Below are positions 1 through 64,000 of a DNA stretch of 64,000 nt, in pieces; the stretch's first letter is position 1, and the number at the start of each line of letters is the position of its first letter. The notes below the pieces were generated by a model. That model was not told the DNA's origin. It worked only from the letters and a program-made list of their open reading frames with translations, and did no database searches. Location of the stretch: NCBI RefSeq assembly GCF_014137995.1, contig NZ_JACGWV010000003.1, forward strand, positions 558,001 to 622,000, read 5' to 3'. The DNA comes from Promicromonospora sukumoe (GTDB lineage: Bacteria; Actinomycetota; Actinomycetes; Actinomycetales; Cellulomonadaceae). Position numbers and translations under genes: made by a program.

Positions 1-168
1 GGCTGCGACCCATCGCTCGTGTCGGGCGTGCTCACGGCCTCGCCGCTCGCGACGGCCGAGGCCCGCCGGGCGCTCGACGTCGACGTCGTGCCCACCTACG
101 ACCTGTGCCAGCCGGACGTCGCGTGGGCCGCCGCGGGACTCCAGGCCACGGGCCATGCGGTTGCCTGA
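1..168 (+). CDS. C-terminal end of an unrecognised protein (partial)
   Basis: Reading frame 1 is open from the first base to a TGA and gives the last 55 residues of a protein that begins before the window. The fragment is alanine-rich and ends in GLQATGHAVA. I see no catalytic motif. A stretch around DVDVVPTYDLC is faintly like the region before the TYG.SE motif of acyl-CoA synthetases such as MenE, and that would suit a menaquinone neighbourhood, but the fragment ends too soon afterwards for this to be convincing. Its stop overlaps the start of the next gene by 14 bases, so the two are probably co-transcribed. The product is unassigned. Confidence 0.5.
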   Translation, partial: GCDPSLVSGVLTASPLATAEARRALDVDVVPTYDLCQPDVAWAAAGLQATGHAVA

Positions 169-1930
169 GTCGGGCGGGGCCTCGGCCGGGCTGGTCGGGC
201 CCGCTGAGCCGGGCGGGCCGGCCGTTGCTCCCGAGCCGGCCGAGGCGTCGTCCGAGGCGTCGTCCGAACCGGACGCAGCGGGCGGGCTGCCGCGGATCGT
301 CGTCGGCACGCGGCGTCGCTGGGTCGTCGGGCTCGCCGCGCTCGGCCTCGGCCAGGGTGCGCTCGGCGCGGTGGGCGCCTGGGCACTGACGCAGCTCCGT
401 CCGGAGCTGTGGCCGCTCGTCGTAGCGGTGCTGAGCATCGTGGCGACGGCGGTGGCCGTCGGCGGGCTGCGCGTCGAGGAGCGGATCGTCGCGGAGCGGC
501 TCGGCCAGGACTACGTGCGCGACCTGCGCCGGGAGCTGGTCGAGTCCGAGCTGACGCCGGGCGGCAGCACCCATCTCGGCATCACGGTGGCCCGGACCAC
601 CAACGACCTCGCGAGCGTCCGCAACTGGGTGTCGCAGGGGATCGGCCCGCTGGCGGCGGGCATCCCGCTGATCGCCGGGTCCGCCGTCGGGCTCACGGTG
701 CTCGACCCGTTCCTCGGCATCGGGTTCCTGCTGCCGCTCGCCGTGCTCGCCGCCGTCATGGTGCCGTGGGCGCGCACCGCGTACCTGAAGTCGCGGCGGC
801 TGCGCCGCGCCCGCGGGCGCATGGCCACGCGGATCGCTGACACCGTCGGGGCCTCGGAGGGGATCATCGCGGCGCGCGGCGCCGGCCGCGAGCTCGACCA
901 CATCGACTCCGCGTCCGCCGACGTCGTGGACCGTGCCGTCGACCGCTCGGTGACGGTCGGCGCGCTGCGCGCCGGAGGCACGGTCGCGGCGCTGCTGGCG
1001 ACGCTCGCCGTCGCCGCCGTCGGCGTGGTGCGGGGCCTCGACCCGACCGTCACCGTGGCCGCGATGGCCATGGCCGGGCTGGCCTCGACGCCCATCGTCG
1101 ACCTGGGGCGCATCGTCGATTACCGGCAGACCTTCCTGGCGGCCCGCGCGGTGCTCGTCCCCGCGCTCGCCGACGCCGCCCGGCGGCGGGCCGAGCACGA
1201 CCGCGCGAGCAGCGCGGCGGCGTCGGCCGACCTGCCCGACGGCGCCGACGTTCCCGGCCGCGTGCACCTCGTGCTTCCCGGGCTGGTCCCGGACGGCGCG
1301 CCGCTGAGCGCGGGCCCTGGCGCGCGCATCCGCCTCGTCGGCGACGACACCGGCGACGGCGCGGGGGCGCCGCTGCGCCTGATGCGCCGCGTCGTGGGCC
1401 TCGACCTCGCGCCGGCCGGCACGACCGACGAGATCTGGGTGGCCGGGCAGAACCTGCGCGCGGTCGCGCCGTCGGACGGCCGTGCCCTCGTGGGGCTCGC
1501 GACCCGGGGCACCGTGTTCGAGCGCGGGACCCTGCGGCGCGCGCTCCGGTACCGCCGCCCCGACCTGGACGACGCCACGGCCGACGCGGTGTTCGAGGCC
1601 GTGGGTCTCGACGTCGGCCGGTTCCCGGACGGGCCCCGCACCGTGCTGCGCGCCGGCGGGGAGCCCCTGACCGTCGACGAGCGGGCCCGGCTCGCGCTCG
1701 CCCGCGCGGTCTACGGGGAGCCGCCGCTGCTGCTGGTCGCCGACCTGGACCGCGACCTGGACGAGGAGGGGCGCGACCGGCTCGCGGCCCTGCTGGCGGC
1801 GTACCCGGGGGCGGTCGCGTTCACCGGGTCCGACGAGCTGGCACGGGTGCTGGACGCGGAGGAGCTCCGCCTGGCGTCCGCCCCGGTCCCGGTCACCCCA
1901 GACGGCCGCACCCCGGACGCCGACGATTGA
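155..1930 (+). CDS. Degenerate ABC exporter half-transporter (membrane domain plus ATPase domain lacking Walker A)
   Basis: The 591-residue product has a Pro/Ala-rich N-terminus, about six hydrophobic segments between residues 50 and 315, and a C-terminal domain laid out like an ABC ATPase. A glycine-rich P-loop should follow IRLVG at about residue 390, but the sequence there is GDDTGDGAGAP, with no GKS/T. The signature region reads LTVDERARLALARAV instead of LSGGQ. The Walker B region LLLVADLDRDLDEEG keeps only part of the consensus. By analogy with heterodimeric ABC exporters this would be a catalytically silent partner. The upstream partial gene shows no sign of being the active partner, so the substrate is unknown. 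The ATG start overlaps the preceding stop; a start slightly downstream is possible. Confidence 0.7.
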   Translation: MRLPESGGASAGLVGPAEPGGPAVAPEPAEASSEASSEPDAAGGLPRIVVGTRRRWVVGLAALGLGQGALGAVGAWALTQLRPELWPLVVAVLSIVATAVAVGGLRVEERIVAERLGQDYVRDLRRELVESELTPGGSTHLGITVARTTNDLASVRNWVSQGIGPLAAGIPLIAGSAVGLTVLDPFLGIGFLLPLAVLAAVMVPWARTAYLKSRRLRRARGRMATRIADTVGASEGIIAARGAGRELDHIDSASADVVDRAVDRSVTVGALRAGGTVAALLATLAVAAVGVVRGLDPTVTVAAMAMAGLASTPIVDLGRIVDYRQTFLAARAVLVPALADAARRRAEHDRASSAAASADLPDGADVPGRVHLVLPGLVPDGAPLSAGPGARIRLVGDDTGDGAGAPLRLMRRVVGLDLAPAGTTDEIWVAGQNLRAVAPSDGRALVGLATRGTVFERGTLRRALRYRRPDLDDATADAVFEAVGLDVGRFPDGPRTVLRAGGEPLTVDERARLALARAVYGEPPLLLVADLDRDLDEEGRDRLAALLAAYPGAVAFTGSDELARVLDAEELRLASAPVPVTPDGRTPDADD

Positions 1931-1984
1931 CTTCCGCTGGCTGACCGACTCCCGCTGGTCGTGCCCTCGCCGGTCGACCCACCC

Positions 1985-2038
1985 CCGCCGGTCGAGCTTG
2001 TCGAGACCTGGTGAGGTCTCGACAAGCTCGACCGGCGG
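1985..2038. terminator. Perfect palindrome between convergent genes; probable bidirectional terminator and dispersed-repeat copy A
   Basis: Two perfect 24-base arms (1985-2008 and 2015-2038) flank a 6-base loop. The core GGTCGAGCTTGTCGAGACC recurs at 12831-12876, and a diverged form occurs inside nuoE and nuoN. The element lies between the convergent ends of the ABC gene and menB, where a two-way terminator is expected. Further half-copies of the GGTCGACC/GGCTCGACCGG type occur at about 1969 and 2043. There is no T-tract, so termination is inferred from structure and place. Confidence 0.6.
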
Positions 2039-2075
2039 AGGCTGGCTCGACCGGCGGAAGGCGGCACGACCGGCG

Positions 2076-3044
2076 TCAGTAGTAGTAGGGGTACGACGAC
2101 CAGTCCGGGTCGCGGCGCTCCAGGAACGCCTCCTTGCCCTCGACCGCCTCGTCCGTCATGTACGCCAGCCGCGTGGCCTCGCCGGCGAACACCTGCTGGC
2201 CGGCGATGCCGTCGTCGGCGGCGTTGAACGCGAACTTCAGCATCCGGATGGCCTGCGGCGACTTGCCCGCGATGATCCGCGCGTACTCCAGCGCCAACCC
2301 CTCCAGGTCCTCGTGGGCGGCGACCTCGTTGACGGAGCCCCAGCGCTCGGCGTCGTCGGCGGAGTACTCGCGGGCGAGGAAAAAGACCTCCCGCGCCCGC
2401 TTCTGCCCGAGCTGGCGGGCGAAGTAGGCGGAGCCGTAGCCGGCGTCGAACGAGCCGACGTCGGCGTCGGTCTGCTTGAACTTGCCGTGCTCGCGGCAGG
2501 CGACCGTGAGGTCGGCGACGACGTGCAGCGAGTGCCCGCCGCCCGCGGCCCAGCCGTCCACGACCGCGACCACTACCTTGGGCATGGTCCGCATGAGGCG
2601 CTGCACCTCCAGGATGTGCAGGCGGCCGGCCTTCGCCGGGTCGATCGAGTCGGCGTGCTCGCCCTCGGCGTAGCGGTAGCCGTCGCGCCCGCGGATGCGC
2701 TGGTCGCCGCCGCTGCAGAACGCCCAGCCGCCGTCCTTGGGGGAGGGGCCGTTGCCGGTCAGCAGCACGGTGCCGACGTCGGACGTCATGCGGGCGTGGT
2801 CCATCACCCGGTACAGCTCGTCCACGGTGTGCGGGCGGAACGCGTTGCGCACCTCGGGCCGGTCGAAGGCGATGCGCACCACCGGCAGGTCGCGCGGCGC
2901 CGTGCCATCGGGGCCGGTGCCGCTGCGGTCGACGCCGCGGTGGTAGGTGAGGTCGGTCAGGTCCTCGAAACCGGCGACCGTGCGCCAGCGCCGCGGGTCG
3001 AACGTCTCGGAGACCTGCTTGGGCAGTTCGGTGCTCGTGCTCAC
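2076..3044 (-). CDS. menB: 1,4-dihydroxy-2-naphthoyl-CoA synthase
   Basis: The 322-residue crotonase-fold enzyme closes the second ring of the menaquinone nucleus, converting o-succinylbenzoyl-CoA to 1,4-dihydroxy-2-naphthoyl-CoA in the cytoplasm. Family marks are the oxyanion-hole region FCSGGDQ, the GWAAGGGHSLHVVADLTVA block, the active-site stretch QTDADVGSFDAGYGS, and the C-terminal SSYPYYY typical of MenB. Length is normal for an actinobacterial MenB. GTG is chosen as the start because a TAGGCT -10 box lies seven bases before it, indicating a leaderless transcript. It follows the HEPN gene on the same strand after 37 bases but appears to have its own promoter. menC and menD lie beyond the toxin-antitoxin pair in the opposite direction. 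Confidence 0.95.
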   Translation of the reverse strand: MSTSTELPKQVSETFDPRRWRTVAGFEDLTDLTYHRGVDRSGTGPDGTAPRDLPVVRIAFDRPEVRNAFRPHTVDELYRVMDHARMTSDVGTVLLTGNGPSPKDGGWAFCSGGDQRIRGRDGYRYAEGEHADSIDPAKAGRLHILEVQRLMRTMPKVVVAVVDGWAAGGGHSLHVVADLTVACREHGKFKQTDADVGSFDAGYGSAYFARQLGQKRAREVFFLAREYSADDAERWGSVNEVAAHEDLEGLALEYARIIAGKSPQAIRMLKFAFNAADDGIAGQQVFAGEATRLAYMTDEAVEGKEAFLERRDPDWSSYPYYY

Positions 3045-3051
3045 ACGGACC

Positions 3052-3057
3052 AGCCTA
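3052..3057 (-). promoter_or_regulatory. -10 box (TAGGCT) of a leaderless menB promoter
   Basis: The hexamer TAGGCT on the minus strand ends seven bases before the menB GTG, so transcription should start at or next to the start codon. No ribosome binding site lies in the gap. The -35 region is poor (CATCGG at 17-bp spacing). Confidence 0.5.
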
Positions 3058-3081
3058 GTTCGGCCGAACGGCGGCCGATGC

Positions 3082-3573
3082 TCAGTGCCAGGGCCCTACG
3101 TTCGGGACGAACTTCTTCATGGCGGAGACGATCTCGTGTGAGTCGGCCAGCGCGAGAGTCACTTCTTCCGTGGTGATCGTCGGCGTCTCCACACCGGGAT
3201 ATTCGGAGTCGTGGCGGCGAAGGCGGAGAGAGCGAAAAGTCCTCACGACCTTGCGGGCATTGGGGCCGAGCTGGGCTTCGACACCCTCCTGGACCGCCCG
3301 ATGGCCGTTCTTGTTGGTCGGTCGCAGACCTTGTCTGGCAAGGGGCGCCGTCATGGCCTTCCGGGCGGCGTCGTAGAGCATCGCCAGAGCACCCGATGGA
3401 TCGTCGTCGATCACCTTTGCCGCCGAGGCGAGGTGTACGTCCGCCTGGCCCAGCAGGAACTCCGCGTGTTCTTCGGAGGGCGCGACCTGCTGCAGCTCGC
3501 CCTCGTCGATGAGGTTCTGGACCTCGGGCTCACCGACCGGCCAGCGTCCCTTCTCCGGTGTCGTTCCCGCCAC
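3082..3573 (-). CDS. HEPN-domain protein, probable toxin of an MNT-HEPN module
   Basis: The 163-residue protein carries a HEPN-type helical core. It has the block YDAARKAMTAPLARQGLRP near residues 67-85 and the candidate RNase motif R114-x6-H121 followed by DSEYP. In known MNT-HEPN (type VII) systems the HEPN protein is an RNase toxin and the nucleotidyltransferase modifies and silences it. Here the gene overlaps the 3' end of the nucleotidyltransferase gene by 44 bases. The GTG start is supported by an AAGGAG ribosome binding site six bases upstream (plus-strand 3580-3585). The overlap suggests translational coupling, with the antidote made first. Base composition is less GC-rich than the neighbours, which fits horizontal gain. 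It could instead be a HEPN partner without toxicity. Confidence 0.75.
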   Translation of the reverse strand: MAGTTPEKGRWPVGEPEVQNLIDEGELQQVAPSEEHAEFLLGQADVHLASAAKVIDDDPSGALAMLYDAARKAMTAPLARQGLRPTNKNGHRAVQEGVEAQLGPNARKVVRTFRSLRLRRHDSEYPGVETPTITTEEVTLALADSHEIVSAMKKFVPNVGPWH

Positions 3574-4162
3574 CCGCGTCTCCTTCGTTCGTGACGAGCT
3601 CGACGACCGGCGAGCTCATGATGGTTCGTTTGAACGGGCCGTCGTCGCTCTCCCAGGACGAGGCCGGGACGCGACGGATATTGACCTCCCTGCGCAGCCC
3701 TTTCTCGGCCTCGTCGATGACGTCGTCGAGCCGATCACGGTCGGGATCGCCGATCACGAGTACGTCGATATCACCGGGGACGGAACCTGGCTGCTCGTGG
3801 TAGCGCGCCGCCCAGGATCCATAGATGAAGGCACGCGTGATGCCGTCGACATCAGCGAGGAGGTCGCGAAGCACCGCGAGGGGACCAAGGGTCACCGCCA
3901 GAAGTTCTGCTAGAGGAGCGTAGACCGGGTTGTCCGTCCGCGCGCGGGCAAGCCGGGTGTTGCCGAGGCGGCGGGTGCTGACGAGACCGGCCTCCTCGAG
4001 CCGGTCGACCTCACGCAGGACGGTCGCGGGGGATACGCCCACGAGCCTGCCGAGGTCGGAGAGGCTCTGTTCCTCTTGGGGGTTCAGGAGTACCGCGGCC
4101 AGGATGTCGCCCTGCGCGCGCGTGCGCAGCAGCGGCAGGAGCAGCGGTGCGGCTCTTTTCAT
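3530..4162 (-). CDS. Winged-helix fused nucleotidyltransferase (MNT), probable antitoxin and autoregulator
   Basis: The 210-residue protein has an N-terminal winged helix-turn-helix (about residues 15-75, including LSDLGRLVGVSPATVLREVDRLEEAG in two pieces) and a C-terminal minimal nucleotidyltransferase domain. The catalytic GS motif is at G115-S116 and the metal-binding pair D131/D133 lies in GDIDVLV. MNT proteins of this class AMPylate the HEPN toxin; the fused DNA-binding domain suggests it also represses its own promoter. I choose the ATG at 4160-4162 over one four codons upstream, because a TATGCT -10 box then sits seven bases before it, as in other leaderless genes here. The whole start region lies in a 46-bp palindrome, the likely operator. 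Confidence 0.75.
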   Translation of the reverse strand: MKRAAPLLLPLLRTRAQGDILAAVLLNPQEEQSLSDLGRLVGVSPATVLREVDRLEEAGLVSTRRLGNTRLARARTDNPVYAPLAELLAVTLGPLAVLRDLLADVDGITRAFIYGSWAARYHEQPGSVPGDIDVLVIGDPDRDRLDDVIDEAEKGLRREVNIRRVPASSWESDDGPFKRTIMSSPVVELVTNEGDAGGGNDTGEGTLAGR

Positions 4163-4197
4163 AAAACAGAGCATACCGTTCGTTTTATGAAAAGAGC
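4152..4197. promoter_or_regulatory. 46-bp palindromic operator over the MNT-HEPN promoter
   Basis: Two perfect 16-base arms (4152-4167 and 4182-4197) flank a 14-base centre. The centre holds the minus-strand -10 box TATGCT (4175 to 4170), and the left arm holds the MNT start codon. The sequence is markedly AT-rich for this genome. Binding of the MNT winged helix here would cover both promoter and start, so autorepression is the natural reading. Because the arms are mirror copies, the plus strand also carries a TACCGT hexamer seven bases before an ATGAAAAGAGC start. Confidence 0.65.
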
Positions 4198-4270
4198 TTC
4201 GTGGGCCCGCCCTCTATCGGCTTCCTACGCCACCCACCGCGACGACAGCCCTATGGAGGCGTCGGACTGA
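4187..4270 (+). CDS. Possible 27-codon leaderless small ORF, mirror of the MNT start
   Basis: The right arm of the operator palindrome supplies an ATG on the plus strand with the same first codons (MKRA) as the MNT gene. It is preceded by a TACCGT hexamer (4174-4179) at seven bases. The frame closes after 27 residues with no recognisable domain. It may simply be a by-product of the palindrome. The rest of the stretch up to menC (4271-4380) shows nothing else. Confidence 0.2.
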   Translation: MKRASWARPLSASYATHRDDSPMEASD

Positions 4271-4380
4271 CTCTCGTTCAGCAGGCCAGATCCGACCATC
4301 GGGACTGCCTTGACGGCACTCCGCAGCCTGCTGACGCCAGCTCAGCAACCTGGGGCACCCCTACGGGCAGGCCGGGTCGA

Positions 4381-4386
4381 TAGCCT
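4381..4386 (+). promoter_or_regulatory. -10 box (TAGCCT) of a leaderless menC promoter
   Basis: TAGCCT ends six bases before the menC GTG, and no Shine-Dalgarno sequence lies between. This matches the arrangement at menB, menF, the TetR gene, the GNAT gene and the MNT gene. No good -35 box is visible. Confidence 0.45.
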
Positions 4387-4392
4387 GGGGGC

Positions 4393-5373
4393 GTGCTGCT
4401 GATCGGTGAACCTCTTGTCTGGTCCACGCCCCTGCGAACCCGCTTCCGTGGGATCGACGTGCGCGACGGCGTGCTCCTGCGCGGGGAGGCCGGCTGGGGC
4501 GAGCTGTCCCCGTTCTGGGACTATGACGACGCCGAGTCCGCCACCTGGCTGCGCGCCGCGCACGAGGCCGCGACCACCGGCTGGCCCGAACCCGTGCGGC
4601 AGAGCGTGCCGGTCAACGTGACCGTCCCCGCCGTCGGGCCGGAGCGCGCCCGCGCGATCGTGCTGGCGTCCGGCGGGTGCCGCACCGCCAAGGTCAAGGT
4701 CGCCCAGCGCGGCCCCGACGGGACGCTCGAACCCGTGTCCGCCGAGGTCGAGCGGGTCGCCGCCGTCCGCGAGGCCCTCGGGCCCGACGGCGCCATCCGG
4801 GTCGACGCCAACGCCGCCTGGACCCCCGACGAGGCCCTCGCCCACCTCGCCGAGATCGACCGCGCCGCCGGCGGGCTGGAGTACGTCGAGCAGCCCTGCG
4901 CCGACGTCGACGAGCTCGCCCTGGTGCGCCGCAAGCAGGACGTGCCCGTCGCCGCCGACGAGTCGATCCGCCGCGCCTCCGACCCCATGCGGGTCGTGCG
5001 CCAGGAGGCCGCCGACATCGTGGTCCTCAAGGTCCAGCCGCTGGGCGGCGTCCGCGCCTGCCTCGACCTCGCCGAGCAGGTCGGCCTGCCCGTCGTCGTC
5101 TCCTCCGCGCTGGAGAGCTCCGTGGGGCTCGCCGCCGGCGTCGCGCTCGCCGCCGCCCTTCCCGAGCTGCCCTATGCGTGCGGCCTCGCGACGTCCCAGC
5201 TCCTGACGCACGACGTCGTCGCGCAGCCCCTGCTGCCCGTCGACGGCGCGCTCCCCGTCCGCCGCCCGGAACCGTCGCCCGAGGCGCTCGCGGCAGCGCG
5301 GGCCGACGACGCGACGACGGAGCGCTGGCTCGCCCGGTACCACCGCCTGACCCGGATCCTGGAGGACGCATGA
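4393..5373 (+). CDS. menC: o-Succinylbenzoate synthase
   Basis: The 326-residue enolase-superfamily enzyme dehydrates SHCHC to o-succinylbenzoate. Catalytic features are all present: the KxK pair K100/K102, metal ligands D138 (VDAN), E166 (VEQP) and D189 (AADES), and the second catalytic lysine K213 (VLKVQP). Length is slightly short of enterobacterial MenC but normal for actinobacterial forms. The start is GTG right after a -10 box, so the message is probably leaderless. The gene overlaps menD by four bases (ATGA), so the two are translationally coupled and make consecutive-pathway enzymes. Confidence 0.93.
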   Translation: MLLIGEPLVWSTPLRTRFRGIDVRDGVLLRGEAGWGELSPFWDYDDAESATWLRAAHEAATTGWPEPVRQSVPVNVTVPAVGPERARAIVLASGGCRTAKVKVAQRGPDGTLEPVSAEVERVAAVREALGPDGAIRVDANAAWTPDEALAHLAEIDRAAGGLEYVEQPCADVDELALVRRKQDVPVAADESIRRASDPMRVVRQEAADIVVLKVQPLGGVRACLDLAEQVGLPVVVSSALESSVGLAAGVALAAALPELPYACGLATSQLLTHDVVAQPLLPVDGALPVRRPEPSPEALAAARADDATTERWLARYHRLTRILEDA

Positions 5374-7136
5374 CCATCCCGCCCGCCGTGGCCGCCGCCC
5401 GTGCCCTGATCGCCGACCTGATCACGCGGGGCGTGCGCGACGTCGTGCTCGCGCCCGGCTCGCGCAGCGCCCCCCTCGCGTACGCGCTCGCCGAGTCCGC
5501 CGACGCCGGCCGCCTCACGCTGCACGTCCGGGTCGACGAGCGGGACGCGGGATTTCTCGCCCTGGGCCTGGCCAAGGGCGGCGACGGGGCGCCGGTCGCC
5601 GTCGTCACGACGTCGGGCACCGCCGTCGCGAACCTGCACCCCGCCGTGCTGGAGGCGAGCCACACGGGCCTGCCGCTGATCCTGCTCACCGCCGACCGGC
5701 CGCACGAGCTGCGCGGCACGGGCGCGTCGCAGACCACCGACCAGGTTGGCATCTTCGGCTCGGCGGTGCGGTTCGCGGTGGACGTCCCCGCGCCGTCCGC
5801 CGCCGCCGACTACGACGAGGGCGCGCAGGGCCTCCGCGACCTGCGGAGCGTCACCGCCCGCGCGGCCGACGCCGCCCTCGGGTTCCGCTCGGGGCACCCG
5901 GGCCCGGTGCACCTCAACCTCGCGTTCCGCGACCCGCTGACGCCGTCGGCCCCGCTGCCCGGGCCCGCGGCGCCCGCCCAGGAGGGGTACCCGAAGCCCG
6001 ACCCGCCGCTCGTCGTGCCGGTCGTGCCGCAGCACCTCACCTCCCCGGCGCTGCCCGGCGACTCGGCGCGTACCGTCGTCGTCGCGGGCGACGGCGCCGG
6101 GCCCGACGCGCGTCGCCTCGCCGAGGCGCAGGGCTGGCCGCTGTTCGCGGAGCCGTCGTCGGGCTCGACGGGCGGGCCCAACGCGGTGGCGGGGTACCGC
6201 CTGCTGCTCGGCTCCGAGGAGCTCGCCGACGGCATCGAGCAGGTCGTCGTGCTCGGCCGGCCCACCCTGTCGCGGCCCGTGCAGCGGCTGCTGGGCCGCC
6301 CCGCCGTGACGGTCACCGTCGTCGCGCCCGGCGCCGCTCCCTGGCCCGACGCCGCGCGCAACGCCGCCGTCGTCCTGCCCGGCCTGGCTGCCCCGTGGTT
6401 CGAGCCGAGCGGGGAGCCGCCGACGTCGTTCCTGGAGCGCTGGCGGGCCGCCGGCGCCGCGGCCGCAGGCGTGCTGGACCAGGCGACCTGCGACGACGCC
6501 GTGCTGGGCGGCCCGACGGCGCTCTCCGTGGCGCGTGCCGTGGCCCGCGTGCTCGGCCCCGCCGACCTGCTCGTCGTCGGCTCGTCCAACCCGGTGCGCG
6601 ACCTCGAGCTGGTGCTCGGCCTCGATGGGTCCGGCCCGGAGGTCCTCGCGAACCGGGGCCTCGCCGGCATCGACGGCACCGTCTCGACGTCGGTCGGGGT
6701 GGCGCTGGCCGCCGCCCGCCGCGGCCTGCGCACGCGTGCCCTCCTGGGCGACCTCACCTTCCTGCACGACATCGGCGGCCTGCTCCGGGGCCCCGACGAG
6801 CCCCCGGTCGACCTGGAGATCGTCGTGGTCAACGACGACGGCGGGTCGATCTTCGCGACGCTGGAGCACGGCGCGCTCGCCGCGACCGGGGACGGCGCGA
6901 GCGCGACCTTCGAGCGGGTGTTCGGCACGCCGCACGGGGCGAACCTGGCGCAGCTGTGCGCGGGCTACGGCGTCGACCACCAGCTCGTCAAGGACGTGCC
7001 GACCCTGCGGCACGCGCTGCAGGCGCCGAGCCACGGCGTCCAGGTGATCGAGGTGCGCGTGCCGCGCGCCGACCGCCTGACGGAGAGCCGCGCGCTGGCG
7101 GCCGACGTGGTGGCCGCCGCGACCCCTGCCCCCTGA
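5370..7136 (+). CDS. menD: 2-Succinyl-5-enolpyruvyl-6-hydroxy-3-cyclohexene-1-carboxylate (SEPHCHC) synthase
   Basis: The 588-residue thiamine-diphosphate enzyme joins isochorismate with 2-oxoglutarate in the first committed step of menaquinone synthesis. The N-terminal block DVVLAPGSRSAPLA, the cofactor-activating glutamate in VDERDAGF, TTSGTAVANLHPAV and TADRPHELRGTGASQTTDQ are hallmark MenD sequences. The ThDP/Mg-binding region near the C-terminus reads GDLTFLHDIGGLL and then VVNDDGGSIF. The ATG lies within the menC stop (ATGA). A perfect 50-bp palindrome follows four bases after the stop and probably ends the menCD message. Confidence 0.95.
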   Translation: MTIPPAVAAARALIADLITRGVRDVVLAPGSRSAPLAYALAESADAGRLTLHVRVDERDAGFLALGLAKGGDGAPVAVVTTSGTAVANLHPAVLEASHTGLPLILLTADRPHELRGTGASQTTDQVGIFGSAVRFAVDVPAPSAAADYDEGAQGLRDLRSVTARAADAALGFRSGHPGPVHLNLAFRDPLTPSAPLPGPAAPAQEGYPKPDPPLVVPVVPQHLTSPALPGDSARTVVVAGDGAGPDARRLAEAQGWPLFAEPSSGSTGGPNAVAGYRLLLGSEELADGIEQVVVLGRPTLSRPVQRLLGRPAVTVTVVAPGAAPWPDAARNAAVVLPGLAAPWFEPSGEPPTSFLERWRAAGAAAAGVLDQATCDDAVLGGPTALSVARAVARVLGPADLLVVGSSNPVRDLELVLGLDGSGPEVLANRGLAGIDGTVSTSVGVALAAARRGLRTRALLGDLTFLHDIGGLLRGPDEPPVDLEIVVVNDDGGSIFATLEHGALAATGDGASATFERVFGTPHGANLAQLCAGYGVDHQLVKDVPTLRHALQAPSHGVQVIEVRVPRADRLTESRALAADVVAAATPAP

Positions 7137-7139
7137 CCC

Positions 7140-7189
7140 CACGTGTCAGACGTACAGGTCCCCCGGGGGACCTGTACGTCTGACACGTG
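7140..7189. terminator. Perfect loopless 50-bp palindrome after menD
   Basis: Arms 7140-7164 and 7165-7189 are exact reverse complements with no spacer; the centre is CCCCCGGGGG and the outer ends are CACGTG. It begins four bases after menD and can extrude as a hairpin or cruciform, so it may act as a terminator. It is not related in sequence to the GGTCGAG palindromes. Bases 7190-7278 form the leader of the next gene and hold no clear -35/-10 pair. Confidence 0.55.
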
Positions 7190-7278
7190 CGATCGGGTTC
7201 GCAGGGAACTCACAGACTCGTTTAAGGGTGGGACAAGGAACGGGGTGTCAACTGGTTCTGACTTCAAGGAGGGTCACG

Positions 7279-9048
7279 ATGACCGACCAGAACAGCAACA
7301 CTCCGCAGCCGGAAGAGCAGCCGTCCGGAGCGCAGCCGACCCAGCAGCTTCCGGTCGCCGGCCCGGCACCCGTCCCGAGCACGGGCGCCGAGCAGTCCCC
7401 GACCCCTGCGCAGTCCCCGGCGCCGGTCCCCGCGCCGCCCACGGGCGCGACGCCTCAGGCCCCGGCGCCCCAGGTCCCGACGCCGCACGGCGCGGCACCC
7501 CAGGGCGCGACGCCGGAAGGCATGACGCCCGCCCAGCACGAGCGCGCCCAGCACCAGGCGGTGCCCGCCCCGCAGCAGGCCGCCGCCGAGCACCAGGGCC
7601 CGGCCCAGCACCAGCCCCCGGCCCACCAGCCCCCGGCTCACCAGCCGACGCCCGCCCAGCAGCACACCATGCCCGTGCAGACCGTGGCCCCCGCCGCGGG
7701 CGCGGCCCACGGCACCGGCCCGGCGGCCCACGGCACCGGCCCGTCGCCGACCTACGTCAACCCGTACGCGGTCCCGGCGACGGCTACCGCCGAGCCGAAG
7801 GCGCGCAACCGCACCTGGGTCCCCGTGGTCGCCGCCGCCGCGGCCGCCGCGGTGCTGGCCAGCGCGGGCACGGCCGGCCTCCTCACGCTCACCGGCGGAC
7901 CGGGCACCGCCACGTCCCTGGCCGACGTCGGCCAGTCCAACAGCCAGACCGTCCCCGTGAAGAGCTCCACCGTGGAGAACCCGGACTGGACGGCGGTCAC
8001 CTCTGCCGTCGAGCAGTCCGTGGTGTCCATCCAGGTGCAGACCCAGGCGGGCGGCGCGGAGGGTTCCGGCGTCGTGCTGGACACCCAGGGCCGCGTGCTG
8101 ACCAACAACCACGTGGTCGCCGGCGCGCAGACCGTCCAGGTGACGCTGAGCGACGGCAGCGTGTACGAGGCCAAGATCGTCGGCACCGACCCGACCACCG
8201 ACCTCGCCGTCGTGCAGCTGAACGACCCGCCGTCGGACCTGAAGCCGGCCACGTTCGCCGACTCGGACAACGTGGTGGTGGGCGAGCCCGTGATGGCGCT
8301 CGGCAACCCGCTGGGCCTGGCGAACACCGCCACGACCGGCATCGTGTCCGCCCTGAACCGCCCCGTCGTGGCCAGCGCCGAGAACGGGTCGGACCAGGTG
8401 GTCACCAACGCCATCCAGATCGACGCCGCCGTGAACCCGGGCAACTCGGGTGGACCGCTGTTCAACGCGTCGGGCGAGGTCATCGGCATCACGTCCTCGA
8501 TCGCCACGCTGTCGAGCGGTGGGGGCGGCACGTCCAGCAGCTCCGGCTCGATCGGCCTGGGCTTCGCCATCCCGGGCAACCTGGCGTCGCAGATCGGTGA
8601 CCAGCTCAAGGAGACCGGCACCGCCAAGCACGCCTTCCTGGGTGTCTCGATGTCGGACGCCACCGCCACGGCGGACGGCGTCACCCGCCGCGGCGCAGGC
8701 GTCGAGGACGTCGTCGCCGACTCCCCGGCCGGCAAGGCCGGGATCCAGAAGGGAGACGTGATCGTGGCCTTCGACGGGTCGGCGGTCAACAGCCCGGAGT
8801 CCCTCACCGCGTTCGTGCGGGAGAAGGAGGCCGGCGACAAGGCGGTGCTCACCGTGGTCCGTGACGGCAGCACGCAGGAGATCACCGTGACGCTCGCGGC
8901 CAAGGCCGAGACCGCCACCCAGGACTCCGGTTCCCAGAACCAGCAGGACCAGCAGCCGGGCCAGAGCCAGCAGGACGGCTCGGGCTCGGACCAGACCAAC
9001 CCGAACAACCTGCCGGGCTGGCTGCAGGACCTGCTCAACCAGGGCTGA
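7279..9048 (+). CDS. Membrane-anchored HtrA/DegP-type serine protease with PDZ domain
   Basis: The 589-residue protein should degrade or sense misfolded proteins outside the membrane. It has a cytoplasmic Pro/Gln/Ala-rich tail of about 170 residues, one transmembrane segment (about 181-205), a trypsin-like S1C domain with the triad H278 (TNNHVV), D308 (TTDLAVV) and S390 (GNSGGPL), then a PDZ domain (about 450-560, GVEDVVADSPAGKAGIQKGD) and a Gln/Ser-rich end. The ATG is chosen for its AAGGAGGG ribosome binding site at 7266-7273; an upstream in-frame start at 7228 lacks one. A strong hairpin follows, so the gene is probably monocistronic. Confidence 0.9.
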   Translation: MTDQNSNTPQPEEQPSGAQPTQQLPVAGPAPVPSTGAEQSPTPAQSPAPVPAPPTGATPQAPAPQVPTPHGAAPQGATPEGMTPAQHERAQHQAVPAPQQAAAEHQGPAQHQPPAHQPPAHQPTPAQQHTMPVQTVAPAAGAAHGTGPAAHGTGPSPTYVNPYAVPATATAEPKARNRTWVPVVAAAAAAAVLASAGTAGLLTLTGGPGTATSLADVGQSNSQTVPVKSSTVENPDWTAVTSAVEQSVVSIQVQTQAGGAEGSGVVLDTQGRVLTNNHVVAGAQTVQVTLSDGSVYEAKIVGTDPTTDLAVVQLNDPPSDLKPATFADSDNVVVGEPVMALGNPLGLANTATTGIVSALNRPVVASAENGSDQVVTNAIQIDAAVNPGNSGGPLFNASGEVIGITSSIATLSSGGGGTSSSSGSIGLGFAIPGNLASQIGDQLKETGTAKHAFLGVSMSDATATADGVTRRGAGVEDVVADSPAGKAGIQKGDVIVAFDGSAVNSPESLTAFVREKEAGDKAVLTVVRDGSTQEITVTLAAKAETATQDSGSQNQQDQQPGQSQQDGSGSDQTNPNNLPGWLQDLLNQG

Positions 9049-9102
9049 CCCGCAACCGGGGCTGACCCTCCGACAGGGCCGACTCGTCCCCTCGGCCCTA
9101 CC

Positions 9103-9144
9103 CGAAAGATCCCCAGGTCACATCGCTGACCTGGGGATCTTTCG
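9103..9144 (+). terminator. Intrinsic terminator hairpin after the HtrA gene
   Basis: Perfect 18-base arms (9103-9120 and 9127-9144) enclose a 6-base loop; the stem includes GATCCCCAGGTCA. The 3' arm ends in CTTTCG and an AT-rich stretch follows. It separates the protease gene from the GNAT gene. Confidence 0.75.
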
Positions 9145-9183
9145 CATATTCACCTTCAGCGGGTGAACTTGGCCCGGCCGGTC

Positions 9184-9189
9184 TAGGTT
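9184..9189 (+). promoter_or_regulatory. -10 box (TAGGTT) of a leaderless promoter for the GNAT gene
   Basis: TAGGTT ends seven bases before the GTG start and no Shine-Dalgarno sequence intervenes. The best -35 candidate, GTGAAC at 9163-9168, has a short 15-bp spacer. Confidence 0.4.
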
Positions 9190-9196
9190 AAGCCGC

Positions 9197-9691
9197 GTGT
9201 CTGGGACGTACACCGTGGTCAGGACCTTGGGGCGGGCGGATGCCGCGCACGAGATCCTGGAGGAGCTGCCGGAATGGTTCGGCATCGACAGGTTCACGCA
9301 CGAGTACGTCGAGGCGGCGGCGAAGTTCCCCAACTACGTCGCGCTCGCGGACGACGCCGGGCCTGACGGCAGCACCATCCCGGCCGACGACGTGCTCGGG
9401 GTGCTGCTCCTGGACCAGCGCTACCCGACGTCGGCCGAGGTGCACCTGCTCGCGGTGCGGCGCAAGCACCACCGTGCCGGCGTGGGGCGCACCCTGATGG
9501 CACGCGTCGAGGACGACCTGCGGGCCCAGGGCGTGCGGCTGCTGAGCGTCAAGACGTTCGGCTCGTCGGTGTCCGAACCGGGGTACGACCAGACCCGTGC
9601 CTTCTACAGCGCCTGCGGCTTCCACCCCGTGGAGGAGTTCCCCGACCTCTGGGCCGACGACCCGTGCCTGCTGATGGTCAAGGCGATCTGA
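9197..9691 (+). CDS. GNAT-family N-acetyltransferase
   Basis: The 164-residue protein has the GNAT fold with the acetyl-CoA-binding motif A at about residues 90-105 (VRRKHHRAGVGRTLMARV, with the R-x-x-G-x-G/A pattern), followed by the strand LLSVKTF and the late helix YDQTRAFYSACGFHPVEEF. It should move an acetyl group from acetyl-CoA to an amine, but the acceptor cannot be told from sequence. The GTG start is the first codon after a -10-like box. It is convergent with the TetR gene, with only seven bases between the stops, so it has no operon partner. Confidence 0.85.
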   Translation: MSGTYTVVRTLGRADAAHEILEELPEWFGIDRFTHEYVEAAAKFPNYVALADDAGPDGSTIPADDVLGVLLLDQRYPTSAEVHLLAVRRKHHRAGVGRTLMARVEDDLRAQGVRLLSVKTFGSSVSEPGYDQTRAFYSACGFHPVEEFPDLWADDPCLLMVKAI

Positions 9692-9698
9692 GGTCCGC

Positions 9699-10337
9699 TC
9701 AGGCCTTGGCCGAGTGGGCCGAGGCCCCGAGCAGCGCCTCGGCGGCTCCCGGCACGACCGCGGCGACGACGCCGCCCAGGCTGCGCTCGAGGTAGCCGAC
9801 CAGCTCGTCGGCGGCGAGGTCGGAGTTGATGCCGCCGTCGACCAGGGCCTGCTCGGCGAGCGCCACCCACGAGCGCACCGCGATGCGCAGCAGCTCGGTG
9901 TCGGGCACGCCCAGCTCCAGGAGCACGGCGAGGGCGCGCTCGGTCTGCTGGCGCCGCGCGTCCTCGATGACGGCGCGCACCTCCTCGTCGCCGCTGGCCG
10001 CGCCGCGTACGAGCGAGTAGAAGGTGGGCCCGTGCTCGCGCACGTACGTGACGAGCTGCGACAGCGTGTTGGACAGTCGCTCGGCGGGCGGCAGCTCGGG
10101 TTGCGGTTCCGAGGCGTGCAGCATGGAGTCGCGCGCACGCCGCACGATCTCGTGGTGCAGGCCGTTCTTCGAGCCGAAGTAGTAGTAGACGAGACCCGTC
10201 GAGACACCGGCTTCGGCGGCGATCTCCTCGACGGTCACCTCGGCCAGCGGGCGGTCCGCGAGGGTCGCGACTCCGAGGGCCACGAGCTGGTTGCGGCGTT
10301 CCTCCGGGCGGAGCCGTGTGCGTCGGGCTGTTGCCAT
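9699..10337 (-). CDS. TetR-family transcriptional regulator
   Basis: The 212-residue protein has a typical N-terminal TetR helix-turn-helix (about residues 10-60: VTVEEIAAEAGVSTGLVYYYF then GSKNGL) and an all-helical C-terminal ligand domain. Its start faces the DUF6230 gene, with 128 bases between the two starts, so it is likely to control that operon and itself. The ATG is preceded at six bases by a TATGCT -10 box, giving a leaderless message. A 20-bp perfect palindrome at 10421-10440 is the best operator candidate. Ligand unknown. Confidence 0.88.
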   Translation of the reverse strand: MATARRTRLRPEERRNQLVALGVATLADRPLAEVTVEEIAAEAGVSTGLVYYYFGSKNGLHHEIVRRARDSMLHASEPQPELPPAERLSNTLSQLVTYVREHGPTFYSLVRGAASGDEEVRAVIEDARRQQTERALAVLLELGVPDTELLRIAVRSWVALAEQALVDGGINSDLAADELVGYLERSLGGVVAAVVPGAAEALLGASAHSAKA

Positions 10338-10343
10338 GTGTCG

Positions 10344-10349
10344 AGCATA
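10344..10349 (-). promoter_or_regulatory. -10 box (TATGCT) of the TetR gene promoter
   Basis: On the minus strand TATGCT lies six bases before the ATG, so the transcript is probably leaderless. It is embedded in a short imperfect inverted repeat (AGCAT...ATGCT, 10344-10360) that could take part in autoregulation. No convincing -35 is seen. Confidence 0.45.
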
Positions 10350-10383
10350 TCCGGCATGCTTTGCGCCGCCGTCAGGGGGTCAA

Positions 10384-10413
10384 TTGACGGTGAGTCAGTA
10401 ATAGCGCTAACGT
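10384..10413 (+). promoter_or_regulatory. Promoter of the DUF6230-DUF6114 operon (TTGACG, 18 bp, TAACGT)
   Basis: TTGACG at 10384-10389 and TAACGT at 10408-10413 are separated by 18 bases, a good match to a housekeeping actinobacterial promoter. The start codon lies about 50 bases downstream with a proper ribosome binding site, leaving room for the palindrome between them. The -35 overlaps a small inverted repeat (CCGTCA/TGACGG). Confidence 0.5.
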
Positions 10414-10420
10414 CGCGGCG

Positions 10421-10440
10421 GGACGACGACGTCGTCGTCC
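10421..10440. promoter_or_regulatory. 20-bp perfect palindrome, candidate TetR operator
   Basis: GGACGACGAC is followed directly by its reverse complement. It lies just downstream of the -10 box of the DUF6230 operon and between divergent genes, a normal place for a TetR operator. Simple GAC repeats are common in such GC-rich DNA, so chance is not excluded. Confidence 0.4.
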
Positions 10441-10465
10441 CCACATTGGCATGAGGGGAAATCCA

Positions 10466-11059
10466 ATGAAGCTCAGCAAGCTCACGGGGACGCGGAGGGG
10501 CCGCGTGGCTCTCGCCGTCATCCCGGTCACGATCGCCGCCAGCGTCCTGCTCGGTGGGGTTGCGCAGGGTGCGGTACCCGTCTCGTTCGCCATCTCCGGC
10601 AGCCAGTTCAAGATCGGCGCCGACAAGCTCGCGGGCACCGGCTTCTCGCAGTACGCGGGCGTCGCGACCGCCACCGACGGCACGGAGCACCCCGCCGCCA
10701 TCGCGAACATCAAGGACGCGCAGCTCTACAACCTCTGCCAGTCGGTCGTGCAGGACACGCCGCTGGGCAAGGTGGGCCTGCTGATCACCGCCGGCACCGG
10801 CGAGGAGCCGGCCAAGGCCACCGACCTGCAGATCGGCATGAGCGACCTGTCGGGCACCGCGATCTTCAAGAACATCCGGATCGGCGTCGACGCCTCGACC
10901 GTCAACACGACCGACAAGGGCGACGCCGGCGACTTCGCCATGGACTCCGACTCCATCGACATCGACGGCCTCCAGCAGGTGTCGTGGAGCACGCAGGCCG
11001 CCGTCTTCCAGCTGACGGACCTCAGCCTCAAGATCACGGACGGCACCGAGTGCTTCTGA
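10466..11059 (+). CDS. DUF6230-family exported protein
   Basis: The 197-residue protein starts with a positively charged stretch and a hydrophobic segment (about residues 12-32, VALAVIPVTIAASVLLGGVA), so it is exported or membrane-anchored. The rest matches the DUF6230 pattern as I know it from Streptomyces: FKIGADKLAGTGFSQY, NLCQSVVQDTP, DLSGTAIFKNIRIGVDAS and a late QVSWSTQAAVFQLTDLSLKI. Members are sometimes labelled cholesterol esterase, but no catalytic motif is visible and I would not use that name. The ATG at 10466 is preferred to the one at 10451 because GAGGGG (10453-10458) serves as its ribosome binding site. It overlaps the DUF6114 gene. Confidence 0.8.
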   Translation: MKLSKLTGTRRGRVALAVIPVTIAASVLLGGVAQGAVPVSFAISGSQFKIGADKLAGTGFSQYAGVATATDGTEHPAAIANIKDAQLYNLCQSVVQDTPLGKVGLLITAGTGEEPAKATDLQIGMSDLSGTAIFKNIRIGVDASTVNTTDKGDAGDFAMDSDSIDIDGLQQVSWSTQAAVFQLTDLSLKITDGTECF

Positions 11060-12801
11060 GTCCGGGTGACGGCCCGGCGGACGCCGGCCGCCCCGGACTT
11101 CGCGCGAGGTTCGCCGACTGGCGCAGGGACTTCCGCCCCTGGCGCCGGCAGCGGCCGTTCGTCGGGGGTGTGCTGGTCGTTCTCGCGGGCCTGGAGATGC
11201 TCTTCCTGCGCGGCCCGATCGGGCTCGACCAGCTCGGCGTCAACGTGGTGCTCAAGTTCGGGGTGGAGGGCGCGCAGGCGACGATCCTGCCGCTCACCCT
11301 GATCCTGCTCGGGGTCCTGGTGATCGCCCAGCCCGTGCACCGCATCTTCTACGGCGTGCTCGCGCTCGCCATCTCGGTCTACTCGATCGCGGGCGTGAAC
11401 CTGGGCGGCTGGGTCGTCGGGTTCCTGCTCGGCGTGGTCGGCGGCGTCATCGTCGTGTCCTGGGGTCCCGAGGAGGCCGACGCCGGTACGGCCGAGGAGA
11501 GCGGCACGGAGGAGCCGGGCGACGAGGCTGGGGTCTCGGCGTCCGAGGCCGCCGTTGCGCCCGGGCCCGACGGCCCGGAGGGTGACGCAGGGAAGACCGA
11601 CGGCGGGAAGACCGACGCCGGGAAGACCGGTGCCCCGCAGGCCGCCGTCGGCCCGGAGGCGGACGACGCCCCGCGCGAACCCGCGCCCGACGCCGGACCC
11701 GCTCCCGACGCCGAGCCCGCCGCGGACACCCAGGCCGTCCCCCAGGCCGAGACGCTCAGCAGCGCGCTCCGCGCCCTCTCGCAGAAGTCCGCGGCGGTCG
11801 TGGTGGCCGGCGCGATGGCGGTCGGCGGCATGAGCCTGCCGGCGTCGAGCATGCAGACCGTGCAGACCGCGCAGGACGACTCGTTATGGTGCGTGGTGTT
11901 CGGCGCGTGCGACGACGGCGACGCGGAGCCGTCCGCCTCGCCGACACCGTCGCTGGGCTCCACGGAAGACCAGGGCGACGAGGCCGAGGACCCGGTCGGG
12001 GACGCCGTCGACGACCTCACGGGCGGCGCGACCGACCCGTCCAGCGGCGGCTCCGGCGGCGACGCGGGCTCCGGCGACGACGCCGCGGGCGGCAAGGACA
12101 AGGACGACAAGTCCGAGTGCCAGGAGCCCACCCAGGACGGCGAGACGCCCCCGGACGCCGGGCCCGACGCGAAGACCGACCCGTGCGGCGAGATCGACCC
12201 GCAGGCGACGATCGAGGAGGCGCTGCACACCGAGCTCGGCACCTGCGTGAAGGTGACGTTCGGCGGCAAGTTCGACCTCAACGTCGACCTGCCCGGCCAG
12301 TGCGGCAGCACGGAGGACGGCTCCGTCTTCTCGCTCCCCGCCGACCTGGAGAGCCACGACCTGACGATCCCGCTCGACGGCATCAACGGGATCGGCCTGG
12401 CGAACGTGCCGGTCAAGAACGACGGCTCGCGCCGGGACGCCATCAAGATCTCGGCCGACAAGGTCGTCGTCGACGGGTTCTGGCTCAAGTCGTACGCGTA
12501 CGACAAGGGCACCGTCGCGGGCACGGACACGCGGGCGAACTTCGTGTCGCTGGAGGGCGACGTGCACATGTACGTGTCGTCGATCCACGCGAACCTGCCG
12601 GACGGCCAGGACCTCCTGGAGGTGGCCACCAAGGTGCTGGAGGGCGCCTCGCTGATCGAGATCCTGCTGACCGCCACGGACGCGCGGATGGGCTTCCTCG
12701 GCGCGACGTCGGACCTGCAGGTCTGGGACACGTTCCGCGAGCAGGTCTGGGGCGACCCGGAGCACCCGATCGGCACGGGCCCGCGAGCAGGCGACGCCTA
12801 A
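11050..12801 (+). CDS. DUF6114-family membrane protein with a long exported C-terminal region
   Basis: The 583-residue protein begins with a DUF6114 membrane domain: RQRPFVGGVLVVLAG at about residue 36, then further hydrophobic segments to about residue 138. An acidic, Ala/Pro/Glu-rich linker follows, then a second hydrophobic segment (about 248-266, AAVVVAGAMAVGGMSLPAS), a low-complexity Asp/Gly/Ser-rich stretch with several cysteines, and a folded-looking domain from about residue 380 to the end. Many DUF6114 proteins are just the membrane domain, so the C-terminal part is a notable extension. The GTG at 11050 overlaps the upstream gene by ten bases; no clear ribosome binding site is present, so the start is tentative. 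Function unknown. Confidence 0.75.
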   Translation: MLLSPGDGPADAGRPGLRARFADWRRDFRPWRRQRPFVGGVLVVLAGLEMLFLRGPIGLDQLGVNVVLKFGVEGAQATILPLTLILLGVLVIAQPVHRIFYGVLALAISVYSIAGVNLGGWVVGFLLGVVGGVIVVSWGPEEADAGTAEESGTEEPGDEAGVSASEAAVAPGPDGPEGDAGKTDGGKTDAGKTGAPQAAVGPEADDAPREPAPDAGPAPDAEPAADTQAVPQAETLSSALRALSQKSAAVVVAGAMAVGGMSLPASSMQTVQTAQDDSLWCVVFGACDDGDAEPSASPTPSLGSTEDQGDEAEDPVGDAVDDLTGGATDPSSGGSGGDAGSGDDAAGGKDKDDKSECQEPTQDGETPPDAGPDAKTDPCGEIDPQATIEEALHTELGTCVKVTFGGKFDLNVDLPGQCGSTEDGSVFSLPADLESHDLTIPLDGINGIGLANVPVKNDGSRRDAIKISADKVVVDGFWLKSYAYDKGTVAGTDTRANFVSLEGDVHMYVSSIHANLPDGQDLLEVATKVLEGASLIEILLTATDARMGFLGATSDLQVWDTFREQVWGDPEHPIGTGPRAGDA

Positions 12802-12813
12802 ACCCTCCGTCCT

Positions 12814-12891
12814 CGTTGAGTGCGTGACTCGCTGGTCGAGCTTGTCGAGACCCAGGTCTCGACAAGCTCGACCAGCGTGCAGCACTCAACG
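12814..12891. terminator. Long palindrome between convergent genes; dispersed-repeat copy B
   Basis: An inner pair of perfect 22-base arms (12831-12852 and 12855-12876) with a 2-base loop is extended by an outer perfect 10-base pair (12814-12823 and 12882-12891). The inner core GGTCGAGCTTGTCGAGACC equals that of the palindrome at 1985-2038. It lies between the convergent ends of the DUF6114 gene and menF, so it probably stops transcription from both sides. Confidence 0.6.
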
Positions 12892-12905
12892 CATGTGGGG
12901 GTGGG

Positions 12906-14444
12906 TCAGGGGGTGGCGCCCAGGGCGTAGCGCATCGGCTCCAGCTTGGCCTCGGACTCCGCCAGCTCCGCCTGCGGGTCCGACGCCGCGACGATGCCGC
13001 AGCCCGCGAACAGCCGGATGTGGTGCGGGTCGGCCGGGGAGATCTCGGCCGACCGCAGGGCGATGCCCCACTCACCGTCGCCCCCGGCCCCGACCCAGCC
13101 CACCGGGCCCGCGTACCGCGCACGGTCCAGGCCCTCGATCTCGCGGATCAGGCTGCGCGCCGCGGTCGTCGGCGTACCGCACACGGCGGCGCTCGGGTGC
13201 AGCGCGGCGGCCAGCGAGAGGGACGACGGCGCCGGCCGGCCCGACCCGGCGCCCGACCCGGCGCCCGAACCCGGGTGCTGGTCGGTCAGCACGCCGGTCA
13301 CGTCCGTCGCGAGGTGCATGACGTTCGGCAGGTGCAGCACGAAGGGCGCCTCGGGCACGTTCATCGACGAGCAGAACGGCTCGAGGGCGGCGGCCACGGA
13401 GCGCACCGCGAACTCGTGCTCCTCCAGGTCCTTCGAGGAGCGGGCGAGCTGGGCGGCGCGCAGCAGGTCGGCGTCGTCGCCGGACCGTGCGGCCTCCTCG
13501 CCCGGACCGCCGTCGTGGGCGCCCGGTGCGGGGTCCGTGGCGCTGTGCTCGCGGCGGATGGTGCCCGCCAGCACGCGCGAGGCCACCAGGCCCTTCTCGC
13601 TGCGCACCAGCAGCTCCGGCGTGGCTCCGACCATGCCGTCCACGCTGAACGCCCAGCAGGCGTCGTACGCGGACGCCAGGCGGCCCAGCAGGTGCCGCGT
13701 GTCCAGCGGGTGCTCCGCGGTCGCGACGACGTCGCGCGCGAGCACCACCTTCTCCAGCTCGCCGGTCTGGATGCGCGCGATGCCCTCGGCCACCACGGCG
13801 GGCCAGTCGGCCGCGGCCACGGCGCCGTCGGCCAGGACCACCCGGCCCGGCTCCGTCACGGGCTGGTGCGGGTAGGCGGACAGCAGGTCCTCGCCCACGG
13901 GGGCGGACCGGTCGCCCACCAGGGAGATCGTGGTCATCCAGGCCGTCTCGCCCCGCCGTCCGACGACGACGCGCGGCACGATCAGCACGCCGCTCGCCCG
14001 CGCGGGGTCCTCGGACTCGTCGCCGGGGGAGACGTCGTCGAACGCGAAGCTGCCGAACGCGACCAGCCCGCTGCCGGGCAGGTTCACGTCGTCGTGCACC
14101 ACCGCGTTCCCGAGCACCTGGCGCCAGGCCTCGTCGGCGTCGGCGAACCGGCCCGGGCCGAACGTCTCGAACCGGAGCGCCTCGCCCCAGCCCACGAGCC
14201 CGTCGCCGTGCCGCACCCAGGCGAGCGCGTGGGTGTCGGGGAGCTGGTCGACGAGCGCGGTCGCGGTGTCCGGCAGGTCGTCGGTCGCGACGGTCCGCAC
14301 CACGAGCTGCGGGCCGTGGGGAGCGCCGGGCGGTGCGTCGTCGGACGCGGTCGGCGCCTCGGCCGCCCAGGAGTCGTACACGCTGATGCCGGAGGGGGAG
14401 CCGGTGGGTGTGCCGGGAGTGCCGCCGGAAGGTGAAGCGATCAT
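12906..14444 (-). CDS. menF: Isochorismate synthase
   Basis: The 512-residue chorismate-binding enzyme turns chorismate into isochorismate, the entry to menaquinone synthesis. Family blocks are LEKVVLARDV, ACWAFSVDGMVGATPELLV, VLAGTIRRE, the HEFAVRSVAAAL helix, HLATDVTGVL, LHPSAAVCGTPT, and the C-terminal FAGCGIVAASDPQAELAESEAKL. It contains a Gly/Ser/Ala-rich insertion after DQHPG. The ATG at 14442-14444 is preferred over an upstream in-frame one at 14534, because a TATCCT -10 box lies seven bases before it and the extra N-terminus does not look conserved. menG is transcribed divergently. The pathway role could in principle be siderophore synthesis, but the nearby men genes argue for menaquinone. 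Confidence 0.92.
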   Translation of the reverse strand: MIASPSGGTPGTPTGSPSGISVYDSWAAEAPTASDDAPPGAPHGPQLVVRTVATDDLPDTATALVDQLPDTHALAWVRHGDGLVGWGEALRFETFGPGRFADADEAWRQVLGNAVVHDDVNLPGSGLVAFGSFAFDDVSPGDESEDPARASGVLIVPRVVVGRRGETAWMTTISLVGDRSAPVGEDLLSAYPHQPVTEPGRVVLADGAVAAADWPAVVAEGIARIQTGELEKVVLARDVVATAEHPLDTRHLLGRLASAYDACWAFSVDGMVGATPELLVRSEKGLVASRVLAGTIRREHSATDPAPGAHDGGPGEEAARSGDDADLLRAAQLARSSKDLEEHEFAVRSVAAALEPFCSSMNVPEAPFVLHLPNVMHLATDVTGVLTDQHPGSGAGSGAGSGRPAPSSLSLAAALHPSAAVCGTPTTAARSLIREIEGLDRARYAGPVGWVGAGGDGEWGIALRSAEISPADPHHIRLFAGCGIVAASDPQAELAESEAKLEPMRYALGATP

Positions 14445-14451
14445 CGCTTTC

Positions 14452-14457
14452 AGGATA
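14452..14457 (-). promoter_or_regulatory. -10 box (TATCCT) of a leaderless menF promoter
   Basis: TATCCT on the minus strand lies seven bases before the chosen menF ATG, with only GAAAGCG between. It supports the internal start over the longer reading frame. Confidence 0.45.
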
Positions 14458-14540
14458 AGCGCGTCCGCGGCGCCCGCCCGCCCGCGGTAAGGGAGGTCAC
14501 AGACGCGCCCGCGGCCCGCCCGGCGTGAAACCATGGCGGC

Positions 14541-15236
14541 ATGTCACGTGCGAGTCTCGAGAAGAAGCCGGCCGAGGTCGCGTCGATGTTCGACGGGATC
14601 GCCGCCCGGTACGACCTGACGAACGACCTCATCTCCCTGGGCCAGGACCGGCGCTGGCGCCGTCTGACCGTGGAGGCGGTCGCCGCCATGCCGGGTGAGC
14701 GCGTGCTCGACCTCGCCGCGGGCACCGGGACCAGCAGCGAGCCCTTCGCCGCCGACGGCGCGTTCGTGGTGCCGTCCGACTTCTCGATCGGCATGCTCCA
14801 GGTCGGCAAGGAGCGCCGTCCGGACCTGCCGTTCGTCGCGGGCGACGCCACGCGGCTGCCCTTCGCCGACGAGTCGTTCGACGCCGTGACGATCAGCTTC
14901 GGCCTGCGCAACGTGGTGGACACGCTCACGGCGCTGCGCGAGATGCACCGCGTCGTGCGACCCGGCGGGCGCATCGTGATCTGCGAGTTCTCGACGCCGA
15001 CGTGGGGCCCGTTCCGGACCGTCTACCAGGAGTACCTGATGCGCGCGCTGCCCGTCGTGGCCGGCGCCGTGACCCGGGACAAGGGCTCCTACGACTACCT
15101 GGCCGAGTCGATCCGCGGCTGGCACACCCAGGTGGACCTTGCCAAGCTCATGCTGGAGGCGGGCTGGGAGCACGCCGCCTACCGCAACGTGACCGGCGGC
15201 ATCGTGGCCCTGCACCGGGCGGTCCGTCCGGCCTGA
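14541..15236 (+). CDS. menG: Demethylmenaquinone methyltransferase (UbiE/MenG family)
   Basis: The 231-residue class I methyltransferase adds the last methyl group to demethylmenaquinone using S-adenosylmethionine. It shows the family start [20 protein letters not shown] with LGQDRRWRR, the SAM-binding motif [10 protein letters not shown] (about residues 54-63), [21 protein letters not shown], and the MenG/UbiE signature [17 protein letters not shown]. Since the other quinone genes here are menaquinone genes, the ubiquinone role of UbiE does not apply. The gene is divergent from menF with about 96 bases between starts. A large stem-loop follows the stop. Confidence 0.93.
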
Positions 15237-15257
15237 CCTACATCGGCAGTTAGCCCG

Positions 15258-15325
15258 CGAGGTCGTGACTTCGCGTCGAGATCGGTCCAGCGCCGGACCG
15301 ATCTCGAAGCAAAGTCACGACCTCG
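15258..15325. terminator. Large interrupted stem-loop after menG
   Basis: Two nested perfect pairs form one long hairpin: 14-base arms (15258-15271/15312-15325) and 13-base arms (15276-15288/15295-15307), separated by a 4-base internal loop and closed by a 6-base loop. It begins about 20 bases after menG and probably ends its message before the reductase-nuo promoter. Confidence 0.6.
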
Positions 15326-15405
15326 TCGTTCGTGCGCCCCATGGGGGCTTCCGGCCTACCCTCAAGTAAGGGGAACCTTCCTACACAATCCCCCCTAAGT
15401 GTGGC

Positions 15406-15411
15406 TAGGGT
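15406..15411 (+). promoter_or_regulatory. Candidate -10 box (TAGGGT) for the reductase-nuo operon
   Basis: TAGGGT lies in the AT-richer stretch after the menG hairpin and would start transcription near 15418. No strong -35 is visible. It is the last plausible promoter before the chain of overlapping nuo genes, so the whole operon may depend on it. It also makes a leaderless GTG at 15421 conceivable. Confidence 0.35.
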
Positions 15412-15433
15412 GTCGGTGTTGTGACAGGGTTCA

Positions 15434-15457
15434 CAAGGGCTTGTCATGAAGCCCTTG
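15434..15457 (+). promoter_or_regulatory. Stem-loop in the probable 5' leader of the reductase-nuo operon
   Basis: Perfect 9-base arms CAAGGGCTT (15434-15442) and AAGCCCTTG (15449-15457) flank a 6-base loop. If the start at 15511 is correct, this hairpin sits in a leader of about 90 bases and could be an operator or a control element. If translation begins at 15421 it is coding and the symmetry may mean nothing. Confidence 0.3.
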
Positions 15458-15510
15458 ACGAACCCCGCACAGCAGGTCAGCAACGACCAGGCAGCGGGTT
15501 CCCAACGGGG

Positions 15511-16821
15511 GTGAACGTGCGAAGAGCGATACGTGACGACGCGGATGTCATCGTGGTGGGCGCCGGTCCGGCCGGCTCGTCCACCGCGCACTGGTGCGCG
15601 GCCGCGGGGCTCGACGTGCTGCTGCTGGAAAAGGGCGAGTTTCCCCGCGACAAGATCTGCGGCGACGGCCTGACGCCGCGCGCCGTGGCCGAGCTCGTCC
15701 GGATGGGCGTGCCGACCCGCGTGGAGGACGGCTGGATCCGCAACCGCGGCCTGCGCGTGCACGGCGGCGGCCGCTCCTACGAGCTGGACTGGCCCGACCT
15801 CACGACCTACCCGGGCTACGGCATGGCCCGGACCCGGATGGGCCTGGACCACACCCTCGCGCAGCACGCCCAGGCGAGCGGCGCCAAGCTGCTGGAGCGC
15901 ACCAAGGTCACCGGCGCGGTCCGCGACGACGACGGCCGCGTGGTCGGCGTCACCGCGCAGCCGCTCGACGCCCGCGGCCGCGCCGAGGGCCCCGTCAAGG
16001 AGTTCCGCGCCCCCGTGGTGGTCGCGGCCGACGGCGTCAGCTCGCGGTTCTCGCTCGGCATCGGCCGGGAGCGCCGCGACGACCGCCCCATGGGCACCGC
16101 GGTGCGCGCCTACTACCGCACCCCGCGCCACGACGACCCGTTCATGGAGTCGCACCTCGAGCTGTGGGACGGCGAGCCGGGCAAGAGCGACCTGCTGCCG
16201 GGCTACGGCTGGATCTTCCCGCTCGGCGACGGCACGGTGAACGTGGGCCTGGGCAGCGTGTCCTCGACGCCGGCGAAGCAGTCGGCGGCGGGCATCGACT
16301 ACCGGCGGCTCATGGAGACGTGGCTCGAGAAGAGCGCGCCCGAGGGCTGGGACCTGGTGCACGAGCCGGAGCGCGGGCCGATCCGCGGCGCGGCCCTGCC
16401 GATGGGCTTCAACCGCGGCCCGCTGTACGCGGACGGCGTGCTCCTGGCCGGCGACTCCGCCGGCATGGTGAGCCCGTTCAACGGCGAGGGCATCGCCTAC
16501 GGCCTGCAGGCCGGCCGGGTCGCCGCCGAGGCGATCAGCCAGGCCCGCCACCGCGCCACCGACCCGGCCCGCGAGGCCACGCTCGCCACCTACGCGGAGC
16601 GCATGCGGGACGACCTGGGCGGCTACTACACCCTGGGCCGCTGGTTCGTGCGGCTCATCGAGCACCCCGAGATCATGCGCGTCTGCGTGCGGTACGGCCT
16701 GCCGCGCAAGGTCGTCATGCAGTTCACGCTCAAGCTCCTGTCCGACTGCTACGAGCCCCACGGCGGCGACTGGGTCGACCGCGTCATCGCGGGCCTGACC
16801 AGGGTGGTCCCGAGCTCATGA
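15511..16821 (+). CDS. Geranylgeranyl-reductase-family FAD enzyme, possible menaquinone side-chain reductase (MenJ-like)
   Basis: The 436-residue flavoprotein begins with a dinucleotide-binding motif VIVVGAGPAGSSTA (about residues 11-24) and carries the family motifs DKICGDGLTPRAV, the GYGWIFPLGDGTVNVGLG block, and the second FAD motif VLLAGDSAGMVSPFNGEGIAYGL. The related mycobacterial MenJ saturates one isoprene unit of menaquinone, and the position between menG and the complex I operon supports the same role; archaeal-type lipid reduction is less likely. I prefer GTG 15511 because the flavin motif follows closely. GTG 15421 would add 30 residues without obvious homology and cannot be excluded. 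The stop overlaps a micro-ORF leading into nuoA, so it is likely the first gene of the nuo operon. Confidence 0.82.
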   Translation: MNVRRAIRDDADVIVVGAGPAGSSTAHWCAAAGLDVLLLEKGEFPRDKICGDGLTPRAVAELVRMGVPTRVEDGWIRNRGLRVHGGGRSYELDWPDLTTYPGYGMARTRMGLDHTLAQHAQASGAKLLERTKVTGAVRDDDGRVVGVTAQPLDARGRAEGPVKEFRAPVVVAADGVSSRFSLGIGRERRDDRPMGTAVRAYYRTPRHDDPFMESHLELWDGEPGKSDLLPGYGWIFPLGDGTVNVGLGSVSSTPAKQSAAGIDYRRLMETWLEKSAPEGWDLVHEPERGPIRGAALPMGFNRGPLYADGVLLAGDSAGMVSPFNGEGIAYGLQAGRVAAEAISQARHRATDPAREATLATYAERMRDDLGGYYTLGRWFVRLIEHPEIMRVCVRYGLPRKVVMQFTLKLLSDCYEPHGGDWVDRVIAGLTRVVPSS

Positions 16822-16868
16822 GCAGCACGTCCATGAAGGGCAAGCCGTCCACGAAGGGCACAGCATGA
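16818..16868 (+). CDS. 16-codon micro-ORF coupling the reductase gene to nuoA
   Basis: An ATG within the reductase stop (ATGA) opens a frame of 16 codons ([16 protein letters not shown]) whose TGA overlaps the nuoA ATG (ATGA). It thus bridges the two genes exactly by ATGA junctions on both sides. The sequence holds a near-exact direct repeat (CGTCCAYGAAGGGCA, twice). It may be a translational coupler, or a chance frame in a spacer. No ribosome binding site of its own is seen. Confidence 0.35.
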   Translation: MSSTSMKGKPSTKGTA

Positions 16869-17224
16869 ATCCCTACGTACCCATCCTGATCCTCATGGGG
16901 ATCGGGGCGGTCCTGGCGCTCGGCGGTGTGGCCGCGAGCGCGATCATCGGCCCGAAGCGCTACAACCGCGCCAAGCTCGACTCGTACGAGTGCGGCATCG
17001 AGCCGACGCCGCACGCGGTGGGCGGTGGGCGGCTGCCGATCAAGTACTACCTGGTGGCGATGACATTCATCGTCTTCGACATCGAGGTCGTCTTTCTCTA
17101 CCCGTGGGCCGTGGACTTCACGACGCTCGCGACGTTCGGGCTGGTGTCGATGCTGGCGTTCCTGGCGCTGATCACCGTCCCGTTCGTCTACGAGTGGCGC
17201 CGCGGCGGCTTCGACTGGGTCTGA
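16865..17224 (+). CDS. nuoA: NADH-quinone oxidoreductase subunit A
   Basis: The 119-residue membrane subunit of complex I has three transmembrane helices (about residues 5-27, 60-82 and 87-110). The loop between the first two carries the conserved SYECGIEP motif, including the cysteine whose exposure changes in the active/deactive transition of mitochondrial complex I (ND3). Length and order are typical. It is the first of fourteen nuo genes and is translated after the micro-ORF that overlaps its start. Confidence 0.95.
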
Positions 17225-17297
17225 CAGCGACTTCACGCACGGCGCCCGACGGCGCCGGGCAGCGACGCCGGGCGGGGCCCGGCAGCAAGGAGGGGAC

Positions 17298-17849
17298 ATG
17301 GGTGTCGAGGAAGCGCCGTCAGGGTTCCTGCTGACGACGATCGAGGACCTCGCGGGGTACCTGCGCAAGGCCTCGGTGTGGCCGGTGACGTTCGGCCTGG
17401 CCTGTTGCGCCATCGAGATGATGGCCGCGGGCGCGTCGCGGTTCGACCTGTCGCGGTTCGGCATGGAGGTGTTCCGTGCGTCGCCGCGCCAGGCCGACCT
17501 GATGATCGTCGCGGGCCGGGTGAGCCAGAAGATGGCCCCGGTGGTGCGCCAGGTGTACGACCAGATGAGCGAGCCCAAGTGGGTGCTCTCCATGGGTGTG
17601 TGCGCGTCGTCGGGCGGGATGTTCAACAACTACGCGATCGTGCAGGGCGTGGACCACGTGGTCCCGGTCGACATCTACCTGCCCGGCTGCCCGCCGCGCC
17701 CGGAGATGCTGATCAACGCGATCCTCGGGCTGCACGACCACATCCAGAACGCGCCGCTCGGCGTGAACCGGATCGAGGCCGCGCGCGCCGCCGAGGCGGC
17801 CGCGATGGAGGCCACGCCGACCTTCGAGATGAAGGGCCTGCTGCGATGA
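17298..17849 (+). CDS. nuoB: NADH-quinone oxidoreductase subunit B
   Basis: The 183-residue peripheral-arm subunit holds the last iron-sulfur cluster, N2, which hands electrons to the quinone. The four ligands are visible: the tandem pair C36-C37 (LACCAIEMM), C102 (GVCASSGG) and C131 (PGCPPRPE). A very strong ribosome binding site (AAGGAGG) precedes the ATG, and a 73-base spacer separates it from nuoA. That makes this the only wide gap in the operon. The spacer holds small GC-rich inverted repeats. Its stop overlaps nuoC (ATGA). Confidence 0.96.
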
Positions 17850-18613
17850 GCGACGTCACGCCGGGCGGCGACCAGGGCTCGGCCCTGACGCCGCCCGAGG
17901 GTGCGGCCACCTTCGAGGTGGTCGAGGTCAAGAAGGGCATGTTCGGCGCCCAGGGCTCGGGCGACACGTCGGGCTACGGCGGGCTGGTCACGCCGATCGC
18001 GATGCCCGCGGCGTCGCCCCGCCCGTACGGGAGCTGGTTCGACCAGGTGGTCGACGTCCTGGCCGAGGTGCTGGAGGACGCCGCACGGACCGGCGGGCCC
18101 ACCTTCGACCAGGCGGTCGAGAAGGTGGTCGTGGACCTGCACGGCGCCGCGAGCGCCGACTCCCAGCGGGCGGAGCTGACGATCCACGTCGCCCGCGAGC
18201 ACGTCGCGGCCGTCTGCCAGGCGCTGCGCGACGACCAGGACCTCCGGTTCGAGCTGTCGCTCGGCGTCAGCGGCGTGCACTACCCGCACGACACGGGCCG
18301 CGAGCTGCACGCCGTCTACCACCTGGCCTCCGTGACGCACTCGCGCCGGCTGCGCCTGGAGGTCGCCGCGCCCGACGACGACCCGCACATCCGGTCGACC
18401 ACGTCGGTGTACCCGTCCAACGACTGGCACGAGCGCGAGACCTACGACTTCTTCGGGATCGTCTTCGACGGCCACCCCGCCCTGACCCGCATCGAGATGC
18501 CGGACGACTGGGTGGGCCACCCGCAGCGCAAGGACTACCCGCTCGGCGGCATCCCCGTCGAGTACAAGGGGGCCACCGTGCCCCCGCCGGACACGAGGAG
18601 GAGCTACTCATGA
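17846..18613 (+). CDS. nuoC: NADH-quinone oxidoreductase subunit C
   Basis: The 255-residue peripheral-arm subunit (30-kDa homologue) has an N-terminal extension of about 60 residues rich in Gly/Pro/Ser, then the core with [20 protein letters not shown] and the signature stretch [17 protein letters not shown]. The end [15 protein letters not shown] is also typical. The ATG overlaps the nuoB stop and the gene's own stop overlaps nuoD, so translation is coupled. C and D are separate here, unlike the fused nuoCD of enterobacteria. Confidence 0.94.
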
Positions 18614-19965
18614 GCGCTCCCACTGCGGCCCCCCACGCCACCCGGCCCGCGGGCGACGAGGACATGTCCTCCACCGTGCGCGCCTTCGAGGCGTACGGCG
18701 ACGGCGACTGGGACGACATCGCGCGCGAGGCGATCGGCGAGGAGCGGATCGTCGTCAACATGGGCCCCCAGCACCCGTCCACGCACGGCGTGCTGCGGCT
18801 CATGCTCGAGATCGACGGCGAGACCGTCACCGAGGCCCGCGCCGGCATCGGCTACCTGCACACGGGCATCGAGAAGAACATGGAGTTCCGGACGTGGACG
18901 CAGGGCACCACGTTCTGCACCCGCATGGACTACGTCGCGCCCCTGTTCCAGGAGGCCGCGTACTGCCTCGCCGTCGAGAAGCTGCTCGGCATCACCGACG
19001 ACGTGCCCGAGCGCGCCAACGTGATCCGCGTGCTGATGATGGAGCTCAACCGCATCGCCTCGCACCTGGTCTGCCTCGGCACCGGCGGCAACGAGATGGG
19101 CGCCACCACCGTCATGACCATCGGGTTCACCGCCCGCGAGGAGATCCTGCGCCTCTTCGAGGCCGTGACCGGCCTGCGCATGAACCACGCGTACATCCGG
19201 CCCGGCGGCGTCGCCGTCGACGTGCCCGAGGGCTTCACCGCCCAGGCCCGCGCCGCCCTGAAGAACGTGCGCGGCTACCTCAAGCAGCTCGGCGACCTCA
19301 TGCTCGCCAACCCCATCTTCAAGGCCCGGCTGACGAACGTCGGCGTGCTGAACCTGTCCGGCTGCATGGCGCTCGCCGTCACCGGACCGGTGCTGCGCTC
19401 CACGGGCCTGCCGTACGACGTCCGCAAGGACAACCCGTACTGCGGCTACGAGACGTACGACTTCGACGTCCCCACCTCGAAGGGCGCCGACTGCTACGAC
19501 CGCGTCGTGCTCCGCGTCGAGGAGTGCTACCAGTCGCTGAAGATCGTCGAGCAGGCCCTGGAGCGGCTCGACCGCACCGAGGGCGAGCCCGTCATGGTCG
19601 CCGACAAGAAGATCGCCTGGCCCGCCCAGCTCGCCGTCGGCGGCGACGGGCAGGGCAACTCGCTGGAGCACATCAAGAAGATCATGGGCACCTCCATGGA
19701 GGCCCTGATCCACCACTTCAAGCTGGTCACCGAGGGCTTCCGCGTCCCCGTCGGCCAGGCATGGCAGACCGTGGAGCACCCGCGCGGCGAGCTCGGCGTG
19801 CACGTCGTGTCCGACGGCGGCACCCGCCCCTACCGCGCGCACTTCCGCGACCCCTCGTTCAACAACCTCCAGGCCACGTCGGTGATGTGCGAGGGCGGCC
19901 AGGTGGCCGACGTCGTCGTCGCCGTCGCGTCCCTGGACCCCGTGCTGGGAGGTGTGGACCGATGA
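18610..19965 (+). CDS. nuoD: NADH-quinone oxidoreductase subunit D
   Basis: The 451-residue subunit (49-kDa homologue) forms the quinone-binding cavity together with NuoB. The signature [20 protein letters not shown] and [18 protein letters not shown] are present, as are [15 protein letters not shown] and the late block [20 protein letters not shown]. An N-terminal extension of about 45 residues precedes the conserved start. It begins with ATGA overlap on nuoC, downstream of an AGGAGC ribosome binding site, and ends with an ATGA overlap on nuoE. Confidence 0.96.
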
Positions 19966-20840
19966 CCGCAGATCCGCAGGCGGCCACCAAGACCGGCTAC
20001 GACGGCGAGACGCTCGCGTCCCTGACCGCCGACGCCACGGCGATCATGGCCCGCTACCCGGACCCCCGGTCCGGGCTGCTGCCCATGCTGCACCTCGTGC
20101 AGTCCGTCGACGGGTACGTGAGCCGCGACGGCATCCTCTTCTGCGCCGAGATGCTCGGCATCACCGCCGCCGAGGTCTCCGCCGTCGCCACCTTCTACAC
20201 CCAGTACAAGCGCCACCCCAACGGCACCTACACCGTGGGCGTGTGCACCAACACGCTCTGCGCCGTCATGGGTGGCGACGCCATCTTCGACGAGCTCAGC
20301 GACCACCTCGGCGTCGGCCACGACGAGACCACCGACGACGGCGCCATCACCCTCGAACGCATCGAGTGCAACGCCGCCTGCGACTACGCCCCCGTCGTGA
20401 TGGTCAACTGGGAGTTCTTCGACAACCAGACGCCCGAGACGGCGACGGCGCTCGCGGACCAGCTCCGGCTCGGGGACGACGTCGTCCCGACCCGTGGTGC
20501 CGCGTCCGTGTGCTCGTTCAAGCAGATGAGCCGGGTCCTGGCCGGGTTCCCCGACGGCCGTGCCGACGAGGGCACGGGCGCGGGCGAGCCGACGCTGGCG
20601 GGGCTGAAGATCGCCCGCGAGCGCGGCTGGACGGCGCCGGAAGCGCAGGTTGAGCCTGCCGAAACCGGGGTCTCGACAGGCTCGACCAGCGAGGGCTCGA
20701 CCAGCAAGAGCACTGGGACCGCCGCCGGCCAGACCAGCCCGCCCGTCGGCACGCCCGGCTCGTCGGCCGAGCGCAAGCCGGCGACGTCGTCGGACACCCA
20801 GACCGGCAAGGACAAGAAGCCCGGGGAGGACGCGAAGTGA
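19962..20840 (+). CDS. nuoE: NADH-quinone oxidoreductase subunit E with repeat-derived C-terminal extension
   Basis: The 292-residue thioredoxin-fold subunit carries the [2Fe-2S] cluster N1a. Ligands are the two cysteines of GVCTNTLC and the two of [10 protein letters not shown]. NuoE proteins usually end not far after the second cysteine pair, but here about 60 further residues follow residue 228. They begin with [15 protein letters not shown], encoded exactly by a copy of the dispersed palindrome, and continue as a Ser/Thr/Lys-rich, probably disordered tail. The reading frame is intact through it. The gene overlaps nuoD (ATGA) and nuoF (GTGA). Confidence 0.94.
20645..20690. repeat. Dispersed palindrome copy C, read in frame inside nuoE
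   Basis: Arms of 22 bases (20645-20666 and 20669-20690) with a 2-base loop are imperfect, with four mismatches. The right arm GGTCTCGACAGGCTCGACC is close to the intergenic copies; the left arm is identical to that of the copy in nuoN. It encodes residues 229-243 of NuoE ([15 protein letters not shown]). A half-copy GGCTCGACCAGC follows directly. Confidence 0.75.
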
Positions 20841-22183
20841 ACCTCACACCGGTACTCACGGACACGTGGGACAAGGACCGTTCCTGGCGGCTCGCCACGT
20901 ACGAGCGCAACGGCGGCTACGCGGGCCTGAAGAAGGCCCTCACCATGGAGCCCGCCGCCCTGGTCCAGGCTGTCAAGGACTCCGGCCTGCGCGGCCGCGG
21001 CGGCGCGGGCTTCCCCACGGGCATGAAGTGGGGCTTCCTGCCCCCGCCCGACGGCGGCCCGCGGTACCTGGTCGTCAACGCCGACGAGTCGGAACCGGGT
21101 ACCTGCAAGGACATCCCGCTGATGCTCGCCAGCCCGCAGCACCTCATCGAGGGCGTGGCGATCACGAGCTTCGCGATCGGCTGCGACCACGCGTTCATCT
21201 ATGTGCGCGGCGAGGTGCTGCACGTCTACCGGCGGCTGCTGAACGCCGTCGAGGAGGCGTACAAGGCCGGCTACCTGGGCAAGAACATCCAGGGCTCGGG
21301 CTTCAACCTTGACGTCACGGTGCACGCCGGCGCGGGCGCCTACATCTGCGGCGAGGAGACGGCGCTGCTCGACTCGCTGGAGGGCCTGCGCGGCCAGCCG
21401 CGGCTCAAGCCGCCGTTCCCCGCCGTCGCCGGCCTGTACGCCCGGCCGACCGTGGTCAACAACGTGGAGTCGATCGCCTCGGTCCCCGGGATCGTCGCCC
21501 AGGGTGCCGACTGGTTCTCCTCGATGGGCACCGAGAAGTCCAAGGGCCACGGCCTGTTCTCCCTGTCGGGGCACGTCACGCGGCCCGGCCAGTACGAGGC
21601 GCCGCTGGGCATCACGCTGCGCGAGCTGCTGGACATGGCGGGCGGCGTCCGGGCGGGGCACGAGCTGAAGTTCTGGACCCCGGGCGGGTCGTCCACGCCG
21701 ATCTTCACGCAGGACCACCTGGACACCCCGCTCGACTACGAGTCCGTCGGCGCCGCCGGCTCGATGCTCGGCACGCGCGCGCTGCAGATCTTCGACGAGA
21801 CGGTGTGCGTGGTCCGCGCGACCAGCCGGTGGACCGACTTCTACGCGCACGAGTCGTGCGGCAAGTGCACGCCCTGCCGCGAGGGCACCTACTGGCTCAA
21901 GCAGGTGCTGCACCGCATCGAGTCGGGCGAGGGCCAGGACGGCGACCTCGAGCTCCTGCTCGACCTGTGCGACAACATCCTCGGCAAGGCGTTCTGCGCC
22001 CTGGGCGACGGCGCCGTCTCGCCGATCACGTCCAGCATCCAGCTCTTCCGGGACGAGTACCAGGCGCACATCGACGGGCACGGCTGCCCGTTCGACCCGA
22101 GCGCCTCGGCACTGTTCCCGTACACCCCCAAGACACGGACCCCGGGGGCCCTCACGGGCGCCGGCGCGGGAGGTCACCGATGA
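20837..22183 (+). CDS. nuoF: NADH-quinone oxidoreductase subunit F (NADH-binding)
   Basis: The 448-residue subunit oxidises NADH with FMN and holds cluster N3. The NADH/FMN-binding glycine-rich motif [13 protein letters not shown] is at about residues 52-64, with [12 protein letters not shown] and [16 protein letters not shown] following. N3 ligands are C341, C344 and C347 ([14 protein letters not shown]) and C387 (FCALGDGAV). The GTG start lies in the nuoE stop (GTGA). It passes electrons to NuoE and NuoG. Confidence 0.96.
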
Positions 22184-24765
22184 CCGTCACCACGAACACC
22201 TCCTCGACCGAGGCCGCCCCGGTCGAGCTGGTCACCTTCACCATCGACGGCACCGAGGTGAGCGTCCCCAAGGGCACGCTCATCATCCGGGCCGCCGAGC
22301 AGGCCGGCATCCAGATCCCGCGGTTCTGCGACCACCCGCTCCTGGCACCCGCCGGCGCGTGCCGGCAGTGCCTCGTCGAGGTCGCGATGCCGGACCGCGA
22401 GGGCAACGTGCGGCCCATGCCGAAGCCGCAGGCGTCGTGCACCATGACGGTCGCGCCCGGGATGGTCGTCAAGACGCAGCACACCTCCGCCGCCGCCGAC
22501 AAGGCGCAGCAGGGGGTCATGGAGCTGCTGCTGATGAACCACCCGCTGGACTGCCCGGTCTGCGACAAGGGCGGCGAGTGCCCCCTGCAGAACCAGGCGA
22601 TGTCCAACGGCCGGCCCGAGACGCGGTTCGTCGACGTCAAGCGCACCTTCCCCAAGCCGATCGCGCTGTCCACGCAGATCCTGCTGGACCGCGAGCGCTG
22701 CGTGCTGTGCCAGCGCTGCACCCGGTTCAGCGAGGAGATCGCGGGCGACGCGTTCATCGCGCTGCAGGACCGTGGCGCGCACCAGCAGATCGGCCGCTAC
22801 GACGAGGACGTGCTCGGGTTCGCCGGGGCCGAGTCGAGCACCGGACCCGTGGACCGCCCCGTCGGGGAGGCCACTACGGACACGTCCGGTCGGCCGTTCT
22901 CGTCCTACTACTCGGGCAACACCGTGCAGATCTGCCCGGTGGGCGCGCTGACCGGCGCGGGCTACCGGTTCCGGTCCCGCCCGTTCGACCTGGTCAGCAG
23001 CGAGAGCATCGCCGAGCACGACTCCTGCGGCTCCGCGATCCGCATCGACCACCGCCGCGGCCAGGTGCTGCGCCGGCTGTCGGGCGAGGACCCGGTGGTC
23101 AACGAGGAGTGGATCACCGACAAGGACCGCTTCGCGTTCACCTGGCAGACCGCGCCGGACCGCGTCACCACGCCGCTGGTGCGCGAGGACGGCGAGCTGC
23201 GCCCCGCCTCCTGGGTCGAGGCCCTGGAGATCGCGGCGGCCGGCCTGGCCGCGGCGCGCGAGCACGGCGGCGTCGGCGTGCTGCCGGGCGGCCGGCTCAC
23301 CGTCGAGGACGCGTACGCGTGGTCGCGGTTCGCCCGCACGGCGCTCGGCACCAACGACGTGGACCAGCGCGTGCGCGTGCACTCCGCCGAGGAGGCCGCG
23401 TTCCTGGCCCGCGCCGTGGCCGGCTCCGGCGTCGGCGTCACGTTCGGCGACCTGGAGAAGGCGCCCGCGGTGCTGCTCGTCGGCCTGGAGGCCGAGGAGG
23501 AGGCGGGCATCACGTACCTGCGGCTGCGCAAGGGTGCCCGCGGCAAGGCCCGCACCAAGGTCTTCTCGATCGCCCCCTATGCCACCCGCGGCCTGACCCG
23601 TCTCGACGGCACGCTGCTTCCCGCGGCACCCGGCACCGAGGCGGAGTGGCTGACCAGCCTGAGCACCAGCCTGGCCGGCGGCCTGCTCCCGGCCGACGCC
23701 CCGTCGTCGGACATCGACACCAGCGCCCTGGCCCAGCCGGGCGCCGTCATCCTCGTGGGCGAGCGCCTCGCGGGCTCGCCCGGCGCGTACACGGCGGCCC
23801 TCGGGCTCGCCGACGCCACGGGCGCGCGGCTCGCGTGGGTCCCGCGCCGTGCGGGCGAGCGCGGCGGCGTCGAGGCCGGCCTGCTGCCGGACCTGCTGCC
23901 GGGCGGCCGCCCGGTCGCCGACGCCGCGGCCCGGTCCCAGGTGGGCCAGGCCTGGGGCGCCGAGCTCCCGGCGACACCCGGCCGCGACACCGCGGGCATC
24001 CTCGCGGCGCTCGCCTCGGGCGCCCTGGGCGGCGCGGTGCTCGGCGGCGTCGAGCTCGCCGACCTGCCCGACCCGGCCGCCGCGCGCTCCGCGCTCGACG
24101 CGACGAAGGAGCGGGGCGGGTTCGTGGTGAGTCTGGAGGTGCGGGCCACGGAGGTGACCGAGCGGGCCGACGTCGTGCTCCCGGTCGCGCCGCCCGTGGA
24201 GCGCGCCGGCTCGTACTGGAACTGGGAGGGCCGCGTGCGGTCCTTCGGCGCCGCTCTGGAGTCGAGCGCCCTGCCCGACCACCGCGTGCTGCACGTGCTC
24301 GCGCAGCAGCTCGGCGTGGACCTGCAGGCGGCGTCGCCCGCCGAGGCCCACCTCGCGATCGCCCTGGTCCGGGGCGCGTGGGAGGGCGAGCAGGTGACGG
24401 TGCAGAGCGACGTCCTCGCCGCCCCGCCCACCGTGGGCCCGGGCCAGGCGGTGCTCGCCACCTGGCGGCTCCAGCTCGACGCGGGCAGCGGCCAGGACGG
24501 CGAGCAGTTCCTCGCCGGCACGGCCAAGCGGCCGCTGGCCCGGATGTCCACCGCCACGGCGGCCGGCTTCGGGGTGTCCGACGGCGCCGTGGTCACCGTC
24601 AGCACGCCGCACGGCTCCGTCACGGTCCCCGCGGCGGTCACCGAGAGCATGGTCGACGGCGTCGTCTGGCTGCCCCTGGCCTCCGCCGGCTGCCGCGTGC
24701 ACGACGCGCTCGGCGCGTCCGCGGGCGACCTCGTCACCGTCACCCCGGAAGGAGATGCCCGATGA
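22180..24765 (+). CDS. nuoG: NADH-quinone oxidoreductase subunit G
   Basis: The 861-residue subunit has an N-terminal ferredoxin-like part and a C-terminal molybdopterin-oxidoreductase-like part. The [2Fe-2S] ligands are C50, C61, C64 and C87; the following [4Fe-4S] ligands lie in the [20 protein letters not shown] region and in [12 protein letters not shown] with the later ICPVGAL. The cluster called N7 in E. coli needs four more cysteines, but the sequence there is [13 protein letters not shown] and then [11 protein letters not shown], with only one left, so N7 is almost certainly absent. The second half (residues 350 to the end) is alanine-rich and should be structural. Overlaps join it to nuoF and nuoH. 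Confidence 0.95.
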
Positions 24766-26060
24766 ACCCGGTGCTGCTGGCCGAGGCCGCGCCCGGCGTC
24801 GCCGCCGACTTCTCGCAGGAGACCATCTGGGCCTCGATCGTGAAGGCCGTGCTGATCGTGGTCTTCCTGCTGACCAGCGTGCTCTTCGCGATCTGGTTCG
24901 AGCGCAAGGTCGTGGCGCGCATGCAGGTGCGCCCCGGCCCCAACTGGCACGGGCCGTTCGGCCTGCTCCAGTCGCTCGCGGACGCCATGAAGCTCCTGCT
25001 CAAGGAGGACATGACGGTCACGCGGGCCGACCGGTTCGTGTACCTGCTGGCGCCGATGATCTCGGTGTTCTGCTCGCTGCTGGTGTTCGCCGTCATCCCG
25101 TTCGGGCCGAGCCTGCCGTTCCCCTGGACCGACTGGACCACCCCGGCGCAGCTCACCGACTTCCCGGTCGCGGTGCTGTACGTGCTGGCCGCGGCGTCGC
25201 TCGGCGTCTACGGCATCGTGCTCGGCGGCTGGGCCTCCGGCTCCACCTACCCGCTGCTCGGGTCGGTGCGGTCCACGGCCCAGGTGATCAGCTACGAGCT
25301 CGCGATGGGCCTGTCGCTGGTCAGCGTGTTCATCATGGCGGGGTCGATGTCGACCTCGCAGATCGTGTCCAGCCAGTCGCAGATCTGGTGGTTCATCCCG
25401 CTGGCGCCGGCCTTCGTGATCTACGTGATCTCGATGGTCGGCGAGACCAACCGCCTGCCGTTCGACCTCCCCGAGGCCGAGGGCGAGCTGGTCTCCGGCT
25501 ACATGACCGAGTACTCGTCGATGAAGTTCGCCTGGTTCTTCCTGGCGGAGTACATCAACATGCTCAACGTCTCGGCCGTCTGCGTGACCCTCTTCCTCGG
25601 CGGCTGGCGGGCCCCGGTGCCCGACGGGTTCCTCGGCGACGCGCTGAACCAGGGCTGGCTGCCCATCATCTGGTTCCTCGTGAAGCTCTGGGCCGTCATG
25701 TTCTTCTTCGTGTGGGTGCGCGGCACGCTGCTGCGCCTGCGCTACGACCAGTTCATGGTCTTCGGCTGGAAGGTGCTCATCCCGGTCGCGCTGGGCTGGG
25801 TCGTCGTCCTCTCGGTCGTGCAGTGGCTGCAGCGCGTGCAGGGTATGTCCTTCCAGCAGTTCGTCCCGGTGATCATCGGGGTCGCCGTCGTCTTCATCGC
25901 GGTCATGTGGTTCTGGCCCGACAAGAAGGAGGCGCCACCGGGCGCCGGCGAGGACAAGGAGCCCGTCGACGCGTTCGCCGGCGGGTTCCCGGTGCCGCCG
26001 CTGCCCGGCGAGAAGCTGCCCCCGTCCAAGCGGTTCGGAAAGGAGGTCTCCGGTGAGTAA
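24762..26060 (+). CDS. nuoH: NADH-quinone oxidoreductase subunit H
   Basis: The 432-residue membrane subunit links the peripheral arm to the proton-pumping arm and forms part of the quinone tunnel. About eight hydrophobic helices are visible. The conserved cytoplasmic loops are [20 protein letters not shown] with [17 protein letters not shown], and [21 protein letters not shown] followed by [17 protein letters not shown]-terminal tail of about 50 charged and Pro-rich residues extends beyond the usual end. The ATG overlaps nuoG, downstream of GGAAGGAG, and the 3' end overlaps nuoI by eight bases. Confidence 0.96.
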
Positions 26061-26892
26061 GTCAGAGTCGGGCGAGTACCAGTCCCTGCGGCCCCAGCCG
26101 GGACCCATCGGTGAGCTGTTCGCTCCCGTCGCGGGCTTCGGCGTGACGCTGTCGTCGATGTTCAGGCCCACGGTCACGGAGCAGTACCCCCGCGAGAAGG
26201 TGCCGACCCAGCGCCGGTTCCACGGCCGCCACCAGCTCAACCGGTACGCCGACGGGCTGGAGAAGTGCATCGGCTGCGAGCTGTGCGCCTGGGCGTGCCC
26301 GGCGGACGCGATCTACGTGGAGGGCGCGTCCAACGCGGCCCTGCCGGAGAACGCCGGCCTCCAGGTCAACGCGGACGACTCGCAGGGCGCGCACATGAGC
26401 CCCGGCGAGCGGTACGGCGGCGTCTACCAGATCAACTACCTGCGCTGCATCTTCTGCGGGCTGTGCATCGAGGCGTGCCCCACGCGGGCGCTGACGATGA
26501 CCAACGACTTCGAGCTGGCCGGCAAGACGCGCGCCGGCATGATCTACGAGAAGCAGGACCTGCTGGCCCCGCTGTCCGAGGGCATGCTCGCGGCGCCCCA
26601 CCCCATGGTGGAGGGCAGCACGGACACCAACTACTACAGCGGTGACGTGCTCGGCCCGACGGCGGCGCAGGTCGACTGGGTCCGGGAGCACCGGCCCGAC
26701 GACGAGACGCTGGACGCCGCGGACGCCGTCGCGTCCGGCCGGGCACCCGCGCCGGAGCAGCGGCAGCACGAGCTGCGGCCCGACGAGGGGCCGGGGGCCG
26801 CCGAGCGGTCCGCCGGAGCCGCCTCGGTGGGCTCGGTGCGCGTGCTGGCGAGCGACGCGGCGGGCTCGAACCGTCCGGGGGTGACGGCATGA
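26053..26892 (+). CDS. nuoI: NADH-quinone oxidoreductase subunit I
   Basis: The 279-residue subunit holds two [4Fe-4S] clusters (N6a and N6b) with motifs [15 protein letters not shown] and [15 protein letters not shown]. The usual protein ends soon after the second motif region; here a further 70 or so residues, rich in Ala, Pro and Glu, follow [17 protein letters not shown] and look disordered. The GTG start lies inside nuoH, preceded by GGAAAGGAGG. The stop overlaps nuoJ (ATGA). Confidence 0.95.
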
Positions 26893-27713
26893 CCCCCGAC
26901 GGGCTCGTGATCTCGACCGGGGAGACGGTCCTGTTCTGGGTGGTCGCGCCGCTGATGGTGCTCGCCGCGCTGGGCCTGCTGTTCGTCAAGCGGGCCGTGC
27001 ACGCCGCGATGTGCCTCGTGTTCGTCATGGTCAGCATGGCCATCCTCTACATCGCCCAGGAGGCGCCGTTCCTCGGCGTCGTGCAGGTGGTCGTGTACAC
27101 GGGCGCCGTGATGATGCTGTTCCTGTTCGTGCTGATGCTCGTCGGTGTCGACGCGTCCGACTCGCTCACGGAGACCATCCGGGGCCAGCGCTGGATCGGC
27201 CTGCTCATCGGGCTCGGCCTCGCGATCGTCCTGGGCGGCGTCGTGGCGCGCGCGGCGTTCCCGCCCGCCGTCGGGCTGTCCGGGGGAGACCCGGGCGGCG
27301 TCGCCAACCCGCAGGCCCTGGCCCGCGTGCTGTTCGGCGACTACGTGCTGGCCATGGAGGCCGTGGGCGTGCTGCTCGTGACGGCCGCGGTGGGCGCGCT
27401 CGTGCTCACGCACCGCCGCCGGCTCACGCCCAAGCAGGACCAGCGGGCCGTCGCGGACGCGCGGATCAAGGCGCTGCCCGACGGCGTCGTGCTCACGCCG
27501 CTGCCGTCGCCCGGCGTCTACGCCACCTCCAACGCCATGGACACGCCCGCGCTCGGGCCCGACGGCGAGCAGGTGCCGCAGTCGGTCTCGCGCGTGCTGC
27601 GCATCCGTGGCCAGGAGAAGGCCGCGCCGCACGCGCCGGGCACCGAGCTGGTCGACGTCCGTACGCCCGAGACTCGTTCGCGCGAGGCCCGGACGCCCGA
27701 GGGAGACGCCTGA
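26889..27713 (+). CDS. nuoJ: NADH-quinone oxidoreductase subunit J
   Basis: The 274-residue membrane subunit (ND6 homologue) has five hydrophobic helices within the first 175 residues, including the conserved third-helix region [21 protein letters not shown]. The remaining hundred residues are hydrophilic and rich in Arg/Pro/Ala, a long cytoplasmic tail as seen in other actinobacterial NuoJ. It overlaps nuoI (ATGA) and shares one base with nuoK (TGATG). Confidence 0.94.
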
Positions 27714-28012
27714 TGGACATCACCAACTACGTGGTCCTGGCCGCGGTGCTCTTCGCGATCGGAGCCACGACCGTACTGCTGCGCCGCAACGCGATCGTCG
27801 TCTTCATGGGCGTCGAGCTCATGCTCAACGCGACCAACCTCGCCTTCGTCACCTTCGCCAGGATGCACGGCGACGTGACGGGCCAGGTGCTCGCCTTCTT
27901 CGTCATGGTCGTCGCCGCCGCCGAGGTCGTCGTCGGGCTCGCCATCATCGTGACGATCTTCCGAACCCGCCGCTCGGCCTCGGTCGACGACGTCAACCTG
28001 CTGAAGGGCTGA
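27713..28012 (+). CDS. nuoK: NADH-quinone oxidoreductase subunit K
   Basis: The 99-residue ND4L homologue has three transmembrane helices, with the key buried glutamates in [14 protein letters not shown] and in [14 protein letters not shown] that belong to the proton path. Length is exactly that of the family. The ATG shares its first base with the nuoJ stop. A GAGGGGG ribosome binding site for nuoL begins at its stop. Confidence 0.96.
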
Positions 28013-28022
28013 GGGGGACACA

Positions 28023-29957
<1,935 letters not shown>

Positions 29958-29968
29958 TCGGAGGAGAG

Positions 29969-31552
29969 ATGTTTCCCTGGCTGACCGCCCTCATCGCCTG
30001 GCCGCTGGTCGGCGCGGCCGTGGTGGGGCTGGGCGCGCTCGGTCGCTCCCGCACCGGCTCCGCGAACGCGGGGACGGGCCTGGCCCGCCCGGTGGCGCTC
30101 GGGTTCTCGCTGGTCGAGGTGGCCCTGCTCGTCGGGGCGTTCCTCGCCTTCGACACGAGCGCCGCCGCCGAGCACCAGCTCGCCGAGACCCACGCGTGGA
30201 TCCCGCAGATCGGCACCTCGTACGCGGTGGCCGTCGACGGCGTCGGCCTGCTGCTGGTGGCGCTGTCCGTGGTGCTGGTGCCTCTGGTGCTGCTCGCCGC
30301 CTGGAACGAGCAGGGGCGCGACGAGGTGCGCCTGCGCCGGTTCGTGGGCCTCGTGCTGCTGCTCCAGGCGTTCATGGTGGCCGTGTTCTCGGCCCGTGAC
30401 GTCTTCCTGTTCTACGTGCTGTTCGAGGCCATGCTGATCCCCGCGTACTTCCTGATCGGCGGGTTCGGGCACGGCGCCGGACGGCGGCAGGCGGCCGTGA
30501 AGTTCCTGATGTTCAGCCTGGGCGGCGGGCTCATCATGCTCGCCGCGGTGATCGCGCTGTACTTCCTCGCGGTGGGCGCGGGCGTGGACCCCCGCCAGGC
30601 GTTCCTCGTGGACGAGCTGGTCGGCGTGAACCTCGGCACCGTCGCCGAGCGCCTCATGTTCGCCGGGTTCTTCATCGCCTTCGCGATCAAGGCCCCGATG
30701 GTCCCGGTGCACAGCTGGCTGCCCGACGTCGCGGGGAACGCCACCCCCGGCACGTCCACCCTCCTGATCTGCGTGCTGGACAAGGTCGGCACCTTCGGGA
30801 TGCTGACCCTCTGCCTGCCGCTGTTCCCGGAGGCGTCCCGCTGGGCGGCGCCGTTCGTGATCGCGCTCGCCGTGATCTCGGTGCTGTACGGGGCGGTCAT
30901 GGCGATCATGCAGACCGACCTGCTGCGGCTGGTCGGCTGGACGTCGGTGAGCCACTTCGGCTTCATCATCCTGGGCATCTTCACCTTCACGCCGCTGGGC
31001 ACCGCCGGGTCGAGCTTCATGATGCTCAACCACGGTCTCGCCACCGGCGCGCTGTTCCTGGTGGCCGGCTTCCTCGTGGCCCGGCACCCGGAGCGGTCGC
31101 AGCGGATCACGGACTACCGCGGCCTGCGGTCGGTCACGCCGGTGCTCGCCGGCACGTTCCTCGTGGCGGGCCTGGCGACGCTGTCGCTGCCCGGCCTGGC
31201 CACGTTCGTCAGCGAGATCATGGTGCTGGTCGGCGCGTTCGGCGGCTCGCCCGCCGGCTCCGCCGCCTGGACCGTGGCCGCGATCCCGGGCGTCGTGCTC
31301 GCCGCGGTGTACGTGCTGCTGACCTACCAGAAGATCTTCACCGGGGCGCCGGCCAAGGGCCTGGAGGCCCTGCCCGACCTCCGGGCGCGCGAGCGCATCG
31401 TCGCGGCGCCGCTGGTGGCCGGACTCCTGGTGCTCGGCCTCGTGCCGGGCCTGGCCCTGACCTACGTGGACGCGCCGGCGCAGCAGTCGGCGACGACCAT
31501 CGCGGTCGACGACCCGGCGGCCGACGCCGCGCAGATGGGGAGCGACAAGTGA
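29969..31552 (+). CDS. nuoM: NADH-quinone oxidoreductase subunit M
   Basis: The 527-residue antiporter-like subunit (ND4 homologue) has about 14 transmembrane helices. The TM5 block LFYVLFEAMLIPAYFLIGGF and the TM7 lysine in AFAIKAPMVPVHSWLPDV are present, as is the discontinuous helix near LMMLNHGLATGALFLVAGF-like sequence. I choose ATG 29969 for its GGAGGAG ribosome binding site; GTG 29954, overlapping the nuoL stop, is in frame and would add five residues. The 3' end overlaps nuoN (GTGA). Confidence 0.95.
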   Translation: MFPWLTALIAWPLVGAAVVGLGALGRSRTGSANAGTGLARPVALGFSLVEVALLVGAFLAFDTSAAAEHQLAETHAWIPQIGTSYAVAVDGVGLLLVALSVVLVPLVLLAAWNEQGRDEVRLRRFVGLVLLLQAFMVAVFSARDVFLFYVLFEAMLIPAYFLIGGFGHGAGRRQAAVKFLMFSLGGGLIMLAAVIALYFLAVGAGVDPRQAFLVDELVGVNLGTVAERLMFAGFFIAFAIKAPMVPVHSWLPDVAGNATPGTSTLLICVLDKVGTFGMLTLCLPLFPEASRWAAPFVIALAVISVLYGAVMAIMQTDLLRLVGWTSVSHFGFIILGIFTFTPLGTAGSSFMMLNHGLATGALFLVAGFLVARHPERSQRITDYRGLRSVTPVLAGTFLVAGLATLSLPGLATFVSEIMVLVGAFGGSPAGSAAWTVAAIPGVVLAAVYVLLTYQKIFTGAPAKGLEALPDLRARERIVAAPLVAGLLVLGLVPGLALTYVDAPAQQSATTIAVDDPAADAAQMGSDK

Positions 31553-33318
31553 ACGAGTTCGTGGCACCCGAGATCGACTGGCTCGCCCTCGCACCGCTGA
31601 TCGTGGTGCTGGGCGCGGGCGTGGTCGGCGTGCTCCTCGAGGCGTTCGTCCCGGCACGGGCGCGCCGCGTGACGCAGGTCGTGCTCACCCTGGCGGCCCT
31701 GGCCGGGGCCCTCGCCTTCGTCGTGGTGCTCTGGCCGCAGATCGTGGCGCAGCCCGTCCAGGTGGTCGGCGGCAGCGTGACGCTCACGCCGTTCGCGCTC
31801 GGCACGCAGGGCATCATCGCGGTGCTCGCGTTCCTGGGCGTGCTCGTGGTGGCAGACCGCACCAGCACCGGCCAGGACGCGTTCGCGCCCACGGCGTCGG
31901 CGGTGCCCGGAACCTCCTACGAGGACCTGGCCCGGCGGTCCGGCCTGGAGCAGACCGAGATCTACCCGCTGCTGCTGTTCGCCGCGGGCGGCATGATGCT
32001 CTTCGCCTCCACCGACGACCTGATCGTCATGTTCATCGCGCTGGAGGTGCTGTCGCTCCCGCTGTACGTGCTGTGCGCCACGGCGCGCCGGCGCCGGCTC
32101 CTGTCGCAGGAGGCAGCGGCCAAGTACTTTCTGCTCGGGGCGTTCGCCTCGGCGCTGTTCATCTTCGGCGTCGCGCTGATCTACGGGTTCGCCGGCACGG
32201 TGCGGCTCCTGGAGATCGCCCAGCGGGTGCAGCAGGGCGGTCTGCCCCTGGAGGGCATGACCGGGCTGCTCGTCGCGGGCGTGCTGCTGGTGACGGTCGG
32301 CCTGCTGTTCAAGGTCGGCGCGGTGCCGTTCCACGCCTGGACGCCCGACGTCTACACCGGGGCGCCCACGCCCATCACCGGGTTCATGGCCGCGTGCACC
32401 AAGGCGGCGGCCGTCGCGGCGCTCGTCGAGGTGCTGTACCGCATCACCATCGGGGTGGGCGGCCTCAGCCCGGAGACCATGGAGCAGCTCCAGGTGGTCA
32501 TCGTGGTGGTCGCCGTCCTGACGATGGCCGTCGGCACGGTCATCGGGTCGGTGCAGACCGACGTCAAGCGCCTGCTCGCCTACTCGTCGATCGCGCACGC
32601 CGGCTTCCTGCTGGTGGGCATCGCGGGCTTCAACGCCCAGGTCCAGTCCTCCACGCTCTTCTACCTGCTGGCCTACGGCCTGGCCACGATCGGCGCGTTC
32701 GCGGTGGTCACGCTGGTCCGGGAGCGCCGGGTCACGCCCGGCGGAGCGGAGGACAACGGCCCGGTCGAGGACGACGGGGTGGTGCTCGGCGAGGCCACGG
32801 AGATCGCGCAGTGGGCCGGCCTGGGGCGCAAGGCCCCGTGGCTCACCGCGGCGTTCGCCCTGTTCCTGCTCTCCATGGCGGGCATCCCGCTCACCGCGGG
32901 GTTCATCGCCAAGTTCGGCGCGTTCACGGGCGCGACGTCGGGCGGGCTGTGGTGGCTCGCGGTGCTCGGCGTGATCGCGTCGGTGGTCGCCGTCGCGTTC
33001 TACCTGCGGCTGCTGGTGGTCATGGTGTTCCAGCCCGGGACGATCGAGCCGTCGCAGGTCGAGCCGTCGCAGGTTGAGCCTGCCGAAACCGGGGTCTCGA
33101 CGAGCTCGACCAGCGACGAAACCGAGGGCGCCGGCGGCGTCGCCACAGCGACCAAGGTGCAGGTCACGGCCCCGCAGCGCGTGGTCGTGACGGTGGTGCG
33201 GTCGCGCGGTCCGGCGGCCGTGGCCATCGCGGTCTGCGCGATCGCCACAGTGATTCTGGGCGTTTTCCCGTCCCTGGTTCTTAATCTGGCGGCAGAGGCA
33301 AGTAAGTTCGTGCCGTGA
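31549..33318 (+). CDS. nuoN: NADH-quinone oxidoreductase subunit N with a repeat-derived insertion
   Basis: The 589-residue antiporter-like subunit (ND2 homologue) has about 14 transmembrane helices, with the TM5 glutamate in MFIALEVLSLPLYVL and the TM7 lysine in LLFKVGAVPFHAWTPDVY. Between the last two helices, at about residues 497-545, there is a Ser/Thr/Glu-rich stretch that includes [15 protein letters not shown], coded by a copy of the dispersed palindrome, preceded by tandem EPSQV repeats. The frame continues normally into the last helix, so the insertion is tolerated in a loop. The start is GTG in the nuoM stop, and its own stop overlaps the prenyl synthase GTG. Confidence 0.95.
   Translation: MNEFVAPEIDWLALAPLIVVLGAGVVGVLLEAFVPARARRVTQVVLTLAALAGALAFVVVLWPQIVAQPVQVVGGSVTLTPFALGTQGIIAVLAFLGVLVVADRTSTGQDAFAPTASAVPGTSYEDLARRSGLEQTEIYPLLLFAAGGMMLFASTDDLIVMFIALEVLSLPLYVLCATARRRRLLSQEAAAKYFLLGAFASALFIFGVALIYGFAGTVRLLEIAQRVQQGGLPLEGMTGLLVAGVLLVTVGLLFKVGAVPFHAWTPDVYTGAPTPITGFMAACTKAAAVAALVEVLYRITIGVGGLSPETMEQLQVVIVVVAVLTMAVGTVIGSVQTDVKRLLAYSSIAHAGFLLVGIAGFNAQVQSSTLFYLLAYGLATIGAFAVVTLVRERRVTPGGAEDNGPVEDDGVVLGEATEIAQWAGLGRKAPWLTAAFALFLLSMAGIPLTAGFIAKFGAFTGATSGGLWWLAVLGVIASVVAVAFYLRLLVVMVFQPGTIEPSQVEPSQVEPAETGVSTSSTSDETEGAGGVATATKVQVTAPQRVVVTVVRSRGPAAVAIAVCAIATVILGVFPSLVLNLAAEASKFVP
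33069..33114. repeat. Dispersed palindrome copy D, read in frame inside nuoN
   Basis: Arms 33069-33090 and 33093-33114 with a 2-base loop form an imperfect palindrome. The left arm is identical over 22 bases to that in nuoE. It is read in the same frame as in nuoE and gives residues 508-522 ([15 protein letters not shown]). Immediately upstream CGAGCCGTCGCAGGT occurs twice in tandem (from about 33045), suggesting slippage next to the element. Confidence 0.75.
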
Positions 33319-34403
33319 CCTCCGTACCGCTGCCGCCCCAGACGACGACGGGTACGTCGGCGTCCGCACCGCCGGCCGCTCCGACTGACCTGCCCGACCC
33401 GACCGCGCTCGGCCTGCCGATCACGGACCCGGAGCTGGCATCCCGGCTCGCGGACCGGCTGACGGTGGTCGACGACGCGCTGTCGGAGGCCGTCACCAGC
33501 GCCGACAAGCTGGCGGACGGCGCCTCCCGGCACCTCGTCGACGCGGGCGGCAAGCGGTTCCGGCCGCTGCTGACCCTGCTGACGGGCGAGCTCGGGGACG
33601 GCGCCGCCCCCGGCGTCGTCGACGCGGCGGTGGTGGTCGAGCTGACGCAGGTCGCCTCGCTGTACCACGACGACGTCATGGACTCCGCGCCCATGCGCCG
33701 GGGCGCGCCCGCCGTGCACATGGTGTGGGGCAACTCGGTGGCGATCCTGGTGGGCGACATGCTCTTCGCCCGGGCCTCGGCCCGGGTGGCGGAGCTCGGT
33801 CCCGAGGCCGTGATCCTGCAGTCCCGGACGTTCGAGCGGATGTGCCTGGGGCAGCTCCACGAGACCATGGGCCCGGACGACGGCGAGGACGCCGTGGCCC
33901 ACTACCTGCAGGTCCTGTCGGACAAGACGGCGTCGCTGCTGTCGGCGTCGGCCCGCCTGGGGGCGATGCTCTCGGGTGCGCCGAAGGAGCAGGTCGAGGC
34001 CGTGGGCGCGTTCGGCGAGAAGGTCGGCGTCGCCTTCCAGCTCGCCGACGACGTGCTCGACGTCGCCTCGGAGGGCGAGACCTCGGGCAAGACGCCGGGC
34101 ACCGACCTGCGCGAGCACGTCCCGACGATGCCGGTGCTGCTGCTGCGCCGGCACGTCGCGTCGGGCTCCGCCACGGACGACGACCGGGACCTGCTGGAGA
34201 CCCTCGACGGCGACCTGTCGTCCGACGAGGTGCTGACGGCCGCCCTGGAGCGCCTGCGGGCACACCCCGTGCTCGCGGACACCCGCGAGCTCGCGGTGCG
34301 CTGGGCGCGCGAGGCGGCCGCCGAGCTGGCTCCGCTGCCGGACGGCCCGGTCAAGGACTCGCTGGAGCAGTTCGCCCAGGCCCTGGCGGACCGGGCGGTC
34401 TGA
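33315..34403 (+). CDS. Polyprenyl diphosphate synthase (long-chain trans-prenyltransferase)
   Basis: The 362-residue enzyme extends allylic diphosphates with isopentenyl diphosphate to make the prenyl chain of menaquinone. Both aspartate-rich motifs are present: D119-D120-x-x-D123 in YHDDVMDSAPMRRG, and D245-D246-x-x-D249 in LADDVLD. The conserved GGKRFRPLL and GQLHET blocks are also seen. The residues just before the first motif (SLY) are small, which favours a long chain, though exact length cannot be read off. The GTG overlaps the nuoN stop (GTGA), so the gene is the last of the nuo operon. The N-terminal 40 residues are Pro/Thr-rich. Confidence 0.92.
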   Translation: MTSVPLPPQTTTGTSASAPPAAPTDLPDPTALGLPITDPELASRLADRLTVVDDALSEAVTSADKLADGASRHLVDAGGKRFRPLLTLLTGELGDGAAPGVVDAAVVVELTQVASLYHDDVMDSAPMRRGAPAVHMVWGNSVAILVGDMLFARASARVAELGPEAVILQSRTFERMCLGQLHETMGPDDGEDAVAHYLQVLSDKTASLLSASARLGAMLSGAPKEQVEAVGAFGEKVGVAFQLADDVLDVASEGETSGKTPGTDLREHVPTMPVLLLRRHVASGSATDDDRDLLETLDGDLSSDEVLTAALERLRAHPVLADTRELAVRWAREAAAELAPLPDGPVKDSLEQFAQALADRAV

Positions 34404-34520
34404 GCAACCATTCCGGCGTCCTACGGGTTTTATTGCGCCTGACCTGGTAAAACGCAAATTGCGCGGCAATTCACCCCGGTGCATTGTTTTGCATTCGTTC
34501 CGATTGTCGGAGGCAACGGC

Positions 34521-34526
34521 TAGGCT
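34521..34526 (+). promoter_or_regulatory. Candidate -10 box (TAGGCT) before the first giant Ig/Fn3 gene
   Basis: The 160-base gap 34404-34563 is clearly AT-richer than its surroundings and marks the end of the nuo operon and the start of a new one. TAGGCT lies 37 bases before the GTG; the -35 is weak (GTTCCG at 17-bp spacing). A small inverted repeat AATTGCGCGGCAATT lies at about 34457-34471. A GAGGA ribosome binding site at 34553-34557 serves the start codon. Confidence 0.3.
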
Positions 34527-34563
34527 GCCGCCACCGCCGCTGATCGAGACTTGAGGAAAACCT

Positions 34564-37500
34564 GTGCCCGGATTGAAGGTGTCGACCCGGTCGGCGGTCT
34601 CCGGCGGCGTGGTCGCCGTCTTTGCCGGGACCCTGATCCTCATGTCCCTGCTGCATCGCGGGGAGTCCACGGCCGAGGTCGACCTCGACGACTCCGGGGT
34701 GTGGGTCACCAAGACGTCGGCGGGGCTGCTGGGCCGGTTCAACAACGAGGCGCAGGCCATGGACGGCACGCTGCTGTCCGGCTCCTCGACGTTCGACGTG
34801 CAGCAGGCCGAGTACCGGGTGCTGATGACGGACCCGGGCACCGCCACCGCGAGCCCCGTCGACCCGGCGCAGCTCGCGCTGGGCGGCACCATGACGGCGC
34901 CCGCCGGGGCGGTCATCACCTCCGGCGGGCACACCACCGCGGTGCTGGACCCGGAGGACGGCCGCCTGTGGGTGCTCCCGTTCGAGGCCGCGGTCCAGTT
35001 CAGCGCGGAGGACCTGGAGCCGACGGCGGAGCTCGGCCCCGGCGCCCGGGTCGCCGTCGCCACGGACGGCACGGTCTTCGGCGCCGCCCCCGCCAAGGGC
35101 CGGCTCGCCACCGTGACGACCTCCGGCTCCGGCGCGGTCGAGGACGTCACGGACGTGGAGCTGCCCGTCGCGAAGGGCGCCGAGGTCGAGGTGACCGCCG
35201 TCGGCGACCGGCCCGTGGTGCTGGACCGCACGGCGGCCACGCTGGTGCTGCCCGGGGGCGACGTCGTGAACCTGCCGGGCGGCGCGGAGGCGCGGGTGCA
35301 GCAGCCGTCGGCCGAGGCGGACGCCGTGGTCGTCGCCACGCCCAAGGGCCTGGTCACGCAGCCGCTGCGCGGCGGGGACCCCACGACGCGCGTGGGCGAG
35401 GGCACCCCGGCCGCACCCGTCCAGCTCGGCGGCTGCACGTTCGCCGCGTGGTCGGGGACCGGCCGCGTGGTCCGGGACTGCCCCGGCACCGACCGTGACG
35501 TCGACGAGCTGCTGGAGGGCGCCGAGGGCGAGCTCGCCTACCGGGTCAACCGCCAGGTCATCGTACTGAACGACGTCTCGGCGGGCACCCTCTGGATGGC
35601 GGCGGACGACTTCGAGAAGGTCGACGACTGGGACCTGAAGATGCCCGAGGACGCCGAGGGCGAGAAGACGGAGTCCGAGACCACCACGCCCGAGATGGTG
35701 GACCAGTTCGTCGCGCAGCGCGACAAGCCCAACCGCCCGCCGGAGCCCGAGGACGACTCCATCGGCGTGCGGCCGGGCCGCACCACCGTGCTGGACGTGC
35801 TGGGCAACGACCTCGACCCCGACGGCGACGTGCTGACCGCCGCGATCAAGGAGCCGGCGGGCAAGGTGTCCGGCGCCAAGGCCTCGGACATCTCCGTGGA
35901 CCGTGTGCTCGACGGCGCGGCGCTCCAGGCGAACGTGCCGGAGACGGCGTCGGGCAGCACCACCTTCACCTACACCGTGGACGACGGGCGCGGCGGCAGC
36001 GCCGACGCGAAGGTGCAGGTCCGCGTGGTGCCGCTGAGCGAGAACGAGCCGCCCGCCCCGAAGGGCGAGCCGGTGCTGCGCGTGGCGCAGGGCGGGGACG
36101 CGAAGATCAAGGTGCTGCCGTTCTGGCGCGACCCCGACGGCGACGACCTGGTGCTGTCCAGCGCCGACACCGCCGACCCGATGGACGAGGTGCGGTTCCG
36201 CCCCGACGGCACCGTCGAGTTCCGCGACGGTGGCACCGCGACCGGCCGCAAGATCGTGGACCTCACCGTCTCGGACGGGCTGGACCAGGTGGGCGAGGGC
36301 CGGCTGCTCGTCGACGTGATCGCCACGCAGGAGCCGCCGGTCGCCGTGGCCGACCACATGACCGTGCTGGCGGGCGACCCCGTCACCGTCGCGCCGCTGC
36401 GCAACGACTCCGACCCCAACGGCGACCGGCTCCGGCTGGTCAGCGTCTCCGAGCAGGCCCCGGCCACCATCACGGAGAACTACGCCGCGGGCACCTTCCG
36501 GTTCGTGAGCAAGAAGCCGGGCAGCTACGACATCACCTACCAGGTCAGCGACGGGCCCGGCTCGACGATGGGCCTGGTGCGGGTCGACGTGCTCCCGCCG
36601 CCCGACGCCGCCGGCCCGCCCGTGGTCGTGGCCGACACGGTGCTGCTCCCGGCGGGCGGCTCCGCGCTCGTCGACGTGCTGGCGAACGACTCCGACCCCG
36701 CGGGCGGGGTGCTCGTGGTCTCCTCGGTGGACGCGTCGCCGGGCGTCACCGCTGTCGTGCTGGACCACCACGTGCTGCGGGTCGCGGAGACCGAGCGCCT
36801 GGACCGCCCCGTGACCCTGCGGTACACGGTCTCCAACGGGACGGAGACCGCCGTCGGGCAGGTGCGGGTGGTGCCGATCGCCGCGCCCACCAAGCTGCGC
36901 CCGCCCGAGGCCGCGCCGGACGAGGCGACCGTGCACACGGGCGACATCGTCACCGTCCCCGTGCTGAAGAACGACTCCCACCCGGACGGCCTGGAGCTGG
37001 AGCTCACGCCCGACCTGGTGGAGACGCCGGAGCTCGGCGAGGCCTTCGTCTCCGAGGACACGGTGCGGTTCCGGGCCGGGTCCGAGGCCGGCACCGCGCA
37101 CCTGGTCTACGAGGTGCGCGACAGCAACGGCCAGAAGGACTCCGCGCAGGTCACCATCAACGTCACGGACACCCTGGAGAACGCGGCGCCGCAGCCGCCG
37201 GACACCACGGCGCGCGTGCTCGCGGGCGCCGTCACGCGCATCCCGCTGCCGCTCGACGGCAGCGACCCGGACGGCGACCACGTCACGCTCGACGGCCTCT
37301 CCGCGCCGCCGTCCCAGGGCACGGCCCGCGTGGTCGAGGGGTTCCTCGAGTACGAGGCGTCGCGCGACGCCGCGGGCGCGGACGAGTTCCGCTACTCCGT
37401 CACCGACACGCGCGGCGCGACCGCCGAGGGCACGGTCGCCGTCGGCGTCGCGCAGCCGCCGGGCGTCAACCAGCCGCCCACCGCGGGCGACGACGAGACC

Positions 37501-40500
37501 CTGGTGCGCCCCGGCCGCGACGTGGCCGTGGACGCCCTGGCCAACGACTCCGACCCGGACGGCGACCAGGTGGGCCTGGTGCCGAGGTCGTTCGAGGGTG
37601 CCGAGGGCCTGGACCCCCGGGTCGTGGAGGACATGGTCGTGGTGACGACGCCCCGCGACGAGGGCACCCAGACCTTCTACTACGGCATCGAGGACACGTA
37701 CGCGGCCCGCGCCACCGGCGCGATCACCGTCCAGGTCGCCCGGGACGCGCCCCTGCTGCGCCCGATCGCCCGCGACGACGTGGTGCCGCCGTCGGACGTC
37801 ACCTCCGACTCCGTCACCGTGGACGTGCTGCGCAATGACAGCGACCCCGACGGCGTCGCGACGGACCTGACGGTCGCCGTGCTCGGCGACGACGGCGAGC
37901 AGCCCGCCGGCGTCACGCTCGGCGAGAGCGGCGAGGTCACGGTGGCGCTCACCGAGGACCCGCAGGTGCTCACCTACACCGTGACCGACATGGACGGCCT
38001 GGAGGCCAAGGCGTTCCTGCGGCTGCCGCGCGACGGCTCGCTGCCGCACCTGAAGCAGCCGGTCAAGGCGCTCAAGACGTTCTCCGGCGAGACGCTGGAG
38101 ATCGACGTCGCGGACCACGTGGAGGTGGCCGACGGCCACGAGCCGCGGTTCACCGTCGAGGAGAAGGTCACCGCGATCGAGGGCACCCGCGAGGTCACGG
38201 GCCCGACGACGCTGACGTTCACGTCGGACGAGGACTACGTGGGCCCGGCGTCGGTCACCTTCGAGGTGACGGACGGCGACGGCCCCGACGACCCCGAGGG
38301 CCGGACCGCGGTGCTCACCCTCCCGGTCGACGTGCGGGCCAGCCGCAACCAGCCGCCCGAGATCCGTGGGACGGCGCTGCTCGAGGTCGCCGCCGGCGAG
38401 GAGGCGGCGCTGGACCTGTCGCGCGTCGCGGTGGACCCCGAGGGCGACCCGCTGACCGTCGAGGTCACCGGCGGGGCCGAGGGCATCACCTTCGGCACCG
38501 AGGGCTCCACGGTGCTCGCGCAGGCGCAGGCCTCCGTCCCGAAGGGCACGCGGGTCACCGTCCCGTTCACGGTGTCGGACGGCGGGCACCCGCCCGTCGC
38601 CGGAGAGCTCGCGGTCACGGTCGTGGCCTCGACGCGCCCGCTGGCGCGGGCCAACCCGGACGAGGTGCGCGACGCCCACCAGGGCGAGCCCGCCACGGTG
38701 GACGTGCTGGCGAACGACGCCAACCCGTTCCCGGAGGAGCCGCTCCAGGTGGTCGGCGCCGTCGTCGAGACGGGACGGGGCGACGCGGAGTCGAACGGCT
38801 CCCAGGTGGTCGTGACGCCGGCGGACGACTTCGTGGGCGCGATGGTGGTGCGCTACCGGGTGGCCGACGCGACGGCCGACGTCAGCCGCGAGGTCGAGGG
38901 CACCGTCCAGGTCACGGTGCTGGGCCGGCCGGAGGCGCCCCGCGCCCCGCAGGTCGAGGAGGTGCGCTCCGAGACGGTGGTGCTGACGTGGGACCCGCCG
39001 TCGGACAACGGCGCGGAGATCACCGGGTACACCGCCCGGTCCGGCAAGGGCGACAGCACCGAGTGCCGGTCCACGACCTGCACGGTCACCGGCCTCAAGA
39101 ACGACGTGGTCTACAACTTCACGGTCACGGCGACCAACGAGGTGGGGGAGTCCGAGCCGTCCGGGCCGTCCGAGGACGCCCGGCCGGACGAGAAGCCCGA
39201 CAAGCCGGAGCCGCCGTCGCTGACGTTCGGCGACTCGTCCCTCGCGGTCTCGTGGAAGAACCGGACGTACACCGACCGGTCGCCCATCGAGTGCGTGAAC
39301 CTGGAGATCAGCCCGGCCCCGGCCGACGGCGTGATCCAGAAGTCCTGCGTCACCGGCACCCGGATCGTCTGGGACGGCCTGGCCAACGGCACCGCGTACA
39401 CGGTGACGGTGCAGGCCGTGAACGCCGCGCCGGACCCCTCGGACTGGAGCGACGCCTCCGCCCCCGAGACCCCGGCCGCGCCGCCGGCCAAGCCCGCGGC
39501 GCCGACCGCGCAGCGGGTGGACAACGCGCTCGGCGGGCAGATCACCGTCGCGTGGACCGAGCCGGCGAACAACGGCGCCGCGGTCGAGCGGTACCACCTG
39601 GACGTCTTCCGGGACGGGTCCCAGGTGGAGACCCAGGTCGTGACGGGCACGTCGCGCGTCGTCTCCGGGCTGTCGGCGGAGGCCTCGTACACGTTCGCGG
39701 TCACCGCCGAGAACAAGGCCGGGAACTCGCCGGCCAGCGACCGGTCGGCCGCGCAGGTTCCGTACGGGCAGCCGCGGGTCCCGGGCACGCCGACGGCGGC
39801 GCTCGGCTCCACCACGAGCGGCCAGGCCGACGTGCGCTGGAGCGGCATCTCGTCGGGCGACTTCCGCGGGCCGGGGCACCGGTACGAGGTGCTGGCCAAC
39901 GGCGGGGGCACCCCCGGGAACGCCGGGACGTCGACGTCCTACACGTTCGGGGGCCTGAGCAACGGCACGGCTTACCAGTTCCAGGTGCGCGCCTGCAACC
40001 AGTACACCTGCTCGGCGTGGACCGCGAGCTCCAACGCCGTCACCCCGTACACGACGCCGGGAGCCCCGGGCGTGAGCTGGACGCTGCGCTCCTCCTCGGA
40101 GGGCCGCTTCACCGTGTCGGGCCCGGGCAGCAACGGCGGCCGGGCCGTGGAGTCGATCCGCTACCGCGTCAACGGCGGCGGCTGGCAGAGCATGGGCGCG
40201 TCGGGCGGCAACGTCGACGTCGGGCCCGCGTACAGCACGAGCTACAGCCTCGAGGCGCAGGCCTGCAACGCCGCCGGGTGCGGCACGACGGCGTCGGGCA
40301 GCGGGCAGACCAACTCGAACCCGGCCAACCGCTCCTTCACCATCTCGAAGGGCGCCGACGGCTCGACGTCGTCCGGCTGCCGGCAGGGCGCCGCGTGCCG
40401 CTGGATCAACATGAGCATCACCGGCTGGGAGCCCAACACGGCGTTCACGATGCGGTGCCTGACCACGATCCGCCAGCCGGCCGGCCAGGTGTACTTCCCC

Positions 40501-40665
40501 CGGGCCGAGCAGGGCAACTGGTGGGGCCAGGCGTGGGGTGTCCCGCTGCGCACCGACGGCAACGGCAACTGGTCCGGGCAGTCGGACTGCATGCACGGGT
40601 ACACGGGCGCGGACACCTGGGTGGAGACCCAGCAGCTCGGTTCGTCGAACCGGCTGCGCTGGTGA
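34564..40665 (+). CDS. Giant membrane-anchored Ig/cadherin-like and fibronectin type III repeat protein (copy 1)
   Basis: The 2,033-residue protein has one N-terminal transmembrane segment (about 9-31), a 350-residue region that may be beta-propeller-like, then about eleven tandem Ig/cadherin-like repeats from about residue 392 to 1455. These start with patterns such as RPGRTTVLDVLGNDLDPDGD; the acidic DPDGD turns suggest calcium binding. Four fibronectin type III domains follow (about 1459-1835), and the C-terminal part has paired cysteines (CRQGAACRWINM, later MRC). It is probably a long rod on the outer face of the membrane. It is a tandem paralogue of the next gene. Start: GTG with ribosome binding site GAGGA. 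No enzymatic motif is seen; adhesion, cell-wall scaffolding or a secretion-linked role are all possible. Confidence 0.85.
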   Translation: MPGLKVSTRSAVSGGVVAVFAGTLILMSLLHRGESTAEVDLDDSGVWVTKTSAGLLGRFNNEAQAMDGTLLSGSSTFDVQQAEYRVLMTDPGTATASPVDPAQLALGGTMTAPAGAVITSGGHTTAVLDPEDGRLWVLPFEAAVQFSAEDLEPTAELGPGARVAVATDGTVFGAAPAKGRLATVTTSGSGAVEDVTDVELPVAKGAEVEVTAVGDRPVVLDRTAATLVLPGGDVVNLPGGAEARVQQPSAEADAVVVATPKGLVTQPLRGGDPTTRVGEGTPAAPVQLGGCTFAAWSGTGRVVRDCPGTDRDVDELLEGAEGELAYRVNRQVIVLNDVSAGTLWMAADDFEKVDDWDLKMPEDAEGEKTESETTTPEMVDQFVAQRDKPNRPPEPEDDSIGVRPGRTTVLDVLGNDLDPDGDVLTAAIKEPAGKVSGAKASDISVDRVLDGAALQANVPETASGSTTFTYTVDDGRGGSADAKVQVRVVPLSENEPPAPKGEPVLRVAQGGDAKIKVLPFWRDPDGDDLVLSSADTADPMDEVRFRPDGTVEFRDGGTATGRKIVDLTVSDGLDQVGEGRLLVDVIATQEPPVAVADHMTVLAGDPVTVAPLRNDSDPNGDRLRLVSVSEQAPATITENYAAGTFRFVSKKPGSYDITYQVSDGPGSTMGLVRVDVLPPPDAAGPPVVVADTVLLPAGGSALVDVLANDSDPAGGVLVVSSVDASPGVTAVVLDHHVLRVAETERLDRPVTLRYTVSNGTETAVGQVRVVPIAAPTKLRPPEAAPDEATVHTGDIVTVPVLKNDSHPDGLELELTPDLVETPELGEAFVSEDTVRFRAGSEAGTAHLVYEVRDSNGQKDSAQVTINVTDTLENAAPQPPDTTARVLAGAVTRIPLPLDGSDPDGDHVTLDGLSAPPSQGTARVVEGFLEYEASRDAAGADEFRYSVTDTRGATAEGTVAVGVAQPPGVNQPPTAGDDETLVRPGRDVAVDALANDSDPDGDQVGLVPRSFEGAEGLDPRVVEDMVVVTTPRDEGTQTFYYGIEDTYAARATGAITVQVARDAPLLRPIARDDVVPPSDVTSDSVTVDVLRNDSDPDGVATDLTVAVLGDDGEQPAGVTLGESGEVTVALTEDPQVLTYTVTDMDGLEAKAFLRLPRDGSLPHLKQPVKALKTFSGETLEIDVADHVEVADGHEPRFTVEEKVTAIEGTREVTGPTTLTFTSDEDYVGPASVTFEVTDGDGPDDPEGRTAVLTLPVDVRASRNQPPEIRGTALLEVAAGEEAALDLSRVAVDPEGDPLTVEVTGGAEGITFGTEGSTVLAQAQASVPKGTRVTVPFTVSDGGHPPVAGELAVTVVASTRPLARANPDEVRDAHQGEPATVDVLANDANPFPEEPLQVVGAVVETGRGDAESNGSQVVVTPADDFVGAMVVRYRVADATADVSREVEGTVQVTVLGRPEAPRAPQVEEVRSETVVLTWDPPSDNGAEITGYTARSGKGDSTECRSTTCTVTGLKNDVVYNFTVTATNEVGESEPSGPSEDARPDEKPDKPEPPSLTFGDSSLAVSWKNRTYTDRSPIECVNLEISPAPADGVIQKSCVTGTRIVWDGLANGTAYTVTVQAVNAAPDPSDWSDASAPETPAAPPAKPAAPTAQRVDNALGGQITVAWTEPANNGAAVERYHLDVFRDGSQVETQVVTGTSRVVSGLSAEASYTFAVTAENKAGNSPASDRSAAQVPYGQPRVPGTPTAALGSTTSGQADVRWSGISSGDFRGPGHRYEVLANGGGTPGNAGTSTSYTFGGLSNGTAYQFQVRACNQYTCSAWTASSNAVTPYTTPGAPGVSWTLRSSSEGRFTVSGPGSNGGRAVESIRYRVNGGGWQSMGASGGNVDVGPAYSTSYSLEAQACNAAGCGTTASGSGQTNSNPANRSFTISKGADGSTSSGCRQGAACRWINMSITGWEPNTAFTMRCLTTIRQPAGQVYFPRAEQGNWWGQAWGVPLRTDGNGNWSGQSDCMHGYTGADTWVETQQLGSSNRLRW

Positions 40666-40871
40666 AAGGCCCCGGAATACCTCTTGTTTCGTCCTCGACA
40701 GGCCCGTCACTTACCAGACACACTCCTACAAGATGGACAGGCCGCATGGGTAGTCCTGCCCACCGAAATTCCACGACGATTCACCCTTCCCCCCGGTAGT
40801 GTGCTGCCGTTGCGCCCGTGTGTGCCGTCCGGGCGAACAATTTTCGGTGGCGTGATGAATGAGGAGGACGC
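40666..40871 (+). other. Intergenic region between the two giant paralogues
   Basis: This 206-base gap is AT-richer than the flanking genes. It contains a TAGTGT hexamer (40797-40802) that could be a -10 box with no convincing -35, and a strong ribosome binding site GAGGAGGA (40861-40868) four bases from the next ATG... start context. No clear terminator hairpin was found. Confidence 0.4.
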
Positions 40872-43800
40872 ATGAGCTTTGTCTCGCGCGTATACGAGAA
40901 CCGCAGATCGGCAGCATCGGTCGGTGTGGTGACCCTCTTCGGTGCGGGCCTCCTGGGCTTCGCGCTCCTCTACGACGGCGAGGCGACGGCCGACGTCCAG
41001 CTGAACGACTCGGGCGTGTGGGTGACGCAGACGGCGTCCGGCAAGCTCGGCCGCTTCAACTACGAGGCCAAGGCGCTGGACGGCACCCTGCTCGCCAGCT
41101 CGGCGAACTTCGACGTCGAGCAGGACGCCCAGCGGGTGCTCCTCGACAGCGCGAGCGACTCGTCCGCCAGCCCCGTCGAGCCGGCCCAGCTCACGCTGCG
41201 CGGCACCATGAAGTTCCCCGCGGGCGCGCAGGTCGCCGCGGGCGGCGCCACCACCGCGGTGTACGACGAGGAGTCCGGCAAGGCCTGGGTGCTCCCCTTC
41301 GACGGCGCGGTCGCGTTCGACGAGAAGAAGCTCAAGCCCACGGTCAAGGCCGGCCCCGGCGGCACGCTCGCGGTGGGCAAGGACGGCACCGTGCACCTGG
41401 CGGTCCCGGGCGACGGCAAGCTCTACACCGTCCCCACCAGCAAGAACGGCGTCGCCGAGGACGTCGAGGAGTCGTCGGTCGCCCTGAGCGGGGACGCCAA
41501 GATCCAGGTCACGGCCGTGGGCGACAAGCCCGTGATCCTGAACCAGTCGACCGGCAACCTGATCCTGCCGGGCGGCGACTCCGTGGAGATCGAGGACGGC
41601 GCGCAGGGCATGCTGCAGCAGCCGTCCGACGCCGAGGACGACGTGGTGCTGGCCACCACCCAGGGCCTCGTGTCCCAGCCGCTGGGCGGGGGCGACGCGA
41701 CCACCCGCACGGCGGAGGGCACGCCGTCGGCCCCGGTGCAGCTCAGCGGCTGCGTCTACGGCGCCTGGAACTCGGGCCAGGTCATCCGCGACTGCGAGGG
41801 CACGGACAACGACGTCGACGAGAAGCTCGAGGGCGTCGACGCGAGCATCAGCCTCGCCTACCGCGTGAACCGCAACATCATCGTCCTGAACGACGTCGCG
41901 AACGGCTCGCTGTGGATGGCCGCCGACCAGTTCGAGAAGGTCGACGACTGGGACCTGAAGATGCCCGAGGACGCCGAGGGCGAGAAGACCGAGTCGGAGC
42001 AGACCACGCCCGAGCAGGTCGACCAGTTCGTGGCGCAGCGCAACAAGGCCAACCGTCCGCCGGTCGCCAAGGACGACGCGTACGGCGTGCGGCCGGGCCG
42101 CACCACCGTGCTCAACGTGCTGGGCAACGACGTGGACAAGGACGGCGACGTCATGGTCGCGGAGGTCAAGGGCGAGGTCGACGGCCCGATCGGCGTCGAC
42201 CGGGTGCTCGACGGCGCGGCCCTCCAGGCCGACGTGCCGCCGGACGCGACCGGCACCACCACCTTCACCTACGAGGTGAACGACGGCCGCGGCGGTACCG
42301 ACCAGGCGTCCGTCGACGTCCGGGTGGTCCCGCTGGAGGAGAACAACCCGCCCGCGCAGTCCGGTGAGCCGGTGCTGCGCGTGGGCCAGGACGGCCTGGG
42401 CACCATCAAGGTGCTGCCGTACTTCAAGGACCCCGACGGCGACGACATGTTCCTGTCGAACGCCAGCACCGCCGACCCGCTCGACGAGGTGCGCTTCCGG
42501 CCCGACGGCACGGTCGAGTTCCGCGACGGCGGCACGACCACCGGCCGCAAGATCGTGGACGTCACGGTCTCGGACGCGCTGGGTCTGCCGTTCCAGGGCA
42601 AGCTGCTCGTCGACGTCGTCGCGACCAACGTGCCGCCGGTCGCGGTGCAGGACCACGTGACCGTGCTGGCCGGCGAGCCCGCGACGGTGCGGCCCATGCA
42701 GAACGACTTCGACCCGAACGGCGACAAGCTGCGCCTGACGAACGTCGACGACAAGGCCGGGCTGGAGATCACGCCCAACTACGGCGCGGGCACCTTCCGC
42801 GTCGTGGGCGACTCGCCGGGCTCGTTCGACGTGACCTACCAGATCACCGACGGCCCCGAGCCGACCATGGGCCTGGTGCGCGTCGACGTCGTCGAGCCGC
42901 CGGAGGAGTCCGGGCCGCCCGTCGCGGTGTCCGACCAGGTGCTGCTGCCGACCGGCGGGTCCGCGCTGGTGGACGTGCTCGCCAACGACACCGACCCCGC
43001 GGGCGGCGTGCTCGTGGTGCAGGGCGTGGACGTCCCGGACGACGCGCCCGTCAAGGTCGCCGTGCTGAACCACCAGATCCTGAAGGTCTCCGAGGTCAAG
43101 CGGCTCGACGAGCCCGTGACCCTCACCTACACCGTGGCGAACGGTGCGGGGACCACCACGGGCCAGGTGCGCGTGGTGCCGATCCCGGCGCCGGCCCAGC
43201 TGCGGCCGCCGGAGGCGGGCCCGGACGAGGCGACCGTGCACGTGGGCGACGTCGTGACCATCCCGGTGCTGAAGAACGACAACCACCCCGACGGCCTGGA
43301 GCTGACCCTCACCGACGAGCTGCAGGAGGCGCCGCCGGCCGAGGCGGGCGAGGCCTTCGTCTCGCAGGACACCGTGCGGTTCCGCGCCGGCCAGGAGGCC
43401 GGGACGTACCACGCGGTCTACGAGGTCAAGGACTCGAACGGGCAGAAGGACTCCGCCCAGGTCACCATCGTCGTCAAGGACGACCCGGAGAACGCGGCGC
43501 CGCAGCTCCCCGACATCACGGCCCGCGTGCTGGCCGGCGGGACCACCCGCATCCCGCTGAACCTCGACGGGACGGACCCCGACGGCGACTACGTGACGCT
43601 GAGCGCCATCTCCGGCGCCCCGTCGCAGGGCACCGCCACGATCGTGGACGGGTTCATCGACTACAAGGCTGCCGACGAGAGCAGCGGCCTGGACACCTTC
43701 ACCTACCAGGTCACGGACACCCGTGGCGCCGTGGGCGAGGGCCTGGTGCGGGTGGGCGTCACGCCCAAGCCCGCCACCAACCAGCCGCCGCAGGCCACCG

Positions 43801-46800
43801 ACGACGAGACGACGGTGCGGCCCGGCCGGACGGTTGCCGTCCGCGCCCTGGAGAACGACACCGACCCCGACGGCGACGAGATCGGCCTCGTGGAGAGCGG
43901 GTTCGAGGGCACCGAGGAGATGGACCCCAAGGTCGTCAAGGACGACGTGGTGGTCACCGCGCCGGACGACGAGGGCTCCTACTCCTTCTACTACGGCATC
44001 CAGGACACCTACAAGGCCAAGGCCAGCGGTGCCATCACCGTGAACGTGGACCAGAACGCGCCGCTGCTGCGGCCGATCGCCCACGACGACGTGGTCACCT
44101 CGGACGACGTCGAGGGCTCCTCGACCGTGACCGTGGACGTCAAGGCCAACGACGTGGACCCGGACGGCGTGGCCGCTGACCTCGAGCTGACGATCGACCC
44201 GGACCTCGAGGGCGTCCGGATCACCGAGGACGGCATGCTCGAGGTGCAGCTCACCCAGAGCGCCCAGGTCATCACCTACACGGTCACCGACATGGACGGC
44301 CTGGAGGCCAAGGCGTTCGTCCGCGTGCCGGGCGACCAGGCGCGGCCGCACGTCAAGCCCGGCCTCGAGCCGCTGAAGGCGACCAGCGGCGAGCCGCTGA
44401 CGATCGACCTGGCGGACTACGTGGTGGTCCGCGAGGGCACCGAGCCGCGGATCACCGAGGAGAAGACGGTCAAGGCCCTGGAGGGCACGGCCGAGGTCAC
44501 CGACCCCGACACGATCGTGTACACGTCGGAGAAGGACTACGCCGGTGCGGCGTCGGTCAGCTTCGAGGTGACCGACGGCGACGGGCCGGACGACGCCGAG
44601 GGCCTGACGGCGGTGCTGACGCTGCCGATCGACGTGACGCCGTCCAAGAACATGCCGCCCAAGGTCACCGGCCGTCCCGTGCTGCAGGTCGCGGCCGGCG
44701 AGGAGAGCTCGGTCGACCTGTCGCGGTACGTGAAGGACCCGGACAAGGACCCGCTGACCTTCACGGTCAAGGGCGCGGAGGGCATCTCGCCGACCGTCGC
44801 CGACAGCTCGGTCTCGGCCCAGGTCGAGCCCTCGGTCTCGAAGGGGACCGCGCAGGAGCTGGCGATGACGGTCTCCGACGGCACCAACCCGGCGGTCGAC
44901 GCCGTGCTGACCGTCGAGGTCGTGGCCTCGACCCGGCAGCTCGTGAAGACGGCGCAGGACGTGGTGCTGGACGCCCACCAGGGCGAGCCGACCACCATCC
45001 CGGTCCTGGCGAACGACAGCAACCCGTTCCCGAACGAGGCGCTGAAGCTGACGGGCGTGCCGGTGGTCGAGACCGGCTCGGGTACCGCCGAGTACCGCGG
45101 CGACCAGCTCGTCGTGACCCCGAACGCGGACTTCACGGGCGCCATGATGGTGCGCTACCGCGTGCAGGACGCCACGGGTGACCCCGACCGCGAGGTCGAC
45201 GGCATCGCGAAGCTGACCGTGCTGGGCAAGCCCGAGGCGCCGCGCGCCCCGCGGGTCGAGGAGGTGCGCTCGGAGACGGTCGTGCTGAGCTGGGACCAGC
45301 CGAACAACAACGGCGCGGACATCACGGGCTACACCGTGCGGACGCAGAACGGTCAGGAGCACGCCTGTGCCACGACCACCTGCACGTTCGACGGGCTCAA
45401 GAACAACGTGAAGTACACGTTCACGGTCACCGCGACCAACGACGTGGGCGAGTCCGACCCGTCGCCGGCCTCGCAGGAGGCGCGCCCCGACGAGAAGCCG
45501 GACCAGCCCGCCCCGCCGACGCTCGAGTTCGGCGACCAGAGCGTCGAGGTGTCCTGGAAGAACCAGGCGTACTCGGACCGGTCCCCGATCGAGTGCGTCA
45601 ACCTGGAGATCAGCCCGGCCCCGAACGACGGCGTGACGCAGAAGACCTGCGTCCAGGGCAGCAACACCACGTGGAACGGGCTGAGCAACGGCACGGCGTA
45701 CACGGTGCGGGTGCAGGCCAAGAACGCGGCCCCGGACCCGTCCGACTGGTCCGAGCCGTCCGCGCCGGAGACCCCGGCCGCGCCCCCGGCCCAGCCGGCC
45801 GCGCCGAACGCCAGCCGGGTGGACACCGCCGTCGGCGGCCAGATCAACGTCTCGTGGACGGCTCCCGCCAACAACGGTGACCCGGTCAAGACGTACTTCC
45901 TGGACGTGTACCGCGACGGCTCGAAGGTGAACACCATCACCACCTCGGGCACCTCGCAGACCGTGCAGGACCTCAGCACCAGCTCGAGCTACACGTTCAC
46001 GGTCCAGGCCGAGAACAAGGCCGGCAAGTCGCCGGTCAGCGGCCAGTCCAACGCGGTGGAGCCGTACGGCACGCCGGACACCCCGGGCAAGCCGAACGCC
46101 GCGCTCGGGTCCAACACGAGCGGCCAGGCGAACGTGAGCTGGGGCGCCATCGGCGACTTCCGGGGCACCAGCCCGCGGTACGAGGTCCAGGCCAACGGCG
46201 CGGGCGGCCGGTCGGTCGGGAACGTGACGTCGTACACGTACCCGAACCTGAACAACGGCACGTCGTACACCTTCCAGGTGCGGGCCTGCAACGGCTACAC
46301 CTGCTCGGGCTGGTCCGCGGCGTCGAACGCCGTGGTGCCGTACGGCATGCCGCCCAAGCCGACCATCAGCGCGGTCGGCGGCGACCAGAAGGTCACGTTC
46401 ACCTGGAACGGCGACGCCACCAACGGCCGCAGCACGACCGTCCGGGTCACCGGCGACATCACCAGCAACGCCCGGTCGGGCAGCCAGTCGGCCTCCGCGG
46501 GGTACAGCCAGAACCGGACCGCCTGCGTCACGGTGACCGACACCGAGGGGCAGTCGCAGCAGACCTGCGACACCGGCACCTCGGACAAGGCGCCGGACCC
46601 GAAGGCCTGGGTGACCAAGGGCTCCAGCGTCAACAACGGCGACTGCACGCACTCCTCGTGCGCCTACTTCGTCATCAACTGGCAGGACTTCCCCGGCGGC
46701 AACCACAGCGTCGAGTGCTACTCGGGCACCAACCCGGACGAGTCCGGCTGGCACAACATCCTGACGCCCGACCGTGCCTACAGCATGAGCTTCTCGGGCA

Positions 46801-46895
46801 ACGGCAGCCGCCAGCTCAGCTGCTTCTACGGGTACCCGAACACGCAGGTGGCCGTCCGGATCGACGGCACCCTGTACGAGGCGAGGACCTGGTAG
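40872..46895 (+). CDS. Giant membrane-anchored Ig/cadherin-like and fibronectin type III repeat protein (copy 2)
   Basis: The 2,007-residue protein matches copy 1 along nearly its whole length: the transmembrane segment (about 17-36), the propeller-like region, the tandem repeats with ND.DPDGD motifs, and the fibronectin type III domains beginning with APRAPRVEEVRSETVVLSWD. The stretch DDWDLKMPEDAEGEKTESE is identical in both. The proteins diverge after the last fibronectin domain, where copy 2 ends in a different cysteine-paired domain (CTHSSCAYFVINW, HSVECYSG, LSCFYG). This resembles C-terminal domains on other actinobacterial surface proteins and kinases. ATG is chosen for the GAGGAGGA ribosome binding site. 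A GC-rich hairpin follows the stop. Confidence 0.86.
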   Translation: MSFVSRVYENRRSAASVGVVTLFGAGLLGFALLYDGEATADVQLNDSGVWVTQTASGKLGRFNYEAKALDGTLLASSANFDVEQDAQRVLLDSASDSSASPVEPAQLTLRGTMKFPAGAQVAAGGATTAVYDEESGKAWVLPFDGAVAFDEKKLKPTVKAGPGGTLAVGKDGTVHLAVPGDGKLYTVPTSKNGVAEDVEESSVALSGDAKIQVTAVGDKPVILNQSTGNLILPGGDSVEIEDGAQGMLQQPSDAEDDVVLATTQGLVSQPLGGGDATTRTAEGTPSAPVQLSGCVYGAWNSGQVIRDCEGTDNDVDEKLEGVDASISLAYRVNRNIIVLNDVANGSLWMAADQFEKVDDWDLKMPEDAEGEKTESEQTTPEQVDQFVAQRNKANRPPVAKDDAYGVRPGRTTVLNVLGNDVDKDGDVMVAEVKGEVDGPIGVDRVLDGAALQADVPPDATGTTTFTYEVNDGRGGTDQASVDVRVVPLEENNPPAQSGEPVLRVGQDGLGTIKVLPYFKDPDGDDMFLSNASTADPLDEVRFRPDGTVEFRDGGTTTGRKIVDVTVSDALGLPFQGKLLVDVVATNVPPVAVQDHVTVLAGEPATVRPMQNDFDPNGDKLRLTNVDDKAGLEITPNYGAGTFRVVGDSPGSFDVTYQITDGPEPTMGLVRVDVVEPPEESGPPVAVSDQVLLPTGGSALVDVLANDTDPAGGVLVVQGVDVPDDAPVKVAVLNHQILKVSEVKRLDEPVTLTYTVANGAGTTTGQVRVVPIPAPAQLRPPEAGPDEATVHVGDVVTIPVLKNDNHPDGLELTLTDELQEAPPAEAGEAFVSQDTVRFRAGQEAGTYHAVYEVKDSNGQKDSAQVTIVVKDDPENAAPQLPDITARVLAGGTTRIPLNLDGTDPDGDYVTLSAISGAPSQGTATIVDGFIDYKAADESSGLDTFTYQVTDTRGAVGEGLVRVGVTPKPATNQPPQATDDETTVRPGRTVAVRALENDTDPDGDEIGLVESGFEGTEEMDPKVVKDDVVVTAPDDEGSYSFYYGIQDTYKAKASGAITVNVDQNAPLLRPIAHDDVVTSDDVEGSSTVTVDVKANDVDPDGVAADLELTIDPDLEGVRITEDGMLEVQLTQSAQVITYTVTDMDGLEAKAFVRVPGDQARPHVKPGLEPLKATSGEPLTIDLADYVVVREGTEPRITEEKTVKALEGTAEVTDPDTIVYTSEKDYAGAASVSFEVTDGDGPDDAEGLTAVLTLPIDVTPSKNMPPKVTGRPVLQVAAGEESSVDLSRYVKDPDKDPLTFTVKGAEGISPTVADSSVSAQVEPSVSKGTAQELAMTVSDGTNPAVDAVLTVEVVASTRQLVKTAQDVVLDAHQGEPTTIPVLANDSNPFPNEALKLTGVPVVETGSGTAEYRGDQLVVTPNADFTGAMMVRYRVQDATGDPDREVDGIAKLTVLGKPEAPRAPRVEEVRSETVVLSWDQPNNNGADITGYTVRTQNGQEHACATTTCTFDGLKNNVKYTFTVTATNDVGESDPSPASQEARPDEKPDQPAPPTLEFGDQSVEVSWKNQAYSDRSPIECVNLEISPAPNDGVTQKTCVQGSNTTWNGLSNGTAYTVRVQAKNAAPDPSDWSEPSAPETPAAPPAQPAAPNASRVDTAVGGQINVSWTAPANNGDPVKTYFLDVYRDGSKVNTITTSGTSQTVQDLSTSSSYTFTVQAENKAGKSPVSGQSNAVEPYGTPDTPGKPNAALGSNTSGQANVSWGAIGDFRGTSPRYEVQANGAGGRSVGNVTSYTYPNLNNGTSYTFQVRACNGYTCSGWSAASNAVVPYGMPPKPTISAVGGDQKVTFTWNGDATNGRSTTVRVTGDITSNARSGSQSASAGYSQNRTACVTVTDTEGQSQQTCDTGTSDKAPDPKAWVTKGSSVNNGDCTHSSCAYFVINWQDFPGGNHSVECYSGTNPDESGWHNILTPDRAYSMSFSGNGSRQLSCFYGYPNTQVAVRIDGTLYEARTW

Positions 46896-46903
46896 GACCG
46901 ACC

Positions 46904-46937
46904 GTGCCCGGCCGCCGCGCACGCGGCGGCCGGGCAC
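46904..46937 (+). terminator. GC-rich hairpin after the second giant gene
   Basis: Perfect 15-base arms (46904-46918 and 46923-46937) with a 4-base loop begin eight bases after the stop. There is no U-tract. It probably ends or reduces transcription before the MoxR gene. The rest of the gap (46938-46999) holds a direct repeat ACGAGCAGTA and a weak ribosome binding site. Confidence 0.6.
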
Positions 46938-46999
46938 GCCATGATCGACACAACTTTCACCCGACGGACGAGCAGTAACGAGCAGTAGGGAAACACGAG

Positions 47000-47974
47000 A
47001 TGACCACGATGACCCCCGAGCAGGCGGCCTGGTTCGCCCAGACCTTCGACCGGCTCGTCGGCAACGTCGGCCAGGCGGTCCTGGGCAAGGCGCCGGTGGT
47101 ACGGCTGGCGCTCACGTGCATGCTCGCCGAGGGCCACCTGTTGCTGGAGGACGCCCCCGGCACGGGCAAGACCATGCTCGCCCGCTCCATCGCGGCGTCG
47201 GTGCAGGGTTCGCACAACCGCATCCAGTTCACGCCGGACCTGCTCCCGTCGGACGTCACCGGTGTGACGATCTACGACCAGAAGTCCGGCAAGTTCGACT
47301 TCCACCCGGGCCCGATCTTCGCCTCGATCGTGCTGGCGGACGAGATCAACCGTGCCTCGCCGAAGACGCAGTCGGCGCTGCTGGAGGTCATGGAGGAGGG
47401 CCGGGTCACCGTCGACGGCGTCGCGCACGAGACCGGCCGCCCCTTCATGGTGCTCGCGACCCAGAACCCGATCGAGCAGGCCGGTACCTACCGCCTGCCC
47501 GAGGCCCAGCTCGACCGCTTCCTCATGAAGACGTCGGTCGGCTACCCCGACCACGCCTCGACGGTGGAGATCCTGTCGGGCGCCGCGGTCAAGGACCGCA
47601 GCTCCGCGCTGCAGCCCATCATCACGACCAAGGCCGTGACCGAGATGGCCGACCTCGGCGCCACCGTGCACACCGACACCGCCGTGCTGGAGTACGTGTC
47701 CCGCCTCGCCGAGGAGACCCGCAACGCGCACGAGGTGCGCGTCGGCGTCTCCGTCCGTGGCGCGCTGGCCCTGGTGCGCTGCGCCAAGGTGTGGGCCGCC
47801 GCCCACGGCCGCAACTACGTGCTGCCCGACGACATCAAGGAGCTGGCCCAGCCCGTCTGGGGCCACCGCTTCGTGCTGGACCCGGAGGCCGAGTTCGCGG
47901 GCGCCCGCCCCGACGTCGTGCTGGCCCGGATCATGGCCGACGTCGCCGCGCCGCAGGAGCGGGCCTCGGCATGA
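47000..47974 (+). CDS. MoxR-family AAA+ ATPase
   Basis: The 324-residue cytoplasmic ATPase has Walker A EDAPGTGKTMLARS (K57), Walker B IVLADEINRA (D114-E115), sensor 1 LATQNPIEQAGTYRLPEAQLDRF cut here to ATQNPIEQAGTY, and an arginine-rich sensor 2 region near VSVRGALALVR. MoxR ATPases usually act as chaperones for a DUF58/von Willebrand-type partner, and here the DUF58 gene overlaps it by four bases (ATGA), followed by a transglutaminase-fold gene. This MoxR-DUF58-TGase order is a widespread unit. ATG start; the upstream sequence has only AGGGAAA as a weak ribosome binding site. Confidence 0.93.
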   Translation: MTTMTPEQAAWFAQTFDRLVGNVGQAVLGKAPVVRLALTCMLAEGHLLLEDAPGTGKTMLARSIAASVQGSHNRIQFTPDLLPSDVTGVTIYDQKSGKFDFHPGPIFASIVLADEINRASPKTQSALLEVMEEGRVTVDGVAHETGRPFMVLATQNPIEQAGTYRLPEAQLDRFLMKTSVGYPDHASTVEILSGAAVKDRSSALQPIITTKAVTEMADLGATVHTDTAVLEYVSRLAEETRNAHEVRVGVSVRGALALVRCAKVWAAAHGRNYVLPDDIKELAQPVWGHRFVLDPEAEFAGARPDVVLARIMADVAAPQERASA

Positions 47975-49311
47975 CGACGGGCATCTCGGCGGGCGGAGCG
48001 CCCGGGCCGGCGTACGGCAAGCGCCAGGACAAGCCGACCGGCCTCGCCGGCGTCGTCGCGGCAGGCCGCGAGCGGGCGCAGGAGGGCCGCCGCGGCTGGG
48101 TGACCCTCTCTGCCGCCGCCCGCACGCGGGCGGGGGCGGCCGGCCGTGCGCTCGCCCCGGTCCGCCGGACGTTCAGCACGTTCGGCATCGCGGTGACGCT
48201 GATGGCCGCCGGGGCCTGGGTCGCCGGGCTGGTGCTCGGCTGGCTCGAGCTGCTCGTGGCCGCGATCGTGCTGACGGTCACGCTGCTGTGCGCCATCGTG
48301 TTCGTGCTCGGGCGGTTCAAGTACGACGTCGTGCTCGACCTGGCGCAGGCCCGCGTGACCGTCGGTGACCGCGCCGTCGGCCGTCTCGACGTGCGCAACG
48401 CGTCGAGCCGCCCGCTGCTGCCGTCGGTGATGGAGCTCCCGGTCGGCAGCGGCACGGCGGCGTTCCCCGTGCCCCGCCTGAAGGGCGGCGGCACGCACGA
48501 GGAGATCTTCACGATCCCGACCCGGCGCCGCAGCGTGATCACGGTGGGCCCGGTCAAGTCCGTCCGCGCCGACCCCCTGGGCCTGCTGCGCCGCGAGATG
48601 ACCTGGACCGGTGAGCAGGAGGTCTTCGTGCACCCGCGCGTCAAGAACCTCACGGGCTCGTCGACCGGCTTCCTCAAGGACCTCGAGGGCCGCGTCACCA
48701 ACGACATCACGAACGCCGACGTCAACTTCCACGCCCTGCGGGACTACGTGCCGGGCGACGACCGCCGGCACATCCACTGGAAGACGACGGCCCGCACCGG
48801 CCAGATCATGGTGCGCCAGTTCGAGGAGACCCGGCGCTCGCACCTCGCGGTGCTGCTGTCCACGCGCGCCGAGGACTACGCGAACGAGGAGGAGTTCGAG
48901 CTCGCCGTGAGCGTCTGCGGCTCCCTGGGCCTGCAGGCCATCAAGGAGGACCGCGGCGTGACGGTGCTGGTCAACGAGGCCACGCTGCACGGTGACCACC
49001 GCACCCGCCTGATGGACGACCTCTCCCGGATCGAGATGGAGTCCCGCAAGTCCAAGCTGGTCGACCTCGCCCGCGCCGCGAGCATGGCCGCCGCCGACTT
49101 CTCGGTGATCGCCTTCATCGTCGGCAGCCGGGTCACGCCCACCGAGCTGCGCGCGGCGTCCGCCCGCGTGCCCGTGGGCGTCCAGGTCATGGCCATCCAG
49201 TGCGTGCCGGGGGCCTCCCTCGGCCGGCACTCCATCGCGGAGCTGGGCGTGCTCACCCTGGGCCGCCTCGGCGACCTGCCCCTTGCGCTGAAGAAGATGA
49301 GCGACGCATGA
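47971..49311 (+). CDS. DUF58 membrane-associated protein
   Basis: The 446-residue protein has a basic N-terminus, two adjacent transmembrane helices (about 67-117), an immunoglobulin-like stretch, and the DUF58 signature at about residues 252-270 (FHALRDYVPGDDRRHIHWK followed by TTARTG). The C-terminal part has a von Willebrand A-like layout. DUF58 proteins are partners of MoxR ATPases; their exact function is not settled. ATG overlaps the MoxR stop, and the own stop overlaps the transglutaminase gene (ATGA). Confidence 0.9.
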   Translation: MTTGISAGGAPGPAYGKRQDKPTGLAGVVAAGRERAQEGRRGWVTLSAAARTRAGAAGRALAPVRRTFSTFGIAVTLMAAGAWVAGLVLGWLELLVAAIVLTVTLLCAIVFVLGRFKYDVVLDLAQARVTVGDRAVGRLDVRNASSRPLLPSVMELPVGSGTAAFPVPRLKGGGTHEEIFTIPTRRRSVITVGPVKSVRADPLGLLRREMTWTGEQEVFVHPRVKNLTGSSTGFLKDLEGRVTNDITNADVNFHALRDYVPGDDRRHIHWKTTARTGQIMVRQFEETRRSHLAVLLSTRAEDYANEEEFELAVSVCGSLGLQAIKEDRGVTVLVNEATLHGDHRTRLMDDLSRIEMESRKSKLVDLARAASMAAADFSVIAFIVGSRVTPTELRAASARVPVGVQVMAIQCVPGASLGRHSIAELGVLTLGRLGDLPLALKKMSDA

Positions 49312-51770
49312 GTGACGAGAACACCCGCGGCAACCTCCCGGCGGGCGCGCCGGCGCAGGGCAACCAGCCGCCCTACGGCACCGGTACCGGGTACCGGACC
49401 GGCACGGGCCGGGGCACCACCCGCCGCAAGGAGCGCGAGCAGCCGCGCGCGCTGACCAGGTTCGCCCTGGTCGACGCCGCCGCGCTGGTCGTGATGCTCG
49501 GCGCGGTGGCCGTCGGCTTCGGCCCCGTCTGGGGCTCCCTCGGCTACCTGCTGCCCACCGTCGGCGGCATCGTCGTCGGCCTGGCCGTGGCCTGGGTGGG
49601 CGCCTGGCGGCGCTTCCCCGCCGTCGTCGTGACGGCGCTGGCCGTGCTGGCCTACGTGCTGTTCGGCGGCGCGCTGGCCCTGCCGCACACGTCGATCGCG
49701 GGCGTCGTGCCGACCCTGGACACGCTGCGCGAGCTGCTGCTCGGCTCGGTGCAGGGCTGGAAGCAGTTCATCACCACCGTGCCCCCCATGCGGTCGTTCC
49801 CCGACCTCGGGGTGGTCCCGTTCCTGCTGATGCTCGTCGTCGCGCTCGTGGCGGGCACCATCGCCTGGCGCGCGAAGCACGCGGTCTGGGCCGTGGTGCC
49901 GGTCGTCGTCGGCCTGGTCGGTGTGATCCTGCTGGGCACGCTCGACGCCGCGATGCCCGTCGTGCAGGGCCTCGTGATCGCCATCGCCGCGCTCCTGTGG
50001 GGTGCGGTGCGGGTGATGGAGGCGCGCGTCGGCACGCACTCGATCACCACGGAGGCCAGCCGCGAGGCCACGCGCCGGCTGCGCTGGCACCGCGTCCGCA
50101 CGGGCGCCGTCATCCTGGGCGCCGCGGCGCTGGTCGCCGGCTTCGTCGCGCCGGTCATCATGCCCGAGCAGCCCCGTACGGTGCTCCGCGAGACGATCGT
50201 CCCGCCGCTGGACGTCCACCAGTTCACCAGCCCGCTCGTGGCGTTCCGGCACTACGCCAAGGACGCCCGCGAGGACGAGCTGTTCACCGTCAGCGACCTG
50301 CCGGAGGACGGCCGCATCCGGCTCGCCACCCTCGACCGGTACGACGGCGTGGTCTACGACGCGTCCGGCGACGGCGGCGACACCGGCGTCTACACGCGGG
50401 TCGGCGAGGAGATCGCCACGGCCTCCGAGGGCACGCCGACGCCGATCGACGTCGAGGTCACGGGCTACAGCGGCGTCTGGGTGCCCGAGATCGGCAACCT
50501 GACCGGCGTGGAGTGGCTCGGCGGCAACGCCGAGGCCCAGACGGACGGCACCTACTACAACTCGACCACCAGCACCGCGATCACCACCGCGGGCATCAAG
50601 CCGGGCGACACGTACCGCCTGAACGTGCTGATGCCGGAGACGCCGGACGAGGACACCCTGAAGAAGGGCACGATCCTCGACGCCGACCTGCCGGAGACCG
50701 AGACGACCGCGATGCCGGCGGGCCTGCCCGCCAAGGCGCTGCAGTTCACGGGCGAGGAGACCGACCCCGCGACCAAGCTCTTCCTGATCCGCGATGGCCT
50801 CCAGGCGTCGGGCGTGCTCTCGAGCGGGCTCGACGGCGAGGTGCCGTCGCGCCCGGGCCACTCGGCCGAGCGTGTCGACACGCTCGTCGAGGAGGAGAAG
50901 ATGGTGGGTGACGACGAGCAGTTCGCCGTCGCGCTCGCCCTCATGGCACGCCAGGCCGGCATCCCGGCCCGCGTGGTCATGGGCTTCTACCCGGACAAGG
51001 ACAGCGAGTACGAGGAGGGCGAGCCCTGGACGGTGCTCGGCAGCGACGTGCACGCCTGGATCGAGGTGCCCTACAAGGGGTACGGCTGGGTCCCGGTCGA
51101 CGCCGTCCCGGACGAGAAGCCGCAGATCCAGCCCGAGCCCAAGAGCGAGCAGGTACCCAAGCCGCCCGTGCTGCAGGACCCGGAGCCCCCGGAGGAGCCG
51201 GACAAGGCGAAGGCCGGCAGCGTGGAGGACGACGAGAAGGACGACGCCGACAACGACCTGTTCGACTGGGGTCTGCTCGGGCTCATCCTGCTCGCCGTCG
51301 GCATCCCGCTGCTGCTGATCGTCGGCCCGATCGTCGCGATCCTCGCGTACAAGGCCCGGCGACGGACGGCCCGGCGCACCGCCGACCAGCCCGCCGACCA
51401 GATCAGCGGTGGCTGGCACGAGGTGGTCGACGTCGTGACCGACATCGGGACGACCGTGCCGCCCGGCGCGACCCGGCGCGAGAGCGCCGGCGTGATCGTC
51501 GGAGCGCACCAGGTCCCCGCCACCCTCACGCTCGCGCACCGCGCGGACGCCTCGGTCTTCGGCCGGGGTGAGCCCACCCAGGCCGAGGTCGACTCGTTCT
51601 GGGCCGAGGTGGACGCGCTGGTGGGCGGGCTACGCTCCAACCTCAGCAAGCGACGGAGGGTGCGCGCGGCGTTGTCGCTGCGGTCCGTCTGGGCGCGTGT
51701 GGGCGGTCGTCGCGGAATCCTCGCGGCACTCGGGGGACTCGGGTCCCGGCGGAAGAAGGAGAGTCGATGA
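49308..51770 (+). CDS. Transglutaminase-fold membrane protein lacking the catalytic cysteine
   Basis: The 820-residue protein has a block of transmembrane helices (about residues 50-280), a large outside region with a transglutaminase-like domain (about 510-605), an acidic linker, one more transmembrane helix (about 654-681) and a basic cytoplasmic tail. The domain keeps H582 (SDVHAWIEV) and D598 (GWVPVDAVP), but the motif that normally reads G-x-C-E-x-F/Y-A is GDDEQFA, with D536 at the cysteine position. It is therefore unlikely to be a cysteine protease or cross-linking enzyme and may be a binding pseudo-enzyme. It is co-translated with the DUF58 and RDD genes through ATGA overlaps. Confidence 0.88.
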   Translation: MSDENTRGNLPAGAPAQGNQPPYGTGTGYRTGTGRGTTRRKEREQPRALTRFALVDAAALVVMLGAVAVGFGPVWGSLGYLLPTVGGIVVGLAVAWVGAWRRFPAVVVTALAVLAYVLFGGALALPHTSIAGVVPTLDTLRELLLGSVQGWKQFITTVPPMRSFPDLGVVPFLLMLVVALVAGTIAWRAKHAVWAVVPVVVGLVGVILLGTLDAAMPVVQGLVIAIAALLWGAVRVMEARVGTHSITTEASREATRRLRWHRVRTGAVILGAAALVAGFVAPVIMPEQPRTVLRETIVPPLDVHQFTSPLVAFRHYAKDAREDELFTVSDLPEDGRIRLATLDRYDGVVYDASGDGGDTGVYTRVGEEIATASEGTPTPIDVEVTGYSGVWVPEIGNLTGVEWLGGNAEAQTDGTYYNSTTSTAITTAGIKPGDTYRLNVLMPETPDEDTLKKGTILDADLPETETTAMPAGLPAKALQFTGEETDPATKLFLIRDGLQASGVLSSGLDGEVPSRPGHSAERVDTLVEEEKMVGDDEQFAVALALMARQAGIPARVVMGFYPDKDSEYEEGEPWTVLGSDVHAWIEVPYKGYGWVPVDAVPDEKPQIQPEPKSEQVPKPPVLQDPEPPEEPDKAKAGSVEDDEKDDADNDLFDWGLLGLILLAVGIPLLLIVGPIVAILAYKARRRTARRTADQPADQISGGWHEVVDVVTDIGTTVPPGATRRESAGVIVGAHQVPATLTLAHRADASVFGRGEPTQAEVDSFWAEVDALVGGLRSNLSKRRRVRAALSLRSVWARVGGRRGILAALGGLGSRRKKESR

Positions 51771-53566
51771 CGGACGTGGTCTGCGCGGGTTGCGGGTCGA
51801 CCCAGCGAGCGGGTGCGCCCTTCTGCGCGGCCTGCGGACGGGAGTTCCCGCGTACGGGACGGCCCGTCGCGGAGCCGGCCCAGGTGCCGCAGGGACAGGT
51901 GCAGCAGGCGGCCGCCGCCGCGCGGGGCGGCTCGGGCTCGGTGCCGATGGTGGAGAGCCGGCCGCCGATCACCACCGAGGTGGAGGTCTACACGGCGACG
52001 CAGATTCCCGCGGCGGGGTCAGTGCCGCCGCCGCTGGTCGCGCCCTACGCGGGTGTCGGCAAGCGGTTCGTGGCGTGGCTGATCGACGGCGCCATCGCCG
52101 GCGTGCTGATCGGCATCGTGGCGGGCATCGGCATCTCGTTCATCGACGTCCCCTCGGGCCTCGTGGTCGTGTCCCAGGAGCAGGCGGCAGAGATCGCCGC
52201 CCAGATGATGCGGGTCTACCTGCTCGGGGGCCTGGTCGGGTTCGCCTTCCAGCTCTCCATGTGGATCTGGGAGTCCCGGACCGGCCGCACCATCGGCAAC
52301 TCCGCGATGGGCCTGCGCACGCTGTCGGCCGAGGACCGGGCCCCGATCGGGTTCGTCCGCGAGATCCTCCGCGTGCTCGTGCTCGCGGCCGGCTCCCTCG
52401 TGCTCGGCGTCGGCCAGATCGTGGTGCTGCTCAGCCCCCTGTGGGACAAGGGCGGCAAGGTCCAGGGCTGGCACGACAAGGCGGCCCGGTCCGTCGTGGT
52501 CGACGTCCGCGCCCCGCAGGTCGCGGGCACCGGGCTGACCCCGGTGGCGGCCGGTCCGCGCGCCCCGGGCAAGCCCGCGGTGCGGCCGACGACGCCCGCG
52601 GCCCCCGCATCGAGCCCGTACGGCCAGGTGCCGCCGCTGTCGCCCGCGGCCCCGCAGGCCCCGGCGCAGCCCGCCGTGGCGGCGCCGGACCCGTGGGCGT
52701 TCCCGCAGGCACCCGCCCAGGGGGCTCCCGCGGCGGGCGGCGACGGCCTCATCACCGGTATCCCGGGCAGCGCGCCGAGCGCGCCGCCCGCGCAGCAGGC
52801 ACCGGTCCAGCAGCAGCCGCCTTCGCAGCCGGTGCAGCAGCAGCCGTACCAGCAGCCGGCGGCGCAGCAGCCGCAGCAGCCGGTCCAGCAGCAGCCCTAC
52901 CAGCAGCAGCCCGCGCCCCAGCAGCCGTCGGTCCAGCAGCCCGCGCCGCAGCAGCCCGAGTCGGCCTGGCCGGCCCGGACCTGGCCGGTGCAGCAGGAGC
53001 AGGCCCCGCAGCAGGAGCAGCCCGCGCAGCAGCAGGCTCCGGCCGCCCTGCCGCCGCAGCAGCACCCGGAGTCCCGCCCGACGCGCGGCGTCGGCCACCC
53101 GCAGAACGGTGCCCCGGCGCAGCCCGCCCCGGCCGCGCCGCCCGCGCAGGCGGCCCTGCCGCCGCAGCGGGACGAGGTCTCGGACGCCACACGGATGCAG
53201 GCCCCGGTCCTGGAGCCCGCCGCCGTCGTCACCGTGACCGTCGAGCTGGAGTCGGGGGAGCGCCGGGTCATCGACGGGCCCGCCCTGGTGGGCCGCAACC
53301 CGCAGGCCGCCGACGGTTCGTCGTACATCCTCGTGCGGGTGGAGGACCCGACCCGGTCGGTGTCCAAGAACCACGCCGAGCTGGGCGTCGACTCCGCCGG
53401 GCTGTGGCTGACCGACCGCGGGTCCACGAACGGCACCGTCGTCTCGGCGCCGGGCCGCTCGCCGCAGGTCGCGGAGCCGGGCGCCCGGGTCCGGGTGCCG
53501 GTGGGCGCGACCATCCACGTCGGGGACCGCCGTCTGGTCGTGCACGCCGCCGAGCCCCGGGCATGA
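51767..53566 (+). CDS. Zinc-ribbon, RDD-membrane and FHA domain protein
   Basis: The 599-residue protein begins with a four-cysteine zinc ribbon (C6, C9, C20, C23), then an RDD membrane domain (about 93-250, with GVGKRFVAWLIDGAIAGV and three hydrophobic helices), a very long Pro/Gln/Ala-rich linker with repeated QQQPYQQP-type units (about 260-490), and a C-terminal FHA domain (about 505-590; GRNPQ, SKNHAEL, DRGSTNGT). The FHA domain should read threonine phosphorylation, probably set by the kinase four genes downstream. The linker has strong CAG/CCG codon repetition, which may be prone to length change. ATG overlap on the previous gene and on the PP2C gene. Confidence 0.9.
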   Translation: MTDVVCAGCGSTQRAGAPFCAACGREFPRTGRPVAEPAQVPQGQVQQAAAAARGGSGSVPMVESRPPITTEVEVYTATQIPAAGSVPPPLVAPYAGVGKRFVAWLIDGAIAGVLIGIVAGIGISFIDVPSGLVVVSQEQAAEIAAQMMRVYLLGGLVGFAFQLSMWIWESRTGRTIGNSAMGLRTLSAEDRAPIGFVREILRVLVLAAGSLVLGVGQIVVLLSPLWDKGGKVQGWHDKAARSVVVDVRAPQVAGTGLTPVAAGPRAPGKPAVRPTTPAAPASSPYGQVPPLSPAAPQAPAQPAVAAPDPWAFPQAPAQGAPAAGGDGLITGIPGSAPSAPPAQQAPVQQQPPSQPVQQQPYQQPAAQQPQQPVQQQPYQQQPAPQQPSVQQPAPQQPESAWPARTWPVQQEQAPQQEQPAQQQAPAALPPQQHPESRPTRGVGHPQNGAPAQPAPAAPPAQAALPPQRDEVSDATRMQAPVLEPAAVVTVTVELESGERRVIDGPALVGRNPQAADGSSYILVRVEDPTRSVSKNHAELGVDSAGLWLTDRGSTNGTVVSAPGRSPQVAEPGARVRVPVGATIHVGDRRLVVHAAEPRA

Positions 53567-54402
53567 CCCACCAGGAGCAGGGGCTGACGACGATCTGGGG
53601 TGCGGCATCGCACCAGGGTCGTCGTCGGTCGCTCAACGAGGACGGATACCTGGCGACCGGCCGGGTGTTCTTCGTGGCCGACGGCATGGGCGGGCACGAG
53701 GCGGGCGAGGTGGCCAGCGCGGAGGCGCTGGCCGCGCTCAGCGGGCTCGCCGACGTCGAGCAGGTGGAGCCGGCCCTGGTCGAGGCGTTCCTCGAGATCG
53801 CCCAGCAGCGGGTCCGCGCCATCGAGACGGACTCGGGCAACGCGCCCGGCACCACGCTCACGGGCGTGCTGGTGGACGAGCGCGAGGACGTGCCGTACTG
53901 GCTCTTCGTGAACGTCGGGGACTCGCGTACCTACCTGCTCTCGGGCGGGGTGCTCGCGCAGGTGAGCGTGGACCACTCCGAGGTGCAGGAGCTCGTGGAC
54001 GCGGGCGCGATCACGATGGACCAGGCCCGCAGCCACCCGCGGCGGAACGTCATCACCCGGGCGCTGGGCGCCCAGGACGACGTCCGGGCCGACTTCCGGT
54101 ACATCCCGGTCACGCTGCACGACCGCGTGCTGATCTGCTCGGACGGCCTCACGGGGGAGCTGACCGACGACCAGATCAAGTCGATCCTGCTGGAGCAGCC
54201 CGACCCGGAGCGCGCCGCCGGCCACCTGGTCAACGCGGCGATTCAGGCCGGGGGCCGGGACAACATCACCGTCGTCGTGGTCGACGTGACCGGCGTCGAG
54301 GACGAGACCATAGGGTCGTCGACAGCACCACGGGCGGGGGCGGAGCCTGACGAGGACACCCTGCCGCGAGAAGAGCACGCAGCAAGAAGCCAGGGGGTCT
54401 GA
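53563..54402 (+). CDS. PP2C-family Ser/Thr protein phosphatase
   Basis: The 279-residue phosphatase has the PP2C motifs: the N-terminal RRRSLNEDGY, metal ligand D40 in FVADGMGGHEAGEVAS, the NVGDSRTYLL strand pair, HPRRNVITRALG, D194 in ICSDGLTGELTDDQ, and D233 in GGRDNITVVVV. It should remove phosphates put on by the locus kinase, giving a reversible switch read by the FHA proteins. No transmembrane segment; the C-terminal 40 residues are an acidic tail. The ATG overlaps the RDD gene stop. Confidence 0.94.
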   Translation: MTHQEQGLTTIWGAASHQGRRRSLNEDGYLATGRVFFVADGMGGHEAGEVASAEALAALSGLADVEQVEPALVEAFLEIAQQRVRAIETDSGNAPGTTLTGVLVDEREDVPYWLFVNVGDSRTYLLSGGVLAQVSVDHSEVQELVDAGAITMDQARSHPRRNVITRALGAQDDVRADFRYIPVTLHDRVLICSDGLTGELTDDQIKSILLEQPDPERAAGHLVNAAIQAGGRDNITVVVVDVTGVEDETIGSSTAPRAGAEPDEDTLPREEHAARSQGV

Positions 54403-54403
54403 C

Positions 54404-56089
54404 ATGACGGTGCACTACAGCGAGGGTTCCGCGCGGGCGGTGGTCCGGAACGGCACGGTCGTCGTGCTGCCGGGCCACGCCCCCGCGGGCGTCGTCGACG
54501 CGCTCTGGACCGCGCTCGACGGGCCGGACGGCGGGGTCGCCGCGACGCTCGCGGTCCTGGCCGCGGGCGGCCTGGCGGAGACGCCGCCGTTCGCCGTCGT
54601 GTCCCTGTCCGGCGGTGAGCCGGCCACGGCCGCGCACGTCGCCGTGCGCGGGACCGGCGTCAAGGTCGTGGTGAGCGCGGAGGGCGCGGGCGGCCCGGTC
54701 GAGGTGACCGGGGCCGGCGTCGTCACGTGGTCGGAGCGGGTCGTGGACGGCCCGACGTCGTTCGCGGTCACCACCGACGAGGCGCCCGCCGACGAGGAGT
54801 TCCCGGTGCAGTCCGCCGTCGTCCGGGCGAGCGCGCTGCGCCGCACCCTGGTCGACGTGCCGGAGGTGCCGGACGTCCCGGTGGCCCCGGTCGAGGCCCC
54901 GGCGGCGGCCACCGCCGCCGGCCCCGCGCCCGTGCGGGGCGTGCCGGTCTTCGGGTTCGGCGGGCAGCCGTCCGGCGAGACGATCGTGCCCGGCGCGCTC
55001 GACGCGCCCACGCCGGGTGCGGGAGCCGGCGCGAAGCCGGAGCCCGCCGCGAAGCCCGCCCCGGACGCCGAGCCCGTCCCGGACGCCGCCCCCGAGCCCG
55101 CGCCGCTGCTCGGCCTGGGCACGGTGCCCGCCGCCGGGAAGGGCACCGAGGTCGACGAGGCCACCCAGTTCGGCTCCGACGACGACTACGGCCACCTCTT
55201 CGGCGACACGGTGATGCGCCGGGTCGAGGACGCCGCGGTGCGGCAGGGCGAGGACGACGACGAGGCCGAGGAGGAGCAGGTCGAGGCCGCGCCGGCCCCG
55301 CCGCCCGTGCCGTCGCCCCCGCCGGTGCCGGACCCGCCGCGTGAGCCGGAGCCGGCCCCGGACGCCCTGATCTCCGGCGTGCCGGGCGGCTGGTCCGGCC
55401 TGTCCGGGGCGCCCGCGCCCGCGCCGGGCGTGACCCCGGGCGCCGCGCAGCGCGCCGCCTCGGTGGGCGACGCCCCGTCGTCCGAGGCCGCTCCGGTGGA
55501 GCCGGAGGACCACGACGGGCAGACCATGATGTCGTCGGACATCGCCGCGCTCCGCAAGGCCGCCGGCGCCGTCGTGCCCAAGTTCTCGGTGGGCATCCTG
55601 CCGGGCGCCCTGCAGATCCTCGGCCTGCCGTGCCCGGACGGGCACCCCAACCCGCCGACCAACGACCGCTGCCGCACCTGCGGCGCGGAGCTCAGCGGCG
55701 ACGCCGAGCTGGTGTCGCGCCCGTCGCTCGGGCAGATGCTCGTCACGGGCGGCGTGCAGCCGGGGATCGGCGGGCCGCAGGTGGTCGAGCTGGACCGCCC
55801 GGTGATCGTCGGCCGGCGTCCGCGCACCAACAACGCCTCGGCGGACCGCACGCCGCGCCTGGTCACGGTGGCGAGCCCCGACCAGGACATCTCGCGCTCC
55901 CACGTGGAGATCACGCTCGAGGAGTGGCACGTCCTGGTCGCCGACCTCGCGACCACCAACGGGACCACGCTCCTGCGGCCGGGGCAGCAGCCCCGGCGCC
56001 TGCACCCGAACGAGAAGGTGATCGTGGTCGACGGCGACGTCGTGGACCTGGGCGACGGCGCGACCCTCACGTTCGAGGGCATCTGGTGA
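54404..56089 (+). CDS. FHA-domain protein with central zinc ribbon
   Basis: The 561-residue protein has an N-terminal Ala/Val-rich domain of about 150 residues, a long Pro/Ala/Glu-rich linker, a four-ligand metal site at about residues 409-430 (LPCPDGHPNPPTNDRCRTCG), and a C-terminal FHA domain (about 465-545; VGRRPRTN, DISRSHVEI, TTNGTTL). No membrane segment is seen. It starts one base after the PP2C stop. The role as phospho-threonine reader in the same pathway as the kinase and phosphatase is inferred from context. Confidence 0.88.
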   Translation: MTVHYSEGSARAVVRNGTVVVLPGHAPAGVVDALWTALDGPDGGVAATLAVLAAGGLAETPPFAVVSLSGGEPATAAHVAVRGTGVKVVVSAEGAGGPVEVTGAGVVTWSERVVDGPTSFAVTTDEAPADEEFPVQSAVVRASALRRTLVDVPEVPDVPVAPVEAPAAATAAGPAPVRGVPVFGFGGQPSGETIVPGALDAPTPGAGAGAKPEPAAKPAPDAEPVPDAAPEPAPLLGLGTVPAAGKGTEVDEATQFGSDDDYGHLFGDTVMRRVEDAAVRQGEDDDEAEEEQVEAAPAPPPVPSPPPVPDPPREPEPAPDALISGVPGGWSGLSGAPAPAPGVTPGAAQRAASVGDAPSSEAAPVEPEDHDGQTMMSSDIAALRKAAGAVVPKFSVGILPGALQILGLPCPDGHPNPPTNDRCRTCGAELSGDAELVSRPSLGQMLVTGGVQPGIGGPQVVELDRPVIVGRRPRTNNASADRTPRLVTVASPDQDISRSHVEITLEEWHVLVADLATTNGTTLLRPGQQPRRLHPNEKVIVVDGDVVDLGDGATLTFEGIW

Positions 56090-56144
56090 GGGCCGCGACC
56101 CGCCCGACCGCCGGCTACGGCTCCAGCATCGACGAAGGAGAGTT

Positions 56145-57773
56145 GTGAGCAGCAAGCGTGCGCCGTCCGCGCCGCCCCAGATCGCAGGGTTCGAGTACAA
56201 GAAGCTGATCGGTTCGGGCGGCTTCTCCGACGTCTTCCTGTACGAGCAGCAGCGCCCCAAGCGTCTGGTCGCCGTCAAGGTGCTCCTCAAGGAGCACGCG
56301 AGCGACGCGCAGCGCGTGGCGTTCGACTCCGAGGCCGACCTGATGGCGATCCTGGGCAACCACCCCTCGATCGTGACGATGTACGAGGCGAGCGTCGCCG
56401 CCGACGGCCGCCCCTTCCTGGCCATGGAGTACTGCTCGCGCCCCAACCTGGGCGCGCGGTACCGGTCGGAGCGCTTCTCGCTGGCCGAGGCCCTGCGCAC
56501 GACGATCCAGATCGCCGGCGCGGTCGAGACCGCCCATCGGCTCGGCATCCTGCACCGCGACCTGAAGCCCGCCAACATCCTGGTGACGCAGTTCGGGCAC
56601 CCGGCGCTGACCGACTTCGGCATCTCGTCGACGGTCGACCAGGCCTCGGCCGCCGAGGGCATGTCGATCCCGTGGTCGCCGCCCGAGTCGTTCGGCGACC
56701 CGCCGGTCGCGGGCAAGACGACGGACGTCTGGGCGCTGGCCGCCACCTGCTACACGCTGCTCGCCGGGCGCACGCCGTTCGAGGTGCCGGGCGGCTCCAA
56801 CACGTCGGCCGACCTGGTGGCGCGGATCGAGCAGGCACCGCTGCCCCCCATCGGGCGCAACGACGTGCCGCCGTCGCTGGAGCAGGTGCTCCGCATCGCG
56901 ATGGCCAAGCACCCGTCGTCGCGGTACCCGTCGGTGCTGGCGTTCGCCCGCGCGCTGCAGCAGGTCCAGGTGGGCCTGGCGCGCGACATGACCCCCATCG
57001 ACCTCCTCGACGAGACCGGTGCGGTCGCGGAGGAGGAAGAGGACGACGACGGCACGCGGCTGAAGAACGTCACGGCGATCGACCCGGGGCAGCTCCCTGC
57101 CCCCGGGACGGCGCCGGGCGGCGGCGCGGGCACCTCGTCGGGCGGCTTCGGGCCGCCCCCGCAGGGCACGTCCGGCTGGGCGCCCCAGGGCGGCACCGCG
57201 ACCGGGGCGCGAACCACCGTGCCCGCCGTCGACCTGCCGGTGGCCTCGCTCGGGTGGAACGCGCCGGCCGTCGAGGAGACGGTCCACCGGACGCGTGCCC
57301 CCGAGGCGCCCGAGGAGTCGCCGGTCGAGGCCGAGCCGGAGAAGTCGTCGCCTTGGGCCACGGTCGCGCTGATCGCCGGCGCGGTGGTCCTGGTGGCCGT
57401 GATCGTCGTGGGCTGGTTCGCGCTGCGGCCCGGCGCGGAGGACCCCGAGGAGCCGGGCCAGACGCAGACGGTCGCGGGCGACCCGCCGCCCGCGCCGGGC
57501 GCGGGCTACGTGCCCCCGGTCCAGGACCTGGCGGGCAAGGCGCAGGGCGACGAGGCGGTCTTCTCCTGGAAGCCCCCAAAAACCCAGGTGGAGGGCGACG
57601 AGTACGGGTACCGTGTCCTGTCGGCCACCGAGGAGAGCCGTTACGAGGCCGCTGTGGGAACCTCCGTGACGGTGGACCGGCTCGAGGGCGAGCGGACGTG
57701 CCTCGAGGTCGTCGTGGTGCGCTCCGGGAAGGCTTCGCAGCAGCCGCAGCAGGCGTGCGTCGAGCTGGGCTGA
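56145..57773 (+). CDS. Transmembrane Ser/Thr protein kinase (PknB-type) with extracellular Fn3-like domain
   Basis: The 542-residue protein has a cytoplasmic kinase domain (about 16-280) with the glycine loop IGSGGFSDVF, K45 (AVKV), the catalytic loop HRDLKPANIL (D139) and DFG (D157). The APE motif reads PPESF. An acidic and Gly/Pro-rich linker follows, then one transmembrane helix (about 403-427) and a short outside domain of about 90 residues with a fibronectin-type pattern (DEAVFSWKPPK ... YGYRVL ... TCLEVVVVR). PASTA repeats are absent, so the signal is not the usual muropeptide one. GTG start with GAAGGAG (56134-56140). It could sense secretion or the giant repeat proteins. Confidence 0.93.
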   Translation: MSSKRAPSAPPQIAGFEYKKLIGSGGFSDVFLYEQQRPKRLVAVKVLLKEHASDAQRVAFDSEADLMAILGNHPSIVTMYEASVAADGRPFLAMEYCSRPNLGARYRSERFSLAEALRTTIQIAGAVETAHRLGILHRDLKPANILVTQFGHPALTDFGISSTVDQASAAEGMSIPWSPPESFGDPPVAGKTTDVWALAATCYTLLAGRTPFEVPGGSNTSADLVARIEQAPLPPIGRNDVPPSLEQVLRIAMAKHPSSRYPSVLAFARALQQVQVGLARDMTPIDLLDETGAVAEEEEDDDGTRLKNVTAIDPGQLPAPGTAPGGGAGTSSGGFGPPPQGTSGWAPQGGTATGARTTVPAVDLPVASLGWNAPAVEETVHRTRAPEAPEESPVEAEPEKSSPWATVALIAGAVVLVAVIVVGWFALRPGAEDPEEPGQTQTVAGDPPPAPGAGYVPPVQDLAGKAQGDEAVFSWKPPKTQVEGDEYGYRVLSATEESRYEAAVGTSVTVDRLEGERTCLEVVVVRSGKASQQPQQACVELG

Positions 57774-57820
57774 CCGACTCCGGCCGACCGGCCGGCCGAC
57801 TGGGGGGAAGAGGGGACGAC

Positions 57821-58519
57821 GTGGGCGATCTCGCGCTGGAGTTCTGTGGCGAGTGGTTCGATCCTGCGCAGGCGGAGGACGGGTTCGACGTGGGCCGCGA
57901 GGGTGACCTCGCGATCGACGACAACCCCTACCTGCACCGACGCTTCCTGCGGCTGACGCAGGAGGACGGGATCTGGTGGCTCGCGAACGTGGGCTCCCTG
58001 ATCTCCGCGACGGTGTGCGACGCGGGCGGCGGCGTGCAGTCGTGGCTTCCGCCCGGCCACCGCCTGCCCATCGTCTTCCCCACCACCTCCATCGTCTTCA
58101 CGGCCGGTCCCACCACCTATGAGCTCACGGCCCAGCTCACGGACGCCCCGTACCACGAGGTGCGCTCCGAGGACCCCGACACCGGCGCCACCACCATCGG
58201 CGCCATCAGCTTCACCACCAGCCAGAAGCAGCTCATCGTGGTGCTCGCCGAGCCCATGCTGCGCCGCGAGGGCACCGGCCTGAGCGAGATCCCGTCCTCC
58301 GCGGACGCGGCACGCCGCCTGGGCTGGGCCACCACCCGGTTCAACCGCAAGCTCGACAACGTCTGCGAGAAGCTCGACCGGATCGGCGTGAAGGGCCTCC
58401 GCGGCGGCCCCGGGCTGCTCGCCACCAACCGGCGCGCGCGGCTCGTCGAGTACGCCGTCGCCTCCCGGCTGGTGACCCCCGCGGACCTCCCACTTCTCGA
58501 CCTGAAGGACGACGCCTGA
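57821..58519 (+). CDS. FHA-like domain protein of the secretion locus
   Basis: The 232-residue soluble protein has an N-terminal half that looks like a divergent FHA domain (DVGREGDLAIDDNPYLHRRF, then WWLANVGS), and a C-terminal half with a helix-rich segment AARRLGWATTRFNRKLDNVC suggestive of a helix-turn-helix or a partner-binding helix pair. Phosphothreonine binding is not certain, as the usual S.xH/NG residues are only partly kept. The GTG at 57821 is chosen for GAAGAGGGGAC just upstream; longer in-frame readings run through the kinase gene and are not credible. It lies one base before the ATPase gene. Confidence 0.75.
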   Translation: MGDLALEFCGEWFDPAQAEDGFDVGREGDLAIDDNPYLHRRFLRLTQEDGIWWLANVGSLISATVCDAGGGVQSWLPPGHRLPIVFPTTSIVFTAGPTTYELTAQLTDAPYHEVRSEDPDTGATTIGAISFTTSQKQLIVVLAEPMLRREGTGLSEIPSSADAARRLGWATTRFNRKLDNVCEKLDRIGVKGLRGGPGLLATNRRARLVEYAVASRLVTPADLPLLDLKDDA

Positions 58520-58520
58520 C

Positions 58521-61500
58521 GTGCGTATCAAGCTGACGCTGAACAGACCCGACGAGTCCGGCGTGAACGTCGCGGTCACCGCCGACGCCACCGCGACGGT
58601 GCGCGACGTGGCCGAGGCCCTCTTCTCGGGCGACCCGACCCGCAACGGTGCGGCCGCCCCCGAGAACCTCACCCTGCAGGTGCTCGCCGACGGGTCGACG
58701 AGCTTCACCGGCGGCCGGGTGCTGACCCCGACGAACGACCTGGTCCAGGCGGGCCTGCGGTCCGGCTCGGTGGTCTCCATCGTGCGCGTCTCCGAGCAGT
58801 TCGTGAACCCGGGGCAGGACCGCGGCACCGCCGTCGCGCAGCTCCGCGTCCTGGACGGGCCCGACGCCGGGCGCGACTTCCCGCTGCCGGTCGGCACGTC
58901 CTACATCGGCCGTGACCGGGGCATGGACATCCGCCTCCAGGACGGCCAGGTGTCCAAGCGGCACGCCCGCGTGGTCGTGGGCGAGTCCATCGAGGTGCAC
59001 GACCTGGCCTCCGCGAACGGCCTGGTCATGGGCGGCAAGCGGATGACGCGCGCCGTGCTGACGTCGTCGGACACCGTGACGCTCGGTGAGACCACCCTGT
59101 CCGTGGTGGCCCTGCACCGGTCCACGAGCCTGGCGCCGACCAGCCCGGTCGTCGAGTTCAACCGGTCCCCGCGGGTCGTCACGCGCTTCGGCGAGATCAA
59201 GATCAAGGCGCCCAAGCCGCCCCGGCCGCCGCAGCCGCAGCGCCTGCCCTGGCTCATGATGCTCGCGCCGATGGCGATGGGCGCGGTGATGTACTCGTTC
59301 ACGCGCAACCCGATCTCGCTGCTGTTCATGTTCATGAGCCCGGTGATGATGCTCGGGATGTGGATGGACCGGAAGATCTACGGCAAGAAGCAGTTCAAGG
59401 AGGCCTCCGAGCAGTTCGAGCAGGCCGTCGTCGCCACGTCGGAGCGCATCGACCGCACGCACGCCGTCGAGCGGGCCGTGCGGCTCGCGGAGCTGCCGTC
59501 GCTCGCCGAGTCGCTCGACGCGGTGCGCCGCCTGGGCGGCCTCATGTGGACCCACCGCCCCGAGCACCGCGGCTTCCTCACGGTGCGGTTCGGGCTCGGC
59601 TCGGGTCCCGCCCGCACGATCTTCGACGAGCCGCGCGAGAACGACGCCATCCCCGAGCACTGGCAGCGCGTGCTGGACCTCCAGGAGCAGTGCCTCACCA
59701 TCCACGACGTCCCGATGGGCGCGGGGTTCCGCTACGGCGGCAACGCCGGCATCGCCGGGCCGAGCGGCGTGGTCGAGCCGGTCGGCCGGTCCGTCCTGCT
59801 GCAGCTCGTCACGCTTCACTCGCCCGCGGAGCTCGTCGTCACGGCCCTCACGTCCGCGCGCTCGCGGGCGGACTGGGAGTGGCTCGAGTGGCTGCCCCAC
59901 ACCGGCTCCCCGCACAGCCCGCTCGGCGCGTCGGACCACCTGGCCGACGACCCGGCGTCCGGCGCCTCCCTGCTGACCCGGCTCGAGGAGCTCGTCGAGG
60001 CCCGCGGCGTCAGCCTCGACGGCCCCGCGCCGCTGGTGGGCGAGCTCGACTCCGAGAAGGACCGCAAGGACGCGCCGCCCAAGCCGGTGCTGCCGTCCGT
60101 CGTCGTGCTGATCGAGGACGACGCCCCGGTCGAGCGGGCGCGTCTCGTCCGCCTGGTCGAGCACGGGGCCGCCGCAGGCGTCCACGTGGTCTGGATCGCC
60201 CCGACCGTCGAGCAGCTCCCCGCCGCCTGCCGCACCTTCGTGCTGCTGGACCCGAACTCCAGCGACAACGGCGCGATGACGGGCGAGGTGCACTACGGGC
60301 AGCTCGCCTACCCGGTGCGCTGCGACGTCGCGGACCTCAACACCGCGCGCGAGGTGGCCCGCATCCTGTCGCCGGTGATCGACATCGGCGCGCCCACCGA
60401 CGACGAGTCCGACCTGCCGCGCGCGGTCTCCTACCTGGCCCTGGCCGGCACCGAGCTCGGCAAGGACTCCAGCGGCGTGATCGAGCGGTGGCGGGAGAAC
60501 CTCTCCCTCACGCCGCGCGACGGCTCGCCGCCGGTGCGGCGCAAGACGCCCACCAACCTGCGGGCGCTGATCGGGCACGACGGCGTGGAGCCGTTCCACC
60601 TGGACCTGCGCACCCAGGGCCCGCACGCCCTCGTGGGCGGGACCACCGGTGCCGGAAAGTCGGAGTTCCTGCAGTCCTGGGTGCTCGGCATGGCGGCCGC
60701 GCACAGCCCCGACCGCGTGACCTTCCTGTTCGTGGACTACAAGGGTGGCGCGGCGTTCGCCGACTGCGTCAACCTGCCGCACACCGTCGGCCTGGTGACG
60801 GACCTGTCGCCGCACCTGGTGCGGCGCGCGCTGTCCTCGCTGCGCGCGGAGCTGCACTACCGCGAGCACCTGCTGAACCGGAAGAAGGCCAAGGACCTGG
60901 CGTCCCTGGAGCGCACGGGTGACCCCGAGGCGCCGCCGAGCCTGATCATCGTGGTCGACGAGTTCGCGGCCCTGGTCGGCGAGGTCCCGGAGTTCGTGGA
61001 CGGCGTCGTCGACGTCGCCCAGCGTGGCCGGTCGCTCGGCCTGCACCTCATCCTCGCGACGCAGCGCCCCGCCGGCGTCATCAAGGACAACCTCCGCGCC
61101 AACACGAACCTGCGCATCGCCCTGCGCATGGCCGACGAGCACGACTCCAAGGACGTGCTCGGCGACGAGATGGCGGCACACTTCTCGCCGTCGATCCCGG
61201 GCCGTGGCGCCGCGAAGACCGGCCCCGGCCGGCTCACCACGTTCCAGACCGGCTACGCCGGTGGCTGGACCACGGACGAGCCCGAACGTTCCTCGCTCGA
61301 CATCGAGGAGATGGACTTCGGCACCGGACGGCGCTGGGAGCTCCCGGCCCCCGAGGTGATCGAGGAGCACGACCCGGGCCCCAACGACATCGCGCGCGTG
61401 GTCAGCACGATCCGCCGCGCGGCCGGCGAGGCGGGCGTGCCCACGCCCCGCAAGCCGTGGCTGCCCGAGCTCGCGCCCACGTACGACCTGGCCCTGCTGC

Positions 61501-62996
61501 CCAACCGGCGCACGGACTCCCAGCTCGTGCTCGGCGTGCTGGACAACCCGCCGCAGCAGACCCAGCCGACCGTGCACTACGAGCCCGACAGCGACGGCAA
61601 CCTCGCGATCTACGGCACCGGTGGTACGGGCAAGAGCACCACGCTGCGCACCATCGCGGTGTCCGCGGGCCTGACGCACCGCGGCGGCCCCGTGCAGGTC
61701 TACGGCATCGACTGCGGCTCCGGCGGTCTGTCGATGCTGGAGAACCTGCCCCACGTGGGCGCCGTCATCGCCGGCGACGACGAGGAGCGCGTGGGCCGCC
61801 TCCTGCGCCGTCTGCGCGACACGCTGGACCAGCGGGCCGACCGCTACGCCGCCGTCCGCGCCTCGACCATCGAGGAGTACCGCCGCCTGGCGAACAAGCC
61901 CGACGAGCCGCGCATCATCGTGCTCGTCGACGGCATCGGCGCGTTCCGCGAGGCCTACGAGAACATCACCGCCCGCGGGTTCTCGATCTTCGGCACCTTC
62001 ACGCAGCTCGCGACCGACGGCCGCCCCGTCGGCATCCACCTGGTCATGAGCGGCGACCGCGCCGTCTCCGTGCCCCCGTCGCTGGCCTCCACGGTGCAGA
62101 AGCGCATCGTGCACCGGATGGCGAAGGAGGACGACTACGTGATGCTGAACGTGCCGAAGGACGTCCTGACCCCGGCGTCCGCGCCGGGCCGGGCCATCAT
62201 GTACGGCCAGGAGGCGCAGATCGCCGTGCTCGGCGGCGACTCCAACGGTGCCGTGCAGTCGCGCGAGCTCGCCCGCCTGGAGCAGACCATGCGCTCGGTC
62301 GGCGGGGTGCCCCAGGCCCCCGGCGTCGACCGCCTGCCGGACACGTTCACGCTGGAGCAGCTGCCCCAGCGGACGACGGACCTGGCGACGATCGGTCTGC
62401 GGGACCTGGACATCGCGCCGATCGGCCTGCCCATGCGTGGCCCGCTCATGCTCGCGGGCCCGCCCGGCTCGGGTCGGACGACGGCGTTCGTGACGCTGGC
62501 GACCGCCCTGCGCCGGGCCGGCGGCACCCGGCTGGTGTACCTCTCCTCGCGGCGGTCCAGCCTGTCGGCGCTGGACCTCTGGGACATGACGGCGTCGAGC
62601 CCCGAGGACGTCGTGGAGCTGCTCAAGGAGCTCACCACGGTCCTCGAGAGCGACCGGGCCACCCCGGGCACGCTCACCGTGATGATCGAGAACTACACCG
62701 AGATGACGGGCACGCCCGCCGAGAAGCCGCTGGAGGCCTTCGTCAAGCTCGCGTCCCGCAAGGACCAGCTCGTCATCGGCGAGTCGGAGTCCTCCACCTG
62801 GAGCAAGGCGTTCACGCTCGCAGGCCCGTTCAAGTCGGGCCGCAACGGCCTGCTCCTGACGCCGGGCGACACCGACGGCGACACGCTCATGAACACCCCG
62901 CTCGGCCGCATCCGCCGCAAGGACTTCCCGCCGGGCCGCGGGTTCCTCGTGACGGCCGGCCGGGCCACCAAGATCCACGTCGCCCTGCCGGGGTGA
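58521..62996 (+). CDS. EccC/EssC-like type VII secretion ATPase (ubiquitin-like, FHA, three FtsK/SpoIIIE domains)
   Basis: The 1,491-residue protein begins with a ubiquitin-like region (about 1-90), followed by an FHA domain (about 127-195; GRDRGMDIR, SKRHARV), two transmembrane helices (about 243-285) and three FtsK/SpoIIIE ATPase domains. Domain 1 is intact: Walker A GGTTGAGKSEF (K713) and Walker B IIVVDEFAAL (D813-E814). Domain 2 keeps Walker A GTGGTGKSTTL (K1038) but has D1137-G in place of DE. Domain 3 has GPPGSGRTTAF with R1319 instead of lysine. This is the motor of type VII secretion and should move the WXG100 proteins coded just downstream. The FHA at the N-terminus is as in Firmicute EssC, not mycobacterial EccC. 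Confidence 0.93.
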   Translation: MRIKLTLNRPDESGVNVAVTADATATVRDVAEALFSGDPTRNGAAAPENLTLQVLADGSTSFTGGRVLTPTNDLVQAGLRSGSVVSIVRVSEQFVNPGQDRGTAVAQLRVLDGPDAGRDFPLPVGTSYIGRDRGMDIRLQDGQVSKRHARVVVGESIEVHDLASANGLVMGGKRMTRAVLTSSDTVTLGETTLSVVALHRSTSLAPTSPVVEFNRSPRVVTRFGEIKIKAPKPPRPPQPQRLPWLMMLAPMAMGAVMYSFTRNPISLLFMFMSPVMMLGMWMDRKIYGKKQFKEASEQFEQAVVATSERIDRTHAVERAVRLAELPSLAESLDAVRRLGGLMWTHRPEHRGFLTVRFGLGSGPARTIFDEPRENDAIPEHWQRVLDLQEQCLTIHDVPMGAGFRYGGNAGIAGPSGVVEPVGRSVLLQLVTLHSPAELVVTALTSARSRADWEWLEWLPHTGSPHSPLGASDHLADDPASGASLLTRLEELVEARGVSLDGPAPLVGELDSEKDRKDAPPKPVLPSVVVLIEDDAPVERARLVRLVEHGAAAGVHVVWIAPTVEQLPAACRTFVLLDPNSSDNGAMTGEVHYGQLAYPVRCDVADLNTAREVARILSPVIDIGAPTDDESDLPRAVSYLALAGTELGKDSSGVIERWRENLSLTPRDGSPPVRRKTPTNLRALIGHDGVEPFHLDLRTQGPHALVGGTTGAGKSEFLQSWVLGMAAAHSPDRVTFLFVDYKGGAAFADCVNLPHTVGLVTDLSPHLVRRALSSLRAELHYREHLLNRKKAKDLASLERTGDPEAPPSLIIVVDEFAALVGEVPEFVDGVVDVAQRGRSLGLHLILATQRPAGVIKDNLRANTNLRIALRMADEHDSKDVLGDEMAAHFSPSIPGRGAAKTGPGRLTTFQTGYAGGWTTDEPERSSLDIEEMDFGTGRRWELPAPEVIEEHDPGPNDIARVVSTIRRAAGEAGVPTPRKPWLPELAPTYDLALLPNRRTDSQLVLGVLDNPPQQTQPTVHYEPDSDGNLAIYGTGGTGKSTTLRTIAVSAGLTHRGGPVQVYGIDCGSGGLSMLENLPHVGAVIAGDDEERVGRLLRRLRDTLDQRADRYAAVRASTIEEYRRLANKPDEPRIIVLVDGIGAFREAYENITARGFSIFGTFTQLATDGRPVGIHLVMSGDRAVSVPPSLASTVQKRIVHRMAKEDDYVMLNVPKDVLTPASAPGRAIMYGQEAQIAVLGGDSNGAVQSRELARLEQTMRSVGGVPQAPGVDRLPDTFTLEQLPQRTTDLATIGLRDLDIAPIGLPMRGPLMLAGPPGSGRTTAFVTLATALRRAGGTRLVYLSSRRSSLSALDLWDMTASSPEDVVELLKELTTVLESDRATPGTLTVMIENYTEMTGTPAEKPLEAFVKLASRKDQLVIGESESSTWSKAFTLAGPFKSGRNGLLLTPGDTDGDTLMNTPLGRIRRKDFPPGRGFLVTAGRATKIHVALPG

Positions 62997-63002
62997 CGGG
63001 GG

Positions 63003-63020
63003 ATGGGGAGTCCTCCCCAT
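63003..63020 (+). terminator. Small hairpin after the secretion ATPase gene
   Basis: ATGGGGAG (63003-63010) and CTCCCCAT (63013-63020) pair around a 2-base loop, seven bases after the stop. Such a tight stem is weak as a terminator. It may partly separate the ATPase message from the WXG100 genes, which are usually expressed more strongly. Confidence 0.3.
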
Positions 63021-63108
63021 TCCACCGCGTCACGGGCCATGGAATAGTTCGTGACGTCGCAGAAACGGAGGTTGTCCGCGAGGGCAGCCACAGGAAAAGG
63101 AGCTTGAC

Positions 63109-63393
63109 ATGGTCGCAGAGGGTGGCAACGTTTTCGGTCTTGATGTCGAGGCAGTCCGGAGCCTCGCCAACACGCTCCGTACCCAGGCCGAGGGCGTCCG
63201 TCAGGTCGTGACGACGATCACGAGCCAGATGTCCCAGACCCAGTGGAACGGTCAGGACGCCGTGCAGTTCCAGGAGGAGTGGGACGGCACCCACGCCGCC
63301 AAGCTCAACGAGATCGCCGCGGCGCTCGAGACCTACGGCACCACGGCGGACAACAACGCCAACATGCAGGACGAGACCTCGAGCGCGTACTGA
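63109..63393 (+). CDS. WXG100-family (ESAT-6-like) secreted protein
   Basis: The 94-residue protein is an all-helical hairpin of standard WXG100 length with the W46-N-G48 turn (TQWNGQDAVQFQEEW) in the middle. Helix 1 begins FGLDVEAVRSLANTL and helix 2 ends LETYGTTADNNANMQDE. There is no signal peptide, as expected for type VII substrates. A strong AAAGGAG ribosome binding site precedes the ATG. It probably pairs with itself or with the WXG100 head of the next protein and is exported by the upstream ATPase. A stem-loop follows it. Confidence 0.93.
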   Translation: MVAEGGNVFGLDVEAVRSLANTLRTQAEGVRQVVTTITSQMSQTQWNGQDAVQFQEEWDGTHAAKLNEIAAALETYGTTADNNANMQDETSSAY

Positions 63394-63441
63394 TCGAGCT
63401 CGAGCCTCTTCCGGAGGCCAGGCCCCGGACCGGGGCCGGTA

Positions 63442-63480
63442 TCAAGGGGTGCGGGACCGACTACGGCCCGCACCCCTTGA
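63442..63480 (+). terminator. Stem-loop between the two WXG100 genes
   Basis: Perfect 14-base arms (63442-63455 and 63467-63480) enclose an 11-base loop; just upstream GGCCCCGG/CCGGGGCC-type symmetry (63421-63437) adds a second small stem. It lies 48 bases after the WXG100 stop and ends in CTTGACTTCG without a long U-tract. It could set different expression levels for the two genes. Confidence 0.55.
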
Positions 63481-63560
63481 CTTCGTAACGACGTAAGCAG
63501 TTCCAGCGGTACCCATGCGAAACCACTGCGCCGTCACCGGCGGGACGTGAGGAGAACCAA

Positions 63561-64000
63561 GTGAGCGGGGGAATGGTCGGCGCCGACATCGAGGCGCTGC
63601 GTCTGCTTGCGGACAAGTTCGACGAGGGCAGCGACAAGCTGGAGACCATCGTCACCACCGTCGAGTCGGCCGTGCCGCAGGCGGACGGCTGGAGCGGCCC
63701 GGACGCCGAGGGCTTCCGCCAGGAGTGGTCCGGCAGCCACCTCGTGCGGCTCCGGGAGACGGCCGTCGCGCTGAGCGAGGTGGCCGGCAAGGTGCGCTCC
63801 AACGCCGACGCGCAGGAGGAGACGTCGAACGACTACACCGGCGTCCCGGGCGGCGGCGGTCCCGGCGGCACCGACGTCGCTGGTGCGTCCAACCGGCCGG
63901 GCAGCGTCTGGGACGTCTTCGAGACCGGCAAGGGCCTGGTCGACTTCGGGCTGGCCGGCTGGGCCAACTTCAAGTACGGCCGCAACCTGCTCAACCTGTC
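63561..64000 (+). CDS. WXG100-headed longer protein, truncated by the window end (partial)
   Basis: The visible 146 codons start with GTG after a GAGGAGA ribosome binding site. Residues 1-95 form a WXG100 helical hairpin with W44-S-G46 (DGWSGPDAEGFRQEW) and the end NADAQEETSNDY. A Gly/Pro-rich linker (GVPGGGGPGGT) follows, then a new region GSVWDVFETGKGLVDFGLAG that continues beyond the window. The layout is that of a type VII effector or of a secretion-linked protein with a WXG100 targeting head. The C-terminal function cannot be told. Confidence 0.85.
   Translation, partial: MSGGMVGADIEALRLLADKFDEGSDKLETIVTTVESAVPQADGWSGPDAEGFRQEWSGSHLVRLRETAVALSEVAGKVRSNADAQEETSNDYTGVPGGGGPGGTDVAGASNRPGSVWDVFETGKGLVDFGLAGWANFKYGRNLLNL

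Follow-up and report, generated by a model that had tools for sequence, protein, structure and literature searches.

A type VII motor locus without EccB and EccD in Promicromonospora sukumoe, beside a PFNA-type operon and possibly regulated by phosphothreonine

The type VII secretion systems T7SSc to T7SSj, which lack the known membrane core, were published in 2024, and one of them is a kinase/FHA type from Actinomycetota (Garrett, Higginson and Palmer, PMC11217815). Threonine phosphorylation was raised as a possible control of the T7SSd and T7SSe motors, via their FHA domains, and T7SSe was reported only in Bacillota (PMC11217815). The pore of ESX-5 is formed by its centrally placed EccC motor (PMC11217815). 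The PFNA operon of Bifidobacterium was described without a motor, and the text of that description is free of ftsk and wxg (PMC8430577). Here we describe a locus that looks like an undescribed version of the class of systems first described in 2024. Since T7SSc to T7SSj are already on record, the lack of the known membrane core is no novelty on its own (PMC11217815). What is new here, as read from the sequences, is the replacement of the catalytic cysteine in a transglutaminase-fold protein, the enrichment of acidic-x-Thr motifs in linkers, and the varying WXG100-headed genes with their own partners.

The window that we analyzed is a 64,000-nucleotide stretch of the P. sukumoe genome, and we checked the elements of the locus by calling genes, by GC content at codon positions, and by scanning for protein families (Pfam and NCBIfam). 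The whole array is co-directional, on the plus strand throughout. The original prediction described twelve adjacent genes; they are adjacent, but 11 rather than 12 genes lie between 47000 and 64000. With the two giants upstream the array has 13 genes, and with a further gene beyond the end of the window it has 14. The motor, the WXG100 pair, the kinase, the phosphatase, the FHA proteins, MoxR, DUF58, and the transglutaminase-fold protein were all confirmed by the gene calls and family scans.

The block corresponds for the most part to the PFNA operon (PMC8430577). It begins with two Fn3/Ig giants: the first (34564..40665, 2033 aa) has Big_9, cadherin-like, and fn3 domains, and the second (40872..46895, 2007 aa) is 59.5% identical to it over 2020 aligned positions. 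Next come a MoxR-type AAA ATPase (47000..47974; AAA_3, E = 9e-62), a DUF58 protein with an N-terminal TM hairpin (47971..49311; E = 1e-13), a TgpA-like transglutaminase-fold membrane protein (49308..51770; TgpA_N, E = 3e-22, and Transglut_core, E = 2e-18), an RDD membrane protein with a C-terminal FHA domain, which we call RDD-FHA (51767..53566; RDD, E = 5e-18, and FHA, E = 3e-6), and a Stp1-like PP2C phosphatase (53563..54402; PP2C, E = 9e-11, and the Stp1 model at E = 1.5e-60, below that model's cut-off). From MoxR through PP2C, each successive pair of genes overlaps by 4 bases. The gene for a soluble protein with a C-terminal FHA domain (54404..56089; FHA, E = 4e-7) starts 1 base past the PP2C gene. 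It is followed by a Ser/Thr kinase (56145..57773; E = 1.5e-38) with one TM helix (residues 407-425) and an outside domain that weakly matches Fn3 (E = 0.037). As in PFNA, fn3, MoxR, duf58, and tgm are in the same order, with prpC and fha after them and a transmembrane kinase in the set; the kinase gene pkb2 is first in PFNA, but the kinase gene of our locus is downstream of tgm (PMC8430577). Unlike PFNA, our locus also includes RDD-FHA, an FHA-like gene (57821..58519, 232 aa), the motor, and WXG100 genes.

The presumed secretion motor (58521..62996, 1491 aa; FtsK_SpoIIIE, E = 1e-53, and FHA, E = 4e-11) is an EssC/EccC-like ATPase whose gene starts 1 base past the FHA-like gene. EssC and EccC are the closest curated models, and EssC is nearer (526 bits for TIGR03928, below the cut-off of 778) than EccC (352 bits for EccCa and 321 bits for EccCb, both below the equivalog cut-offs). 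The Walker residues of ATPase 1 are invariant in 16 motors. The N-terminal domain (residues 1-95; 58521..58805) looks ubiquitin-like by weak profile matches; there was no Pfam match for the window's own sequence alone, and of 54 N-termini in total, 10 were excluded from set A2 and 16 from set A4. The motor's FHA domain (residues 104-196; 58830..59108) has the phosphothreonine consensus: G130, R131, S145, and H148 are at least 90% conserved among 44 homologues, as is N166 among 16 sequences.

Beyond the motor are a small WXG100 protein (63109..63393, 94 aa; WXG100, E = 6e-6, with 27.0 bits just under the cut-off of 27.3) and a second WXG100 protein of 316 aa with a C-terminal hydrophobic hairpin (63561..64000, continuing outside the window to L007:6512; WXG100_2, E ~1e-4, and TIGR03930, E = 1.7e-6). 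Both are weak but consistent family matches. Directly downstream, where canonical ecc genes would have spoken against the original prediction, are the rest of the second WXG100 gene, a gene for a 270-aa partner that overlaps it by 4 bases (L007:6509-7321, outside the window), and then an unrelated oxidoreductase-like gene; the locus ends after the 270-aa gene. Genome searches of the source genome did not find EccB, EccD, or YukC/EssB, and controls were positive in 7 of 7 T7SSa-type genomes for EccB and EccD and in B. subtilis for YukC/EssB. As judged from EccB and EccD, the data support the proposal that this is a type VII motor locus lacking the T7SSa core. Among 53 motor-carrying genomes, two (G067 and G007) have both EccB and EccD above the cut-offs, and EccD is below the cut-off in G137 and G069.

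The locus shares some features with several known systems and differs from them in others. It shares an FtsK-type motor and paired WXG100 proteins with ESX/T7SSa, but EccB and EccD were not found and its motor has an FHA domain. As in T7SSb (Ess/Yuk), the motor is closest to the EssC model and carries FHA, and there is a ubiquitin-like element; however, YukC/EssB is missing, and the phosphothreonine site that EssC's FHA lacks (PMC11217815) is retained in our motor. From its sequence, the motor resembles those of T7SSd and T7SSe. Like T7SSd, the locus is from Actinomycetota and has an FHA motor with the phosphothreonine consensus, a kinase, WXG100, and an Ig-like giant nearby (PMC11217815). Its transmembrane kinase may be the counterpart of TsdD. 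In contrast to T7SSd, the genes called in the array do not include TsdH, a small single-TM protein, and there is no TsdI-like giant (with a signal peptide and a C-terminal TM helix) at the locus: both giants have an N-terminal helix only, and phmmer found no similarity between them and the giant of L129, a T7SSd-like locus. The locus has PP2C, RDD-FHA, the FHA and FHA-like proteins, MoxR, DUF58, and the pseudo-transglutaminase in addition, and its motor has an N-terminal domain that looks ubiquitin-like, whereas no ubiquitin-like gene was found in T7SSd (PMC11217815). Like T7SSe, it combines a kinase, a PPM phosphatase, a separate FHA protein, two WXG100 proteins, and a ubiquitin-like element (PMC11217815). 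But the host is a Promicromonospora and not a member of the Bacillota, the FHA protein has only FHA in Pfam instead of an N-terminal DUF6382, and the ubiquitin-like protein is a separate gene in T7SSe, whereas here the N-terminal domain of the motor looks ubiquitin-like. Components of the TsdH and TsdI types, as well as TseK, were not found at our locus.

The proposal that secretion is switched by threonine phosphorylation gains from the state of the signaling proteins. The Lys, HRD, and DFG motifs of the kinase are intact in 35 of 36 sequences, and the metal motifs of PP2C are intact in 34 of 35 (one gap in each case). The phosphothreonine-reader residues are present in all 41 RDD-FHA sequences and in 32-33 of 33 sequences of the soluble FHA protein. 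Of the four FHA or FHA-like domains that had been proposed, three have the key residues; the fourth, in the FHA-like protein, is degenerate, with Gly-Arg and Leu-His-Arg but without the Ser and Asn that a domain reading phosphothreonine has, and gives no match in Pfam or NCBIfam. Acidic-x-Thr motifs add to the idea of a phospho-switch. As [DE]xT[RILVMQF], a definition made after we had inspected the window's proteins, they are 1.8- to 4.9-fold enriched over shuffled sequence in the linkers of four block proteins: RDD-FHA (33 observed versus 9.7), the soluble FHA protein (35 versus 19.1), the kinase (55 versus 17.2), and PP2C (27 versus 5.5). By comparison, 444 other proteins gave a ratio of 0.86, and a set of 172 disorder-like windows gave 1.04; Ser and basic versions of the motif were not enriched in the shuffle comparison. 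A point against the idea is that the motif is present in 3 of 10 RDD-FHA proteins from minimal loci.

RDD-FHA is also the likeliest membrane partner of the motor. It is the most frequent neighbor of the motor, in 42 of 53 loci, and was not seen in the other 11, although absences among these loci are soft because many of them end at contig ends or at the limit of the fetched region. (The 53 loci are 58 minus five weak ones, L092-L096.) In 10 minimal loci, RDD-FHA is the sole block gene found.

We think it probable, but far from certain, that this is a T7SSd/T7SSe-like, phospho-regulated type VII locus beside a PFNA-type envelope-signaling operon, in which contacts between FHA domains and phosphothreonine assemble or gate the motor. 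The kinase would sense the envelope via its outside domain and would phosphorylate linkers at their acidic-x-Thr sites, both its own linker and those of RDD-FHA and the soluble FHA protein. FHA domains, including the motor's, would dock on these sites, so that the motor would be recruited or assembled at the membrane with RDD-FHA as its partner, and PP2C would undo this assembly. MoxR, DUF58, and the pseudo-transglutaminase may form a chaperone and scaffold set on the envelope side. The WXG100 proteins and WXG100-headed effectors would be exported, and each class of effector would have its own small partner, either a chaperone or an immunity protein. More tentatively, and on balance we doubt it, the locus might represent a distinct type VII subtype without a dedicated channel or wall-spanning core, whose ubiquitin-like/FHA motor assembles with RDD-FHA when needed, following a multi-site phosphothreonine code that the envelope-sensing kinase writes and PP2C erases; the PFNA operon, including the cytokine-binding FN3 operon of Bifidobacterium, would then belong to the same ancestral machine as its signaling and surface arm.

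The main alternative, which we consider possible but rather unlikely, is that the locus consists of two neighbors whose proximity reflects shared regulation or inheritance: a PFNA-type operon (Fn3, MoxR, DUF58, pseudo-transglutaminase, PP2C, FHA, and kinase) and a minimal type VII system that is independent of it (motor, WXG100, and perhaps RDD-FHA). We took a census of 396 genomes of the order, with the FHA-like gene as the block marker. The raw co-occurrence of marker and motor is confounded by kinship; stratified by family, the odds ratio is 8.25, with genomes of the same family treated as independent. Both genes occur in 100 genomes; the position of the FHA-like gene was listed for 96 of these, and in 62 of the 96, marker and motor are within 2 kb of each other. 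The odds ratio and this proximity argue against independent neighbors, as do the reader FHA domain on the motor itself and the FHA-like gene that abuts the motor gene. On the other hand, 64 of the 396 genomes have the marker without the motor (23 have the motor without the marker), and in 16 of the 96, they lie on separate contigs or are separated by 20 kb or more. In three genomes (G047, G054, and G083), the transglutaminase-fold and FHA-like genes are 6-11 kb apart and far from the motor. The Bifidobacterium PFNA is described as motor-free, and in family f4, which we infer to be Bifidobacteriaceae, the transglutaminase-fold gene is in 24 of 30 genomes and a full-length motor is in just 3 of 33, at 33% identity (two more, G683 and G124, have a shorter frame). 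We did not find a joint PFNA-motor operon in f4: in G138, G082, and G644, a distance of 32-33 kb separates the transglutaminase-fold gene from the motor, which is on the opposite strand. FtsK frames of 590-760 aa from f4 were set aside as motors because there was no other block marker in seven neighborhoods (L130, L132-L135, L137, and L138). One MAG labelled Bifidobacteriaceae, outside f4, has block and motor together (L212). Thus, for the block's conservation across the order, co-occurrence with the motor does exceed family kinship, but the two are separable.

The original prediction also suggested that the RDD, transglutaminase-fold, and Fn3 proteins supply the motor with a new channel or wall passage. 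Within the locus, these are indeed the proteins with several TM helices or a place at the surface. In the transglutaminase-fold protein, Asp536 aligns with the catalytic Cys of the solved enzyme 6g49, which we take to be a P. aeruginosa-type enzyme, and the Cys is replaced in all 33 sequences (by D in 22, E in 9, and Q in 2). By its sequence, the protein has lost its catalytic Cys and is a pseudoenzyme, so it may be structural. However, the transglutaminase-fold gene and the block are separable from the motor and can be far from it, and minimal loci keep RDD-FHA alone. Furthermore, no other channel need be assumed, because the EccC motor is the pore in ESX-5 (PMC11217815). We found no support for this suggestion and consider it very improbable.

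The presumed cargo of the motor varies. In many loci, WXG100-headed genes with varied C-termini are directly behind the motor, each with its own partner genes. With scans that are not very sensitive, WXG100 was found in 24 of the 53 motor loci and in 42 of 80 named loci (this named set holds the best 80 among 577 relatives, so that it leans to close ones, and includes Promicromonospora, Cellulosimicrobium, Brachybacterium, and Arthrobacter); a simple pattern scan found none in 15 Arthrobacter-group loci. As for the partners, we considered whether the 270-aa protein might be an EspG-like chaperone: its 39 homologues had no PDB or Pfam match, and one source name begins "ESX secretion-associate." A DcrB-like assignment has good Pfam support at L039 only, with weak support at L048 and L064 and no match at L040. 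That the motor moves some other substrate or serves envelope assembly, with the WXG100 genes not its cargo, would suit the many loci with no WXG100 found beside the motor, but it is highly unlikely given that EssC and EccC are the motor's best curated matches and that the WXG100-headed genes are so often directly behind it.

These results bring together two literatures, on the PFNA operon and on the new T7SS subtypes, which we have not seen joined in the literature that we searched. If a ubiquitin-like domain is truly fused to the motor, it would explain why no ubiquitin-like gene was found in T7SSd (PMC11217815). Because the putative writer, eraser, readers, candidate sites, and cargo are all at one locus, in common soil genera, phosphorylation-switched export is directly testable.

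The locus is a real and widespread variant of the kinase/FHA kind of type VII secretion system, alongside an operon of the PFNA type described in Bifidobacterium. The window is G000:C3:558001-622000, from a genome of 6.5 Mb in 4 contigs. The array, whose genes all lie on the plus strand, is confirmed by open reading frames, codon-position GC, and Pfam and NCBIfam scans. Each junction from MoxR through PP2C is a 4-base overlap; a gap of 1 base precedes the start of the FHA protein gene, and another separates the FHA-like gene from the motor, an EssC/EccC-like ATPase of 1491 aa (58521..62996, plus strand). The two upstream Fn3/Ig giants are a tandem pair (59.5% identity). At the other end, WXG100-2 extends beyond the window to a full length of 316 aa, and a 270-aa gene, outside the window, overlaps its end by 4 bases. 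Because the next gene looks oxidoreductase-like by eye, we place the end of the locus after the 270-aa gene.

The original prediction was of a type VII motor locus lacking EccB and EccD, and profile searches bore this out: neither EccB (PF05108) nor EccD (TIGR03920) was found in this genome. We surveyed 60 genomes, comprising 53 that carry the motor (this one included) and 7 T7SSa-type controls. Each of the two profiles scored over its cut-off in 7/7 controls and in 2/53 motor-carrying genomes (G067 and G007 in both cases); EccD also matched below its cut-off in G137 (E = 3e-23) and in G069 (E = 6e-4). YukC (PF10140) was likewise not found in this genome, with a positive control in B. subtilis. 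The accompanying proposal, that the RDD, transglutaminase-fold and Fn3 proteins supply an alternative channel, found no support.

The signalling proteins keep their active and reader sites. The kinase, which has a single transmembrane (TM) helix, retains its Lys, HRD and DFG in 35/36 sequences, and PP2C retains its metal motifs in 34/35; the remaining sequence is a gap in each case. The reader residues G, R, S, H and N are present in all 41 RDD-FHA sequences and in 32-33 of 33 sequences of the soluble FHA protein. The 232-aa FHA-like protein has GR and LHR and has lost S and N. By alignment, Asp536 of the transglutaminase-fold protein occupies the catalytic Cys position of the TgpA-type enzyme 6g49, and this column is D in 22, E in 9 and Q in 2 sequences (33/33 without Cys); the protein is a pseudoenzyme. 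The Gly, Glu and Gln that flank the lost Cys column are invariant.

Of 198 genomes examined from the order, 58 carry the motor (E <= 1e-150). After five weak loci were dropped from the 58 fetched, the neighbours in 53 loci were RDD-FHA (42), DUF58, transglutaminase-fold and FHA-like (32 each), PP2C (31), FHA protein (30), kinase (27), MoxR (26) and WXG100 (24). Ten minimal loci have RDD-FHA without the FHA-like, kinase, PP2C, FHA protein or transglutaminase-fold genes; RDD-FHA would serve as the membrane partner of the motor. Among the best 80 of 577 named loci, with 10-kb flanks that mostly leave MoxR and the giants outside, we counted FHA-like (79), kinase (79), FHA protein (78), PP2C (74), RDD-FHA (73), transglutaminase-fold (72), DUF58 (62) and WXG100 (42). 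Their genera include Promicromonospora, Cellulosimicrobium, Oerskovia, Brachybacterium, Arthrobacter, Microbacterium, Cryobacterium and Herbiconiux. L203, a contig filed under Sporosarcina beigongshangi, has an Arthrobacter-type block and a motor 56% identical to the window's, and is probably assembly contamination.

A census of 396 genomes of the order found the UBL-FHA motor in 123 (E <= 7.1e-40) and the FHA-like marker of the block in 164: both in 100, motor alone in 23, block alone in 64 and neither in 209. Stratified by family, co-occurrence had an odds ratio of 8.25 (p = 2e-11). Of the 96 genomes with measured distances, 62 have marker and motor no more than 2 kb apart and 18 have them 2-20 kb apart; in the other 16 the marker lies elsewhere. 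Thus, block and motor are linked beyond family kinship, yet separable. In 15 Arthrobacter-group loci, no WXG100 frame turned up in a simple pattern scan; this argues against strict coupling in that group, unless the gene was missed or is distant. Separability is also what would be seen if a PFNA-type operon merely sat beside an independent type VII system, the two not forming one machine; set against the linkage, we consider this unlikely. On our preferred reading, a single kinase/FHA system, the locus would secrete, and secretion would be phospho-gated.

T7SSd comprises WXG100, an FHA motor, a kinase, TsdH (one TM helix) and the giant TsdI, with a signal peptide and a C-terminal TM helix (PMC11217815). 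L129 (G138:C7:86000-105900), from another genome of the order, follows this plan, with a kinase-like frame (DFG present, HRD pattern unmatched), a 148-aa single-TM frame, a 1799-aa giant with TM helices at its N- and C-terminus, a motor and WXG-size frames. The window's locus shares the motor type, kinase and WXG100, but it lacks TsdH, its giants have no C-terminal TM helix, and its phosphatase, RDD-FHA and FHA genes go beyond that plan; no similarity was found between its giants and that of L129. In gene content, T7SSe of Bacillota is nearer to it than T7SSd. The order fn3-MoxR-duf58-tgm-...-prpC-...-fha of the PFNA operon (PMC8430577) agrees with the window, whereas the kinase comes first in PFNA; PFNA's kinase phosphorylates MoxR. 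The terms ftsk and wxg do not occur in that paper's text, and we found no paper linking PFNA with a type VII motor in the open-licence PMC literature; as far as we searched, the variant is undescribed. In L212, a metagenome-assembled genome labelled Bifidobacteriaceae, one 20-kb contig holds the block and the motor together with an Fn3 giant and four WXG100-headed genes (two small, two long), which links PFNA-type genes to the motor in a genome so labelled.

The genes behind the motor vary between loci. In the best 80 of 577 named loci, a small DcrB/LpqN-like gene directly follows 11 of 26 long WXG100-headed proteins, and 22 loci have such genes behind the motor. DcrB (formerly DUF1795) includes the Eag chaperones of T6SS, and the genes following WXG100-headed genes are possibly a chaperone family for type VII cargo. 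A frame in L129 (15981-16643) resembles them by eye. The 270-aa partner is found instead in this genome and in three named loci of those 80 (L152, L154 and L226); L226, from Myceligenerans, has both kinds. No EspG match was found for the 270-aa family by profile; one member, P0037, carries the source name 'ESX secretion-associate..'. In WXG100-2, residues 221-261 form a hydrophobic hairpin near the C-terminus. Taken together, the genes behind the motor look like exchangeable cargo that brings along a chaperone or an immunity protein.

The motif [DE]-x-T-[RILVMQF], defined after the window was seen and counted in non-independent homologues, is enriched over shuffles in the linkers of RDD-FHA (33 versus 9.7+-2.9), of the FHA protein (35 versus 19.1+-4.3) and of the kinase (55 versus 17.2+-4.1), and in the PP2C tail (27 versus 5.5+-2.4). 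The Ser and basic versions were not enriched over shuffles, and the ratio was 0.86 in 444 other locus proteins and 1.04 in 172 disorder-like windows. Only 3/10 RDD-FHA proteins of minimal loci have the motif. It is a lead toward phosphothreonine docking sites, not proof.

The genome has a second, different type VII locus, L008 (G000:C1:3357000-3376900), whose EccC/EssC-like motor (7253-11755, minus strand) is 35% identical to the window's and gave no FHA hit. Nearby are a WXG100 gene and an EspC-like gene, along with a T7SS_signal protein and two proteins that each have a signal and a TM helix, one bearing an F5/8 type C domain. A third, FtsK-like ATPase in L009 (G000:C2:658000-677900; about 9150-10650, plus strand), within a 1131-aa frame, has 40% identity over motor residues 684-1190 and adjoins ABC-type permease-like genes.

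The window's motor shares 95% identity with the one in L152, from Promicromonospora sukumoe, which places the organism in Promicromonospora or near it. The motor's top curated NCBIfam model is EssC (TIGR03928; 526 bits), followed by EccCa (352) and EccCb (321), all under the model cut-offs. Its FHA domain (residues 104-196) matches solved domains including GarA, OdhI, Rv1827 and TB39.8, the best being 3gqs, an adenylate cyclase-like protein. Conservation reaches at least 90% at Gly130, Arg131, Ser145 and His148 among 44 homologues, and likewise at Asn166 among 16 in a separate alignment. A second conserved domain spans residues 1-95. A profile of 38 such N-termini best matched a redesigned ubiquitin in the PDB (E = 0.0018), followed by small archaeal modifier proteins (E = 0.18); individual N-termini weakly matched YukD (3/38), a yeast ubiquitin domain (3/38), OTU1_UBXL (3/38) and UBX (2/38), and the window's own had no match when searched alone. 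Searched against eight distant motors, the profile was above threshold in 6, including L129 (E = 0.0009 in this eight-sequence search), and below it in 2. These matches give moderate support to a ubiquitin-like domain. Garrett et al. reported no ubiquitin-like gene in T7SSd (PMC11217815), whereas the motor N-terminus of the T7SSd-like L129 also looks ubiquitin-like. If true, a ubiquitin-like domain fused to the motor would explain why no separate ubiquitin-like gene was found in T7SSd.
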